Part shown: positions 1 to 64,000 of the stretch, piece by piece
Numbering within the stretch: position 1 is the stretch's first letter
Layout: each line of letters starts with the position of its first letter
NCBI RefSeq assembly: GCF_052857255.1
Contig: NC_135497.1
Location: forward strand, 119,240,744-119,304,743
Direction: 5' to 3'
DNA: 64,000 bases
DNA from: Amblyomma americanum
Taxonomy: Eukaryota; Arthropoda; Arachnida; Ixodida; Ixodidae
Notes under the pieces: generated by a model
Database searches by the model: none
Told to the model about the DNA's origin: nothing
What the model saw: only the letters and a program-made list of their open reading frames with translations
Translations under genes and position numbers: made by a program

Positions 1-224
1 CAAGCCCAAGCGCACTACACAGCGACCCCATGAACGCAGTCCCTGTATGCATGAGCGGTGGCTTTCCCGCACAGACTGGAACATGATTGCGGACCTTCGC
101 GCAACTCTGCTCCCAGCGAGAGCATATACAGGAACACTGGCTCATTCACGCACGAACCGGCAATTCACAAACAGATTTTCTACACCATATACCAGAAACC
201 GTTGAACGCCAGGCCCGACCTATC

Positions 225-1206
225 CCCTAAAGCAGGGGTTCTCAAATTGGGTTCCGCGGATTGCTTTTGTGGGTTCCGCAAGCACCCACACTGGCATGTA
301 CCCCGTTTCCGGGTTTCGCAAGCACCCACACTGGCATGTACCCCGTTTCCGGTACAATACTGGCGGGCGGTCGCGAAGCAGCCACAGTACCTGCATGGTT
401 TGTTAAAACTCGTTTATGAGTGTTTGCTCTTATGTTTCGTACCGTCACCGTCTGTGTCATCCGCAGCAGAGACCTTGGCAGCACGCCAGGACGGTAACGG
501 CTCCGCGTATTCACGCCACGCGACTACGCTGGCAGTCGTGTGCAGCTGCGAAAAGGTGCCAGTGCCTGGGCGACGAATTGCGCGCCGTTTGCTTGGCTTG
601 CTCGCACTGGCGGTCGTTGGGGGTCGCTTTCTCGGGCGAACAGTTCTGCGCGCGGCCGGAATCCGGAACTACTGATTGCTGTTCGGTTTGCCGTTAGTTA
701 GCCGGGCCGTGCGCCAGGACGACCTTTCATCGCTTGTTATCTCCATTTGCCTCTGGCCGCTGACTCTGCGATTGTGTCATTGTGCGTTTATTGCTTTCAG
801 CTGCGTACGCGCCACCATGCCATCCTGCGGGAACTATATAGGTAACATGGGGCGTGGCGGGAGAGGTATGTGTGTTATATTTTAGTCACATTTTTTGTCG
901 GCCAATGAGGGGTGCGACAAGAGAAGTTTACGTATAGGCGGCAATGTACACTATATATTGCGTGTTTTGACCTTTGTAGAGTTTTTTTAGACGTGGTCAA
1001 AATTTTCGCGTAATTTGCGCGCCCCATTTTTTTTTGAATGCCCTAATTTAAATAAAAAAAGTGTGCATATTACGAGCGTAAACGCGGTACTTACAAAAGT
1101 GAATGAAACGTCAGGAAACAAGCACATATAGTCCACTTACAAGCAACATCGACCGATTGTGAAGGGTTTCCTTGGGGCAAAAAGTTTGAGAAATCCTGCC
1201 CTAAAG
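225..1206. mobile_element. Non-autonomous hAT-type DNA transposon with 8-bp target duplication
   Basis: The left end reads CAGGGGTTCTCAAA from 233 and the right end, reverse complemented, reads CAGGATTTCTCAAA ending at 1198. Both ends are flanked by the same 8 bases, CCCTAAAG (225-232 and 1199-1206). An 8-bp duplication and a CAGGGGTTCTCAA-like end are hallmarks of the hAT superfamily. I see no transposase in the 966-bp interior, so it is non-autonomous. It holds a 40-bp tandem duplication. Confidence 0.85.
271..350 (+). repeat. 40-bp unit duplicated in tandem
   Basis: Two adjacent 40-bp copies (271-310 and 311-350) differ at one base near the start (ggttc versus gtttc). They lie inside the hAT-type element, so they are probably an element-specific feature or a replication slip. 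Confidence 0.9.
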
Positions 1207-2394
1207 CAAGGAATCAGATTAATATGGCCGACCTGCCACTAGCTCCAGTGGACGCTTGAACCACGATTAGTTATATCCCGTCCCGAAAGTTGATTGTTGG
1301 CAGCAATGGTCGCAGGGAGGAGAGCACGACCGCCTTGGAGAGCCTGGAAAGAGCCGCGGTAAGGTCTCCTTTGAACAAGTGGGCGCGCATAACGGTTTTT
1401 TTAAGAAATAAATGCCGCTTTTGGCGGACTTCATTTTTTTTTGGGGCTGTTACTACGGAGAGTTTGCGCAATACGGACATGAGATATAACGAACAGAATC
1501 CGCGTGCTTGTAGGTTCGCTACAGGTGGGCTCGACAAAGTATACAGTCATAGTATACAGCCCAAGGGGTCTGCTTTTGAGCCCTGCAGCGCGGCTTCTCT
1601 TGCATACTGGGGGACCCTAATCTCACGAAGGCGGAAGGAACCTACAACTATACGTGTGCCCACTAACAGTGCCATAGGAGAAATGCGCTGTTCTTTTTCT
1701 TGCGACCGAGGGGAGGGATAAATCTATTATTCTGCTCATGTAGCGCGGGGCGCAGTGCCCCTCGTCGATTTTTCTTCCTCGCTCTCTCTACTCGCTCTTG
1801 CGACGGACCTCTGCAATTTGAAGCATGATTTGAAAGTGGCGGCACCCTGCTCCGTCCCGCGCTTTTCTCCTCGATTCTCCTTGCGCGCCGGCTGCGAGCG
1901 CTACCTACGCACGGCATGCTCTCCTTAGCGCCCGCCGGCCTGCGGCAGCATACAGTGGATGCGCGTGTTTTTGGGCCAGGTCAGCGCTCCGGTGATGTAC
2001 AGATTTCGAAAAATAGTGATAACAGCATCGAAAATGCTGAAAGTAACGTTTATGAGGACGTTGGTTTCTCCTTAAAGCCGTTTGAATGGGCAATACTGAT
2101 GTAAAACTAGCTTTGAGTCAAGTTCTACTCTCCAGACATTTTTTTTTTTAAGCCACACGATAGATGTTTTGTGAATCTTATCTAGTATTTCCTGTGGCTT
2201 TGTATTTTTTTCTTGCTTGTGCGCTCATGTACACAGCAGGCCTTAATTTGAGCGTGCCCTCTTATAATAAATTTGTCATGAGTGCATCGTCCGTCCATGT
2301 GTTTGTCTTTTGAATGTGGAAGTGACTTTTGGGGGGGGTGCTGTGGTCTGAAGACTGAATATAACAGCTTCCATCTGGGAGCATACACCTCCTA
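1207..2394. other. No gene recognised
   Basis: Short open frames on both strands have no recognisable motif, and no good splice-bounded exon was seen. It lies beyond the 3' end of gene 3. Confidence 0.5.
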
Positions 2395-2560
2395 TGTACC
2401 CAGTACCCTCCCCCGCGGGGCCCGGAGATCCTGACCGCTTGGGAAGAAAGTGATCCGGCGTCACTGAACTCCGTGAACTCATGAACGTATATAGTGCAGT
2501 GGGGTCGTGCGGGGACACAGGGGCGTACGTGTCCCGTATCCATTAAAGTTATTTCTCTCT
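2395..2560 (+). mobile_element. Probable 3' remnant of a non-LTR retrotransposon
   Basis: One forward frame reads a Pro-rich stretch followed by ILTAWEESDPASLNS, resembling the final residues of tick LINE ORF2 proteins (a W-E-x-x-x-x-S-x-D-P-x-x-Q/L tail). It is followed by ATTAAAG and a CT-rich tail. The short match is from memory, so this is tentative. Confidence 0.4.
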
Positions 2561-2883
2561 CTCCATGCTTTGGCCGGCATTTCTTTGATTAATCAAAATT
2601 TTCGTCTCCTGCTCAGCCGTTTATAAGACTGGTAAGCAGTCTTAGACCTCATGGCGTTCTGAAGCACGAAATGGCTTGGTTATTCTGCAATGATATTTTA
2701 TTCGAGCTAGCGTCTGTCTCTGGACAACGAAGGGAAGCTTACGCCTGGACTGTAAACCCTGTTGCCGACTGCGTGATGTGCGCGAGGAGGTGCAGCGCAG
2801 CTTGGATGCAAAGCTTGACATCGCACACAAGAAACGAGGCACACGGAGTTCTGGAATCAAAGCTGCTTTTGAGGGCGCTTCTG

Positions 2884-2889
2884 TTTATT
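2884..2889 (-). other. Polyadenylation signal of gene 3
   Basis: AATAAA on the minus strand, about 40 bases beyond the stop codon of the gene 3 terminal exon. Confidence 0.6.
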
Positions 2890-2926
2890 GGTGCCGGCGC
2901 TTGGGCTCTCACAGTTGTCGCGGATG

Positions 2927-3134
2927 TCATGGACCGTGGCGGCAGAGTGAGACAATTCCGTACACCACAGCCCACAGTGCGGTGGCGGCCAAACCGCTGG
3001 CGCAGTTGATGAAGCAATAGGTAGCATCCACGGCGCCCCTTTCCTCAGTCGCCTTGCGATCGATCTCAGTTGTCTGGATCCCATGGCAGCCAGATACCAG
3101 TTCGCTCACGCAGTACTTGTACTGCTGCACCAGC
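2927..3134 (-). CDS. Gene 3 terminal A exon with hydrophobic C-tail
   Basis: Acceptor cgcag|g on the minus strand, entry phase 2. It contains QQYKYCVSELVSGC (C4-x7-C5), C6 in DATYC, a hydrophobic tail, then TGA at 2927-2929. The one-base entry plus 69 codons matches the terminal A exons of genes 1 and 2. Confidence 0.75.
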
Positions 3135-6100
3135 CTGCGGGAGGCCAGGGAGCGTGTCACTGCCGCCGCCCCCTCACCGCCAACGCGGCGGGGTGACCAG
3201 CGCGCGCGCTTGCAGCGAACTTCAGTTCCAAGCATGCTGTGCCAGTGCGAACGACTTCGAATGAAGGAATCTCGCTAGAATATGCATGTGCTCCGGAGCC
3301 TAAAATGAATTGGGACTGGCCCCTGCACTACTCGCCTCTTCGCTTTGGTCTTTTCTTTAGCAGGTGGGGGCTGAAATTCGAGGGGTAAAAACCGGGCGCT
3401 ATATCTGCGAATACAAAATATGGTAAATATCAAGAAATAGTCCGATTTTTTTGCGGGTTATTTGTGGCAGAGGGAATGACTAAGTAGCACTCGTTTTCCA
3501 GGACGACATAAAATATGCATTTTCGTTATATATGCAGGACAACAAGTTGCGAGGACATTCAAAATCAATTTAAATGCAGATCTGATGGAAACTCAGACTT
3601 CAGCGGGAAGAAACGGCTTTAGCAAGGAGCTCCAATTCTGAAAGGAATAACACACTCATTAAAAATGTGTTTTCACGTATAATACGTGTAGTGGTACTTA
3701 GAAAAGTTAGCAGTTTGGTGAAATATTTTTTGAGGGCTACGGTCGGGGCATATTTCTCTCAAGATTTAATGCAATCTGCTTAGAATGTATGTTTAGTCTA
3801 GCTTTGTGTGTGTCCTGTGCGGTTTTTTGTTTGATCTCATCTCATCGGAAGCTTTGTAAACCTAATTCCCGATGTGCCACAGCCCGGCTATTTGGTTATT
3901 TTGATTATGGCTCTATTCTACTCATCGCTCTTCTGGCTCGTTTCAACCAGCTTGGTAACCTTGAAGGTGCAGGAATAAGGACACACCATGCAAGGACAAC
4001 TGCATATAGATTACTATAATTACGCATACTAGAAAATTATTAATAACTCCCTTGATATTGATTGGGAACTGTGCAATATAAAAAAAATGTTGCGTACACA
4101 AGGAAGCCTAGGATAAGATTGCTTTAAATTCATCCTCATAGGGGTCGTTTTTCTATTCACCAAAGCTTGTTTGTGACAAACCATGTATGCGCCAGCTCGC
4201 CATATGAGAGTTGTTGACCCTCCGAGGGTACGTGGTTATCGTGTACTTCACTTATGCGCTCATGTGGGTTTGAGATATGCTCTGGCTCGACACTGCTCGT
4301 AAAGAGAACTGTCGGTTTGCAGTATGTTAGCATACGTCGAGGTAACAGGAAAATTATTAAGGCATCCTTATAATTCGCTGCTAAGAGTTAGTGGCCAGAA
4401 CCTTTTCAGCCGCCAACTAAATGGAGGCAAGTAATTGCCAAGCAGTGTGGAAGCTGCGCAGCTTGTCTGTGGCTGATCTTCAGTGTACCTGCAAACCATG
4501 TGCCATTCTTGAAGGGGGTCGCCAGAGAAGGGGCCGGTGTCCAGTACTCGTACCGTCTCCTTTGCGCTCTGAAAGCTGCGGTTGCAGAACTGAGTCGTGC
4601 CGGTTGTCTGCGACAAGTTGGAGCCTGTGTAGCGGGAAGTGAGAATAAGGAGGCGGAATGCGGTTGTTTCTTGGTTTTCTTGCATGCGCTTGCGTGTTCT
4701 CTTGCAGCCGCGCAGCAAGGGTTCTGGCGTGCCACTCTCGCCGCCTTATGACTTCCGCATGATCGCACACGTAATACAGCACCAGCAATCTGCACCGAGC
4801 TTCTAGGGGCTTATTTATGGCACGATGATTAAGAGCACCGGTATGCACCCGACAGCAACGGCTGTCTGGTTTAACAGTGCAATGTACTGTGCTGCTTGGA
4901 CACAGGGGCCCCATAATCGGCCTGTTCTGCGCTTCGTGGGATACGCAAACCTTTGCCGCCGTTTGGAAACGGACCCATCCTTTACACAAATTTCTTTAGA
5001 CAGTCTATAGACTGTCCATAGACTTCCGTCTATAAAGTCTATAGGGTCTCTATAGACAAACCCTAGAGAACAGAGAACAGAATAGGCAATGCAAATCCTA
5101 TTGATAGTCTGTAGACAATCTATATATTTATGGCCATACACTTTTAGTAGACTTTTGTCTATAGACAGTCTATAGACTATGAATAGACAAAAAGAAATAT
5201 CTATAGGAAGGCAATAGAGTCTATAAGAAGTCTATAGACTGTCTATAAACCATTTTTATGAGGGATGGCCTCCAGATGCCGCATTCGGTACTCTGCCGAC
5301 TGAGCTACATCAGCGGTTGTCCCCACTACAATTAACTGTAGACATCAACGGTGAGAGTGTTTACTGGCGCCGTACCGATTCACAGCGGCGGACGGGGTGC
5401 ATCCTATTATGCCGCACGTTCCACGCGGCGCGGTAGTCATAAAACTTATGGGAGAAGCTGATTACTAGGGTAATCTGAAAATTAACATTTTTATTTCAGC
5501 AGCTAGGCGCTTGGTTAAACAATCAGAATTGTAGCGGGTCATCGTTGCAGCCAGCATCACTTATTAGATATTGCCCTTGGCGCTATGACGCTATAGTCAA
5601 AAAAGCGGCCAATGCTCCTCAAAGGAGGCCGGGCCCTTCAACCAGACCTCGACCGATTTTAATGACGCCGTGGTTAATCCGGTTAAGTAGTGGTTAATCG
5701 CCTTTCATCTGCGACCCCCTGCGATTAACCTCGAGATTAACCGCGACGTAATGAGAATTGGTCAACGCCATTGGCTAGAGGGCCTCCTTTGATGGGCATT
5801 TGTCGCTTCGGTCTTGAGTTGTCGGCCGTCCAAGACGCATCGAAGGAGCTCGCATAGTACGGAGTGATGTAGTGCGGGGCGGACGCATCACACTCCTTTC
5901 GCACTTTTCCTCTGGCTCCAGCGGCGGGATGCGACGCGCCGCTCGAGCAGGCTGCATAAGGTGGGTGTGACTAAAGTCCCTAGATCAGCAAATCTAGGGG
6001 CTTTAGGTGTGACTACGCCCGCTTTTTGGCCGGCACGCGCCTGTTCTACGTGTTTGAACAGCCGAAATTCCTAGCATCGTAGCGTCAAATGTAGTTATAT

Positions 6101-9100
6101 TTTTCCGCATCTAGTAGTTAATGGCTGTCCTGATGGCCGACTACAATTTTATAATTGCAAAAAAGCACTTAACAGCTAAACTTTGTCGAACCCTGCATAT
6201 GTCATCAAGGTTTCCAGAACCAAGACTTTCGCTATGGTATGACTCGATATGAACGGGAATGGAGGGTATTTTTATTTCTATATCAAAAGCTGCCAACAGC
6301 TGTCCTCTCATGTGCATGTACGTTAACGAGCGTCCCAATTTCTTCTCTTCATGTCGAAGTTAGACAAACCTGTAATCGCTAATCACGCCTGAAAATCGCA
6401 AGGTTCAATCGTACGTGTGGCACAAGCGACATTTTATGTTTTTTTTAATCATTTTGTCACAAGCCAGGAGCTGTAATGGAAGTAACGGCGCTTAGCCAAT
6501 ACAGGCTAGCTGCAGTAAGACCGCAGGCTATGCCACGTGCGTATGCACAAATGACCCACAAATGCTTGCTATCTACAGTGTTGTCTTATTTCCTTCCTTT
6601 ATGACCCCGCAACTTAACAGTGTCGCATAAAGATAGTCTCCCCTACCCGCTTTCGCCTGATAAGCCATTACCACCATCAGTCAACGGAATTTCAGTAATA
6701 TCGGAAAGTCTTAGCGCTACGTTACAGGTAAATGCAGTCTTGTCAAAAACAAAAGAAGATGAGGGTGATCTGGCAAGTAAAAACAGGAGCACCAGGATTA
6801 TAAGCAGAACAGGTCAGCAGGACTGTAGTGAGAGGAGGATCCATTTCAGTGTAAGTGAGCAGTCTAGCAAAAAAAAAAAAATATTCCTGAATGAGTGTGC
6901 GGCGCCATAGTGCCGAGGTACAAGCCACATAGCTAAGTTAAGCTTTTAGAGATTTATGTCATGCAGACAGAAAGCGAATTCTACGGCACAGTTAAAAAGG
7001 GAAAAGAAATTTGTACACAAGGTAGACTTAGTTTGAGAAGAAACGGCCACGTACTGCGAAATAACGGTGCCTTTAACTTGAGCTTTAATGCAAACTGAAG
7101 GGAAAGTTGATTCAGGTCGGCGCTCGACTAGGTTCGAGCGCGAAGATCAAGACGACACAGAAGGAGAGACAAATGGGGCGCTGTGCGCAACTACTTGCTG
7201 ACCCGGGCAGTCCGTTTGGCGGGTGTCCTCGGGTATGTGCGGCAGCAGGTAGTGCCACAGGATTTCCGTTGTCTGGGAGGCTAGGCGGAACCGCCGGAGA
7301 AAGCGCACCTCGCCCATTCGACGGTCGTTGCTTTTCACGTCCGGTATCTCGAGGCATTCCGAGTACAGGCTGACCTGCCGCCACGCCTCGGATCGCGCGA
7401 TGCGACACATCCCCGTGACATTGCTTCTTGGCGCCTGAAGCTGAACTGCTGAGAGGACGACGACCAGTGGACTACTTCATCATCGTGTTCGCATCTACTC
7501 TTGCGGCATGGCTCTTTTAAAACCGTATTAGTTCATAACTAAATTTTTCTCACTTTATCTCTTCACTTCGCTTGAACTGAATACAGCGCAAAAGGCCTCA
7601 AGAAGTGTTGGAAGCTGTGTATAGACTCCAAGAGAGACTATTTTGAAGGGGTGCTGCACAAATGATTTCAATGTTATACGCATTTTTTTTATGGACTCAG
7701 TCTCGGAGCTATACGGACAAAGGTTGTATATGAAGTACTCCCTACGCATACCGTTCGATATGGCGTGGCGAAAGTGTGATCGCCGAAGCGTGCTCCGTAA
7801 TAATATGGCCGGGACCACAGTGCTAAAAGCTGCAGCGGGAAAATATTAGCAGAAGTGCCCCACGACCAGATATGCGGGAGATGTGCAAGCGGTGGTCCCT
7901 TCCGCTGAACCACCCGCAAGACTGAGGATTAGGATTCTCGTAACTGCGGTTTTCGTGAGCCGCAGCGCCGTGGAGATTATTTCACACACTTCTAGCACCG
8001 TGGCCTGGACTGTACATTTAGGCTTACTTCGTAATGTGCACTCTCGTTCCTGTAGCAAATAGACAAACGTGAGACTGACATCAGTGTTATTATCTTAAGC
8101 GACCAAACTTACCAGAAAACTCTGACAAACGAAACTTGTACCTTCTAAACTGTTATCCAACAGTATTCAGTGCCGTGTTTCGCGCGTGTGGTGTATGTGC
8201 ATGAGTTAGATATTTGTACGAGGTTAAGAGGAAGTGGACTAGCTTCCTTTACACTCTTCTAAGCATCCGAATTTCGTACTCTTGCGTACTTTAGAGAGGC
8301 GTAGCGGCTCGCGCCCGGGCGGCTGGTGGAGATGTTGATTTTCCTTGAAACAATGGCCTGGAACCTCGCTTACCTTTTTTGCGCACGCCGCTGTGGTCTT
8401 CACTAACACTGTAAAAACAAGTTAGTTGAACGCAATACGCCGAAAAAGGCCATCTTCGCTTAGCTTAATCACGCGCTCACTGACACCTTGTATGTGCTTA
8501 CAGCGCTTACTTTTTTCCGTTGTCGTCGTGGCACGCTGAACAGTTTTGGATGTGGGCACATCTTGTTGCTTGGCGACGTGAATGCGACGTGAGCCGGGCT
8601 TGGTCGTGGTGACGGTGGTCTCGTTCTGGCTTGCGTTCTTCTCAGTCGACGCGGACGGCGTGACAGTCCCTGCGTGAGCCCATTGTATGCTCGCTATGTA
8701 GACTTTTTGCGCGCGAGAAAAGAGAGAAAAAAGTTTTGTATACCCACGGTTTTCAACTTTTGCAGGACGTAGGTGAGACGGCCCGCGCTGTCGCCGAGCC
8801 ATGTGGTGGAGTCCTCGCAGTCGACACCGGCGCTCCAGTACCCTCCGCAGTACGGTCAGGAGCGTCCCTCCTGTTGTGTGGGTTCAAAGTCCCAATAAAC
8901 TATCAGAACTCCACCACACAGCCTAGCGAACGCCCTGGCCAGCACTGGTACTACGTGGTTTTAAATAGGCAAAGTTAAAATTCTAACTAACCTGCTTAAT
9001 TATTTGTCAAAACTATCGTGTATCAATGACTGAATAAAATTTAGTACACTGCAAAATAACGTTACTTCACACAGTCTTATCACCTAGAATAAATGGCAAC

Positions 9101-10877
9101 TCACTACAAGCGACTGTTGAAGCTAGCCTGGGTGGCTGCCTTCGTAAATTCGTAAAATAAACGGGAAACACCGGGCTTTCTGAAACCATTTGATCCCCGT
9201 TAATATATCTCCAGGGGTTCATGCACAAAATGCAAGTGACTTGAGAGCCCCCCATCCCCCCTCCCTTCCGCGTAAACTGACATATGAGCTACTTTAAATA
9301 TCTAAAGCTACAGACATGGTTTTTGTTCAGTCGCCAGTAATCAGGCTGAAACGTGCAGACAGCTGCAGCGTTGGTCGCTTCATTACAGGAGTGCTTAGGA
9401 GAGATAATTAGTATTTTTTTGTCTGCGGGCCAACTGCGATCGCTTGCCCACACAGTATGGCTTACAAAGCATGCTCCGACCCTTGATATGGAACATTACG
9501 CGAGCGAAACAAGAGAATCATATATACTATGCTGTATGATCAGAAGGCGAGCGTCGAGATTGTTCACGTGTCTCCGCTGTTTTGAAAACAACTCTGACTT
9601 TTTTTTCTCATGCCATCTGTGGGTAGCTCGTTCACGCGTGTGTTATTGAAAACCAAGCTAAACGAGATTCAGCCATAATGCGTGACTGAACCATGACGGT
9701 GCGAACTCATGGCTCAGACCCTGCGCCTGTCAGCACTTTAGAAATGCGAAGACGAGCGGGGAATGCAGGATAAAAAATGGCAGAATTCATGAAAAAAATA
9801 GCAGTGGCTTAGGTCGGCCATGACAGGATATACGTAGCGTGAGCTACGCTGAGCCGCTGGGCATCAAATGCCGCTGAGCAGCAATTTCGCTCTCCTTCTC
9901 CATGGCTATGCCACACCGGCAAACGCCCCGCTATATGTATACCCCCACTGATACCTCTGCGCATGCGCACAAAATGAGAGGCGCTATCAGGCGGCTCCGG
10001 CGCAGCGTCAGACTTGGCTACTGCGCAACGGAGGCGCACAGCTGGGCACGCACCGGCACCACTGCGTCTACCACGGCTATGAAGTCACTCCTCTGGAATG
10101 CGGAGAGCGGCGAGGCGCCCGCGGCGGCGATGGCTTCGGCGCGCCAGCTGTGCACCGTGTGACGTCACTGCTCCTCGCGCATGCACAGCGCAGCTCTCTA
10201 GGAGCCACGCGAAACTGCTCAACCTCGGCCAGTGTATCTCACGCTACAAAAGTTTCTGGGTTTCTTTAAGGTGCCGCGGGCTGATCTACAGTCGGATACA
10301 ACTCAAGAACTAAACGACAAATGCCCCTCAGGTGAGTCCCTCCAGCTGTCGGCCTATTGTTATGACCGCCTCAAACATTCTAGCATCCGTGGCAGGTGCA
10401 AGGTGTTGACCACCACGTCATGACAATATACCGATGCACTGGTTGGAGGAACTCATTTGAGAGGCATTCGCCGGTTCGTTCTTGAGCTGTACTAGCTTAA
10501 GTCCTTTCCGGCTGGCCAGCGATAAAACACTGAGGAAAAAATCACATGCATCCTTCGTCGAACCTAAAGAGAGCACGAATAGAGCGTTCACAGCCAGAAC
10601 CATGCATGGGGCCGCGTTTGAGAGCTAGCAGATGCGGTTAGTCGCTCACCTAGATCGTATTGCGCGTATGTGATGTCCTCGCTGAAATCTGCAGAACCGT
10701 CTACGGCTTTTTCGTCGTAATAGATCTCCTCGTCGTAGTAGTCCTCGACTGACTTGCCTTGGCGAGCTAGCTGTACCAGACCGGGCACTAGGATGGCAGC
10801 GGCGAGCAAAGCAGCTGCAAAGAAACCGCGCTTGAAACGAGCGCGCGCGGCGGCCCGGTCGCCTGCCGTGGCCACTG
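2927..10877 (-). CDS. Gene 3: secreted single-module six-cysteine-family protein, acidic Tyr-rich (model incomplete)
   Basis: Proposed minus-strand gene, read from right to left. Exon 1 (10650-about 10877) has a hydrophobic leader and an acidic Tyr-rich stretch. It may be followed by an exon at 10432-10563 and a Thr-rich exon at 8511-8669 (both phase 1 to 1), then a B exon (4489-4624, phase 1 to 2) and a terminal A exon (2927-3134, phase 2 to stop). All junctions are phase compatible. The B exon lacks C2 (Arg in its place), while C1, C3, C4, C5 and C6 are present. After C6 comes a hydrophobic C-terminal segment (LAATALWAVVYGIVSLC) ending in a short polar tail, the form of a GPI-attachment signal. 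No in-frame ATG precedes the hydrophobic leader: the first codon of the open stretch is GTG at 10873-10875, preceded by stops, so the true start is upstream in another exon or the gene is damaged. Function is unknown; the cysteine frame matches genes 1, 2 and the giant gene. Confidence 0.55.
3135..4488. other. Intron of gene 3, nothing recognised
   Basis: AT-richer sequence between the terminal A and B exons; no motif-bearing frame seen on either strand. Confidence 0.5.
4489..4624 (-). CDS. Gene 3 B exon (C2 lost)
   Basis: Minus-strand acceptor ctacacag|gc and donor ag|gtacac give phase 1 to 2, as in the other B exons. C1 is in TTQFCNRSF and C3 in HMVCR just before the donor. The residue twelve after C1 is Arg instead of Cys. 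An N-L-S sequon lies near the start. Confidence 0.65.
4998..5262. repeat. TCTATAGAC-rich palindromic repeat, copy 1
   Basis: Dense repeats of the self-complementary unit GTCTATAGAC and variants. The stretch from about 5130 (ttatggccatacac) to 5260 (aaaccattttt) matches the second copy at 12.2-12.34 kb closely. It lies in a gene 3 intron. Confidence 0.85.
5270..5332 (-). other. tRNA-like 5' half (SINE head fragment)
   Basis: The reverse complement reads GCTGATGTAGCTCAGTCGGCAGAG, a clear tRNA box A region with D-arm. No proper T-arm follows; the sequence joins the TCTATAGAC repeat instead. It is therefore a SINE head or tRNA fragment and not a working tRNA gene. Confidence 0.5.
5333..8510. other. 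Intron of gene 3, no gene recognised
   Basis: Contains a short hairpin (5967-6006, ctaaagtccctagat paired with aatctaggggctttag). Several open minus-strand frames (7.1-7.4 and 7.85-8.06 kb) have cysteines but no phase-compatible splice borders, so none is called. Confidence 0.45.
8511..8669 (-). CDS. Gene 3 candidate Thr-rich exon
   Basis: Minus-strand acceptor cacgcag|gg and donor aaaa|gtaagc, phase 1 to 1, length divisible by three. It codes a Ser/Thr/Lys-rich segment (ETTVTTTKPGS, RATTTTEK) with two N-linked sequons (NAS, NET), typical of an O-glycosylated linker. Its phase fits between exon 1 and the B exon. Confidence 0.5.
8670..10431. other. Intron of gene 3, no gene recognised
   Basis: No conserved motif or supported exon was seen on either strand in this stretch. 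Confidence 0.4.
10432..10563 (-). CDS. Gene 3 possible exon 2
   Basis: Pyrimidine-rich acceptor (gctctctttag|gt) 86 bases beyond the exon 1 donor, and donor g|gtatat, phase 1 to 1. It codes two cysteines about 38 residues apart (DACDFF and NQC) and an N-A-S sequon. The C1-C3 distance recalls a B exon that has lost C2, but the exit phase is wrong for B. Confidence 0.35.
10650..10877 (-). CDS. Gene 3 exon 1: hydrophobic leader plus acidic Tyr-rich segment
   Basis: Codes a basic N-region, a hydrophobic run (GFFAAALLAAAILVPGLVQLA) cut short here to its core FFAAALLAAAILV, then EDYYDEEIYYDE and further acidic Tyr residues, ending at donor g|gtgagc in phase 1. Tyrosines flanked by Asp/Glu are favourable sulfation sites in secreted proteins. 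The 5' edge is uncertain: either the acceptor-like gcag|tg at 10877/10878 or an unseen upstream exon supplies the start codon. Confidence 0.6.
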
Positions 10878-11590
10878 CTTACCGTTAAAGACGAGTGCGC
10901 TCTTGGTCATCGCTTCGCCTCGTTTCCTCTGCCGTGCGCACCGTCATCAGGCCTGCTGGCCAGACGCCTTGGTAGAGTAGATCGACGCAGACACTGCTCC
11001 CGTCCCAGGCCTGTGGAGCGAGTGCGCGTGCACCTACGGCACGCGGCGTTACCCGTCTTCGTTCTCACTTCGCCTTCTTCCTCGCTGAACCTAAGCAGAA
11101 AAGAAATGGTGAAAATGCTTTGTGAGGAATATTCAGAAGGTGCGTGGAATGCACTTCTAGTTGGACATTCTGTTATGAACAGAACGGAATTATTAAGTCC
11201 GGTGGTCACAATTTCCGGTGGCGCATATCTTCACGGGCGTCATCACTGAGGGATCAACGCTAGCGGTTTTCTTGGGCACCCTCGCGTCTCGGAAGCAATC
11301 GGCCATCTTGCACAGCCGGCGTCAAACTTAAGTAGCTCAAGAGGTGCGCGGTAGACAGAAGTAGTATTAGGCAGTCGCTAATGGCTTTCACGTGTCGTGC
11401 CCGCTTGGTCTTTGTGATTATACTTCGGCGCAAAAATTGCCGCTAGAACTTGGCGGCTGCAGCAAGGTGTCGCTTTGTTCTCAGGGCAGTAAAACTGGAT
11501 AAAACCGCAGAAGGTGAAAACTGGATTAGTTGAATAGAAAAGAAGCAGAGCCGCAGAACTCTATCGAAATTGGAAAAGCAGGAGGGAATC
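10878..11590. other. No gene recognised
   Basis: GC-rich flank of gene 3, possibly its promoter or 5' exon region. A minus-strand ATG at about 10909 starts MTKSALVFN followed directly by a gtaagc donor, which could be a tiny first exon, but its junction with exon 1 is not resolved. Confidence 0.35.
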
Positions 11591-11604
11591 GTTCTATGAT
11601 AACT

Positions 11605-11735
11605 TAAAAAGGGGATGTAGGAAAAACGTCCCCGCAATAACTGTCCCCGGAAGATATGTCCCCGGGAAGGACATTTGTTCCGGGGATATTTTTTCCAGGG
11701 AATTTTTTCCGGGGACGCTTTTCGGGAACGCCTCG
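11605..11735. repeat. Clustered TGTCCCCGGAA motifs
   Basis: At least six near-copies of the gtccccgg core (several in reverse, ttccgggga) lie within about 120 bases, separated by 10-20 bases. The arrangement is irregular, not a perfect tandem. Confidence 0.6.
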
Positions 11736-12004
11736 CAAGGCAGTGTCCTAATCTTTGAAGATAGATGTGGGGGTCTTAGAACGCGCAGCTACAAAAAGAA
11801 ATATAACCAAGAAGATGACACATGTGCAGTGTATGGTAAATCTGTAGAAACAATTGAGCTTCTTATACTCGAATGTGATGGAATCCATCCGGATGTAGAT
11901 GCAGGCACAGTCGCTCTCCCTAAGATCCTAGGATTTAGAGAAGTAGTCGAGGGTTCGACGGCATACCGTCTGGTCAGGAATCATGGCTTGATAAGATTCA
12001 CTGG

Positions 12005-12489
12005 CCACTGACCAAGGTCAAACACAAAAAACTAATGACGTTTCGGGAGCGCTACGGCTCCCTTCCCCGACAACAATTTATTTTGACAGTCTGTAGAATC
12101 GCCACAGACTCTTGTCTATAAAGTCTATAGAATTTCTATAGACAAATCCTATAGACTAGTCTATAAGCAATACACACCCTATAGACAGTACATATACAAT
12201 CTATAGATTTATGGCCATACACATTTAGTAGACTTTTGTCTATAGACGGTCTATAGACTATGAATAGACAATAGGAAATATCTATAGGAATGCAGTAGGG
12301 TCTATAAGGAGTGTATAGGCACTCTATAAACCATTTTTGTAAGGGTTGTTCACAGAACAAGGGAGCCGTAGCGCTCCCGAGACGTCATTGTTGTTTGACC
12401 TTGGTCAGTGATCAGTGAGTCTCATTGCGAACAAGGGAACCGTAGCGCTCCCGAAACGTCATTTGGGTTTGACCTTGGTCAGTGACCAA
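12005..12489. repeat. Inverted-repeat-flanked TCTATAGAC element, copy 2
   Basis: The core (about 12085-12337) is the second copy of the TCTATAGAC-rich repeat. It is flanked on the left (12005-12064) by a sequence reading ACTGACCAAGGTCAAA ... CGGGAGCGCTACGGCTCCC and on the right by two tandem copies of its reverse complement (about 12358-12412 and 12431-12489). The whole forms a fold-back structure. Confidence 0.8.
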
Positions 12490-12739
12490 TGAATCTCAAC
12501 AGAATTTAGAGATAACAATGGCCGTGTGAATGAATCTGCGGTTAGCAAAAAGCGATTGGAAGATCGGTGGCTCAAAAGTAGAGGTGACATAATTAGGTTA
12601 CAAGTGTAGTATTAAAAATGTATTTAAAAATAATGGAGAACTTATAGACCGATTTATAACACCGTTAAAGAAATATACAGAAAAAAACGACTAAAAGAAA
12701 AAAAAGGAAAAAAGACGAGCATGGTGGCCACTGCCACCA

Positions 12740-13105
12740 CCTCATTTCAAAGAGGACGCTCCTATCTTCCATCCGCCCATCCAGTACGCCGCTCGAGAGC
12801 TCAAATTTGACGCTGGCTACTAAACCAGTCAAATTCAGCTATGTGTTTCCAAATTCGCGCGATCCACATTGCGCATTCTGCGACGAAGTGGCTAACTTAT
12901 ACCACACGGTATGGGCATGCCAGAACAATCCAGGTATTCCAAAAATCAATAATCCAAACAACTGAGGACTGGGCGGTGGCACTGTTCAGCTCAAATTCGG
13001 AAGGCCAGCTTTCGCTGGTGAACCGGGCAAGAGCGGCGTCTAAGTCCAATGGGCTCCTGGAATGGGGGCCCACACAACTAATTTTGAATTCCTCTGTGCG
13101 CTAAA
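12740..13105 (+). mobile_element. LINE ORF2 3' end, degenerate
   Basis: Across two frames the forward strand reads CAFCDE ... HTVWAC, a terminal CCHC-like knuckle, then EDWAVALFSSNSEGQLSLV and RARAASKSNGLLEWG. This W-x-x-x-L-x-S-x-x-x-x-x-Q-L-x-L-V-x-x-A pattern is the usual C-terminus of tick non-LTR retrotransposon polyproteins. Frameshifted, hence dead. Confidence 0.7.
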
Positions 13106-13939
13106 CGTTTTCTCATTCACTCACTTGAGGTGGGTTGAAGCCTAACATCCTTTCCGAGCGTCGAGCGAGCCGAGCCGTGCCTCACGAGACTTTTGTAGTG
13201 TCTCCGCAAACCAGTTTCCGTCACAGCAGATCTCTGACACGCCCTGGGCTCGTCGTTTCTTGGCCCCAGTCAGGGCAGCGCCCTTTAATCTGTGAGCTCT
13301 GCATTCATAAAACTTCCCTACATGTCCCCACGTCTCCGGCAGTGCGTGGGAAGAAGCCGCGAGGCGGTTAGAAGCGGCGCGCTCTTCACTGTTCATAATG
13401 TACTGCGCTACTGTGGCAACCCACAGCCCTCATAACTGCTACGAGACGTCCCACGAGGCAGCGCTTGTTCTTTGTTACCTGCCGCCTTTGCCGCAGCAGT
13501 GCGAAGAAGAGGTTCCCATGCTATTGGTATGCGCAACATTGAGGCCAAGCAAATTTGGCACCAGGCAACAACGCGTTTCCCTCTGGACAGCGCAGCATCC
13601 TACGCTGCTTGGACGCAGGGCACCATCATCGCTCCCTTCAGGACTTCATTTGTTCAGCGAACCTTTTCCTGTTCATATAATTCATGCCAAATCTACGTCT
13701 TGAGGCAATAATCACCGCTGAAAGAAAAGAAGGTAAACGGGTTCTGTTCCTTTTTGAAGTACCGATCGTTGCACTCCACCGCCCTTGGCACGATCGCCTC
13801 ACAGAACAGATACGTGCGCAAGGCGAGAGCTAAGGCGCTCGATTTCACACAGGTTGTGGTTGTGCGTCGTTAATTTGATGTGGCGGACCGATGCTGAAGA
13901 GTGCCAGCATTTCTTCGCCATTGTCTGCGACTTCTCATG

Positions 13940-15690
13940 GATTTGTTCCCGATTTCTCGTGCAGATTTACCCCACCGGCGCGCTGGAGGGCGCCGACGAC
14001 CGACGCACAGCAGTTTATTAGCAGAGGGATTTCGCAATGCGCTTTTGCGCTGGTGGCAGTTTTCTTTGCAAGACGCGTCTTTTGATTTCCCTCTTTCGCC
14101 CTGCCACTTCGCGGCACCCCTCAGGGATCGGTCCTCTCTCCTGTCTTATTTAACATCGCTCTGGCCGGGCTGTTTCCGCGTACGTTGAGTCTCGCTGTCT
14201 GTCTTGCTCTCCGCATAAGTCAGAGCTTCTCCTCGTGCGCGGCCGCTCCGTTCCTCGCTGGCGTCCTCTAATCCACCTTGCCTCGCACGTTCAACCTATT
14301 CCACTGGTCCCCCACCTTCGCGTTCTCGCCCTGCACATCTCCAAGCGAACGGCCGCTCGGGGGTCTCCCTGAACCACTTTTCCATCACGGTCGCACACCT
14401 TCTATTGTATTCTCTACCGCTACGCCGGACTGCTTGAACAAGACTCGATTCTCCAGTCCAGGTCATTTTCTCAGCCGTTTTGATTATGTTACCCCGTACT
14501 TGGCCCTCACACCCTCAGACTTGGATGGCCTCGCCGTGCTTCTTCGTCGCGGGTTTACAAGGTGGCTCTTGGCTTCCTGCAGTCCACGTCCACCCAGTAT
14601 TTCCTCGCCCTCGGCCTCCACAACACTGCTCATGAGACAATTGAAGATCACGCAACCGCCAAACACTACCGCCTCACTGCCCCCGCCTCTGGAAAACAAT
14701 TTCCCGGTTACTCCCGCTTTCGGCGCTCACCCACTTATCTCGCTTCCCCATGCCCTTGCCTCGAGCCTTGCGCTCGTCGCTGGTTATCGCTCCCATTCCA
14801 GTCCACATGCACTTCGTCCTTAATGTTGGCCGGCCCACGGCCCGTGCTTCCTGTCTGCAACGCTATCACAGCTCCCTCGACTCGGTCGTATACGTCGACG
14901 CAGCCGCCTACCCCACCCTTCCTACTTTCACCTCGGTCGTGGTCGATCGCCACGGTCGCCTACTCACGGCTGGCTCCATTCGCTCCTCGAACCCTCATGT
15001 GGCCGAAGAGCTCGCAGTGGCCCTCGCCATGACCCTTCCTAGCTGCGCCCCTTGTGACATATTTTCCTACTCCGCTTCTGCTTGCTGCTGTTTCCGCGAT
15101 CTCACCGTCGACCGCACCGCTATGCGAGTCCTCCGTCACCTACCTCCTCGAGATTCACCTCACACTCTGGTCTCGACCCTGGGCCGCATGTCTGTGGAGG
15201 GAAATGAACAGGTGCATGCCTGGGCCCGTGCTCTTTTTTACCGGGCTGATTCCCCTTCGGCCGCCTCCTCTGACCCAGCACTCCGTTTCGACTCCATACC
15301 CCTGGTCTTTTCTCCGAGATTTTAGAGCATTTTCGCTCCCAACGCCGCAAATACCCCTTTGCTGACCCTCGCCTCTGCCGTGAGGAGTCCATTGCCCCTC
15401 GCCAACTTCACACCGGCACATACCCTACCTCACGCGCTACACCGCCTTTACCCTGCATGCTACGGCGCCAATTGCCCGCTATGCGTGGAGTGTGCGACTA
15501 TATCACACCGTCTGGGCCTGAGCTGCCAGTCTCGAATGTAGCCGGCTGGGAACGTGCCCTCCGGTCGTCCGACCTGGTTGATCAGCAGCAGCTCGTCGCC
15601 CGGGCTGCCGCGACCACTGGGCTTTTGGGGCCCTGGACGAAGGGCTCCGATCCCAGACCGAAGTCCCACTGAACCTCACCAATAAAGATG
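13940..15690 (+). pseudogene. Non-LTR retrotransposon ORF2 remnant: reverse transcriptase, RNase H and zinc knuckle
   Basis: Forward frames show in order: PQGSVLSPVLFNIAL near 14.12-14.17 kb (reverse transcriptase block with the Q-G-S-V-L-S-P core); VVYVDAAAYPTLPTFTSVVV, HGRLLTAGS and HVAEELAVALA (14.89-15.04 kb, RNase H-like with the catalytic Asp and Glu positions); GNEQVHAWARAL (about 15.2 kb, RNase H end); CPLCVECATISHRLGLSC (knuckle, about 15.47 kb) and WERALRSSDLVDQQQLVARA. The frame changes repeatedly, so the element is broken. An AATAAAG follows at about 15.68 kb. The family is I/Jockey/CR1-like because of the RNase H; the exact clade is not decided. Confidence 0.8.
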
Positions 15691-16690
15691 TTCTTCACCA
15701 CCACTGCCGCGATAAAAAGAAAGCGAATGAAAAATAAGGTTCGTTGCATTTCTATAGATTTTTCTTAGACACGTGTGCGCGAGTGGACGTGCAGACACAC
15801 GTCGCATTAGCATGGTCTCTGAGCCCCTGCCTTCCTGCGCTGGAAAGGCGCCGGAACCGCGGTACGTGCTGATCTCCTCGTTTGCTCCCCCAAAAGAAAC
15901 GTAATGTCAAGATCGTCTGCTTTGACCGGTCATGGACCTAATGTCATTCTGGGGGAAAATATGATGTCAGGAGCAGCGACGGCGATTGATCGAGGTCCTG
16001 ATGTTTCGCTGGGCGAAATACATTACTACAATTTTTGCTAGGTGTGTTGATTTTTGGAGAGGGTGTGCAAGGGTACTTGAGCCTTGTGCCGCGCTCCTGT
16101 GGGGGTTATTCTTGCTGTAGGGAGGTCAGTCAGGCTGACCGCAGTTAAAAGGTGAATTCAAACGAAGCGCCATTGACCCGCGGACCAGGCGTCACGTGAC
16201 GCGCAGCTTCCGCTCCTAAAGTCCGTGCCTGGCTCGCGTACGGAAAAAGGCCACGCGCATGTCTAATCCGCTAATCGTCACTCCCGACATTCGTCTTTGC
16301 AGGTAGCGATATGCGTATCGGGCATGCACACGGTCTTCCGCCTTGCTGCGTTGACCAACATCGCGAACCAGGCGCAAACTCATGGCACGGAAGTGGGACA
16401 TCACGTGGCGCCTTGTCCACTATAGTCCACGGGTCAGTGGTAAGTGGTGTGAATTCACCTTTATCAAAGCTCTTCTAGGAGCTGGTGCAAGGTGCGCCAG
16501 TGTCTGCAGTTAGGGACGCGGCGACCTGTGTTCAAGTTGTTAAACGGCCGGCTGTGTGCCGACCGCGGATGGTCCTTTCCGATCTGCCATCCTGTGTATC
16601 CCTTTATATTTCCGTAACCCTCTGTACCCATGGCGGTATGTGCAGGAGACTAATTATATTCGTTTTTTTTAGAGACCCAGCCTCGTATGT
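15691..16690. other. No gene recognised
   Basis: Spacer between the LINE and the 3' end of gene 2; no convincing frame. Confidence 0.5.
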
Positions 16691-16691
16691 G

Positions 16692-16697
16692 TTTATT
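16692..16697 (-). other. Polyadenylation signal of gene 2
   Basis: AATAAA on the minus strand about 145 bases after the gene 2 stop codon. Confidence 0.5.
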
Positions 16698-16842
16698 TCT
16701 ATAAACTGTTGGACGTGAATTAGTCTTGTCTCACTGAAACTTACTTGAACTTCCTGGTCGCTTCATTGAATCAGCCACCAAGTCGTTCTCGAAGAACAAA
16801 AGAACCTCACTTTACTCAAGGATTCAGTCTGGTGTCCGGCTT

Positions 16843-17047
16843 TTAATTCTGAAGCAACCTTTGGGCGTAAGTGCTGGCAGCTGCCACGACCAGACAGGCG
16901 AAGGGCTCAACACTCGGGGAGCGACACACTTGAAATCCTTCAGTGTGGACACTGCGCAGGGCGTCCGTCTTCAGTTTGAAAGCAATGTCTGGACATTCCC
17001 TGCTGGGCGCTATGGCCGATATGCAGTCTGAGTAGTCGGTCACTAGC
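16843..17047 (-). CDS. Gene 2 exon 3: terminal A exon
   Basis: Acceptor cgacag|g, entry phase 2; DYSDCISAIAPSREC gives C4 and C5, FQVC gives C6; TAA at 16843-16845. Confidence 0.8.
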
Positions 17048-20000
17048 CTGTCGAACAAGCAAGAAGCGAAAATGTTGATTTGGTTAGTTCCAGTTTGCAG
17101 CGCGGCGCACTAAAAGCCATTTGTCCCTTGTCCATCAAACACCGGTTTAAATTAACTTGCAGAACCTTCCCTCCGCCCAACGACAAGCTGGACAGGGCGC
17201 ACGCGGTGGCCCTCAGACAACTGCAGACGCTCACGTACCCCAACCTGGCACAATACCACAGGCTATTCCCCGGAACATACCCGACGAATATATGCAAGGT
17301 CTGACACACTGCTATTGGAACTTTACCCCACATGCTCTGGGACTGTAGCAAAAACACTGACGGTGCTAACTCCGGAACCCTCCCGCCGCGGTGGGCCGCT
17401 GCCTTGCGCAGCCCCAGCCTCGGTGACCAACTCTGAGCCGTCCAGCAGGCCCGCGAAGCGACGGCGAGGCAACATTTCGACGTCCCCACGTGGGAGACCT
17501 AAGGCCCCGTCGACGAAAGCTCTGCAGGGCTTTTAAATAAAGTTGTTACCAACCAAAAGTTGGGATGAAACGCTCTCAAGCTTCATTCTGAACGCCGACT
17601 CCGGATTCAAATGGGCTCAGAGCGCTGCCAACAAATCGCCACTGCAACATTCGCCTCTCACACGTCATTGTTACTATCAAATGTCACTGCAGCGCCCCTT
17701 TTGCGCCGTTGGAATAAAAGGAAAGAGAAATCTGAAGTTGGCAACCTTGACACTTTGCTGCCGAATGCGATTTCTGAGAAAAGCGGTGGCTCGAAAGAGG
17801 CCTGAAGGAGGAATTGCGAGATGCTTTAACGTCATCTACTGCACACATACACACATACAGCATACACCGACAACGCGGTACCTCTGCGATCGAATTTTAG
17901 CAAGCCGCACCTTACGAACGAGTTGGCGATTTTTCTGTTAGCGACAGAACGCCGAAGATGCCCATTCCGACATCGCGCACGCCGGCTAAGATTTTCGGCC
18001 TCGACTCTTCGTCATTTTAGGTACTCAAGCTCTCGTAACTAAAGGGCAGGGCATTGTCTCCTTGCCGCCATATTTATGTTTACTTGTTCACTGTAAATTA
18101 TTGCCGCAGCTGCTTAAACAAGGTAAAACTCTCTGAACCAGAGGGCTACACAATAAGCATGATTGCTTCAATAAAAGACAGGGGTCGTTGACCCGTCCGT
18201 TTATCATGGAAATAAATATTCGAAGGAAGTCTTCGTATGCTTTCGCCTAGGCTTTCTGTGTACATTCTGATCAACAAATGTAAAATATTTTTGTTTGTTA
18301 TTTGCATAATTGATTGCAGTGGTGCAGGGCATCGTCGACCAACGATCCACTCGATCCCCTCTGCTCCTGGCACAAAAGGAAAGGCAAGATATTCTGGTGA
18401 ACGCGTGCAAGTAATTACCTGCAAACTTTTCGCCACTGAACTGACCGGACTTTCTTGTTGCGGGGTCTTCTGCGGCGGAGCTTCTTGGCCAAGGTCATTT
18501 TTCTCTCACACATATTTCTCACGTTGATAAGTTGCGTTTCGTTGCATCCTTGTACGGCCGCTGCAAAGAACAAGTTGAACGAAAATAACGATACGAACTG
18601 TTCAGTTTGAAGGTTGGTTTCGTTAGGCACAGTTGTGACGTAATGCTGTTTGCAGACCTTTTGTGCTATGGCGTCTACTGACCTGCTTGAATCGTGCGTC
18701 GCAGTTTTTTTAGAGACCTTTCCAGTCTGCGGTTTCGAAAACCTGCAATTGGCTTCCTGTCTGAAAGTGAAACAAGAAGAGAAAAAGATAGCATCACGGG
18801 CTCGCTATACTTATCAACTGACACTGTTACTAAGAGCGCCCCGAGTTCTATTCACAGGTTTGCTCCCATACTATCGACGCCTTTTGGTGTCAGATTGGAC
18901 TGTACCACATGGTTTTAACCCTGAACACCTTTAATACTTTTAATTCCCTTCAAGTAGCCGTTAGTACCTGTAACGAAGCGTGAAAGAAGGGGTATCCACA
19001 TTTGAATGCTCTTCGGTAGTCTTGTTATTAGGGATCTTCTTGCTCTCTAATGCTATATACTACGTGACACTTAGAGCGACGTTTTATTTATTTATTTTGG
19101 ATGCGTCTGACGGTATAAAGATATACCAGACGGCAAATGCATTTTATCCAAAAACTGGCTGGCCTACGAAATTCATGGGAAAGCAAACGTTCTGTTTCTT
19201 CCCACGCTTTCTCAATACTTGGCTCGCTCAAAGACTGCGTACAAAAAAAATTTCGCGATTGCTCCAGTGTAATTACGTTTGCGATTAAAATTTCAAGTAA
19301 AAAACGTCTTTGCACTCATGCGGTGTGAAAAAAAGGACCGAACTTTTGGACGTTCCTGTTCAGATTACTCAATTCACTGCATTGCTAGTAAAATCACCGT
19401 TGCTGAAATTCAGGATCGTTCCATTGCAGTTTTCGCATAATCAACTGAGCTTTAAGAAACTCATGATAATCTATGACTGTCTTATGAAAGGCGCAAATGA
19501 ATCGAGAGCCGACGCCATGCAGTGCCTAATTTCGTGTAAACGTTTTCTTAATTTGTAAAAAAATTAACCTTGGTGCGATTGGAAAGAGATTGTTTGTACA
19601 CCACTCTACACTATGTATTTTCACTAAAACTGCGCCGCGTCGCCAATGCAAGAGTTGGCAGGCAGAGTACGCCGAGCTAAGAACGGCGATTAATTGGCCA
19701 ACACCTTGGCTAATAATCCTAATCTTGGTGGCGGCGAATTGCAAATTATCGTTACGAAAAGCTTTGTAACTTAGGGCTCCCGATCGGTTCTAAAGCTTAC
19801 GCTTTAGCATGGACAACGCTGCGCACTTTTAGAGAGACCAACGATGGAAATGCTACAAGACAAAGCGAGCATGCATATTTTGGCTGCATATTCACAATTC
19901 CTTTCGCGATAGCAGCCATGAGCTTTCAAGTGACGACCTGGCGAATTTCAGTCGTCGTTTAGTAGCGCGTGTAAACAGGCGTGTCTTCCCTTCAACAGTG

Positions 20001-22431
20001 ATCTCAGCGCTTGTGTTTCGTGGTGTTGTGTTCGAGCAACTTCCTCGAAGGGAGGAACCGCTGTGCACAGCGGCTCTTTTTGAGGCGTCTGTTTATATGA
20101 GTGGGCGGCATTTGAGTTTTTCTATGACTTTACCTTAAAACGCGTGAAAATTCCATGTGTGCGACACTTCGTCTACGAGAAGAAAAAAAAATGGACGTGT
20201 GCAGTTTACCTTTTGGCTCCCTTTCGAATTACGATGTTGGATCAACTAGCCCAACAGTACGTCTTAAGCGACGATAAAGGAGAAGAAATAGTGCCAAAAA
20301 AATGTTGGACCCACCACCCGTATCTCTCAAATACTTGTAGACGGCACTGCAAAATCATCCCCGCCTCTCTCTGTTGTGGTGTCTTATGAAGACAGCATTT
20401 ATTCAAAGCTCGTATACGGGGAAATGACAAAAAGGTTCAGGAAGGGGGGGCCACTAAATAGGCCATTGCAGATATATATAGCGTGGCGGAGATAGACGCT
20501 CCTCAGCAATAAAATGAAGCAAAAGAGCACTGCGGCGCCTAATAAAAGAACTGAAGCCAGCTTAAAATAAAGGGGCACTCGGAGTTAGCAACTCTTGAGG
20601 CTTCCATAAAGCAGAGTCTTTTCAGGACGTTCTCAATCTTGGCGGCGACTGCGGTCCTCCAGTGCACATTTTTGGTATGGTATACGGTATGAAAGGTTTA
20701 ACGTGTCGGGGCTGCACATAGATTGTAAGAGACGCCGTACTGGTGGTCCGCTCCGCGGATTACTTACGAATAGCAATAAAAAAAGGCGGTGTATATTTGC
20801 CGGCGTATATATTCGCGAAGCTTTGTTGTGTTTGGTTTCTATTTTATTTCTTATCGCCGCTGGCGCGGGGTTCGTTTACTGTGTCACAAGGCAAGATTAT
20901 TCCGAAACGGTCGTGATCAATATGAAGGAGCAAATGGTATCTTGAACTCCCAATCGCACCTGTAACACTCTGATAAACCTGCTGTGGTGGCTTAGTGGCT
21001 TTTGCGTTTGGCTGCTGATACCAAGGTATAGCGGGTTCGATCCCGGCCGTGGTGGCTGTATTTCGATGAAGGTGAAATACAAAAAAAGCGCCCGCGTGGT
21101 GTGCCATGTCAGCGAGCGCTAAAGAACCGCAGGTGGTCTAAATTAATCCGGAGCCCTCTGCTACAGCGTCTAGCCCATTTGTCGCTTCGTGTCGTTGAAC
21201 CACGCAGTTCACAGGAGCTCTCATACCGAAGCCCAGCAGCCTGTGCCACTATGATGTTGCGATCACGAAGCACTCGATATCGCTTTTGGATACTTTAGCG
21301 CTCTTATAAGAGTAGTCCCCTAATGTTAAGTGAAAGCCAGCCGCTGTGTATAAACAATAGAAACACTTTTGCATTCACAACTATATAAATAATAAGTGCA
21401 CAGCACACTTTTTGTGGCTCTGCTCGCCTAGATCTTGATTCTCCATGCATTTCACTTCTCAAACCTGCATTTTTTAACCTTATTTTTGGAGTGACCGCTT
21501 AAAGGTGCAGCGGAAGTAAACCAGAGAACTGCGCGCACTGCGCGAAACAGGATGAATTCTACAAAACTCTAATTTCACGAACCAGGACTGCGTCTTTTTC
21601 TTTAACGGCTGAAGCAGAAGGTATTAGAATTTAAAACCTGCCCTTTCTTTGAGTCGGAAGTGGAAAATTCTTCGACTATAGTGCCGAACCAGTGCACCAG
21701 AGCGCTGAGGTCCAGCAATGACAGGGACCGTCAGTTATGCGAACCTTGACAGAACAGCCTAACCGTGTCGTTCCCCGTTAAGTTAAACCAGATATGCATC
21801 TCCTTTATCAAGCGTTGGATAAAGCCTGACAGAAGGACGACATCGTCTTTCTTGGCGTGGCTGCTCAGAATGTGGTGCTTCGAGTCCGCATCAGTTTTTC
21901 ACTTGCCGTTTCCCACAAAACACCGGCACTGATTAATTCTCGTGACACTATAATGCTTATTTCGAATCTTTCCGGCGTGTGCGATGCAGCTTTCCCGTTC
22001 GTTTTGAAGTCACGAAACTGTACTGTGCGCGGAATCAAATCGGCAGTGTTTTGTACTGTTCCTTCAAGAAGACTTTTCTGCAGCCTTGTAGAAGCTTAAG
22101 CTGGCGTGACAGAATCACGCGTTGCGCACGTGAAAGCCGGCAGCAGGTAAGAGCGTTTCATGACGGGCGCCTGTGCACTGACCAATCACGAACCGCCTCA
22201 TGAATCTGGCCCCTGTGCCTCACCCTGGAAGTACTCGTAGTATTCGTCCTGGTCGTAGTAGTAGTACTCTTTTTCGCCCGTGTCCTCGAGGTAGTACTCG
22301 TCGTCTTCGTTGGCGGCATGCATGGGAGGCCCCGTGGGCGCCGGGCCCTTGTCAGCGACGCCGCGCCAGAGCTTCATGCACGCCACGCCTTGGAGCCAGG
22401 CCACAGAAAGCAGCGCGCATCGCCATCGCAT
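16843..22431 (-). CDS. Gene 2: secreted single-module six-cysteine protein with acidic Tyr-rich N-terminus
   Basis: Three minus-strand exons (22224-22431, 18419-18560, 16843-17047) join to 555 bases, exactly 184 codons plus stop, with phases 1 and 2 at the two junctions. Residues 1 to about 17 are a signal peptide (MRWRCALLSVAWLQG). The mature N-terminus is acidic and Tyr-rich (DDEYYLEDTG, EYYYYDQDEYYEYF), resembling tyrosine-sulfated segments of secreted proteins. One B-A module follows: C1-x11-C2 in CNETQLINVRNMC, C3 in RKVC after a very basic loop (KKLRRRRPRNKK), C4-x9-C5 in CISAIAPSREC, and C6 in FQVC. The C-terminus (FACLVVAAAS ...) is mildly hydrophobic and may be a weak GPI signal. The acidic N-terminus and basic loop could pair electrostatically. 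I chose the ATG at 22429-22431 because the signal peptide begins there; an upstream in-frame ATG gives no leader. Function is unknown. Confidence 0.75.
17150..17545 (+). mobile_element. LINE 3' end in the last intron of gene 2
   Basis: One forward frame reads LRQLQTLTYPNLAQYHRLFPG, then TYPTNICKV and, after frame changes, HMLWDC and PPRWAAALRSPSLGDQL and VQQAREATARQ, ending with AATAAAGTTGTTACCAACC. This is the standard C-terminal knuckle and tail of tick LINE ORF2. It is antisense to gene 2. Confidence 0.75.
18419..18560 (-). CDS. Gene 2 exon 2: B exon
   Basis: Acceptor ctttgcag|cg (an alternative acaag|ga keeps frame and removes four codons), donor ag|gtaatt, phase 1 to 2. C1-x11-C2 is intact; the C2-C3 loop is unusually basic. 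Confidence 0.78.
18561..20980. other. First intron of gene 2, nothing recognised
   Basis: AT-rich; no SINE or LINE motif and no splice-bounded exon seen. Confidence 0.45.
20981..21240 (+). mobile_element. tRNA-derived SINE
   Basis: Box A-like region tggcttagtggct and box B ggttcgatccc near the 5' end, followed by the body atttcgatgaaggtgaaatac and aaagaaccgcaggtggtct shared with the copies at 33.45 and 34.6 kb. Resembles the Ruka-type SINE of ticks (from memory). It lies in the first intron of gene 2. Confidence 0.8.
21241..22223. other. Intron of gene 2, nothing recognised
   Basis: No motif-bearing frame seen. Confidence 0.4.
22224..22431 (-). CDS. Gene 2 exon 1: signal peptide and acidic Tyr-rich segment
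   Basis: Starts at ATG 22429-22431 and ends at donor cagg|gtgagg in phase 1. A tttcgttgcag acceptor-like sequence about 35 bases upstream suggests an intron in the 5' UTR. Confidence 0.75.
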
Positions 22432-22559
22432 GACGTCGCGATGCCGGCCCTTGCCGCTACTGCAACGAAAGATAGAAACATATTGCACTTGCGTGCTCTG
22501 CTGCAGTCCCGACTGTGTTGTTTTGCTTTCACATTAATCGCGTAATTCTAGGGGTGCGG

Positions 22560-22770
22560 GAATAGTGCTTTTTCGAAATCTAATCGAATATTAATGGTCA
22601 GCTTTGCTAGTCGAATACAAATAGTGTGGTACCTCGAGCTTGGCGCATGGTGGCCTTAGTTGCCTATGTGCCATAAAACCCAACACAGCACAACACAAAT
22701 AGTGTGGTTAAAAACTAAATCGAATACGAATAGAATAGTGAAAGAACCGCATCGAATACGAATCGAATAT
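22560..22770. repeat. AT-rich TCGAATA repeat with SINE tail fragment
   Basis: Repeated aatcgaata/tcgaatac words on both sides of a short fragment (gcgcatggtggccttagttgcctatgtgccataaaaccc) that looks like the 3' part of another SINE. A related TCGAATA-rich stretch lies at 23.69-23.81 kb. Confidence 0.5.
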
Positions 22771-22789
22771 TTGCTTGATTATGATGATT

Positions 22790-23034
22790 ATGATTTTTTA
22801 TGGAGCAAAGGCATCTAGGGCGAAAGAGCGCCATGGCACATGGTATTTTTCTTCTGCTCAAGGTGGGGTCAAAGACCCATTTCAAAAGAATTTAACTCAA
22901 AATAAGCCGAGAACCAGGCAGGGGAAAGCTTGTACCCATTGTATCACCGGTGGGTACCCGGTGGCACTGGGGATCGAACCCCGCACCTCCCGCACGCGAG
23001 GCGGATGCTCAAACCACTAGGCCACCGCTGCGGT
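22790..23034 (-). mobile_element. tRNA-derived SINE, second family
   Basis: On the minus strand it begins ccgcagcggtggcctagtggtttgagc (box A) and has box B ggttcgatccccagtg about 40 bases on. The body differs from the 20.98-kb SINE family. Confidence 0.7.
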
Positions 23035-26000
23035 ATTTTCTTGATTAGTCGCTATTTGTACGAATGTTCGTACAAAACGAATAGTCACGCAAAACAGTGA
23101 AGCGCTAGCGGCGGCGCTGTAACTGTTGTAGTTAAACCTGCAGGTGTCGAAAGACGCAACACTGATCTCCGTTAGGGAACACGCAACGCGAAGTGAGCAC
23201 GTTAACGCTATGGCCACCATGTCATAAACACAGGAAAATCGCCTTTTGCTACTACTCACGACAGCGAGAAAAACCAACGTCACATCTCAGTGTCCTTGAA
23301 AATTTTACTGGCATTGTTTATTAAGCATTTGGGACGGTAATTAGTGACTGACTCACGAGGCCCAGTTTTATGAATCGGAACAGGTAGCCTTCAGTTAGCT
23401 ACCCATTTCATGGGGGGGGGGTTGTGTTCTATAACATACAAGGTTGGGCATAAAGGTAGGGTTTGCTAAATCTAGCTGAACCCTGCCACGTCGCCTAACA
23501 TTGAAGGCCATATATATGAGCATTATGAACGCTGGCACGCCAGTGGACCGCGTCCCGGCGCTGACCGCATCCTTCCCGCACAGATTGATCGCGACGGCAT
23601 GTTATGAGAGGTCGGGGTGGGCACTCTTTTTGACACAGTCGTTGGAGAAAACTACGGTGTGCCTATTCCAGCTCCGTGCCACTATTCGAAAACTTGAGAA
23701 CGTTTTCGAATCGTTTTGAATAATTTTGCAGAAGCACTATTTGGTTCGTTCAGTGAATAGAGTTGGAGGTTATTCGATTCGGTATTCCTAAATTTCGAAT
23801 AATCGCACATCCCTACGTAATTCTCGCGCTCCTGCGGCCTCGGCTGAATGTAAGGCTGAATACGTCGGGCTGTCACATAAAATGGGGAACGACCGGATGA
23901 AGGCGTGCATTCAAAGGTCTGCTGAAAGTTCGATCTCCAGAGTGATAATGTCTTGCGTCCTGTAATTCTTCTGTACACGACAATCTAGTAGCACTTGGCG
24001 CCTCTTTCAGAAAATATGATCAAGTATAGTTTATTCAAACAGGCAACAAACGATAACTGATTGCTGTGCCACGTGTGTCCCTCTCTGTGGTACGAGCGTC
24101 TCTGACTTGACGCCTGCCGAACTGTACATTCCGAGCTCCGAACAAACGCTGCTTAGACTTGCCCCGATCAGCCTTGTGTCTCTGCAGTGTGTTCCTTCAC
24201 CATGGCATGATGCAACGACTAGCCAGAGGGTGCCGCTCTTGCACATCCGTTTTAAATGTCTCGTGTTTTTGAGAATGGATGGAAGCATCTCAGCTGTTTA
24301 AAGAACAGCATTTGAAAGACTCTCTACAAGTGAACCACTTAAAAAAACTAACAGTGAATGAATTTTCGCTTTGGACTCTGTCTGATTGCATAGAGCGACT
24401 TTATTATCCCGACAACTGCTTTTAACAGCGTGTACGATGCGCGACCAATGGCAAATAGGACGCCTTGCCACTTGATTCAGGTCTTCACGTTCTCCTTTCG
24501 TATTGCACTGTGCTATGTAATCTGGCAAGGGTCACATTTTCCTTAATGGAACCATATTTTCCACAAGCGCAACGTCGTTACAAACGACGTTTTCAAAAAC
24601 GTGTAAAAAAAAGAAAATTTAGTTGCACTAACGCTGGTTAGCTGTAGGCAAGGTTGCGCAGGGGACAAGAAGGGCCTGCGCTGATATGAATCTAACAGCC
24701 TCAATGTTTTTTCGCATACCGGTCTTTTGGAGGTCTTTGACGTTTCGCTGCGTTAAATACAGTGCTAAAACTGCGATGATATACATCGGTGCGCAGAAAG
24801 TACTCACATGTGTGACTTCTTTTTCTTCCCGAGTAACGTCAAGCTCGAGCGCCCTCGTTCTTCGTCTTTCTTTCCATTTTGAAATATCCATGAGGAAGGC
24901 TTCACCCGGCCAGGTTTTAGGCTTTTAGCGTGTATGCATAAAAACGTTGTTTGGTTTGGAAATAATGGGACAAGAATGTGAACGACAAGAGTGTGAATTC
25001 TGGCCTCGGTAGTCAGAAAAAAAAGCATTATCAGTTGTCGTTTGATCTATTTTTCTTTTCAGATTTTCTGGCGCATTTTCACACTTCTTTTGAACGTTGG
25101 GAGCGGCTGGCTGTCTTTTCTGCCGCGGAGGCGAAGAAAAATATATGCCCAGACTGCGACAGTATGGGGGGAGATGAAGAGAAAAAACTTTTAATGACCA
25201 AAAAAATAAAGGGTGTTGACTGAGATGGTGGTTGGAGTCCTCAGTCCAGGACCCCAGTGGCCTCGGCCGACGAGCGCGCCAGTTGGATGAGCGCTCATTG
25301 GCAGTGGGAGGAGAAACAGGAGGGAAGGCTTGGTCAGCCAGCGAGTTTTTTTCCAACGGTCTGCCACAAGTGGGAACATGGAATTTAAAGTTGGGGACCT
25401 GGTTGCAGCGAGGTGTCGTTTCCTTTAATTTTCTCGAAGATTTCGTGCTGCGCCTCAAATTGTCGTGCTGGGTTGTGGAAGCTACCGCACGCTGCTTCCT
25501 AAGCACCTAGCACTCCTGCATTAGCCTGTACCCCAGAGAAACAGGGCCCGCCGTGCTTAGCCGCAGCCCCAGTGCTACTTTTGCACCGTCGGTGACCATC
25601 ACGTTGACTGCTATTGCCATTCTCATACGATCACTTCAAAATAGCTGTGCGGCGGAATTTACGCGACAAAAAGCGCGCATTGCGCTCGGCACGGCTTCAA
25701 GTGCTGGAATAACTGATTGCATGCTGCAAAGACTAGCTGGATAGGGCCGCCGTTTGATGTCCTTTAGGTGACATAAGGGACGCAGGCTGTTCCGAAGCAC
25801 GAGCAACGAAGCAATGCAAGATAGTATGTCGCCTAAAGGGCAAAAATATTAGAGGGAAATGAGTGATGGTTCCGGCATTGGTTTTTGCTCATTACCAGCA
25901 GACGAATGCATGTCCTTTGTAAACATATCTGGCAAGCTGGTCACGACACTGACGCACGGTTCTACAAAAAATCGCGTCTATGCATGACCACGGTTTAGTA

Positions 26001-26113
26001 CGGCTCACATTAAAAAAAAATATCAAGCTTGACCGAGCCAGTCTACGCGTGGCGCTGAAGTAGTGGCACTAAAACAATAAGGCCGGCTCATGCCCATGTT
26101 CCTGCGTGTTGCC
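23035..26113. other. Intergenic region between genes 2 and 1
   Basis: Holds the TCGAATA-rich stretch (about 23.69-23.81 kb), a G9 run near 23413, and a possible minus-strand LINE 3' tail at about 25.19-25.43 kb (a frame reading GLRTPTTISVNTLYFF). No gene is supported. Confidence 0.5.
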
Positions 26114-26119
26114 TTTATT
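26114..26119 (-). other. Polyadenylation signal of gene 1
   Basis: AATAAA on the minus strand, 68 bases past the gene 1 stop codon. Confidence 0.7.
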
Positions 26120-26186
26120 CCCTTCAAGTGTGTGCGGGGAATTTGAGGCGCTGTCCCGCGCACCGTCCTGTCCGGACGCGGAGAGT

Positions 26187-26415
26187 TCAGTGGCGCCCCT
26201 GCGCGAACACCATCAGTCCGGCGAGGGCGAGCGCCCAGAAGCTGGCCGCAGCAGACAGCGGTGTAGCAGCAGACCACAGCGGGCGGCAGTCGGTCAGGTA
26301 CTTGTAGAAGGAGTCCTTCACACGGTCGTACACGTACGTCTCGGCGTTCTTGTCAGTGGCACATCCGTTTTTCCTCGTTGCTTCGATGGAACAGTCCTTA
26401 AAGATTCGCAGCTCC
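26187..26415 (-). CDS. Gene 1 exon 9: A4 and GPI-type tail
   Basis: Acceptor gtccag|g, phase 2. FKDCSIEATRKNGC gives C4-x9-C5; YLTDC gives C6; TGA at 26187-26189. Confidence 0.85.
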
Positions 26416-29400
26416 CTGGACGAGCGGCAGCAACATTAATAGCAGTTGTCCAAGTGAAAGACTGATCGTTGCGTACACGCCGCTAGGGCTTGCTGAACGA
26501 ACACAATGACATGCTTATTGTTGAGGGCAAATGTCTCGCTGGCCACACGTAGTTTGATTGCCTACATTGCTTAGCTTAGATACTAACGTGAATGCAGAGG
26601 TACAGCACAGTGCAGTATTGCCCGATATGTTATTGTGTGCTGGCAATGATTCTAAGGCTGCAGTAAACTGATCAGGAATTCAACATAGTAAAAATCTTAG
26701 AAAAATTGCGATATATGCGCTTGCGTAGCCCTCTTTTTACTCTGCGCCTTTAATGTTTACGATTTCTTCCAACTCTGCTTGCTTTCAGTATTTTCTATTC
26801 GCGCGATCCTCCTCCACGCATAAGTGCGAGCGAAGAGACAAGGAAGATGTGAATAAACGCTTGCAGGAAACTTACACGCAAAGGTGCTTCGGCTGAGAGA
26901 TGCCCTTCTTTTTGATCTGGTCGTACGCAGATTGCTGGCAGGTATCCACGGACGTTCGGACGGCTTCGAAATTGCACCTTTCTGGGGGCGTCAGTACCAT
27001 TGGTATGCCTCCGCCAAATGACCGGATTGCTGCAGTTCAAAGGAGACTGCTCGACACGTTTCCGGGAAAACGCAAACGCTCTAAATTGGTTTTATTTGCC
27101 TTACCAGTTAAGTTTCCTGACCCAATGGCATCCATGTTTTGATGAAGATCTGGCAAGACAAGGTTCAGGGCATATTAGGCACCCACGGTGTGGGACCTGA
27201 AGCGCAGATCACTGCACAACCTTAGAAACTTACTTTCCATCCTAGGCTGGTTCGATGAAGCCGCTCCCTGCTCGCAGGACCATTTGTGGTGGCGCAGAAC
27301 CTTGTCCGCGAAATGAGAGACGTGGAACATGACTTCCGAGTCCTCGCGGCATGCCGTCTCAGAAACCGCCTCGTTGACGCAAAGCAGGAATGTGTCGCTT
27401 GCCCTGGGCAAAGAGCTGGAAGGTGAGGCAGTGCCCGCCAAGGAGTCGCGACTGTCACTCACCTGCATATGTTCAGCTTGTTGTTATCCTTATCCTCTAG
27501 GATGGGTTCGACGGTCCTGTTCAGCAGGCGGACGCACTGGTTGAGCTTGAGCACCAACGAACGCTCTTCGCACTTCTTCTCGCTCGCTGGAAGGAAATGA
27601 AAGCGGGGAGGATGAACAGCTGCTTCCTCCTGGGGGAGGCAGGCGTAGCGGTCACGCGAGATCATCTCACTCTGAATGTTTTTGCAAGCCCAGCGGTGCT
27701 CGTAGAGTACATGGACGATGAAATGCGTCGTCTGGTCCAGTACCTCCTCGTCCGAGTTGCAGTCCGTGTGGGCGAGAGCAATGTTCACGCACGACTTGAA
27801 GTTCTCGGTTTGCCTTTGAAATATAAAGATTCCATTCTTAGCTTTCTTCCATTCGCTTAAACAAACTTTCGAGTGAATAATGAATCGCTTACGAGCAAAT
27901 GAGCTTCTGGTTGGCTTTTTTGTTGTCCAGCAAGGGCTCCAAGTTGCCCTTCATAGACTTGAGGCAATCAACCATGCGACGCATCAGTTTTCGTTCGCTG
28001 CACTTCTTGCTCACCAAGGGGACTGCGCGGAGTTACGAGAGCGCCCGTACAGCCGTTATAGCTTGCATATGACCTACACTGCTGACAGCTATAATTCGCC
28101 ACTGACCGCTCTAAAAATAGCCCTCGACTCTTTCGCAACGAGGAAGCACATACCTTTAGTCACAGCTGACGTTACTGTCGGCGGCGACGTGCTCTTGCTG
28201 ATAATAGCTGCTGCATTCTGGGTAGGAGGCTGGGATGTCAGGTTTGCCGTCAAAAAGGACACTGAGGGAGGAAAAGAAGATAGTTTAGCATGCGTTGTTG
28301 CTGCTTAAAAACTGCTGACATACGTTCAGTGCAGTTGAGTCGATTTTTGACGATGATACTAGTTGCCTTAGCCATCTCCCTTTGCGAGGCCGGATCGTTC
28401 TCGCAGGACAGGAACAGTTGGAAGTCCTCAATGCAGGACAAGTAGATCTTCAGTAGCCTGAAAAATGCACAGCACCATTTTTCTGTTTGAACAGGTATTC
28501 AGGCAATATAGGCTCAGTGATAGACTGTATATGGATGAACAGCAGTCTCAGCTTAACCGAAATGAACATCGAATACTTCTGACGTACCAGTGTACTGAGT
28601 TGGGCCAGTTGATTCAACATACCCAGACTAAAAACAGAGCAACAGACAGACGCTGGCCACAGAACACAAGCACTAACTGCAAGTATACAGAGCGTGTTGT
28701 GCGGTCATCGCCTGTCTCTTACGCTGAGGTCAGCGTATGCAGCTGCTCTGAATTAGATAAGCATGATCGCGCACGTTTCTTCCAACGTGCACGAAGCTGT
28801 AAGTGTAGCAAGCTGACGGCCAAGCTTGCTTGCGGAATACTTCGCTCACTTGTGAGCACAAATCGTCTCAGCGCACGGTGTATTTTTGAGAAATTCTGAA
28901 TTCTGCCAGCATGAGCCCTCTCCGCTTGCTGTCACTGGCCCTAATCGCTTCTACATTCCTTTCTCCATTAATGATGACACTACATACATCCTGTGGAACC
29001 TCTGACCTGTACAAACACAAGTGAGGGATAAACATTGGGGGTTACAGCGCTGCCTTAAAATGTGCAGCACGTCTACACTGATGGTTGGAAAAAGTGTGCT
29101 TACTTGCAGGAATCGTCGTTTTTCTTCTCAGACAAATACTTTTCCAAAGGCTTCAGCCCGTTCTCGCAGTTATTGATGCCTTCCCGGAATTTGTTCTTGT
29201 CGCAGTCATTCGCGCCCGGCTTATCTGTGTGTTCACTTCCTGCTGAAGTAAAGAAAAAAATAAATGCGAAGAAAACAAGCAGTTAACTATTACTACGTAC
29301 TGCTTAACTGCTGCTCTCCTATACTATACGCACCTTGACTTCTGCAATGTCCTAAGGCTATAAGCCTCAACGTTTTAACATACAACAGCGCGGGCCAGTC

Positions 29401-30506
29401 ATGTTAAGATGCCAGTCAGCACACACTGTTGTTACGTGCAAGATGCTCTGAGCATTTGGCCCCTGATTTGCCGGCGAACTTCATTGGGAGCTTAAAGTAT
29501 TGCTCATAGCGGTAAATTTTTGGACGTTTTCACCAGAATTTTTCTGTGTGCTTTCATTTCCACTAAGCTATCCAAGTTTTCCATGGCTCTCGCGCAAGTA
29601 GAAACACGCCTGGCAGGCTAGGGACGCTTTATGAGCATGCAGCTATTAAACAGACTAACGTACCAAGTATATTGTGCAATCGTCGATGACGCAGCTGGTG
29701 GGCACTGCGTATTTTCGCGCGTATTACTAGCGTCGTAAGGCTACTCAATCCTGATGAAATGCCACAATAGGGTGTATCCAGAACGCACGCAGCGCAGACT
29801 TTTTACGTTTGTGGCCTAACGCGCAATGTGACCCCTATATGAGCAAAAAATGTTCGCAGTGTGGTGCCTGGCTATCACTCAACGAAAACAAATTAGCGCC
29901 TATTTTCTTCTGCTTCAAATTCAAATTCAAAATAGATTAAGGGCCTCTAAAACATACAGGACAGTGTGACGCTACCAACTTGCGCGTGGCGTCATCTGTT
30001 CGCATTCGGCGCCGTTAATGAAACAAGCACCACGCTTTCAAGACTGAGTGAAACCCTATGGATGCCGAAAACGTGATGTTTAGGTGGGGCGACCGACAGC
30101 GACCCAGTGTACTTTGTCCGAACTGCCACAGAGATGTATTCAAGCTGCCTTGCCCGTGCAAGGGCTGTGAATCGCTGGGGCGCTCTTTCCCTTTCGTTAC
30201 GCCTAACCCGCTAAGAGCGTTTCTGGCACGCGAAAACCCCACATAAAACGCGCGCGGCCGTGCCGCCGAACTTGCACCATCATGGGTGCCCGTTTCTTGC
30301 GTCCGTGACGGTTCTAGTACGACGGCGACAAGCTTTAGCTTATCGTTACTTGAACGTAACTCACGAAGTGAAACTCCTTCGGCCGCCGTCTTGGTCTTGT
30401 CGTCGACTCCAAGTGCGTCGAGCCGCTTGACTTCTTCGAAAAGGGAGCGGGTAGCGTTGCTCGCGGCGACCGCTATGGCTAGCAGGAGAGCGTAGAGGGG
30501 CCGCAT
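26187..30506 (-). CDS. Gene 1: four-module six-cysteine secreted protein, probably GPI-anchored
   Basis: Nine minus-strand exons: 30365-30506, 29104-29242, 28324-28457, 27893-28022, 27671-27813, 27463-27586, 27234-27415, 26876-26981, 26187-26415. They sum to 1,329 bases, exactly 442 codons plus stop, with phases alternating 1,1/2 as expected. Residues 1-15 are a signal peptide (MRPLYALLLAIAVAA), followed by an N-A-T sequon and a charged helix-like stretch. Four B-A modules follow (about residues 48-138, 139-229, 230-331, 332-405), each with C1-x11-C2 and C4-x9-C5; modules 2 and 3 keep W-x-C at C6. The C-terminus after the last cysteine is a small-residue segment (SAATPLSAAAS) and a hydrophobic tail (FWALALAGLMVF) with no long cytoplasmic part, the standard form of a GPI signal. 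Predicted extracellular and membrane-tethered. Divergent neighbour of the giant gene. Function unknown; best structural guess is a helical disulfide domain like tick microplusin. Confidence 0.85.
26876..26981 (-). CDS. Gene 1 exon 8: B4
   Basis: Acceptor cccccag|aa, donor gt|gtaagt, phase 1 to 2. CNFEAVRTSVDTC keeps C1-x11-C2; C3 is in KHLC. Shortest B exon of the gene. Confidence 0.82.
27234..27415 (-). CDS. Gene 1 exon 7: A3
   Basis: Acceptor cttccag|c, donor a|gtaagt, phase 2 to 1. LLCVNEAVSETAC and HHKWSC give C4-C6; a 14-residue linker follows C6. Confidence 0.85.
27463..27586 (-). CDS. Gene 1 exon 6: B3
   Basis: Acceptor cttccag|cg, donor ag|gtgagt. CEERSLVLKLNQC and NICR; an N-R-T sequon follows C2. 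Confidence 0.87.
27671..27813 (-). CDS. Gene 1 exon 5: A2
   Basis: Acceptor ttcaaag|g, donor a|gtgaga. FKSCVNIALAHTDC and HRWAC, closely matching the A exons of the giant gene. Confidence 0.87.
27893..28022 (-). CDS. Gene 1 exon 4: B2
   Basis: Acceptor gcgcag|tc, donor tc|gtaagc. CSERKLMRRMVDC and LICS. Confidence 0.82.
28324..28457 (-). CDS. Gene 1 exon 3: A1
   Basis: Acceptor tttttcag|g, donor c|gtatgt. YLSCIEDFQLFLSC; C6 in RLNC, with no Trp before it. Confidence 0.82.
29104..29242 (-). CDS. Gene 1 exon 2: B1
   Basis: Acceptor acttcag|ca (cagcag|ga three bases later is an in-frame alternative), donor aa|gtaagc. CDKNKFREGINNC and DDSCK. Confidence 0.83.
30365..30506 (-). CDS. Gene 1 exon 1: signal peptide
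   Basis: ATG at 30504-30506, strong donor c|gtgagt, exit phase 1. Leader as described for the gene; the remaining 30 residues are charged and Cys-free. Confidence 0.83.
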
Positions 30507-30905
30507 GGCTGGCGCTGCCGGGCTCGTTCACTTCGAACCAACGGCCTGGTCCCGGTGATGACACGCACCGCAGATGCTGCAGCCTGAGCGCACAAGGAGA
30601 AATCCACAGGTTACGGACCCTTCGGCTTAGGCCTACAGGAAAGCAGCGGTATAAACGGAGTCGTAAATTCAGTTCTCCACGCTCACTCTGTACTGCGTAC
30701 CGAAGCCAGGTACTGCGCCGAGAACCACGAACAGGAAGGTAAAGAACCACGGTTAATACAGGCACCCGCTGGCGATCTTAGTCTGTTCAGGGAGCAGGAA
30801 GAGCGCAGCGAGCGTCCAGCGAGCGAGCAGGCTCCAAGACTAACGAGCCGATGGGCCTACAAAACAATCTCTCCGCACACCTCGGCGAGGGAGACGGGTA
30901 CTCAC

Positions 30906-31105
30906 CTCACCCGCACGCAGGAGTCTCCAGAAGTCGTGGCCTGGCGGATCGAGCGGAACCAGCGGTCGACCGGTGGCCTCGAGCGTTCCAAGAGCGTGCG
31001 CACCAGATCGAGCCGCGCGACCACTGCGGCTTCCTCTTCGTCCTCGACACGCGAACTGCCAGCAAAGCGTCTCGGGCCGCGCGCATCATCATCTTCTTCT
31101 TCACC
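30906..31105 (-). other. Possible upstream exon of gene 1
   Basis: An open minus-strand frame with charged, low-complexity content (EEDDDARG, EDEEEA, RSIRQATTSGDSC) ends in the consensus donor ag|gtgagt. It has no cysteine pattern and no clear acceptor, so it may be a 5' UTR exon in a GC-rich promoter region. Confidence 0.3.
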
Positions 31106-31339
31106 ACAGGTTAATGGCACATACCCACGAGGGGGGATTGGCCAAGGTGTAGTAGAATAAACAAAGAAGTTTCCATGGAAGATGACGACAAAAGTGTAGC
31201 ACCAATCGTGAATTTTGAAAAATCAGTGAATAAAAACAACAGAACAATATTGACAGACAGCATTTTGGTGAAAAGAGAAGAGCTCGTAGAACTTTAAAAA
31301 AATTAGCACATCAACCTACCAGTTGCAATTATGTAATCG

Positions 31340-32285
31340 TGGAGAAACCCACAAATAGAACTCAATGCAAATCCCTTGGCGTTCGCACCAAACGAGAATA
31401 ATACTGGCAAAGATAAAGGGAGCCCTAACCTGGAGAGAGGGACCTCCAGGTAAATATTTCTCTGAAGTGCGAACCTTGGGCAGTAGAGGAGAAAATGGTC
31501 TAAAGATTAAACTTTCCCAAATGCGTCACATAGGTTCGTCGGTGTCAACGCACACCTGCATAGATATAAATTCAAACTTGGAATCCTGCACCGCAACCGC
31601 GTCATTGTTACCTCACACAGTCTGGATTTACACGAACGGACATTCCAATTATATGCTAAGTGCTGATAGTCAGTGGTATTTAGTAAGGGATCTCGTAACC
31701 TGGCTGATATATGTAGGAACCGCTGAAACCTGGAAATCGCCAGCAGGCTGAAATTCGGGACGGGATGTGTCACTGACCCGTCAAGAGCCGACCTTGCTAA
31801 GTAATCAGCCACCTCATTTGAATGAATACCAGCATGGCCAGGGACCCAGACAATACGGACCACCTTCAAAGTGCTTGGGACAATAAATCGCAGGATGCGG
31901 CGCAAAAAATCTTCTTGTGAAGTGTCAAGGGAGACTAACACCGACAAACAATCAGCGAGAATAATAACATGAGACACATAGCATGGAATTTTGTGAAGGG
32001 CCATTCCAAGAGTAAAAAATTCCGCAAAGAATATAGGAATATAATCTGGGATGCGGACAGAATAGCTCCATGCCAAATCCTGCGAAAAGATGCCAACTGC
32101 AGCTTTTTGGCAGTTGAAATTTTTTTTTCGCGCGTAACTTCGTCTTCCTTCACTTCGGCTTCGTTTTTTTGCGTGTTTGCTTTGTCGCAGCCACTGCGTG
32201 GTTGATCGACTGCTAATCTTTGAAAGCCTCCACGTACCTCCTGCTGGAGTACAATTATAAATTTGAATCATATTGAGCACTTCTT
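31340..32285 (-). pseudogene. LINE RNase H and C-terminal knuckle remnant
   Basis: The minus strand keeps an open frame (32280-31507) with FFAEFFTLGMAL and VVRIVWVPGHAGIHSNEVAD, the end of an RNase H domain (P-G-H-x-G core), then EVTMTRLRCRI and, in the next frame, DHFLLYCPRF. The N-terminal part and the 5' end are missing. Typical tick LINE of the RNase H-bearing type. Confidence 0.75.
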
Positions 32286-33453
32286 ATTTGATAGTGCCGA
32301 TGAGCACACATGAAGAATTAGACAAAACGCAATATCAGAAACTTCTATTCGTGTTCAGAGCAGAGCCTCGAAAATGCTGCGGAATTGCTGTAGCTTTAGC
32401 GGCATCGCGTTCTACTAGTGGGGAATGCCAAAGCGCAGTTTCATTGCAAGGTGTCTCGGTTCATGTTGGTACTCACGCAATTGTCACGAGTTCATGCGCT
32501 TATCGAGCGCGGAGTAAACGAAACTCGGGTCGTCTGCAAGTGAAACGCCCTGTATCGTAACGAATCAGTGCTGATATCCCCCAGGAGTTTCCTCATAGCG
32601 ATCCGGCTAATCGTACCGTAAACAAAGAAATCGGCATGTGTAGGCTTTCCTTGCTTTTGAAATGATGCCTGCCGCTATCTCTGGACCCTGCACAACCGCT
32701 GTTCACATCCTTGATACAAACACAAATGGCAAACGTATTAGTACTGTCGTGACCTTGAGCTTTATTGTAGCCTAGGCCGTCGTTCTTGTACTGAAATCAT
32801 GGGGCCAGTGATTACGTGCTTCTTTGAAAGATAGTATATACAGTCAGATGTTCGGCCCAAGAGTAGGATACAGGCAGAAGGCAGAAAGATGTGTTAGGGG
32901 TGTTTTGTTGGGGGGAGACAGGGTATTTTAACCTCCACCAGCACCCAAAGTGCGCGCCTTTGTGCGCCTAGCTTCAGAAACCGGGCCTCTCGGAGCATAA
33001 ATTCCTGCCTCGGACTGGCTGCGGATCTTTGGTCAAAATGTTTCTTTCTATTACTAGTATGTGTGGCCTCAAGTGAGTGTTGACGCTTTGGAGGAGGGCC
33101 TCGCCTCACAAACCTCCGGCATTCGCACCGCCTGGACTCCTCCTCTGGAATTGTAAGCACCCACTGATATCACCGTTGGCCTGCCGCACATCGAACTCGT
33201 AAGCCACGGAAGTGCGTGGCCTGCAGCAAAGACTACTGTTTTTTTTTGTCGCACTCTGCGTGCCCGTGCAAAATTATTCAAATCCAAGGTTCGCCGGAAT
33301 CCCGTCTGGCGAGGCAAATTCATAGCTATTGGCAATCGCCAAAAAAAATATATGTTCCACCTTTGAAGCGAATACCCTATAAAAAGTCGGAAGAAAGTCA
33401 GTGGTACACTCTTTCAGAGAGAGTGACATATCCTTCGCGCCAACTTACCTGCA
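32286..33453. other. No gene recognised
   Basis: No conserved motif seen on either strand. Confidence 0.5.
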
Positions 33454-33694
33454 GCCGCTGCGGCGACTCAGTGGTTATAGTGCTCTGCTGCTGACCCGAA
33501 AGACGCGAGTTCGATCCCGGCCGCGGCTGTCGCATTTCGATGGAGGCGAAATGCTAGAGGCCCATGTGCTGTGCGATGTCAGTGCACGTTAAAGAACCCC
33601 AGGTGGTCGAAATTCCCGGAGCCCTTCACTCCGGCGTCCCTCATAGCCTGAGTCGCTTTGGGACGTTAAACCCCATAAAGCAAACTAAATCAAG
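33454..33694 (+). mobile_element. tRNA-derived SINE, near full length
   Basis: Starts gccgctgcggcgactcagtgg (box A), box B gttcgatccc, body atttcgatggaggcgaaatgc, tail cataaagcaaactaaatcaa. Same family as the elements at 20.98 and 34.59 kb. Confidence 0.85.
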
Positions 33695-34494
33695 TTACAT
33701 GCAACACGTTGCGGCTACGAAGCACGACCAGTCTTGCGCGAACCGTACCCGGTCAAGATTTCTTTTGGCATGTTCCACAACAAAAGTTTCCGTTTTTCTG
33801 AGCGTGCGGTTCATGGCACGTGGTCTTTGACGAAGAGGACGAAGCGAAGCAAGGCGCGCCTTTTTGCAGAGTTTTTGTTCGAAATTTTTTACCGTGTTCT
33901 CTCTGTGTGTGAGCCGTTTTTGTATTCCAAATGATTCAGTTATAGCCTCATTTTTATTTTCTTTTGCCGCCGTTTTATGCCGTACGCTGTTACGCAGAAC
34001 ACAGGGAAAGCGATTTTGGCCGCAGCTAGGCGGCGGCGTGCGTAGAAGAGGAAGAAACGCATTCCGGAAGCATAGCGCGTGGCTTCTAGAACCACGTCGC
34101 CTTAAGCCAGCTGCTGACGGCCGCCGTATGCTGAGGGCTACCAGGAGAGGCGAAGTCAACCCTAGATGAGACAATGTAAGTACACCTGACGTCGAGCACT
34201 GCGAAAGGACACCGCTCTAAGCATGTGAGCGCGTTCGTGCTTTCTCCTCCGGCAGGTTGGCGGGCGAGTCAAGGTGGCGAGCCTACTTGAGCATCCTGTT
34301 ACAAGCCGTATCGTTGGTTCTGCTCGTCTTTGCTTGTTTCTTTCCTGTCAGGGTATTCTCAGGTGCGTGGCTTTTTATTCATGCGTTTCTTTCGATGAGA
34401 GAATAGTTTACTCTTGTTTCAGTGCGCGCTGCAGGGTCTGCAGGCATTCTTCGTGGCATTTGAGTTGCTGCGGCTACATACCGCGAGCTGTGTG

Positions 34495-34584
34495 ATGATG
34501 CAGCGTTCTTACAAAGCAATTGCAGGGCACAAACTTGCTCGGTACATTATCTTACTCCTCAGCGCTGCAATCGTGATCGATGGC
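34495..34584 (+). CDS. Candidate signal-peptide exon of the giant gene
   Basis: Two adjacent ATGs (34495, 34498) open a frame with a hydrophobic leader (LARYIILLLSAAIVIDG). It lies about 1 kb before the first clear module exon, on the right strand. However, no strong phase-1 donor follows before the SINE at 34590; a weak t|gtttat is the only phase-1 option. It may be a coincidental leader. Confidence 0.3.
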
Positions 34585-34589
34585 TGTTT

Positions 34590-34821
34590 ATGGTTTCATG
34601 TGTGTTTAACGTCCCAAAGCGACTCAGGCTATGAGGGACGCCGTAGTGAAGGGCTCCGGAAATTTCAACCACCTGGGGTTCTTCAACGTGCAATGACATC
34701 GCACAGTACACGGGCCTCTAGAATTTCGCCTCCATCGAAATTCGACCGCCGCGGCCGGTATCGAACCCGCGTCTTTCGGGTCAGCAGCCGAGCGCCATAA
34801 CCACTGAGCCACCGCGGCGGC
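34590..34821 (-). mobile_element. tRNA-derived SINE, near full length, reverse orientation
   Basis: The reverse complement starts gccgccgcggtggctcagtgg, has box B ggttcgataccgg, and ends with gggacgttaaacacacatgaaacc. Closely related to the copy at 33.45 kb but inverted to it. Confidence 0.85.
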
Positions 34822-35453
34822 TTGATAGCTGTTTATATTGAACTGACTCCGTGTATTCACATACCAATCGACTGCGTGCATTTCTTGTAGACGTAATTAT
34901 AATCAGCGTGAACCGTCATTAATGTCTTGTGGCGGTTGTCATTTTTCCTCCCGAAGCTATTGCGCACTTGGCACGCGTAATCAAATTGTAGCTACCTGCG
35001 TTTACTGCAGTCACCTGCTGCTTCAAAATTATTACATGCAGCACAGAGAGGCAGCAGACTAAGGCCCAGTGGCCAGGTGTGTTCTGTCTTTATCATTGCT
35101 TAGCCCTTGTTTGCACTACACATGCAAGAGTGAATCAACTAGCCTGCTGAAAGATACTGCTCTCGTGCAGCGCTGGCCCTGCTGTAGAATCACAACTAAG
35201 CCGAACTACAAGTGAACGTGCCAGGGCAATTGCGCGAGTTATCTTCGCTTGATGCTTCTATAATTTCCAGGGTATCGTTTCTAGACCTTATAGGAAGCTC
35301 ACTGCAAGCACCTAATGTTTTTGCTCGAACTCTTGACTTTAAAACGAGGGCCTACAATAGCACGTTAAAATGCGCTGGTATACTTGTCGCTTTACTTCAT
35401 GCACGCATACCGCAAGCACTGCTAAAACAGGGGTGAGTTGGTTCTGCATCTTT

Positions 35454-35512
35454 GTTACAGCGCACTACTGCACAACACTACTCGGAAGTGTTGAGTAGTA
35501 GCGCGCTGTAAC
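35454..35512. repeat. Inverted repeat with 26-bp arms
   Basis: Arms 35454-35479 (gttacagcgcactactg...) and 35487-35512 pair with three mismatches around a 7-base loop. It lies about 100 bases before the first module exon. Confidence 0.8.
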
Positions 35513-35614
35513 CAAGTCACGAATACCGGCCTTTTGCGCCGCGGTAAACCGCGCATGCGGCTTCAGTAAGCCAGACTACTGAATTCTTTCTTTTGTTGCT
35601 TTGTGCTCCGGCAG

Positions 35615-35792
35615 ATTCAAGCTGCACTACGAAAGCACTGGTTGATGATGTACTCCGTTGTTACGGTGCGTTTAAAGATGGAGTTTTCCGGAGAGACGAC
35701 GTAGACAGTACCATCTCTAGTGATCCAATGTTGAGAAATTTGACATTCTCTTCGCACTATCTGGACACCGGCAAGAAACTGCATGAGTGCAT
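35615..35792 (+). CDS. Giant gene exon B0
   Basis: Acceptor cggcag|at, donor at|gtgagt. CTTKALVDDVLRC, then a C2-C3 loop about 18 residues longer than in the other B exons; C3 in HEC. First module exon I can place. Confidence 0.75.
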
Positions 35793-38700
35793 GTGAGTAT
35801 CTGAAGTTGCACCACTGCGGAGAGCGTTAAGGGCAGTAGTGCGGTGTGGTGTGGAGTTTAACTTTCCGAAGCTTCACATGGGCTATGAGGGACGCCGTAG
35901 TTGACAGCTCTGAATTAATTTCGACCACCTGACGTTATAGAACGTGCACTGCCAACACACAGTGCACGGGCTCTTTAACTCAACAGCGTTACTACCCTCA
36001 TGTCGGGAAAAATTGTCCGGCGTTTAAGGCCTCGCAGCCGGAAAGGCCAGAGCACGAAGATGAAACGTAGCGCCTGGCCAAATTGGTCACGTGGCCTTGC
36101 GACGTCATTACAACCTGCCCACCGGATAGTGAGCAAACTACCCACCGTGGCAGGTGGCAGTTAAATGAAACGTTGGTTGCGAGAGGTTGCTCACAAGCTC
36201 ACCTGCGTCTCACAAGCAGGTGGCTGTGCTTGAAACAGCCACCTGTCGGGGCAGTGGCTCATCGCTTAACCGCTGCAGCACTGCGCCAGGAGTGGTATGA
36301 GGACTCACAGGGACCTATGAATGTAAAGTAGAGAGTAACCATTTCCGCATATGTAGGCATTAATTAATTAGCTTTATTGCTTCAGACTCTTATTGCGGAG
36401 GTTAATTTTTTTTTCTATTTCGCCGCAGCAGATGGCATTTGATCCCGCGGCCTTGGGCTCAGAGTTGAATGCCAAAGCTACAGAGTAACCGCGCTGAGTC
36501 AAAGACATTAATTCAGTAGTGAGGAATTACCTTTAGTACTTAGTGCTAAAACGACAGGATGGTTCCACTGTTTTCGTGCTTTGCACTATTGCAAGACTAC
36601 TGTAACTGGTGCGAGCTTGAGACCGTAGCGGTTTCTATCAAGGTAAAGTGCTTTCAGGTGTAGTGATGTCATTCATTCAGTGAGAAAGAAGCGTTAGGAC
36701 CTTCCTTGTGAAGCTAAGTTTATCTCGTATTGTTGACAACTAACCGTGTGCCTCCGCTTGGCTTTTGTCCTGTTCGGTGCATTACATGAGATGTTCCTCT
36801 GCCTGCAGACTCCTCAGTTCGTACGGCGAGTGCATTCGTGCGATCGCGGAAGGTCGGTGCCGGTCCCACATGACGTTGTTCCAGTACGAGGAAGTGCAGT
36901 CTTTAGCTGCGAACCTGGTGGGATTCGTCAACAGCAGCTGCAAGGCGATAGAAGTGTACGGTAAGGCTGCCACCGTGCCCACGCGCAACTCTGACACACT
37001 TGAAAAACAAACGGAGACCAAATGAAGGCGACAGTGAACCTTTTGTACCATACCTTCGTTTTGTTCATCGCAGTGCTGCACGCAGTTGTTTATTGTTTTT
37101 TTTTACTTCAGAAAAGCAAGCTGCAAACGGCACCGACAGTCTGTCCGGAGTGAAGAAATGCCTCGTAATACTGGCCAAAAAAGTGGTTCCTTTCCTGGGC
37201 TCTGAAAACAAGGACGTCGTCCGCAAGGCTTGTTGGTGAGTTAGCGTCTCCTTCCTTCGGTCACCGCGCTCGAATGCGGTTTTTCTTCCTGTCTTTGGCA
37301 ACCTGGGCAATTAACGCGACAGCGTTAAAGGCCCTGTTCCCCTGAAAGCGCGGCGTCGGGGTTGTGATCGAAAAATCACGGGCACAGCTCTAGCAGGTGG
37401 TCCCCAGAGAGCAACCTAGGAGGCAGGTGGGCCACCTACGTCACGTGACCTTGCGGCGCCATCACAACCTGCCCTCCGGATAGTGAGCAAACTGCCAGCC
37501 GTGACAGGTGGCAGTTAAATTAATGATTGAACGCTCAGGAAGAGCAACCTGGGCCCCACAAGGCCCACCGCTGGGAGCACCTGCCATCGCAGGGCAGTGG
37601 CGCATCGCTTAACCTCTGCACCAGTGCGACAGGAAGGGTATGAGGACTCCCAGGGATCTATGAATGTAAAGTGGACAATGACCTTCTGTATATATGGGAA
37701 TTAACTCATTACGCTATCGCGTCATACCCTTAAGGCGCAGCTTAACTGTCCGCTCCAATTTTTTTTACTGCCCTGGTGGTCGAAATTATTCCGGAGCCCT
37801 CCACTACGGCACCTCTTTCTTCCATTCTTATTTCACTCCCTCCTTTATCCCTTCCCTTACGGCGTGGTTCAGGTGTCCAACGATATATGAGACAGATACT
37901 GTGCCATTTCCTTTCCCCACAAAAACCAATTATTATTATGCCCTTTCGAAATCAGTTTTAACTTAGATACAGTTGTGACAAACAAGAGTTGCAAATGTTC
38001 AGTTGCTTGATTTCCTGCGTCTCGTTCGTGTTGTACAATGCCTCCCGAACAGAGCTAGTAACACAGGCACTTTTCCTTGTTTTCCCATTGCGCCACTGTG
38101 GTGCCCTTTCAATTGGTGTCGTTCACGCGATGAATGTTGACTTAACTACTAGCAGGCCACTGTTAAATGGGAACACCACCCAAGAGGAAACGCAGCAGTT
38201 TGTCTGCGCACCATACTGCCGCCCGCACAGTAAATGGCACCTCGCTCAAGCCCCCTGTTACAACTTTCGCTTGAACGAGTATATTTTCACGTCTGCTACT
38301 CCACCAACAAAAAATAAAGCCCGCTACCCCTCTTATGCGCGGTATTTCGGGTGCAGTCTAACCAGAATGCACCGAATTCAAAGTGGATCGCAAATTAGTT
38401 GGCTGGTCAATCATCTGGTGCATCAAAACAAACTGGTCCAAGATTAACGGAAATTTGCTGAGTGCCTTTGTAGAGTGTCTATGGTCACGGTAGACGTGTC
38501 TTTGCGGACTATCGTATCCAAAACCTCCGGAGTTTCGAGCCCGACATTTCAGCACTTTAACAGAAGCGAGTGCTCGTTTGCAAGATCGTACCGTCGCCTC
38601 GTAGAAGTGCGCGCCAGCGATCGGCGCGCGCTTCTGCCTTCGATGCGCTTCCGTTGGGAACGGGCCTGCGCTTGAAGAATCCCCGCACTGTGAACGCGGA

Positions 38701-41700
38701 TAGCGTTAGGCGGCCCTGAAAATGCCACCCAAGCTCACGGGGCCATCCACCTGCCCAGCTAGTGAGCTGGACAGGTGGATGATTTGTCTCTCCCGGTGCG
38801 GGTGCTCTAGAAGAACGGCAGATTGGGCGAGTTGGAAATGCTCCATAATATTAAAGCAGCGCTAAGCAACAAGGACGAAGAAAGAAGGGAACGCACACAC
38901 AGCGCCTGTGTGTGTGTTCCCTTCTTTCTTCGTCCTTGTTGCTTAGCCCTGCTTTAATATTGAGGAGGGCTTGAAGGGGGCGGAAATGGTCTGTTCTGTA
39001 CAAGGTATCTGTAGAAGCCTGAGAGTGGAGTCCTAGTGTTGCTTTGTATAGCGTATTGAGGGCCCGAATTAGTTTGTCTTGTTGTGTGCCTGTGAGGGGG
39101 CAGTAAGGGATGCAGTTTAAGAAATTGTTCAGGGCCAGCGCTTTAGCAAGGCGGCTGGCGTGTGTCTTTGGGAGGCCGGCATGACTGAGCGGCGAAGTGT
39201 GACTGAGTGGCATGCACGCATGGCCGTATTAATGGCTGAGGTGAGAGTGTTGGAGGTAACGCGGCAAGAGTCGACGGAGGGGATGCGCTGTCCGACCAGG
39301 GTGAGGAAGATGGAGGGGTTCATCGTCCGTTGATATTTTACTGCGTGTTATGAGTAGGAGTTCAGATTTCTCCGGAGTGGGTTGCAGGCCCGCTTGGGAG
39401 AGGTGTGTGGAAATGGTGTTAAGTGCCTGTTGTACACGAAAAGTCAAGGATCCAGCGACGAAAATAACGCTAAGCTTCTTCGCTTGTTCGGGGCAATCTG
39501 TCATCATCGTTGCGTGCGGTGTAATTGTGAGCACCTCGCCGAGCCCAAAAGTTACATGTAGAAACGTCAAATCGCCGGTGCACGCTGCACTCTCCACACC
39601 AAACTATGAAGCACTCTTTAATGATATGTTGAAGTACGAGTGTCGGCAGTAATGCAGGTAACGTTGACGTTTTTGTTCCAGTAAAGTTCATAGCATTAAC
39701 TGTTACGAGAAATGTGCCGCATTGCTAATTTACACAAGTTAGCTGCAGTGACGTCAATGCCGGTATTGCAGTACACGTTGCAAAACGTCGCCGACGGTAA
39801 TTCGGTCATTCCAATGGAAGCTCTTTCTGGGGTCTGTTGTCCTTACTCAGTCAGCTTGCCATGCTCAGCGCAGAAGATCAATGCGTTCGCATTCTGGCAT
39901 CTCGCAGGGGACTCGCGGACTACGACAAATGTGCGCAAAGAGAGGTCAAAATGATTGACAAAGACTCACTGTCTCTGGAATCCGAAAAGTTAGTTAACCT
40001 GTACTCCACAAATGTTGTGCAGTCACTGCGTTGGACATGTTTTGGTGAGTACGAAGGTATTTTCTACGCACGCCTTCTCTGCGATTTTAAAGCTAAACCA
40101 TTTTTTTTGCACAGATAACAACTGCGACAATGCGTCACTCTTAATGAAACTGGACAACTGCGACAGTATAATTAAGATTGGTGTTTTGCCAAGCATAAGG
40201 ATGAGCAACTCAACGGGTCTAGTGAAAGCCTGCAGGTAATGCTGTTACTTTAGCCTTCAAATTCATTTCCCTTTCTTTCGGGTAGGGTTAGTGGCGAAGA
40301 CACTCATCAATATCTTAAGAGAATACATGTTGCCTTGTTTTGCAGCTACGTTAAAAAGTTTGAGTGGTGCATCAGACAAGCACGGATCGATACCGGCTGC
40401 GATAGCGACCCTTCGGTGCTCAGTTCTTTAGAAGTTCAGCGGCATTTAGACAAAGCGTCCGAGTACGCTTGGATATGTGACCGCAGTGGCGGTAAGTGGC
40501 AGTCTGTTTTATTCACGTCTCAGTTCTAATTCCTATGGTCCTCTTTATCTCCCAAGAATAAGCAGTGGCGACATCATTTCGACGTTTTCACGTTACTTTC
40601 GCTATATCTTCAGGACCAGTCTGCGAGGAAGCTTACGTAAGGGAGAGCCTCAAGGATTGCTATCAGCTTGCCAACCCGTCAAGTTTTGAGCTGGAATCGT
40701 CGTTTGTGAGTGCAGACACGCTGCATAAGCATTGCAGGTAGGGATAGTGTTAATCTCAGGCGTGGCTAATGTGTTACTGAATAGCGGTGGTTGTAGCGCA
40801 TGCTTTCTTCTTTTTTTTTTTCAGAGACGTAAAGGCCTTCAAGTCTTGCATGCACGACATACTTTCGACGAAATGCGAGAACGACCCAAGGATGTTTCAC
40901 CATTGGGACGTGTACTACTTCAGGGACCTCATAGGAAGAGGACTGAATTGGACTTGCTTCGGTGAGTGCGAAACGCAGCCTGAACGGTGCTTGCCGCGTG
41001 CCAACCGAATGTGGCGCTTTTTAGGACTCGGCAAGTTCAGAAAACAGACACAATGTTTTTCTTTAATTTTTGATGGCAGCTGCAGAGGCATGCCATGCAC
41101 CTTGCATGGCTCCGCTAGAATATTTCAACGCCGAAGTGCGAAATCGATTTTTGGTTACCTACGACAAGTTGTCAGCATGCTTCGTACACACATTTGTCGA
41201 AGTTCAGTTTGTGAGCCATAGCGTGCCCCCTTTTCGTTAGTGATTTCTAGTCTTTTCAGGAATGTTCCACGTAAACATGAAAACGTTTGCGCTTCATTTC
41301 AGAGTATGACTGCGATGCCAGCGTGGTTTTGGGAAAACTACGAGACTGTGATAAACTCTCCGAAGAAGCGGCCACATATGTGGACAACACCTGGAGAACT
41401 GGTCCGTCATCAGTTGCCTGCTGGTTAGTATCAATTTATTTTCGCACGTTAATTATAACAATGCCGAGTTCTGAAGGCACACTTGCCGCCGGAGCACTCT
41501 CAGCGAAGATGCGAGCTACGGCGACCAAAACTACATAGCAACGTCACTACCGGTAAAACGATTCTAAACGGATGTGATGAGGCCTTTATTGAAATGAAAC
41601 TCAATCTGTACAGGTAATATCTTTTTTTTACATGCAGGCTTGCTCATGCACATATGAACTGCTACAGTAAAGTGCTGAACGCACTCTGCGGGAACCCGAA

Positions 41701-44700
41701 GGAAGCATTGCAAGACCAGCGGTTAGCCAAATACACTGCTGATGCCAGACAACGAGCACTGCGTTCTTGCGAGAGACAAAACGGTTAGTAAAGTTTTCAC
41801 TTCATTTTCAAGAATACTTAATATCCTCTTTTTTTTGGCGCAGTGACTTCATGCAACGAAAGAGACCTCCTACAAAATCTGACCACGTGCGATGGAATTG
41901 TGGACACGTTTATTGTACCCTACTCGAAAGACGCTTCTGACTTGAACAAAATGGCTACCGCATGCATGTGAGTGCCGTTTTGTTTTCTTGTATCCGGTTG
42001 AGGAAACTGTATTTCGACAACATTGAGGAGTCAACGCTTCTCATAGTGCCGAATTGTACATCTAATGAACACCGACGGCTAGAAGATTGTGCTGAAGAAG
42101 TCGCTGATACGTAGACCGAAAAAATTGCCTCTGAAACAAAATTCCTTTCACAGCACTTGAAATTATTTCTAGTACAGTTTATCGTACTAAACAATTTATT
42201 TTCTTGTGTGTGATAGAGCTTTTGCTCGCAATTTTCATAGTTTACCTTTTAATGCCGTGTCCAACTTGGTCGCAACACCAACCGGTCGTGACCAAGGGCC
42301 TCATTCGAATAGAGGCCACCTTGCTGTACCGCGTTCGCACAGAGTTAGCACGAACTCCAGTATGGCGCTTTAAGCTCGGACAGTGACGTGGCGCACTATC
42401 TGTTGAAATGCCCTGACCTGCCTATTATAGAATCGCGTTCTCTTTCGTGGACTGAGACGTCGAACTGCCCCGCGTAATTCCCTGGATGACACGCTGTTAG
42501 AATTTAGACCTTCGACGCTGATAAGAGAGGTTGCTCTATTCCCCCTTGCCTTTATTCGTGACGCTGAATCCGGGACGAGGGATGACACTCAGCTTCGTTA
42601 CTTGAGTGCGCTGCGTGGCGCTGGCGGGGGGTGGGGGTGGGGGGGGGGGGGTGCATAGATATGCCAGCATACATCGGCTTCGGCTTGCATATTTGAGTAA
42701 GGTTTGCCATGACAATTCATTCCTTTTACAGGCGGCGCTCAGGCAGTGCGATTGTCGGCACTCTGCAAGGCTAACACCGTCGGTTTCAAACTCTATACAC
42801 TTCCCTTCACAATCTCTCAAACTTGTCACAAACCCTTCTACATCCTTTTCACTTTTGCAGTCGAAAACGCTCAGGAAAGCCTATTTCGATGCTTACTGCT
42901 TAGATAATAGCCCTCAATGATTCAGGTTTTGTATTGCGCCTTTAAGAGCTCGCAACTAGACACATTCACTGCAGGCATCTGATAAATAACGCGTACACTC
43001 GTGTAAAGGTCACACTTTTTTTTCGAGATTTTTACAGGGTGCGCCGTTTATACGAAAGGTGCATTTTTTGCTCAGCTTTTCCGACTATAGTGAAACCCAA
43101 ATTATGCGCACAAAATTTGTGCAACGACACGTATTTTACGACAAACTAGCGCGGTGCCCGGCGCACCCTTCTTAAAGATAATGCATATATGCATTGAAAG
43201 TCTGGGTGATACCACTGATACGACGACCGGTGGGAAGTCACTGCCACATAATCGCAAAGCCTCCGCTTGATTGTTCTAGGCGCAGCTTGAACGGAACGAG
43301 GCGTCGTCGGCATTATCGTCCCTTGTGTTGCAGGAAGCTTTCATCGTCCGGTAGCTCCGCGCGGAACGTATCGCGTGAGGGAAACTGTGCATACTTGAAA
43401 CACAATTTCTATTTGCCGACTTATTTGCCCAACTTACCGGCTGTCAAGTTGGAGGAAGCGGCCATTACGTGGACGCGCCTCCGTAAACTTATGCATGCCA
43501 CGATGAGAAGGCGTTGCAAACGCTGTCCACGTTGTCTCTGCAAAAAAAAAAGTTATACTTTTAAATGGTACATGAAGTCATGAAGCCTGCTAATGTTCAG
43601 CTAGGAGAAGTCGCTCGCCAAGGTTTTGTTTTGCAGGAGCAGACTAGAATATTTTTGTAATAGATCAGTGAGATGGACAGTGTAATATTTCAGATTGATT
43701 AAACATACGTACAATACTCTTGGAAAAGAGCTCTAGGATGATTTAAATGTTCTAACGGGCTCTAGTTGTTAGTTCAAGAACATACCTCTTGAAAACAAAG
43801 GTAAATTTCACTGTCGCGTTAAAGATTAGCGCTAAAACCCCCATCAAAATTATTTCGAAGCCTGGTTTCGGCGATTGCGCTCATGAAGGCTGGAGATGCA
43901 ATAATATTCATGTTTCTTTCATTCAGAAACGTGAAGCGATTTCAAAAATGCGTCCACAAGGTTGCCCAAAAAGAATGCTTCGAACCGGATGGCATCGAAC
44001 TGGTTGGCACACAGAAGTACCTTCGAGAGTATTACTACCAATACAACTGGATCTGCAGAGTCGTTGAAGTGACGCCATCTGGTCAGTCTCAGCCTCTGTT
44101 TGTGTATCATTATGCAAGTCAGTACATATTTCGATATATTCATTGGCGGGTATCCTGTGACTCGTGCTCCTGACACTCTTTATCTTCGCTTGTCTCGAAT
44201 TCTCAGTTGAGGACAAGCCCACTAATTCATAGCGTTGCCTTTCCCTAGCCTGTTTCAGTCAACAATGTAATTTTTTAACAACGTAAACACACTCACGGAA
44301 CGTTATTCTGGATTGTGTAGTTGTAAATTAGTGTGATCCTTATTCTGTGTTCTTCTGCGCTTGGCCTCCGTGTCAACACTAACGCGATTAGCGAACTACT
44401 CAGGTTTTTAAAAGCGACTGTTTAGTGACGAAGATACTGTTGCGTGCCTAAAACGTTATCTACATCGTGTGCATATGTGATTAGGTTATAAGAAATTTCG
44501 TATTTTTTACTCTCGAAATCCTACATGGGGTTTGTGGGGGGGAGAGTAGCTGCCTTTGACAAGACGCTGTGGAACACGGCAGTTTCACAAGATAGACCTT
44601 TTCGCCATAGTAACATTGGACTGGTGCAGGGTCCAGGCCCTACAGCAAAGTAGCCATCGAGACCCGAGATGAACAGTGAGTGACGTGAACGAATGCGCGA

Positions 44701-47700
44701 GCACCGTCCGCCAAATGCATTCCTGGAATGTACTTGACACGTCGTTTGGGGTTTGCCCAAAAGTAACAGAGCGCTTTTGTCATTTAGGCATGTGCGAGTC
44801 GATTTTTGCTTTCCATAGCAAGTTGAACACTTGGGTTAAGGACAACGCAGTGAGCTATGAAAAGGTAAGCGATAGGTGTAACATTAAGAGACAGGAAGAG
44901 GGCAGAGTGGGTCAGGGAACAAACGCGGATTAATGACATCCAAGACGAAATCAAGAGGAAGAAAAGTTCTTGGGCAGAGCATGTAATGCGAAGGCAAGAT
45001 AACCGATGGTCCTTAAGAGTACCGGACTCGATTCCAAGAGAAGGCAAGCGTAGCAGGGGGTGCAGAAAGTTAGGTGGGCGGATGAAGTCAAGAAGTTTGC
45101 GAGGATACGGTGGCCACAACTGGCACAGGACAGGGTTAACTTAATTGGAGAGATAAGAGGAGGTGCATTCGCCCTGCAGTGCGTGTAGTCAGGCTGATGA
45201 TGATGACGGTCGTCGAGACGATGATCCATTCACCTGAGCTGACGGCTTAAAAACCAGTTCACCGAGTCAGCGTGCGCGGTCATCATAAAGCAGCTTTCTT
45301 TATACATCCTGCATTTAACCAAGAGCATAGCGCTGAATTTTCTAGAGTCGACGTGCTCCTGTTTCTGTTTCAGTTACTGGTGCCAGTGTGCCAACTAGTC
45401 ATGACTGTATCCAACGTTACTGCTAGTCCTTGCATCCACAAGTTTTTATCAATGTTATTCATTCTGATTCCTCGTGTTTGCAGCGCCGCAGTGTAACAGC
45501 GTTCGCTTGATAGACCGCCTACCCGAGTGCTCGGGCTTCATCATGGGCCGTCTCTTTAATACGTCCATGTCCTACATCGAAGAAAAGGACCTAGCAACAT
45601 ATACAAGGTAAAAAATTGTTATCACGAACCGAGAACACCGCGAATATCGTTCTTACAGGACATGCCTCTACAGTACATAACCTAGCTATTTGTTTTCAAA
45701 TGGATTCGTTCATCGTTCGTAAAACCTCACAATTCATTATCACGATAAGGAAAAATAATAGTCCCAAATAATCTGCAGGTAGATGTCAACTCACTCGAAT
45801 CAGATAAGTGTTCAGCAGAAAGAAAAAGTTAAGCATTGCTTTCTTCGTTTATCGTTTCTTCTAGGTTTTTTACTGAACATACTAGCGAAGGTTGAAAAGA
45901 GGCGTGCGTTAACAAAGTTTTGTTGCGTTTTCGTTTCCATGCAGGAAGAATGAAGGATGCTGAAGGAAAAACCTGTTAGCCACCAAACTTTATAACCAGA
46001 GAATCAGTGGGGCTAACGCTAATATGCAGGAATAGTAAACATCAAAAGGTTTTAAATACAAACAGGCTGCGTGCTCTAAGCTTCCCATATTCCGTTTATA
46101 TTTTAGTTTCATTGCTACAAGTATTGCACGCGTTCTTCTTTTTTTTTTTACTCACACACAGTATAAATGCAAAGAGCACAACAGTGTACAAAAACGGCTT
46201 CTTTAGGCGCGTTATTCAACGAGAAATAACTATTCACAAAGTGCTAGGCAAGAATAATAATAGTCGCGTAGTATTACCAGTATGACCGGCGACACATTGT
46301 TGTCTCTCATTTGATTTGTGACTAGGTGCTGCTGTTGATTGTGAACAAAAGTTTCTCGCGTGCATATACGCAAGCCTTTTAGAAATATATGCGCGAGATG
46401 TGCGTGACACATCATTTGGGCGTCTGCAGGAAATAAAATGAGCTAGTCCTAATGGATGCAACACACGTTCTGTTTGTCTGAGAGCGCTATTTCTGCGGTT
46501 TCCCACAGCGAAACCTTCCAATTAGCTTATGGGCAAAAGTACACTGAACTTGGGGGCCTGTAACCATTCACCGGTGCGGCCTGTTGTTTAACCAGGTTTC
46601 CTTCGTTCTGACGGGACTGTCCCTGTAACTTCGCGCAGCCAACACTCTCACTAATTTCTTACAGGTACCAGCACGACTACGAAGTTTGCGTGTCAATGGT
46701 GATACGAGACGTTTGTGGTAGCGGAGCTTCTGTGCCAGAGGATAACTTTGACGTTGTGAAGTTCACCAGAGACTACATGCAGCTGGGAGCCTCTCTACAC
46801 GAGTCTGTTTCTTCCAAAGCTGGTATGTACGCCAACGGCCTGCCACGCGACATCACCCGCGGGTAGCGGGAGGGTTTGGAGTTGTCGGCGTGGCGGATTA
46901 TGCGCGATGTTCATATTCGCTGCAAGGAAAATTTATGGGGGCAGCCTCACTTATGAGTTTCACACATCGTGAAGGACGCAGCTAGAATGACCGAAGTCGC
47001 TCAGAAAAACAGCAGCTTATCTCGTTAGTGCACATTTATGTTACATAATTTTGCGTCAGGGGAAAGAGGTTTCGTACGAGAGGACAAACTCGTATGATCG
47101 TTTAAACAGCCCTTCTGGCCTGTACGAAAAAATCGCAGGACACATGTCGTAGTTTTACAATTTGCGCGCATGTTAACGCTGCGAGGCAGCTTTTTTTTTT
47201 CTCTTACGATTCTCATTTACCCTTCTTCCAGATCCGAGGTGCTTTCACCACTACGTGAACAAGAAAATTAGTGAGTGCGATGGGCTCTTAGTTGTGTTCG
47301 CATCACCGCAGCTCTCAAAATCATCTCACGTTGCACAGCCCGAAGAAGCTTGCAGGTTTGTTTCAACGAATTGTTCGATTGTACGCAAGTATAGTTTGCA
47401 CAGGGCCGCTGTTCTTGACTGTTTCCAAGTCTGTTCATATTTTCACAACAGCCCACGGTTCTGGCTGCAAGCTTTGTTTGCATACTCCTTGCAATAACGC
47501 CTGATACGTGGCTGTAACGGTTAGAATGTCGGTTGAAAAGGATTGTAAGGTCGTATTTTGTGACGACTTTTTTCCCATTCATTCATACACCCTATTACCT
47601 TTGGTGACTTCTGAATATAACGTCACGGTTGACAGCTGGCAAGTAATTTCGGTTGCTGGCTCTAACGGCAAGGGGCGCAAAACAGTGGATGTCGAAATAA

Positions 47701-50700
47701 ATACGCGCCCAGGGATCGTATTCTATAAGCTTTCCATTTTCCATTGTCCATTTTGCGTCCGTCTGGTTCTGTGTCATTGGTCACTCAGATATGCACGCGG
47801 CTTTCAAGCGTCTATAGGCAGCAAACCGGCCATTGCGTGGTTGGTGACCGGGCCTCACCATTGGCTGCGTATCGGAGCCAATGACAGCCTGTAATAACGT
47901 CCGGTCGCCAACCACCCATTGGTCGTGTCGCTTCCCACAGACACCTAAAAGGCGCGGGTATATCTGAGTGACCAATGATCGAGGGCCAAATAGATGCCAA
48001 ATAGACAATGGAAAATGGACAGCTTATAGAATACGGCCCCAGGTGTGTTTCACCTTGCAGTCTCTGGCTACTTTCTCGTCACCGGATTTTCATCGATAAT
48101 TTTTAGCGCTGTAGGATATTATCGCTTAATCTGCATTGACAAGAAGAAACGTGTAGCGAAGATAACTGCGTGGCTGAGGCTCGCCCGGCTGTACTTAAGT
48201 TAGTGAATAAAAAAGTTTTGCTCCGCTTTATACTTTACAGAGCGCTCCAGGACTACGTATTCTGCGCAAACAGGAAGTTGAACAAGGTTTGCGGCAGCCT
48301 GCGTAACAACCAAGTAACGATCGAGGCTCGAAAAGCAATTGCAGAAAAATTTGAAAATCACTCGTGGGTGTGTCAGAAGAAAGAAAAAGTGGGTAAGTGG
48401 TATTTTTTACCATAAGAAGCAGAAATGTGCACGAGTAAGTGGACTAAAAGTACACCCATACAGTCAGTAGCAAAACATTTTCGATTATCTTCTCCTGCAC
48501 TCCTGCAGTTTGAGAAATATGTTGCGAATTCGTGACGCTAGGTATTTAGTCCTTATTTAGTAGCTAGAAGGAGCTTTTCTGAAGAGCCTTAGCTTGGAAG
48601 GCTGGTTGATGAAAAATTCAGAAGCAACAAAATCGCGGAGCTAACTAGTAGGGGAAAATCCATCGTAGAAATGGCAATAAAAAAGCAAACGTAAAAAAGA
48701 TCAGACTTCTCAGATTCTCTGAAGCAATATACACAAATACAAAATTTTCTTTCAGACAAAAGCTGCACCAAACAAGGCCTGATCTCGAAGCTTAAGAAGT
48801 GCGTTGGATTCCTGTTTGTTCACGTTATGAAGTACGCTTCTGACTTCGATGTATACAACCAAGAAACATGCAGGTAAGTCAAAGTGACATCCAATTTTAA
48901 TGAAACGGGAAAAATATGGCGCTCTAGCTAGCTCTATATGCGCTGCCGTCTAAATTTGTTCTGGCAGTTGCGAATTTTCACAGTCGCATTATTTCTGTGC
49001 ACTGGAACCGCAAAACTCATTAACAAACTTTCGAGGCGCACATCATAATTTTAAAAATTACCAGATATCTGACACGAGTTAGGAATACGCTTGCTTTCTG
49101 CAATTTACTCGCGGAACCAGTCTACGATTGTGCGCTTGCTATTGTTTTCAATATCGGTGTGCTGAAGTTATGCTTGAAGGTAAACGTAAAGCGCGGAAAA
49201 CACAGGGACGTAAGAAAGACGATGGACAACGCTTCTATGAATTACCAACTAGCTCGCACCCAAACCTTATACTTGAAGATACCACTATGCCATCCTTACA
49301 AAAGAAACTGTTGCAGCAGCTCCGTGCCATAAGAACGGCATGTACAGCTCTGAGTTTGCTTGCAACTAAAGAGCACAACAGTTCTGCCTGACTTCTCAGT
49401 ATATTTTGATAGACATATAGAAGGCAGAGCTGGCGTCACGAATCAAAAGTATATCGTAACTGCCGAGGTCAATTTCCTCAGCCTGTCATCAACCGTGCTT
49501 ACCTGCGAAGATCTTTTAGTATTCAGTCCCTGATTTGCTGACGTCCGCTGTGGCTCCCACAATGTCATCAACATTAGCAAACAGTACTGTACTTAGAACG
49601 TAGGCAGTCTGAGAGGTTACGTATCGGAGTTCCTTAGAATTCTGCCGCTTCACCTTGATAAATGCTGAACTTCCCTTTCTGGATCATAATGCAGATATGT
49701 CCAGGAATACCAGCGGTGCGTTTCGGACACCCTCAACACATCATGTTCTCGACAAGCCGTATTGCTCAAGCTTGACGATATCAAGTACTACACCAAACAT
49801 CTTTACTCAAAATACGACCATCTCTGTCGGTCGGGTGAGTGGCTTTTACTCTTTCAAGGGCCTTTCAAACGCAGCTGCTCAATGTGACCGCGCAGTAATC
49901 CCTTTTTATGGGTTCTATTCAAAGTGTCCCTGTGTGAAGAAGCTGCACTGGTCAAGAATCTATCCCAGTGCACTGGTTACATTACTGTAAACGTGCTTCC
50001 ACATCTTAAGAAGACATCGGATCGAAGCAGGCTAAACTTAGCTTGCAAGTAAGACTACATTTGGATATGAAGGCATCTACCTTGTATTTCTTGTGCTTGA
50101 AACCGTGAAATTTGATTGCATTTGCAGTGGACTAAAGGGCTTTCAGAGATGCGTCAAAATGACTATTCCGCTACAGTGCCAGGGGTCGAAAGTGATGTAC
50201 TCGTCGAGCATCTTATACTACACAAAGGACCTGTATCAGAAGTACAGTTGGACATGCGACACGACTTCTAAAAGTGAGGGATACTACATGCATTTAATTC
50301 TGGCTGCTAGAAAGCTATTAGAACTTAGGCAGCTCACAAAACCTGTGATATTTGTGTGCTTCGTCCAGGCCAACTCTGCAGCAGTGAAGCGCTACACAAG
50401 CGGCTGCCGATGTGCTCAGGGTTTATCACACACAAAGCCGCAATAAACGCGGCAAAAAAGTCCGATCGCCGCTCTCTGAAGCTGGCATGCAGGTGAGGCA
50501 TAGCAAAGATTTTTTTTTTAGTTTCGCCAGTGCTGGGCGCGTGTAACCGTTTTCTTTTCTTTTTAGTGCTGTGATGGACTATCAACGATGTGTCCAGGGA
50601 ATAGTTTCAGAAATTTGTCAGGATCACCAGTACATGCCTGAAACGGCCGAAGTGAAGCACTTTATGCGGGACTTGTACTTCAAGTACTATTGGACTTGCC

Positions 50701-53700
50701 AGCCGGACGTTTTACACGGTGATTGCTTCGTTGTCTCGAATGCGACAATTCGCGGTCGTGATGTGACGGGTGTCCTGAAGGGCGCGTCAATTTCTGCAGG
50801 GAGGAAGTGTGACAAGGCAAAGCTTGAAGAGGCGCTGCACAGCTGTCAAGGATTCCTGATCACGCAAGTCCTTGTTAACGCTAACGGCAGCCTCTTGAGG
50901 ATGACCGAGGCTTGCAGGCAAGTCCACTTACTTGAAAATAACTGCCATTTCAGTCAAAGCAAAAGAGAGGGTGCAGAACATCCAGGAAGTGTCGACTGAG
51001 CGCAACTTCTCTTGAATGTTCGTTAGGAAAACACACTAGCAGCTTTCATGGACTTGTACAGACCTCCACAATCTTGTTAAGCGCGCTTGAACGGCCCACT
51101 GAGTAGACTGGCGTCATTTACGAGTGCGCTAGAGCTCTAAACAACACCTCACTGTGTATGCACATTAGCATAGATCGTGATTTACTTATGCTTCGAAAAT
51201 CTATATCGAACCCTGCAGGCAGCGACGAATGTCACAAACACACAATAGAGCACATTGTTTGAGCTCTGTAGACAAGTGTGTGGACGTCAATGCCCACTAG
51301 CACGGCTTCGAGCCCTGATGCGAAGCTTATAGGATGTTTTCAATTAAACGAGCTCGTTATTCGCGAGTAACAGTTGTTCCAGGCGCAATCCGAGATGTGA
51401 AATTAAATAACCAGTTTCTTGAGGCTATGTAGCATTTGAATAATGTAGCCTTGTTTCTCCATTCTAACGTTTGTTTTCACTGGAGGCGAAACTGAAAGAA
51501 TGGAGATTAGTAGAAATCGTCAAAATTAAGCTCCGTTTTGGCAGGCAGGCCGCATCACGCAGCCAGTCAGGAACGTGTGCTTACTAAATGTTTCAGGGAA
51601 GCCCACCACTAATTTTTAAAAATGGGGCTTCTGCGGTAAAGAGAAGCTTTTTGCAGCGTAGTAATACCGGTGTTGGAGGACACCAGAAAACAGGCGCATC
51701 ATGTAAAGTGGTAAAGGGGTTAACTAAATTCTAATAGTTGACTTTTCAACTTTTACCGATAGGCGCCTGAATGCAATTAGAGGTATGTAGCCGGCCGTTA
51801 GTAGTAGCCAAACCATTTTTTAATATTTCGAAATTGCGATTACTCTTGCCGTCAGGGCTTCACAAATTTGGGTCATTTCTCGAGCTATTTAAAACTGCGC
51901 TCCTGCGGAGAGCGCACAGCGACGTCCATAAAATCTTGTCACTCCATGGCACACGTGCCAGGTGACATTGTATGCCTCGCCAGCGCTGAACACCAGGTAT
52001 ATAGTGGGATATTTCAGCAGTAGTGCTAGCACTTCGCTCTCCTTTGGTACTCGCGCAACAAAAAACCAGTTCTAAAATCGCATTTTTTTTAAGCGCCTGG
52101 TGCGGCATTACCTACACAAGTAAAGTGACCTGCTGATCTAAATTGTGAGATGATCAGCTCAAACCACATCACTCGGCAAATGTTTTTAGCCTTTTTTTAC
52201 GACCATGACCCACTGAGAACGCCCGACGTGTGTGTGGAGGCGAGTAGAAACGGTGAAGTATTTGTGCGAAAAAGCTTGAGACAGATTTAAAAGCTTGTAT
52301 ATTTGCTCACGTTGATATGCAGTGGTCTGAGCGATTACAACTTCTGCCAGTGGTATCTGACTCAAGAGGTGTGCCATTCGGCGAAATCAATCGACGAAAT
52401 ATCAAGTGGAAATTACCTCACAACTGATCACCGCTTCGTGTGTGAGGCATTCGCAAAGCAAGGTTTGTGCCTCGTGAATGCAGTACCGTTCCCGATATGC
52501 CTTAGACAGTATGTGTTTCACAGCGTATAAATATCTTTTCTTACAGAGCCCTCTTGCAACAAAGAAGGTATCATTCAGGTGATCTCGGAATGCTCTGGAT
52601 ACATGAGGGATTATATCCTGCCAAACATTGTCGAATACGCCGAGGAGACAACAAGATCAGCAGCTTGCAAGTAAGCGATTGCCTGTTGAATTACGTGCAG
52701 CTACATTTTTTTTGTACCTAAAAAATTTGTTATCTCAAACTTGAAATGTATTTCGTTTTTAGAGGCTTTGTGAACTACAAGGAATGCGTCAACGCTGCGA
52801 CGGAAAAAATCTGCCCTAAATTAAGGCTTAGCCCGACAGACGCTGCGCAGATTGAAAACTACAAAGATCAGCTGTATCAGAAAGTCAACTGGACTTGTCT
52901 TCCTGGTAAGCAGAGGTCTTCAAAATCTCGAGTAAGCGGTGTGATTGCTGTGTACGTGGCAACGTCGAGCTTAAAATTATCTTGCCATCAGGGAGCTCAC
53001 ACTCGTCCAGCGCCTTGTGCAACGTTGACGAGATCCAGATGAACCTAACTACATGCTTGGGATTCATCGACAACATATTGAACTCGAAGAGGCTGAAGAA
53101 GACAAAGGAGGAATGCCAGTAAGTACGACGACCGTTTCAGTCGTTTATCTCTAGCACACGTAGACACAGCTGCGACGCGTACAACAAATCATGTCGTTCA
53201 GTCGGATACAGATAGAACGCTGAAAGCAGGGCATTACGAATGCGCCACCATTTTTTATTTGCCTCGGCTTGTTGCAGGGTTTGTGCTCGAGTTGTAGTTC
53301 CCGTACCGCGCAGGAACAGCGTAGGCTCATGTACTGCAGAAAATAGCTGTCGACGCACGGCAAAACAGGGCTACAGCGACATCGAAAGACACAATTATGG
53401 TCATCACGTTTAGTGGCTCAAAAAATGCCTTCTCTTCCCAGTTTCTATCCGCGCCGGCAAGGATGAGTTTCACAGCCTCCCATAGTTATGGTATATCGGT
53501 TCGTAGCATCGCAGCAATTGCTGCTGGGCTGTGTGGCAACGAATTAAGAAGGCGGCGCTAGCGCACTGTGCATTCACTGGTAGTAAGCGGCGAAGTAACA
53601 GAGCGCGTAGATTCATCTAGAGGGAGGAATACGAAAAAACGCCGTAATTGCAGCACTGCCAAGAAACCAATGAAAGTATAAGGTGGAAAGAAATATGATA

Positions 53701-56700
53701 GAGGAGGTACCCTTCTTTGCGGCACCACTAAAGTTAGTAAAAGTAGGCGTTTCGGCCCCCAGCAAGCTTCCTGGCCTTTGCGCCCGGGTTGCGAAGGGCG
53801 GCAATATAAATGAAGATGCCAGTGGCTGTACTATCAAACACGCCAAGAGTTTTGTGGGACGTGCTTCACTTGTTGCTTACAAGATGCACCTGTCTCGTAG
53901 TATGTTGTATACCGGAAAGACCGGCAAGCGTATAAACGACCAGGCATGGGAACATCAAGTGAATTGAATTTTGATCGGTATCATCTACGGCGACAGTGTA
54001 TAAAGTATGATTGCTTGCCGGTTTTCGACAAGATGCCAATCATTGGAAAAGGAAAAATAGATGGGAAAGGGGCATTTTGGAGGCGTTTCACATTGTAAGG
54101 TACAAGGTGTGACACCTACACAGTGCACCGTCCACTACGCTAACGGATAAAAAATTTAGGCTCCTGAGAGGCAGCGTCAACGTGCGAAAAAGAAAACGAG
54201 AGAGAAAGAAAAAAAAGCTCTCTGTGTGCAGGACGGTTCAAAGTTTGTGGTTTATGCTTTTTCGTGTATGTGTTGCTTTGCTTGCCTGATACGCATATGC
54301 GTTGTATGAAACTTCAGTTGTCAGTCCGGCGCTGTCCTGTGTCGTCCCTTCTTCGGTGCTCGTATTTTTCGCTGTATGATAATATACAATAGTAGTTGTG
54401 TTAAGTAGTTATGTAACGCTCTCATCTTTGTCTTTGATCTGCAGCTGTTAGCGGAAACTTGAACCATACAGATAATACTTGCCTACTTGACAATGCTCTT
54501 TGAATTTACATCAGCTATGAGAAAACAAACCACTCGTATCTGTATTTCATGCTAACTTATTTTTTGTTTGTCTTATTTACAGAAAATTGACTCTTTTTCA
54601 TGACTGTGTCAAATACCACACGGACTTGCCTTGTATTGGTTTAGAAAAAGTCCTCGAGTCAAAACGGGTTCAGTACTACACCCAGACAATCAGCAAGTAC
54701 GTGAGTGAGATATGTGACGTGCCAACCGAACCTGGTAAGTTTATTCGTTATATTAAGATATAGTCGGCCAGTGTGCAATACATTCACGTTTCACGCGCCG
54801 CTTGCATTTCTGTTCACTGCCTTATGCATTTGTGCAACAATATGTTCAGTACAGACCGTTTCCTCCACTAAAGAAGGGAACCGTGTTTGTATCGAAATGT
54901 GAGAAGCTGCTCTCATGCGACGCACCTTCCCCCTGTACCAGATCCCTGCGTTAAAAAGGACTTGGTTCCAAAACTTGCGGAATGCTACAGCTTCATTAAG
55001 TACAAGGTTGTTCCAAAAGCGAAAATACTCAGCGAAGCTTCTGAGCTAGAAGAATCTTGCACGTAAGTCTCCTACCTTGACGTATTTCTAACTCGAAGAG
55101 TTTATTGGCTTGGTAATTAACGTAAAAAGTATTGATTTCTAGGGCTGTAAATAGCTACCAGGATTGTGTACAAACTGTCATCAAGTCCACGTGCAACACA
55201 AGCGAAGACGTCCTGAGTGACGACGGAGTGTGGAAATACGCCGTGAGGCATTACGGCGCATACAACTGGACCTGTCGCAACAGCAGTTATAATGGCAAGT
55301 GGTGTTTTGCAGTGTGGCTCTTTCTTGATTTTAACTGCAATGTCTTCTTTTTTTTCATTCTACTGCTGTTTATTCAACGCTCACTTGCATGAAGCCTTCC
55401 TCGAGATAACTTAAAACAGCGTTAAGTCATTAAAAATTTTTGAAATGAAGCCGCTCCGAGTGCGCCTTGAAGCATTCTGTGCACCTCTTAGCCACAGCAT
55501 TCACTCGCAATTCGTCACCGCGTAATTCTTTGCAGATATGTGCCGCAAGGAATTTCTCCTCGGGAACCTCACTGAGTGCGTTGGCTTCATCACTATATCG
55601 GTCATTCCAATGAGCAAGGACAGAACGAACCCTCTGCAGCTTCGCAAAGCTTGCAAGTGAGTATATGCGTTGGAGCGGCTCACATTAATTTAGTCACGTG
55701 GTCCAGGTTGTGTACGGCATAATTTATACGTGGAAACCAACCTATATGCTGATGCTTGTTTTCAGCTCTCTCCTGGGCTTCCAACGTTGCGTGCTGTCAC
55801 GTGTGCTTACTGCCTGCCAATACAACAGTGCTGTTCTCGAATCACCGGAGATTCGTCGTTACACTCATGAACTCTACGAGCAATACAAATGGGTTTGCGA
55901 CATACCCGACACGAGCGACATTGAAGGTAAGATGCTGCAGCGTCCAAGAGATATCTGCGCTGAAGCCTTCATTTCTTCGTGCGCATCGCCTGTCATTAGA
56001 GTGCTATACTTACGACTGAATTTATCATTTTGCAGAAGAAATTGCTTGCAATGACATGAATATCGTCCAGCATCTCAAGAACTGCTACCCATTCATCGCT
56101 TACAATGTCATTCCAAACGTGCAGCACACATACATTGAGTCTGGAATTCGGAGCGCTTGCACGTGAGTAGAAGTCAATATCCAATTCGGAGCCTGATTCA
56201 ATAAAATGCAGAACTGTCCGACAGAGTGAAGGCAGCAGCTGCTCCTTCTTATAGATGGCTTCAATATACGAGTATAGCTATCGCAAGCACGGTTCTGCAG
56301 TGCATCGATGTCGGAACCCTACTTAATCAAGTAACATTAGGCAGACGCATCGATAACCCGCGTGCTCACGAAGAAAATATTGGGCAGAAAATGAGTACTT
56401 TTCAGAGCAGCTCGTGTGGTCCATCGGGTCTGAAGCGTCATGTTTTTGAGTGAAAACGGTCATTATTACCAGGCGCTGCACATTTCAAATTTTACAACTC
56501 AGTTTTCTTTAGGAGGCTTCACCAGAACCACTCATTTTCAAATATACATTTGCAGCGGCGTACGGGATTACCAGTTGTGCATCAACACCGTGCTGCAGAC
56601 TTGCAAACACAATGCGACATCACTCGAGGACATGACGGTCAAATATTATATAACTGAAGTCTTCAGCAAGTACAACTGGACCTGTGAAACTGGTGAGACA

Positions 56701-59700
56701 GCAGCTCTTCTCGCCTAACAGCCACTTATACTTGGCGCTGATGTTGTCGCACCTCATTTCAGGCACCTTCTGCCGGGAAACCGAACTTATTAAGAACCTG
56801 TCTCACTGCAACGGCTTCCTTACATATAAAGTCCTCCCAAATGTCGTCGATAAGCATCACTACGGAAAACTACACATTGCCTGCAGGTACGTGGCCTTGA
56901 ATCGCACATTCTTAGTGGACTTTGGCTTTTATACCGCATATAAAGCCGCACATTGCATAACTTGTTCTCAACAGAGGCATCAGAAACTATCAGAAATGTC
57001 TTGACTACACCATCGACATGAAGTGCAGACACAGCAAGATTTTATCGAAGAGCAACATCTGGGAACAAATATCCAAGGGTTACCAGGAGTTCAAGTGGGC
57101 TTGTGACGCGGCCTTACCAGGTAATAATAAGGATAAAAAAGCCGGCACGACCGTCTAGCTCGACGTAGCCTACTGCTTGCATTTGAAGGCATTTTTGATG
57201 CGTTTTTTATAATATGCACAGATGCGGAATGCGACGAGCAGAAGTTGGAAGAGAGCCTAAGTGAATGCGCAGGGATCATTGAGTACGATGTGAAGCCTTA
57301 CAGCGATAACCCCAAGGACAAAGAGCGAATCAAGACAGCTTGCATGTAAGTTCTTACATGAATCGTTTAATTACACTCACTCTCTAAACAACCACACAAA
57401 AATCTTTTCAGGAATTTGAGAGAGGCACAGAACTGTGCTAAGCTGGCCATGTTTCAAGTATGCGACAACCTAGCTATGCCGGACACTGCCAACATAAAGA
57501 AGCTTCTGTACCGAATCATTCAGAAGTACAACTGGACTTGCGCCCTGGCCCTGGATTATAAAGGTATTTGAGGCTAAGATTTATCATTTAACGCAACAGC
57601 GTTAAGTGTTCCCCGTTCGGCGTTAAACCCTGCGTTGTAGTCGCCGGCGTTGTTGTGTGGAGAAAATACGGATTGGCGAGAGGGTCGTGACGTCACAGCC
57701 ATATAACCTCGCGCGGGTAATTCAAACAGCCCGCAGCGATCACAGTGCTACAGTGATGACGTCGCTACACAATTCCCCATTGGTCTAATGGGTCGTAATA
57801 TTCCACCACCATTACGTAGTACCCCTGACGAAAGAAAAGCAGCTATGCGGAAAAGAAAAACGGTCGAGTCAGGAATTGAACCGCCGCCCCTTGGGTCGTG
57901 AGCCCCGGGCGCGGTACCCCTTGACCGCTGAGAAACGTTCGATCGACTTGGTTAAAGGGAAGCGCTGTGTGTCTTGCGGTAAATAAAGAAAAAAATTAAA
58001 ATAAATGAAGAACAGTGTCCAAAGCGATACGCAAAGAGGACCTTAGACCGCTGAAGGGAACCATTAACGCTATTGCGTCATAGTTTCAAAGGCAGAGCTA
58101 AAGTCTGCCTCGAATTTTTGAATGTGGCTTAGTCATGTAACTTAGAAATCTGAGCAGTTATAACTTCAATGACTGGCACTAGCAGCATTTGGATTCAGTG
58201 TAGTTTAAACGGTTCATACTACTAGCCGAGTAAAATAACAGGACGATTCCAATGAGAGAAATTAGAGATCTTAAATATTTGGCATGAAGGCTGCGAGTAT
58301 CGCGTCTGTTACGACTGAAACGCGCAGCGATACACTCTCTGACATGCCCAAGCCAAGCAAAATGCGCGTCTTTATATTAAGTTCGTAACTTACTCTCGGG
58401 CATGAGTTTTTTTTTCTGTCTGAAGGAAGCTATAAATACCTCGCAATTAGCCAAGCAAGGCTAGGTGGGGAGCGTATTATATTATCTGTTTTGAAAGAGC
58501 CTAAGAGATAGCGAAGGCTGGAGGCTTGCATCATTTTTACTTTATCCTTTTTATTATTTTCTGGCACCAAGCTCAAACGATCTGCGACAAGTCAAGTATC
58601 TTGGAGAACATAACGGAATGCTTTGGTTTCATTACTGTGAGCCTGCCAAGCCAGTTTCATTCTTCTGGAAGCCGTCGTTCTGAGTCTATGTGCAGGTAAG
58701 TCCACGGCTATTTTTCTGAATTCGAGGATGGTCCTCATCTCCCGCCTCCTTATTTCTCGTCAAACAAAAGTCACTACCAGGACTATAGGCGCTGCATGGC
58801 GGACAAGATTACAAGCGCTTGCCAGACGTATGACGATCTCCTGGAGCATCCCGATGTCGTCAACGCCACAATCGGTGCTGTGGCAGTCGTCAAGACCGCT
58901 TGCTCAGCGAAGGTTTCCTCAGGTAGGCTGGCTGCCCTGAGCCTATTTTATGGGTGGTTTTTGCCATGTAGATGCTAGTGTTTCCCACCAGCAAGTGAGT
59001 TGCACGAAGGTTGTTCAATAAGCTTTGCCTCCTGGATTGTCACGTTTGTTATCAAGAGAAAGTATTGAAAGATTTCCGAAACAAAAGCTCTCAGTAATGC
59101 AGTGCGCCTTAGGGGTGAACAGTCAGCCGCCCTTATTTTTATGCAACGGCGTACAGACTCTAATGCATCGGTTAAGGGGGTGGGGGGACTGCGCCGGTGG
59201 AGTCTCTATCGAAAGCGACGTGCTCTTAGAAGAGAGAACATTTTAAACCTCCATTTCACAGCGACATCTTAAAGTACAGGATGGAAAACTTAACTGAACA
59301 GCTGTCCTAATGCATTTCAGTGGTGATCAGTTAGTTCTCCGAAGCAGGATCGTCCACACGAAATACTTACGGATCTGAATAGTAAAAGAATGATAAGAGA
59401 TAAAAGGTTCAAGTGTTATGTTGTAGCCGCCCAGTAATGCGTACGGGGAGGACAATATTGTACACAAATTCTAATTCGCTCGATGCCCCAGTTTTCGATT
59501 GTAAGCTTTGACCGATTAAAGACCAGTTAATTTCCAACACTTATTTAATATAAATTACAGTGCAGCCATACTTTGTCTGAAAGCGTGCAGGTTTGGAGGC
59601 AGTAGTAATCCTGTGGCCTCCGTATCATGGCGTGCGCTGCCAGCGCCACGGTGTCGCCGAGCTTCTCCCTCGCTGGGGTTAACCTGAGGTCGGAGGGTAT

Positions 59701-62700
59701 TAACTTCACAGCATAATGAAAAAGCGTTCAATGATACGGCTGTTTGCTACAATACTATGTGCAAGAGATTTTTTTTTTTTGACGGGGCTCTCTCAGTAAA
59801 CAACATTGTAAAGAGTGACAGCTGAGACCGCTGCCATTCCCGCACTCACAACGCAATATCTTAATTACCAAGAACGCACGACTGCAAGCGTACTCTCGGT
59901 GGTTGTCATGTACTGTGTTCGGGTCGGCGACTCGTACTGTGAGCAAAACCCCGTAAACTTAAGCATGGAATACTTCTTTGCTTCCTCACGCTGTTCTGTT
60001 CGAAAATTACGTAAATAATGTATTAATATTGCAGCATCGTATTAAGAATCCTTGTTACCCCAGCTTAAGGCTCAAAGCTGAAAGCCGGGAGCCACCTATG
60101 AAAGGCCTATTAAAATGAACAATGTTGCCTCTACGAAAGAACTGGCAGCGATAGCTATGAAGATGAAGACATGATGTCATTTTCATACTGAAATTGCGCG
60201 ATTTACAGGAAGCCTGTGCTCGACGGCCAGCTTACGGAAGCAGTACACGACGTGCATGGCCTATTTGAGAAAGTACGCCATTCCTAGGATACACGACTTG
60301 TCAAGCCCAGCGAACTTGAAGATAGGCTGCAAGTACGTTTTTTTCTTCTTTCAGTTCTCTCTGCAAATTTCAGGCAAGAGAACAAGCACGTATATGATTG
60401 TTACCATTTTTTCGTGCATTTTTATCTGCTCCTGCCATACAGCCTCATGCAAGGCGGCAGTATATGCAAATAAATAAAATAATGGTATTGCGTTTTAGGT
60501 ACCTCGAAAATTACAAGAAGTGTTTGGCCCTGAAGACTGATATATCGTGCACCAAGCTGAGAAACTGGGAGAACAACCCTGTGAAACGCCATTTCGAGAG
60601 GCCATTCGAAACGTTTGAGACACTCTGCAGTGCAGGTAACAGTAGCAAAGCAAAAGGGCAGAAGGGTACATTCCTCTTCAGGTTCATTACATGGTTGCTC
60701 TTCTATTCCAGAGGCTCACTGTGAGCCCAGTAACATCGTTAAGGAATTTGAGCAGTGCAGCGGGATACTGCAGTACAATTTAATCCCTTTTTCATTGGAC
60801 AAGAGAAACTCCGAGCGACTCCAGGTGGCTTGCTCGTAAGTGAGCCCTTTTGTGCAATTTATCTTTTTTTTCGCTTATCACGGCGTTCAACACATTGCGT
60901 GCGTTCTGCTTTCAGAGCGCTGCATGCCTACCAGCAGTGTCTGGCAGTTAAATTATCACCTTGCGAGGCACGACCAGGGGTTGTTAATAATTTGGAAATA
61001 AAAAAATATACTGTGAACACAGTTGATCAACACAAATGGGTATGCGACTACGTGCCCAAGGGTAAGTGCTTTGGAAAGAATGATTTTTCTTTTTTTTCTG
61101 TGTGTGGTTGTGAAGTAAGGTTTTAACTAAAGAGGCTTTTTCATAATTAGGACAGAAGTATAACTTGGCCTTTACTCGATTTTGACCAACTCATGATACA
61201 TTTCACTTTTTTTTTACATGAAACACATTATCCAATGTGACAGTTTGATGCTAGTATTACAAGCTTTTCACTGCTTAAGGATATACACTCATTAGCCAAC
61301 TTCATGGCGTGTAGTCAAAAGTAGGAGGCTGGAACTGAACCTCATAACCCCACCGCTATGTGGTTATTTATTATCTAGCGAACACCGAGCGCGCGATATC
61401 TACTGCTTGCTTCTTCATTTTTAGCCAGGCGTTCTGTTCTGCTTATTTATTATCATCTCCATTATCTGGTGTCCTGCCATTATCCCTGTCCTGTGCCTAG
61501 GCGCTTGCTTATCAGTGGTTAACAACGCTGTACCTTTAATGCGATGGCATTAGGAGGGGAATGAAGGCGACACCTGTCGGCGGGTTCGGTGGCATCGGCG
61601 TCGTCGTGAAGCCTCCACCTGACAATTGTCCCCCTCTCCTGCTCCTTTTCTCCATTTGTGGGGGAGACGAGAGAGGCTCGGGACAACGAATGACTCGGCA
61701 AAAATGAAACTAAGTGCCTCAGCAAAAATGAATAAAAGAAGAGATCACGAATACGATTGGAATCATAATATAATCAGAATTATAATGTAATCGCAGTTTA
61801 AATAGATTGGAAAGCCAAAAGAAAATGCTATCGAGGTGGTCTTAATTTTAAAGTGATGTGTACGGACATTAGAGCGCAAGAAAGCTGGTGTATGGAGGCG
61901 ACTAAATTCCTTAGCGATAGACCCAGGGTCTGTCTGTCTGTCTGTTGTTGCCAGGAAGAAAGAAAAGGAAAGTGCACAGGCCTGCCCACTGGCTCAAGCC
62001 GAGCCACAATCGCTACCACGTGCAGATAGTAGGAGGGTTCAAAGATGGGATTGAAAGACAGGATAGTAAAGACGCGCGCTATAAAGACCAAGGCCGATCC
62101 CGGAGGCAGTGCAATACCAGGCCAACCGGTGGCGGAAGTGAAGCAACCTTCAAACTCTCCGCCACATTTCCAAAAATAAGCCCAATGGGGACCCGTAACA
62201 GATATTTTACGGGGTCCCTATCTGCTATAGACCCAGGCTTATGCTTTATGATGCAGCTAGCTATTTTTGTGCAACATTGAACAAATGACCAAATTAGTTG
62301 TACCACCTGTGAAGAGTGCAACCGTGGCCTTTAGGACTTTATTCTATAAATAAACGTGGGGGCTATGAAACAGGCCACCTGTAAGGCGAGAACGGTATGA
62401 CAGAGCAAAACATCGCCAGGTAGCTTGCATAATGAAAACATTAAACTCTGCTTGAGGTGTGTGTGTGCGAAGGAGAGGGGCGATAAATTAGTCATAACTG
62501 TAGAACACATATGGCTGTGTGTATCCTTTCAAAATAACAGTAGAACTTACAGTTGCTTTCGGTTTCTTCAAGATGTGGTGTTATCCACTTCTTATTTCCT
62601 TTAAAAATACCTTACCTCTGAATTACATTAATAGCCGTAATATTCAATGACTATTGTTACTTTAGGTTGGTTGAAAACTGCTGTCGAATGTGAAGCATTT

Positions 62701-64000
62701 GTTACATGTTTTACCTATTGACCTCTTCCAGCAATTTGCGAAGAAAGTGAGGCGACAGCCATGTTTCAGGACTGCTTTAAGTACCTTGCAAACCACACAC
62801 GAAAAACTCTGGCGACTAATGGACGAAGCAAAGCGCGCTACTTCGAAAGCATGTGCAGGTAGGTGGTCGCGTATCCATTTGGTCATTTCTTTCTTTCCTT
62901 ACTACGTGAAGCTAAGCTGCTTGCTTCCCCCCCTTTTTTAGTGACGTGAAGGCTTACCAGTTCTGCATCCATTCCGCCATGGAAACTACATGCAAGCAAA
63001 AGCGGTTGATATCGGAGTCCAGCAAAGTAAGAATGTTCACAAGAAACTACTTCAACCTTTACAACTGGAGCTGCGATCTTTTCCTCGGAAATTATGCGAA
63101 GCTTGACAACGTGTATCCAAATAAAGGTGCGTATTACAGAAGGATAAGTTTACGCGTAAGCTTGAGAGGGGGGCGATGGAGGGGCACCAGTTTTTTTTTT
63201 CATTATACTTTTGCTACCATGCAGCAACATACTCCGCATCTGGAACGCTGCTAAATTAGATAGTGCATGTATTCGTTCAAGTGCATAACATTTTTTTAAC
63301 GTTTTTCTATATCGGTTGTCAGCTCACTATATGAAAGTTGTATAGATGGGCAAGAAAAGTAACGGAGAGACTCGCACACAATAACGACATATTTTTTTGT
63401 CGACTAAATGTACGTACGCTTCGCGCATTTAGCGAAATGTCTTAGAGGCTCACACACATAATGACATATTTTCTTTGTCGACTAAATGTACGCTTCGTGC
63501 GCTTAATGAAATGGGTGGGACGCTTCTCATTCCACCCTGCTGTCATAATCTTTCAAATCTGTTGCTTTTTTTTTTTGCTTCCTCTCACTTCTTGGTGTAA
63601 TCGGCGCTAGCAAAGGTGCGCTGCACGCTGCAGACTTAGTCACGAACAACCTCTTTTTTATTCCACATATTCCCGCAGAGCAAGCTTGCACGAAAGCAGG
63701 TCTTCTGTCGGCACTCAACAGTTGCACCGGTTTCTTGCAAGTTCGTGTGTACCCTAAGCTGGACAAGTTCCCCAGTGACACCGAATTGTCCGACGCCTGC
63801 AGGTACGAATAATGTTTCAAAGTGGAGCTGTGGTGGGAGGCAAAACTGCCTTATTCTCTCAAGGTGCTGCTGCTGAAACGATCGTATTTTTTTCATTGCA
63901 GTGGCCTCGTGGATTTTCAGTACTGTTCTACAATGCAGATTCACAAACAGTGTGTAGGTCGCAGTCTACAAGTGCTTCAAGACCCTGATATCCTTTTCTT
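35615..64000 (+). CDS. Giant gene: at least 24 tandem six-cysteine modules (right end outside the window)
   Basis: Forty-eight plus-strand exons alternate strictly B, A, B, A from 35615 to the window edge. Every B length is 1 modulo 3 and every complete A length is 2 modulo 3, so all junctions keep frame (B enters phase 1 and leaves phase 2; A the reverse). The placed exons total 6,538 bases, about 2,180 residues. Each module is about 85-95 residues with C1-x11-C2, about 22-24 residues to C3, about 8 to C4, x7-9 to C5, about 27 to C6. Conserved residues include a Leu pattern before C2, G-F-I after it, A-C-[KRS] at C3, Y-Q-x-C-V at C4 and Y-x-W-T-C at C6. Sequons occur at C6 (N-W-T/S) and C2 (N-L/I-T/S). 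The protein must be secreted; its signal peptide and C-terminus are not established. Modules lacking a cysteine are B1, A2, B6 and A7. Large introns hold transposons. Microplusin-like by cysteine order only; no function is proven. Confidence 0.85.
35793..36808 (+). mobile_element. Intron with SINE and TIR-element fragments
   Basis: A reverse SINE fragment (35878-35975, ggctatgagggacgccgtag) is followed by a degraded copy (about 35978-36385) of the element at 37.3 kb: shared words include atagtgagcaaact, ggcaggtggcagttaaat and atgaatgtaaagt. Confidence 0.65.
36809..36960 (+). CDS. Giant gene exon A1
   Basis: Acceptor ctgcag|a, donor g|gtaagg. YGECIRAIAEGRC; C6 is in NSSC rather than W-x-C. 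Confidence 0.78.
37112..37235 (+). CDS. Giant gene exon B1 (C1 lost)
   Basis: Acceptor acttcag|aa, donor tg|gtgagt. Ala stands at the C1 position; C2 in GVKKC and C3 in RKAC remain. N-G-T sequon. Confidence 0.78.
37315..37721. mobile_element. TIR element, GCGAYAGCGTTA ends
   Basis: Left end CGCGACAGCGTTAA (37315) and right end, reverse complemented, CGCGATAGCGTAAT (37721). No coding frame; a MITE-like element in the B1-A2 intron. Confidence 0.7.
37770..37880 (+). mobile_element. SINE 3' fragment
   Basis: The words ccctggtggtcgaaattattccggagccctccactacggc match the 3' body of the 33.45-kb SINE family. Confidence 0.65.
38736..38788. repeat. Short inverted repeat
   Basis: ccatccacctgcccagct pairs with agctggacaggtggat around agtg; preceded at about 38692 by a GCGGATAGCGTTA word recalling the TIR-element ends. 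Confidence 0.6.
38847..38961. repeat. Near-perfect 115-bp palindrome
   Basis: Two 56-bp arms (38847-38902 and 38906-38961) are reverse complements with only two mismatches and a 3-base spacer (cgc). The arms contain aacaaggacgaagaaagaag and a CACACACAG tip. Confidence 0.92.
38935..39600 (-). pseudogene. LINE reverse transcriptase fragment
   Basis: The minus strand reads QQALNTISTHLSQAGLQPTP followed by EKSELLLI (thumb-side RT motif A-G-L-x-x-x-P-x-K-S-E-x-L), then VGQRIPSV and, in other frames, ALALNNFLNCIPYC and KLIRALNTLYKATLGL, as in tick LINE ORF2. Frameshifted. Confidence 0.75.
39908..40044 (+). CDS. Giant gene exon A2 (C5 lost)
   Basis: Acceptor ctcgcag|g, donor g|gtgagt. YDKCAQREV has C4 but no C5 eight residues on; LRWTC gives C6. 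Confidence 0.8.
40115..40235 (+). CDS. Giant gene exon B2
   Basis: Acceptor gcacag|at, donor ag|gtaatg. CDNASLLMKLDNC and VKAC. Two sequons. Confidence 0.83.
40346..40491 (+). CDS. Giant gene exon A3
   Basis: Acceptor tttgcag|c, donor g|gtaagt. FEWCIRQARIDTGC (x9) and YAWIC. Confidence 0.83.
40614..40737 (+). CDS. Giant gene exon B3
   Basis: Acceptor cttcag|ga, donor ag|gtaggg. VCEEAYVRESLKDC and HKHC; lacks the G-F-I motif after C2. Confidence 0.82.
40825..40961 (+). CDS. Giant gene exon A4
   Basis: Acceptor tttcag|a, donor g|gtgagt. FKSCMHDILSTKC and LNWTC (sequon). Confidence 0.85.
41080..41207 (+). pseudogene. Orphan, degenerate B-like exon
   Basis: After acceptor atggcag|ct a phase-1 frame reads TYDKLSACFVHTFVEVQF, resembling the C2 region of B exons (K-L-x-x-C-x-x-F-x-x-x-V). 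The consensus-like donor gtgagc follows in phase 0 and the C3 end is absent, so it cannot splice in frame. A4 joins B4 without it. Confidence 0.45.
41303..41423 (+). CDS. Giant gene exon B4
   Basis: Acceptor atttcag|ag, donor tg|gttagt. CDASVVLGKLRDC and SVAC. Confidence 0.82.
41638..41783 (+). CDS. Giant gene exon A5
   Basis: Acceptor catgcag|g, donor g|gttagt. MNCYSKVLNALC; C6 in LRSC. Confidence 0.8.
41844..41967 (+). CDS. Giant gene exon B5
   Basis: Acceptor gcgcag|tg, donor at|gtgagt. CNERDLLQNLTTC (sequon by C2) and ATAC. Confidence 0.85.
41968..43926 (+). other. Large intron B5-A6
   Basis: No exon with the module pattern was found. A purine run (about 42622-42652, nearly all G) is the only notable simple repeat. 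Confidence 0.6.
43927..44081 (+). CDS. Giant gene exon A6
   Basis: Acceptor attcag|a, donor g|gtcagt. FQKCVHKVAQKEC and YNWIC. Confidence 0.83.
44880..45215 (+). mobile_element. LINE 3' end in intron A6-B6
   Basis: Forward frames read RINDIQDEIKRKKSSWAEHV and RRQDNRWSLRVPDSIPREGK, then RWADEVKKF-like residues across a frame change, ending gctgatgatgatgac. This is the C-terminal region of an RTE/CR1-like tick LINE. Confidence 0.75.
45484..45607 (+). CDS. Giant gene exon B6 (C3 lost)
   Basis: Acceptor tttgcag|cg, donor ag|gtaaaa. CNSVRLIDRLPEC then SGFIMG; the end reads TYTR where A-C-R is expected. Confidence 0.8.
46665..46822 (+). CDS. Giant gene exon A7 (C6 lost)
   Basis: Acceptor cttacag|g, donor g|gtatgt. 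YEVCVSMVIRDVC; the C6 region reads LHESVSSK. Together with B6 this module has lost two cysteines. Confidence 0.78.
47232..47355 (+). CDS. Giant gene exon B7
   Basis: Acceptor ttccag|at, weak donor ag|gtttgt. CFHHYVNKKISEC and EEAC. Confidence 0.8.
47709..48045. mobile_element. Fold-back MITE in intron B7-A8
   Basis: The outer arms (gtattctataagctttccattttccattgtc at about 47719-47750) pair with a near-identical reverse complement at about 48004-48036, given here only in part: cagcttatagaatac. Inner words also pair: cattggtcactcagatat with atatctgagtgaccaatg. The element is about 330 bp and non-coding. Confidence 0.85.
48241..48392 (+). CDS. Giant gene exon A8
   Basis: Acceptor tttacag|a, donor g|gtaagt. 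YVFCANRKLNKVC and SWVC. Confidence 0.85.
48756..48873 (+). CDS. Giant gene exon B8
   Basis: Acceptor ctttcag|ac, donor ag|gtaagt. CTKQGLISKLKKC, VGFLF, QETC. Confidence 0.88.
49695..49834 (+). CDS. Giant gene exon A9
   Basis: Acceptor atgcag|a, donor g|gtgagt. YQRCVSDTLNTSC; LYSKYDHLC without Trp. Confidence 0.85.
49925..50048 (+). CDS. Giant gene exon B9
   Basis: Acceptor ttcaaag|tg, donor aa|gtaaga. CEEAALVKNLSQC (sequon), TGYITVNVLP, LNLAC. Confidence 0.87.
50128..50273 (+). CDS. Giant gene exon A10
   Basis: Acceptor tttgcag|t, donor a|gtgagg. FQRCVKMTIPLQC and LYQKYSWTC. Exits with A as the split base, not the usual G. Confidence 0.87.
50369..50492 (+). CDS. Giant gene exon B10
   Basis: Acceptor cgtccag|gc, donor ag|gtgagg. 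CSSEALHKRLPMC, SGFITHK, KLAC. Confidence 0.86.
50567..50718 (+). CDS. Giant gene exon A11
   Basis: Acceptor ttttag|t, weak donor g|gtgatt. YQRCVQGIVSEIC and YYWTC. Confidence 0.85.
50800..50917 (+). CDS. Giant gene exon B11 (GC donor)
   Basis: Acceptor ctgcag|gg. CDKAKLEEALHSC, QGFLITQV, TEAC. The donor reads ag|gcaagt, a GC-AG intron of the standard type. Confidence 0.85.
50918..52322 (+). other. Large intron B11-A12
   Basis: Begins with the GC donor. No module exon or transposon motif was recognised. Confidence 0.55.
52323..52462 (+). CDS. Giant gene exon A12
   Basis: Acceptor atgcag|t, donor g|gtttgt. YNFCQWYLTQEVC; C6 in HRFVC. Confidence 0.83.
52547..52670 (+). CDS. Giant gene exon B12
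   Basis: Acceptor cttacag|ag, donor aa|gtaagc. CNKEGIIQVISEC, SGYMRDYILP, SAAC. Confidence 0.87.
52763..52905 (+). CDS. Giant gene exon A13
   Basis: Acceptor ttttag|a, donor g|gtaagc. YKECVNAATEKIC, LYQKVNWTC (sequon). Confidence 0.87.
52992..53118 (+). CDS. Giant gene exon B13
   Basis: Acceptor ccatcag|gg, donor ca|gtaagt. CNVDEIQMNLTTC (sequon), LGFIDN, KEEC. Confidence 0.86.
53119..54582 (+). other. Large intron B13-A14
   Basis: No module exon recognised; the forward frame at 53.68-53.97 kb shows no known motif. Confidence 0.5.
54583..54734 (+). CDS. Giant gene exon A14
   Basis: Acceptor tttacag|a, donor g|gtaagt. FHDCVKYHTDLPC; C6 in VSEIC. Confidence 0.84.
54942..55062 (+). CDS. Giant gene exon B14
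   Basis: Acceptor gtaccag|at, donor ac|gtaagt. CVKKDLVPKLAEC, YSFIKYKVVP, EESC. Confidence 0.87.
55143..55294 (+). CDS. Giant gene exon A15 (GC donor)
   Basis: Acceptor tttctag|g. YQDCVQTVIKSTC, YNWTC (sequon). The donor reads g|gcaagt, a second GC-AG intron. Confidence 0.85.
55536..55656 (+). CDS. Giant gene exon B15
   Basis: Acceptor tttgcag|at, donor aa|gtgagt. CRKEFLLGNLTEC (sequon), VGFITISVIP, RKAC. Confidence 0.88.
55766..55926 (+). CDS. Giant gene exon A16
   Basis: Acceptor tttcag|c, donor g|gtaaga. FQRCVLSRVLTAC, LYEQYKWVC. Confidence 0.88.
56036..56162 (+). CDS. Giant gene exon B16
   Basis: Acceptor tttgcag|aa, donor ac|gtgagt. CNDMNIVQHLKNC, YPFIAYNVIP, RSAC. Confidence 0.88.
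56556..56692 (+). CDS. Giant gene exon A17
   Basis: Acceptor tttgcag|c, donor g|gtgaga. YQLCINTVLQTC (x7), FSKYNWTC (sequon). Confidence 0.88.
56763..56886 (+). CDS. Giant gene exon B17
   Basis: Acceptor atttcag|gc, donor ag|gtacgt. CRETELIKNLSHC (sequon), NGFLTYKVLP, HIAC. Confidence 0.88.
56975..57120 (+). CDS. Giant gene exon A18
   Basis: Acceptor caacag|a, donor g|gtaata. YQKCLDYTIDMKC, YQEFKWAC. Confidence 0.87.
57222..57345 (+). CDS. Giant gene exon B18
   Basis: Acceptor gcacag|at, donor at|gtaagt. CDEQKLEESLSEC, AGIIEYDVKP, KTAC. Confidence 0.88.
57412..57563 (+). CDS. Giant gene exon A19
   Basis: Acceptor tttcag|g, donor g|gtattt. QNCAKLAMFQVC, IQKYNWTC (sequon). Confidence 0.86.
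57592..58077. mobile_element. TIR element, CGCAAYAGCGTTAA ends
   Basis: Left end CGCAACAGCGTTAA (57592) and right end, reverse complemented, CGCAATAGCGTTAA (58077). Interior has a reverse tRNA-like stretch (gtcaggaattgaacc at about 57870, i.e. box B-like on the minus strand). It begins just 29 bases after the A19 donor site. No coding frame. Confidence 0.75.
58572..58695 (+). CDS. Giant gene exon B19
   Basis: Acceptor accaag|ct, donor ag|gtaagt. CDKSSILENITEC (sequon), FGFITVSLP, ESMC. Confidence 0.85.
58771..58922 (+). CDS. Giant gene exon A20
   Basis: Acceptor acaaaag|t, donor g|gtaggc. YRRCMADKITSAC; C6 in VKTAC. Confidence 0.82.
58923..60208 (+). other. Large intron A20-B20
   Basis: No module exon or transposon motif recognised. 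Confidence 0.5.
60209..60332 (+). CDS. Giant gene exon B20
   Basis: Acceptor tttacag|ga, donor aa|gtacgt. CSTASLRKQYTTC, KIGC. Confidence 0.84.
60499..60635 (+). CDS. Giant gene exon A21
   Basis: Acceptor ttttag|g, donor g|gtaaca. YKKCLALKTDISC; C6 in ETLC. Confidence 0.84.
60712..60835 (+). CDS. Giant gene exon B21
   Basis: Acceptor ttccag|ag, donor tc|gtaagt. CEPSNIVKEFEQC, SGILQYNLIP, QVAC. Confidence 0.87.
60916..61061 (+). CDS. Giant gene exon A22
   Basis: Acceptor tttcag|a, donor g|gtaagt. YQQCLAVKLSPC (x7), HKWVC. Confidence 0.87.
61062..62731 (+). other. Large intron A22-B22 with repeat debris
   Basis: Contains low-copy-looking repeat words (gcgatggcattagg at about 61540, a gtctgtctgtctg run at about 61930, and ggaggcagtgcaataccagg at about 62102). 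None could be assigned to a family with confidence. Confidence 0.45.
62732..62858 (+). CDS. Giant gene exon B22
   Basis: Acceptor ttccag|ca, donor ag|gtaggt. CEESEATAMFQDC, ESMC; lacks the Leu pattern before C2. Confidence 0.82.
62942..63126 (+). CDS. Giant gene exon A23
   Basis: Acceptor ttttag|t, donor g|gtgcgt. YQFCIHSAMETTC, YNWSC (sequon), then the longest post-C6 linker of the array (about 20 residues). Confidence 0.83.
63679..63802 (+). CDS. Giant gene exon B23
   Basis: Acceptor cccgcag|ag, donor ag|gtacga. CTKAGLLSALNSC, TGFLQVRVYP, SDAC. Confidence 0.87.
63902..64000 (+). CDS. Giant gene exon A24 (cut by window end)
   Basis: Acceptor attgcag|t. FQYCSTMQIHKQC; the C6 part lies beyond the window, so the gene continues. 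Confidence 0.85.

Follow-up and report, generated by a model that had tools for sequence, protein, structure and literature searches.

Organization of the locus

The window analyzed here is a 64-kb stretch of the Amblyomma americanum genome (C1:119240744-119304743 in a 2.56-Gb assembly of 429 contigs); together with the 150 kb to its right it forms a 214-kb stretch that was examined on the plus strand, and all positions below are counted from the window start. Between positions 35615 and 64000, chaining of open reading frames (ORFs) and splice sites yielded 24 exons of one type (A) and 24 of another (B) in strict alternation. The A exons have a phase-1 acceptor and a phase-2 donor, the B exons a phase-2 acceptor and a phase-1 donor, and one exon of each type makes up a module of about 90 residues (Table 1). 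Forty-seven of these exons lie wholly inside the window and the 48th (63902-64056) crosses its right edge; counted to base 64000, exons beginning within the window supply 2,176 codons. A preliminary description of the window had reported 48 exons alternating from position 35615 without a gap in type or phase, about 2,180 residues of coding sequence and an array still open at the edge, all of which our analysis reproduces; the start of the gene has to be moved upstream, to a predicted leader, and the figure of at least 24 modules proved to be an understatement.

Past the window edge, the array continues for another 100 kb and 78 modules up to a stop codon at 163939. The full predicted model consists of 203 exons encoding 102 modules and 9,322 residues (1,058,971 Da, or ~1.06 MDa, with 604 cysteines), and spans ~130 kb, about a quarter of which lies in the window. 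The exons comprise two leader exons, 99 A exons, 99 B exons and three intronless modules in which the A and B halves share one exon. The chain, assembled by a program that admits open exons only, contains no phase breaks and a single stop codon, at the end. The 202 predicted introns have a median length of 99.5 bases (the longest is 7,957 bases), with 198 GT donors, four GC donors and AG acceptors throughout. Long introns lie at 94251-97287, 107214-115170, 117298-123889, 147338-151147 and 153948-157722. The sole run of N in the 214-kb stretch (169780-169879) lies outside the gene. Because the introns on both sides of each module are in phase 1, skipping of entire modules would leave the reading frame intact. 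Taken together, the array looks like one gene with about 200 predicted exons for a secreted, probably membrane-anchored protein built of six-cysteine modules.

Several parts of the model were set by hand, namely the two leader exons, the first A exon, which is long and had been excluded by the length penalty of the chaining procedure, the exon 162121-162281, chosen by judgement over the program's 162196-162281 and yielding six cysteines, and the terminal exon, which was extended to the stop codon. In modules 99-102, many exons have scores of just 0-5 bits and were accepted for their splice sites and cysteine spacing.

Table 1. Predicted features of the locus, in positions counted from the window start, and database relatives, in modules of the array
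Feature	Position or extent	Strand	Remarks
Leader exon 1, 3' end	34166-34175	+	inferred, placed by hand; last bases AT
Leader exon 2	34256-34362	+	signal peptide MLAGESRWRAYLSILLQAVSLVLLVFACFFPVRVFS; acceptor 7.1, phase-1 donor 10.0
Module 1	A 35615-35792, B 36809-36960	+	
Module 2	A 37112-37235, B 39908-40044	+	lacks Cys1 and Cys5
Module 3	A 40115-40235, B 40346-40491	+	
Module 4	A 40614-40737, B 40825-40961	+	
Module 5	A 41303-41423, B 41638-41783	+	also P0001
Module 6	A 41844-41967, B 43927-44081	+	also P0001
Module 7	A 45484-45607, B 46665-46822	+	lacks Cys3 and Cys6; also P0001
Module 8	A 47232-47355, B 48241-48392	+	also P0001
Module 9	A 48756-48873, B 49695-49834	+	also P0001
Module 10	A 49925-50048, B 50128-50273	+	also P0001
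Module 11	A 50369-50492, B 50567-50718	+	also P0001
Module 12	A 50800-50917, B 52323-52462	+	GC donor CAG/GCAAGT on A; three database models break here, P0005 crosses
Module 13	A 52547-52670, B 52763-52905	+	also P0003
Module 14	A 52992-53118, B 54583-54734	+	also P0003
Module 15	A 54942-55062, B 55143-55285	+	weak donor; also P0003
Module 16	A 55536-55656, B 55766-55926	+	also P0003
Module 17	A 56036-56162, B 56556-56692	+	also P0003
Module 18	A 56763-56886, B 56975-57120	+	also P0003
Module 19	A 57222-57345, B 57412-57563	+	also P0003
Module 20	A 58572-58695, B 58771-58922	+	weak acceptors; also P0003
Module 21	A 60209-60332, B 60499-60635	+	also P0003
Module 22	A 60712-60835, B 60916-61061	+	also P0003
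Module 23	A 62732-62858, B 62942-63126	+	also P0003
Module 24	A 63679-63802, B 63902-64056	+	extends past window edge
Intronless module	77654-77923	+	A and B halves in one exon
Intronless module	98774-99034	+	A and B halves in one exon
Intronless module	106342-106605	+	A and B halves in one exon
GC donor, A12	after 50917	+	
GC donor, module 33	after 70289	+	
GC donor, B48	after 89424	+	
GC donor	after 144437	+	
Paralogue	26876-30506	-	signal peptide ORF from 30506 (MRPLYALLLAIAVAASNA...)
Paralogue module	A 29242-29104, B 28457-28324	-	
Paralogue module	A 28022-27893, B 27813-27671	-	
Paralogue module	A 27586-27463, B 27403-27234	-	
Paralogue, further A exon	27029-26876	-	
Paralogue, candidate later exons	18560-18419, 17047-16914	-	uncertain
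P0001	module 4 to 11		R. microplus LOC142775096
P0002	modules 1-11 without 7 and 10		R. appendiculatus MTO96_001389
P0003	module 12 to 48		D. variabilis LOC142566025
P0004	modules 13-51 without 22		R. appendiculatus MTO96_001388
P0005	35 modules between 7 and 56		R. microplus MRX96_010486
P0006	modules 23-48 without 31 and 32		R. microplus LOC142775098

On the minus strand, head to head with the giant gene and with ~3.7 kb between the predicted start codons, lies a smaller paralogue, in which a signal peptide is followed by three complete modules and one or more additional A exons. A whole-genome search with a three-module query gave no match elsewhere below E 0.9. By eye, two further ORFs of the window, 31507-32280 on the minus strand (for example, VPGHAGIHSNEVADYLARSAL) and 14750-15325 on the plus strand, resemble RNase H parts of non-LTR retrotransposons. 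Repeats also occur in introns of the first two modules. Two direct repeats (94 bases with 85% identity, and 105 bases with 82% identity; ~1.35 kb apart, within 36076-36353 and 37430-37696) probably are copies of a dispersed repeat; an inverted repeat in the module 2 intron (38841-38967, with 62-base arms that are 94% complementary and 3 bases apart) resembles a miniature inverted-repeat element.

Exon pattern compared with chance expectation

To test the exon chain against chance, hidden Markov models (HMMs) were built exclusively from exons beyond position 64000 and run on the ORFs of the window. These out-of-window HMMs recovered 19 of the 24 A exons and 20 of the 24 B exons at i-E<0.01 (22 and 23, respectively, at i-E<10), and the only other matches in the window at i-E<0.1 were four exons of the minus-strand paralogue. 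With HMMs trained on the array itself, the chain score over the 214 kb was 8,303 on the plus strand versus 91 on the reverse complement, where the chain comprised 11 exons, six to eight of them from the paralogue. Nearly all A exons (97 of 99) end two bases past the third cysteine codon, where the predicted donor follows. A scan for the cysteine pattern in the control flanks on the plus strand gave one match in the left flank (~33 kb) and one in the right flank (~49 kb). The out-of-window HMMs and the reverse-strand run rule out an array of splice-bounded ORFs that arose by chance.

Termini and glycosylation of the predicted protein

No in-frame ATG is present ahead of leader exon 2 after the last stop codon, and we infer that the start codon is split by an intron (AT/G across 34175/34256, with A at position -3); the donor of leader exon 1 (AAT/GTAAGT) scores 8.7. 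The best 11-residue hydropathy of the predicted leader is 3.0 (3.01), that of a strong signal peptide. At the opposite end, the last exon encodes module 102 followed by a hydrophobic tail ending in DAPAADKGFVPRQISRIVIYLCLAILMAPILFSPFGFQHYL and the stop codon; this tail resembles a GPI-like signal or a transmembrane helix. The continuity of phase and open frame over 202 predicted introns, framed by these N-terminal and C-terminal signals, supports the original proposal of one giant gapless gene.

The predicted protein contains 124 N-glycosylation sequons, compared with a mean of 62 and a maximum of 86 in 300 shuffled sequences, an excess that is expected for an extracellular glycoprotein and suggests heavy N-glycosylation. 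In 24 modules, a sequon immediately precedes the sixth cysteine (for example, NWTC), so that a glycan could occupy the same spot on many of the beads.

Cysteine pattern and evolution of the modules

The median spacing among 93 modules is C-x11-C-x24-C-x8-C-x8-C-x26-C, and 70 of the 97 modules with at least six cysteines carry a tryptophan two residues ahead of Cys6. Exactly six cysteines are found in 96 of the 102 modules, four cysteines in four modules, three in one and seven in the last, where the count includes the tail; none of the 102 modules has five. The four-cysteine modules lack either Cys1 and Cys5 (modules 2 and 75) or Cys3 and Cys6 (modules 7 and 77), and the chance that four random double losses fit one pairing is 0.024. 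These paired losses point to putative disulfides Cys1-Cys5, Cys2-Cys4 and Cys3-Cys6; module 100, which lacks Cys1, Cys5 and Cys6, fits this pairing less simply.

The modules are highly diverged from one another, with a median identity of 22% and a maximum of 41% among the 93 six-cysteine modules. Neighboring modules are hardly more alike than distant ones: the best paralogue lies within ten places for 24 of the 93 modules, compared with a mean of 17.8 and a maximum of 30 in 200 random draws. By contrast, modules 13-48 are 77-97% identical (median 88%), module by module and in the same order, to their orthologues in D. variabilis. The difference between ~22% identity among modules and ~88% identity to orthologues indicates that each module is kept individually, and the conserved order and identity of modules 13-48 imply that this part of the array was complete before the lineages split and that its modules have not been homogenized.

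Affinities of the module

Pfam scans were performed with a three-module stretch, with 26 single modules (bit scores being listed for one of the 26) and with the long relatives described below. The module appears to fit no Pfam family, the neuritin and RGM N-terminal domains being the nearest, weak matches; RGM_N, NRN1, DUF19, CPG4, DUF1397 and DUF7174 are among the weak matches obtained. For NRN1 (PF15056), the best listed score was 20.7 bits (E 4.8e-4, three-module stretch), below the 27-bit cut-off, and two of the 26 single modules matched at E<=1 (best E 0.017). For RGM_N (PF06535), it was 17.7 bits, below the cut-off of 24.2, with four of the 26 at E<=1 (best E 0.011). DUF19 (PF01579) matched three of the 26 single modules (best E 0.0012, bit scores unlisted) and was absent from the matches of the long relatives. 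DUF7174 (PF23796) gave 25.3 bits with P0003 and 21.1 bits with P0004, below its cut-off of 27 and confined to profile positions 116-148 of 153. Among the listed Pfam scores, the only family above its cut-off was DASH_Ask1 (PF08655; 22.9 bits with P0003 and 21.6 bits with P0004, whole-protein cut-off 20.7); here, no stretch reached E<=1 alone, three of the 26 single modules matched (best E 0.009), and we judge the match to be a sum of weak repeats.

We further compared module profiles with individual sequences, among them human neuritin, using hhalign, with shuffles that kept the cysteines fixed and full shuffles as controls. The 26-module profile scored 24.1 against NRN1, above all 120 cysteine-fixed and all 60 full shuffles, and 17.8 against RGMA, above all 120 cysteine-fixed and 59 of the 60 full shuffles. 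The 93-module profile scored 12.1 against NRN1, a value reached by two of 60 shuffles of each kind, and 13.5 against RGMA, above all 60 of each kind. These comparisons suggest a distant relation of the module to the neuritin/RGM helical domain. Microplusin (PDB 2knj) scored at the level of shuffled sequences (32 of 120 cysteine-fixed and 12 of 60 full shuffles scored equally well or better), as did the CC1 and CC3 repeats of RECK, the two that were compared, for which 24 and 43 of 60 shuffles, respectively, equalled or exceeded the real score.

An AlphaFold model from a six-sequence alignment has a mean pLDDT of 52.7; in modules 10-11, block means are 58-86 and each of the two is predicted to form three main helices, and the modules probably are all-helical. 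A fold search of the PDB with this low-confidence model returned nothing significant; with regard to the three-helix folds of GPI-anchored receptors (RGM, GFR-alpha and GAS1), the matches obtained were generic helical ones only.

A predicted giant surface protein and the alternatives

The reading that we favor, with a probability of roughly 0.6, is that a single gene of ~130 kb encodes a secreted, membrane-tailed glycoprotein of 102 helical six-cysteine modules that functions as a cell-surface tether. Under this scenario, the signal peptide would direct secretion of the 102-bead glycoprotein, disulfides would lock each helical bead, the beads would join into a long glycosylated filament, and the hydrophobic tail would anchor one end of the filament to the cell surface through either a GPI lipid or a short membrane-spanning helix. 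The tethered filament might then act as a cell-surface spacer or as an adhesion or tension element, a function proposed by analogy with Drosophila Dumpy, and whole modules could drop out without loss of frame. A more ambitious version, in which a 203-exon transcript of hard ticks produces a hitherto unrecognized, megadalton GPI-anchored filament of 102 neuritin/RGM-type modules, with in-frame skipping generating many lengths and specificities, is at present tentative and, on balance, doubtful.

Three protein searches over three length ranges yielded six relatives, from Rhipicephalus microplus, R. appendiculatus and Dermacentor variabilis (P0001 to P0006 in Table 1), all labelled uncharacterized or hypothetical, none with more than about 40 modules and all without the leader and the tail. 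Together these relatives document conservation in ticks of most of modules 1 to 56. The best database match to the array is the D. variabilis protein, and the median per-module identity to the six fragments is 80-88%. P0001 aligns with predicted residues 387-1046 at 80% identity over 660 residues without gaps, crossing 14 predicted junctions, and the alignment with P0003 shows 86% identity with 17 gap positions in 3,340 columns. Four of the six models skip internal modules. All six seem by eye to begin at internal methionines, and the highest hydropathy among their 40 N-terminal residues ranges from 0.45 to 1.76, compared with 3.01 for the predicted leader. The expectation that gene predictors would miss or split such a gene is borne out by these partial models. 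The accompanying remark that no described tick protein of this structure was known holds for the literature covered: the listings of an open-licence library, queried with five of the six database names (all except MTO96_001389) and by topic, showed no description, but unnamed fragments exist in NCBI.

The fragments break recurrently at two points. At the first, module 11 is the last array module of P0001 and P0002, and P0003 starts in module 12; at the second, P0003 and P0006 end after module 48. Both breaks coincide with GC donors in the A. americanum genome, those of A12 and B48; starts or ends of other models fall at ordinary introns. Failure of gene prediction at these GC-AG introns, whose GC donors are those seen in A. 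americanum, is therefore a likely cause of the breaks, though not the sole cause: the four models that cover the GC-AG intron in module 33 (P0003, P0004, P0005 and P0006) all cross it, so GC donors alone are insufficient to explain the breaks. The fourth GC donor (144437) is outside the region covered by the database models. The odd C-terminus of P0001 was compared with exon A12 read in another frame, and this candidate was dropped given the weak match (E 0.22).

These breaks bear on the strongest rival, an unlikely one in our assessment, that the array is a tandem cluster of several same-strand genes with tens of modules each rather than one transcript. The existence of separate models for LOC142775096 and LOC142775098 and for MTO96_001389 and MTO96_001388, with LOC142566025 holding only modules 12-48, is what such a cluster would produce; moreover, 18 of the 101 B-to-A introns are at least 500 bases long and could hide a promoter, and no model was found that covers or bridges modules 57-102, a region represented among the queries by single rows of a 26-module alignment. 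However, the introns at the two breakpoints, 81 bases before A12 and 411 bases after B48, leave little room for a promoter and a leader, and both points are bridged: MRX96_010486 (P0005) joins modules 11-12-13 as well as 54-55-56, MTO96_001388 (P0004) joins 48-49-50-51, and overlapping models jointly connect modules 1-51. A leader-like N-terminus is found in none of the six fragments. When 39,313 bases of B-to-A intron sequence were scanned for leaders, three weak leader-like donor ends came up in two introns (94643 and 134877), the first of which, between modules 54 and 55, is bridged by MRX96_010486; none was found in 61,152 bases of A-to-B introns.

A clearly less probable alternative is a Dscam-like diversity receptor, in which modules would be skipped in frame cell by cell to give many isoforms, for example, on haemocytes. 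The phase-1 flanks permit any set of modules to be skipped, the modules are mutually diverged and the set of skipped modules differs between database models of the same locus, but these skips may be prediction errors, no clusters of alternative exons are seen in the array, and the one-to-one correspondence of 36 modules in D. variabilis (P0003) suggests that all are normally used. Far less credible still is a polyprotein cut into about 100 small cysteine-rich peptides. The regular six-cysteine units and short linkers (median of 8 residues in 90 linkers) would suit such a precursor; against this, no furin motif is present in the 90 linkers and dibasic pairs occur in nine of them, compared with 9.3 expected by shuffling, which makes a diced polyprotein unlikely, as does the hydrophobic C-terminal tail. 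Least probable of all is a decayed or never-expressed array, to which some weak modules near the 3' end could be ascribed, given the frame open through 203 predicted exons (in a chaining procedure that admits only open exons) and the median per-module identity of 88% to D. variabilis, with conserved order, across modules 13-48.

If the single-gene reading holds, a gene with 203 exons and 9,322 encoded residues, built from a module that is unrecognized by the family libraries tried, would be exceptional in both size and design. The array shows how annotation can divide a single gene into several separate entries, recurrently at GC-AG introns, and provides a case of a long tandem array in which module order and identity are kept between genera with no sign of homogenization. 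As a conserved giant surface protein, it would be worth studying in relation to tick tissue mechanics and to gut or haemocyte surface biology.

Comparison with known modular proteins

In one alignment, all six cysteines of neuritin NRN1 are in register with those of the array module. Proteins of the neuritin and RGM families are GPI-anchored and contain one domain each, in contrast to the 102 modules predicted here. Tick microplusin, an all-helical protein, shares with the array module the six cysteines and the tick origin. RECK is GPI-anchored and contains tandem six-cysteine CC repeats, but their cysteine spacing differs from that of the array modules. Architecturally, Drosophila Dumpy offers a parallel: it likewise is an extracellular protein of enormous size with a great many modules, encoded by 78 coding exons of which all internal ones but one are divisible by three (PMC2930355). 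Dumpy consists of EGF and DPY modules with a ZP domain, whereas the tick array consists of six-cysteine modules. Concerted evolution has been reported for dumpy, as judged from a title in the reference list of the same article (PMC2930355); in the tick array, by contrast, the modules diverge independently.
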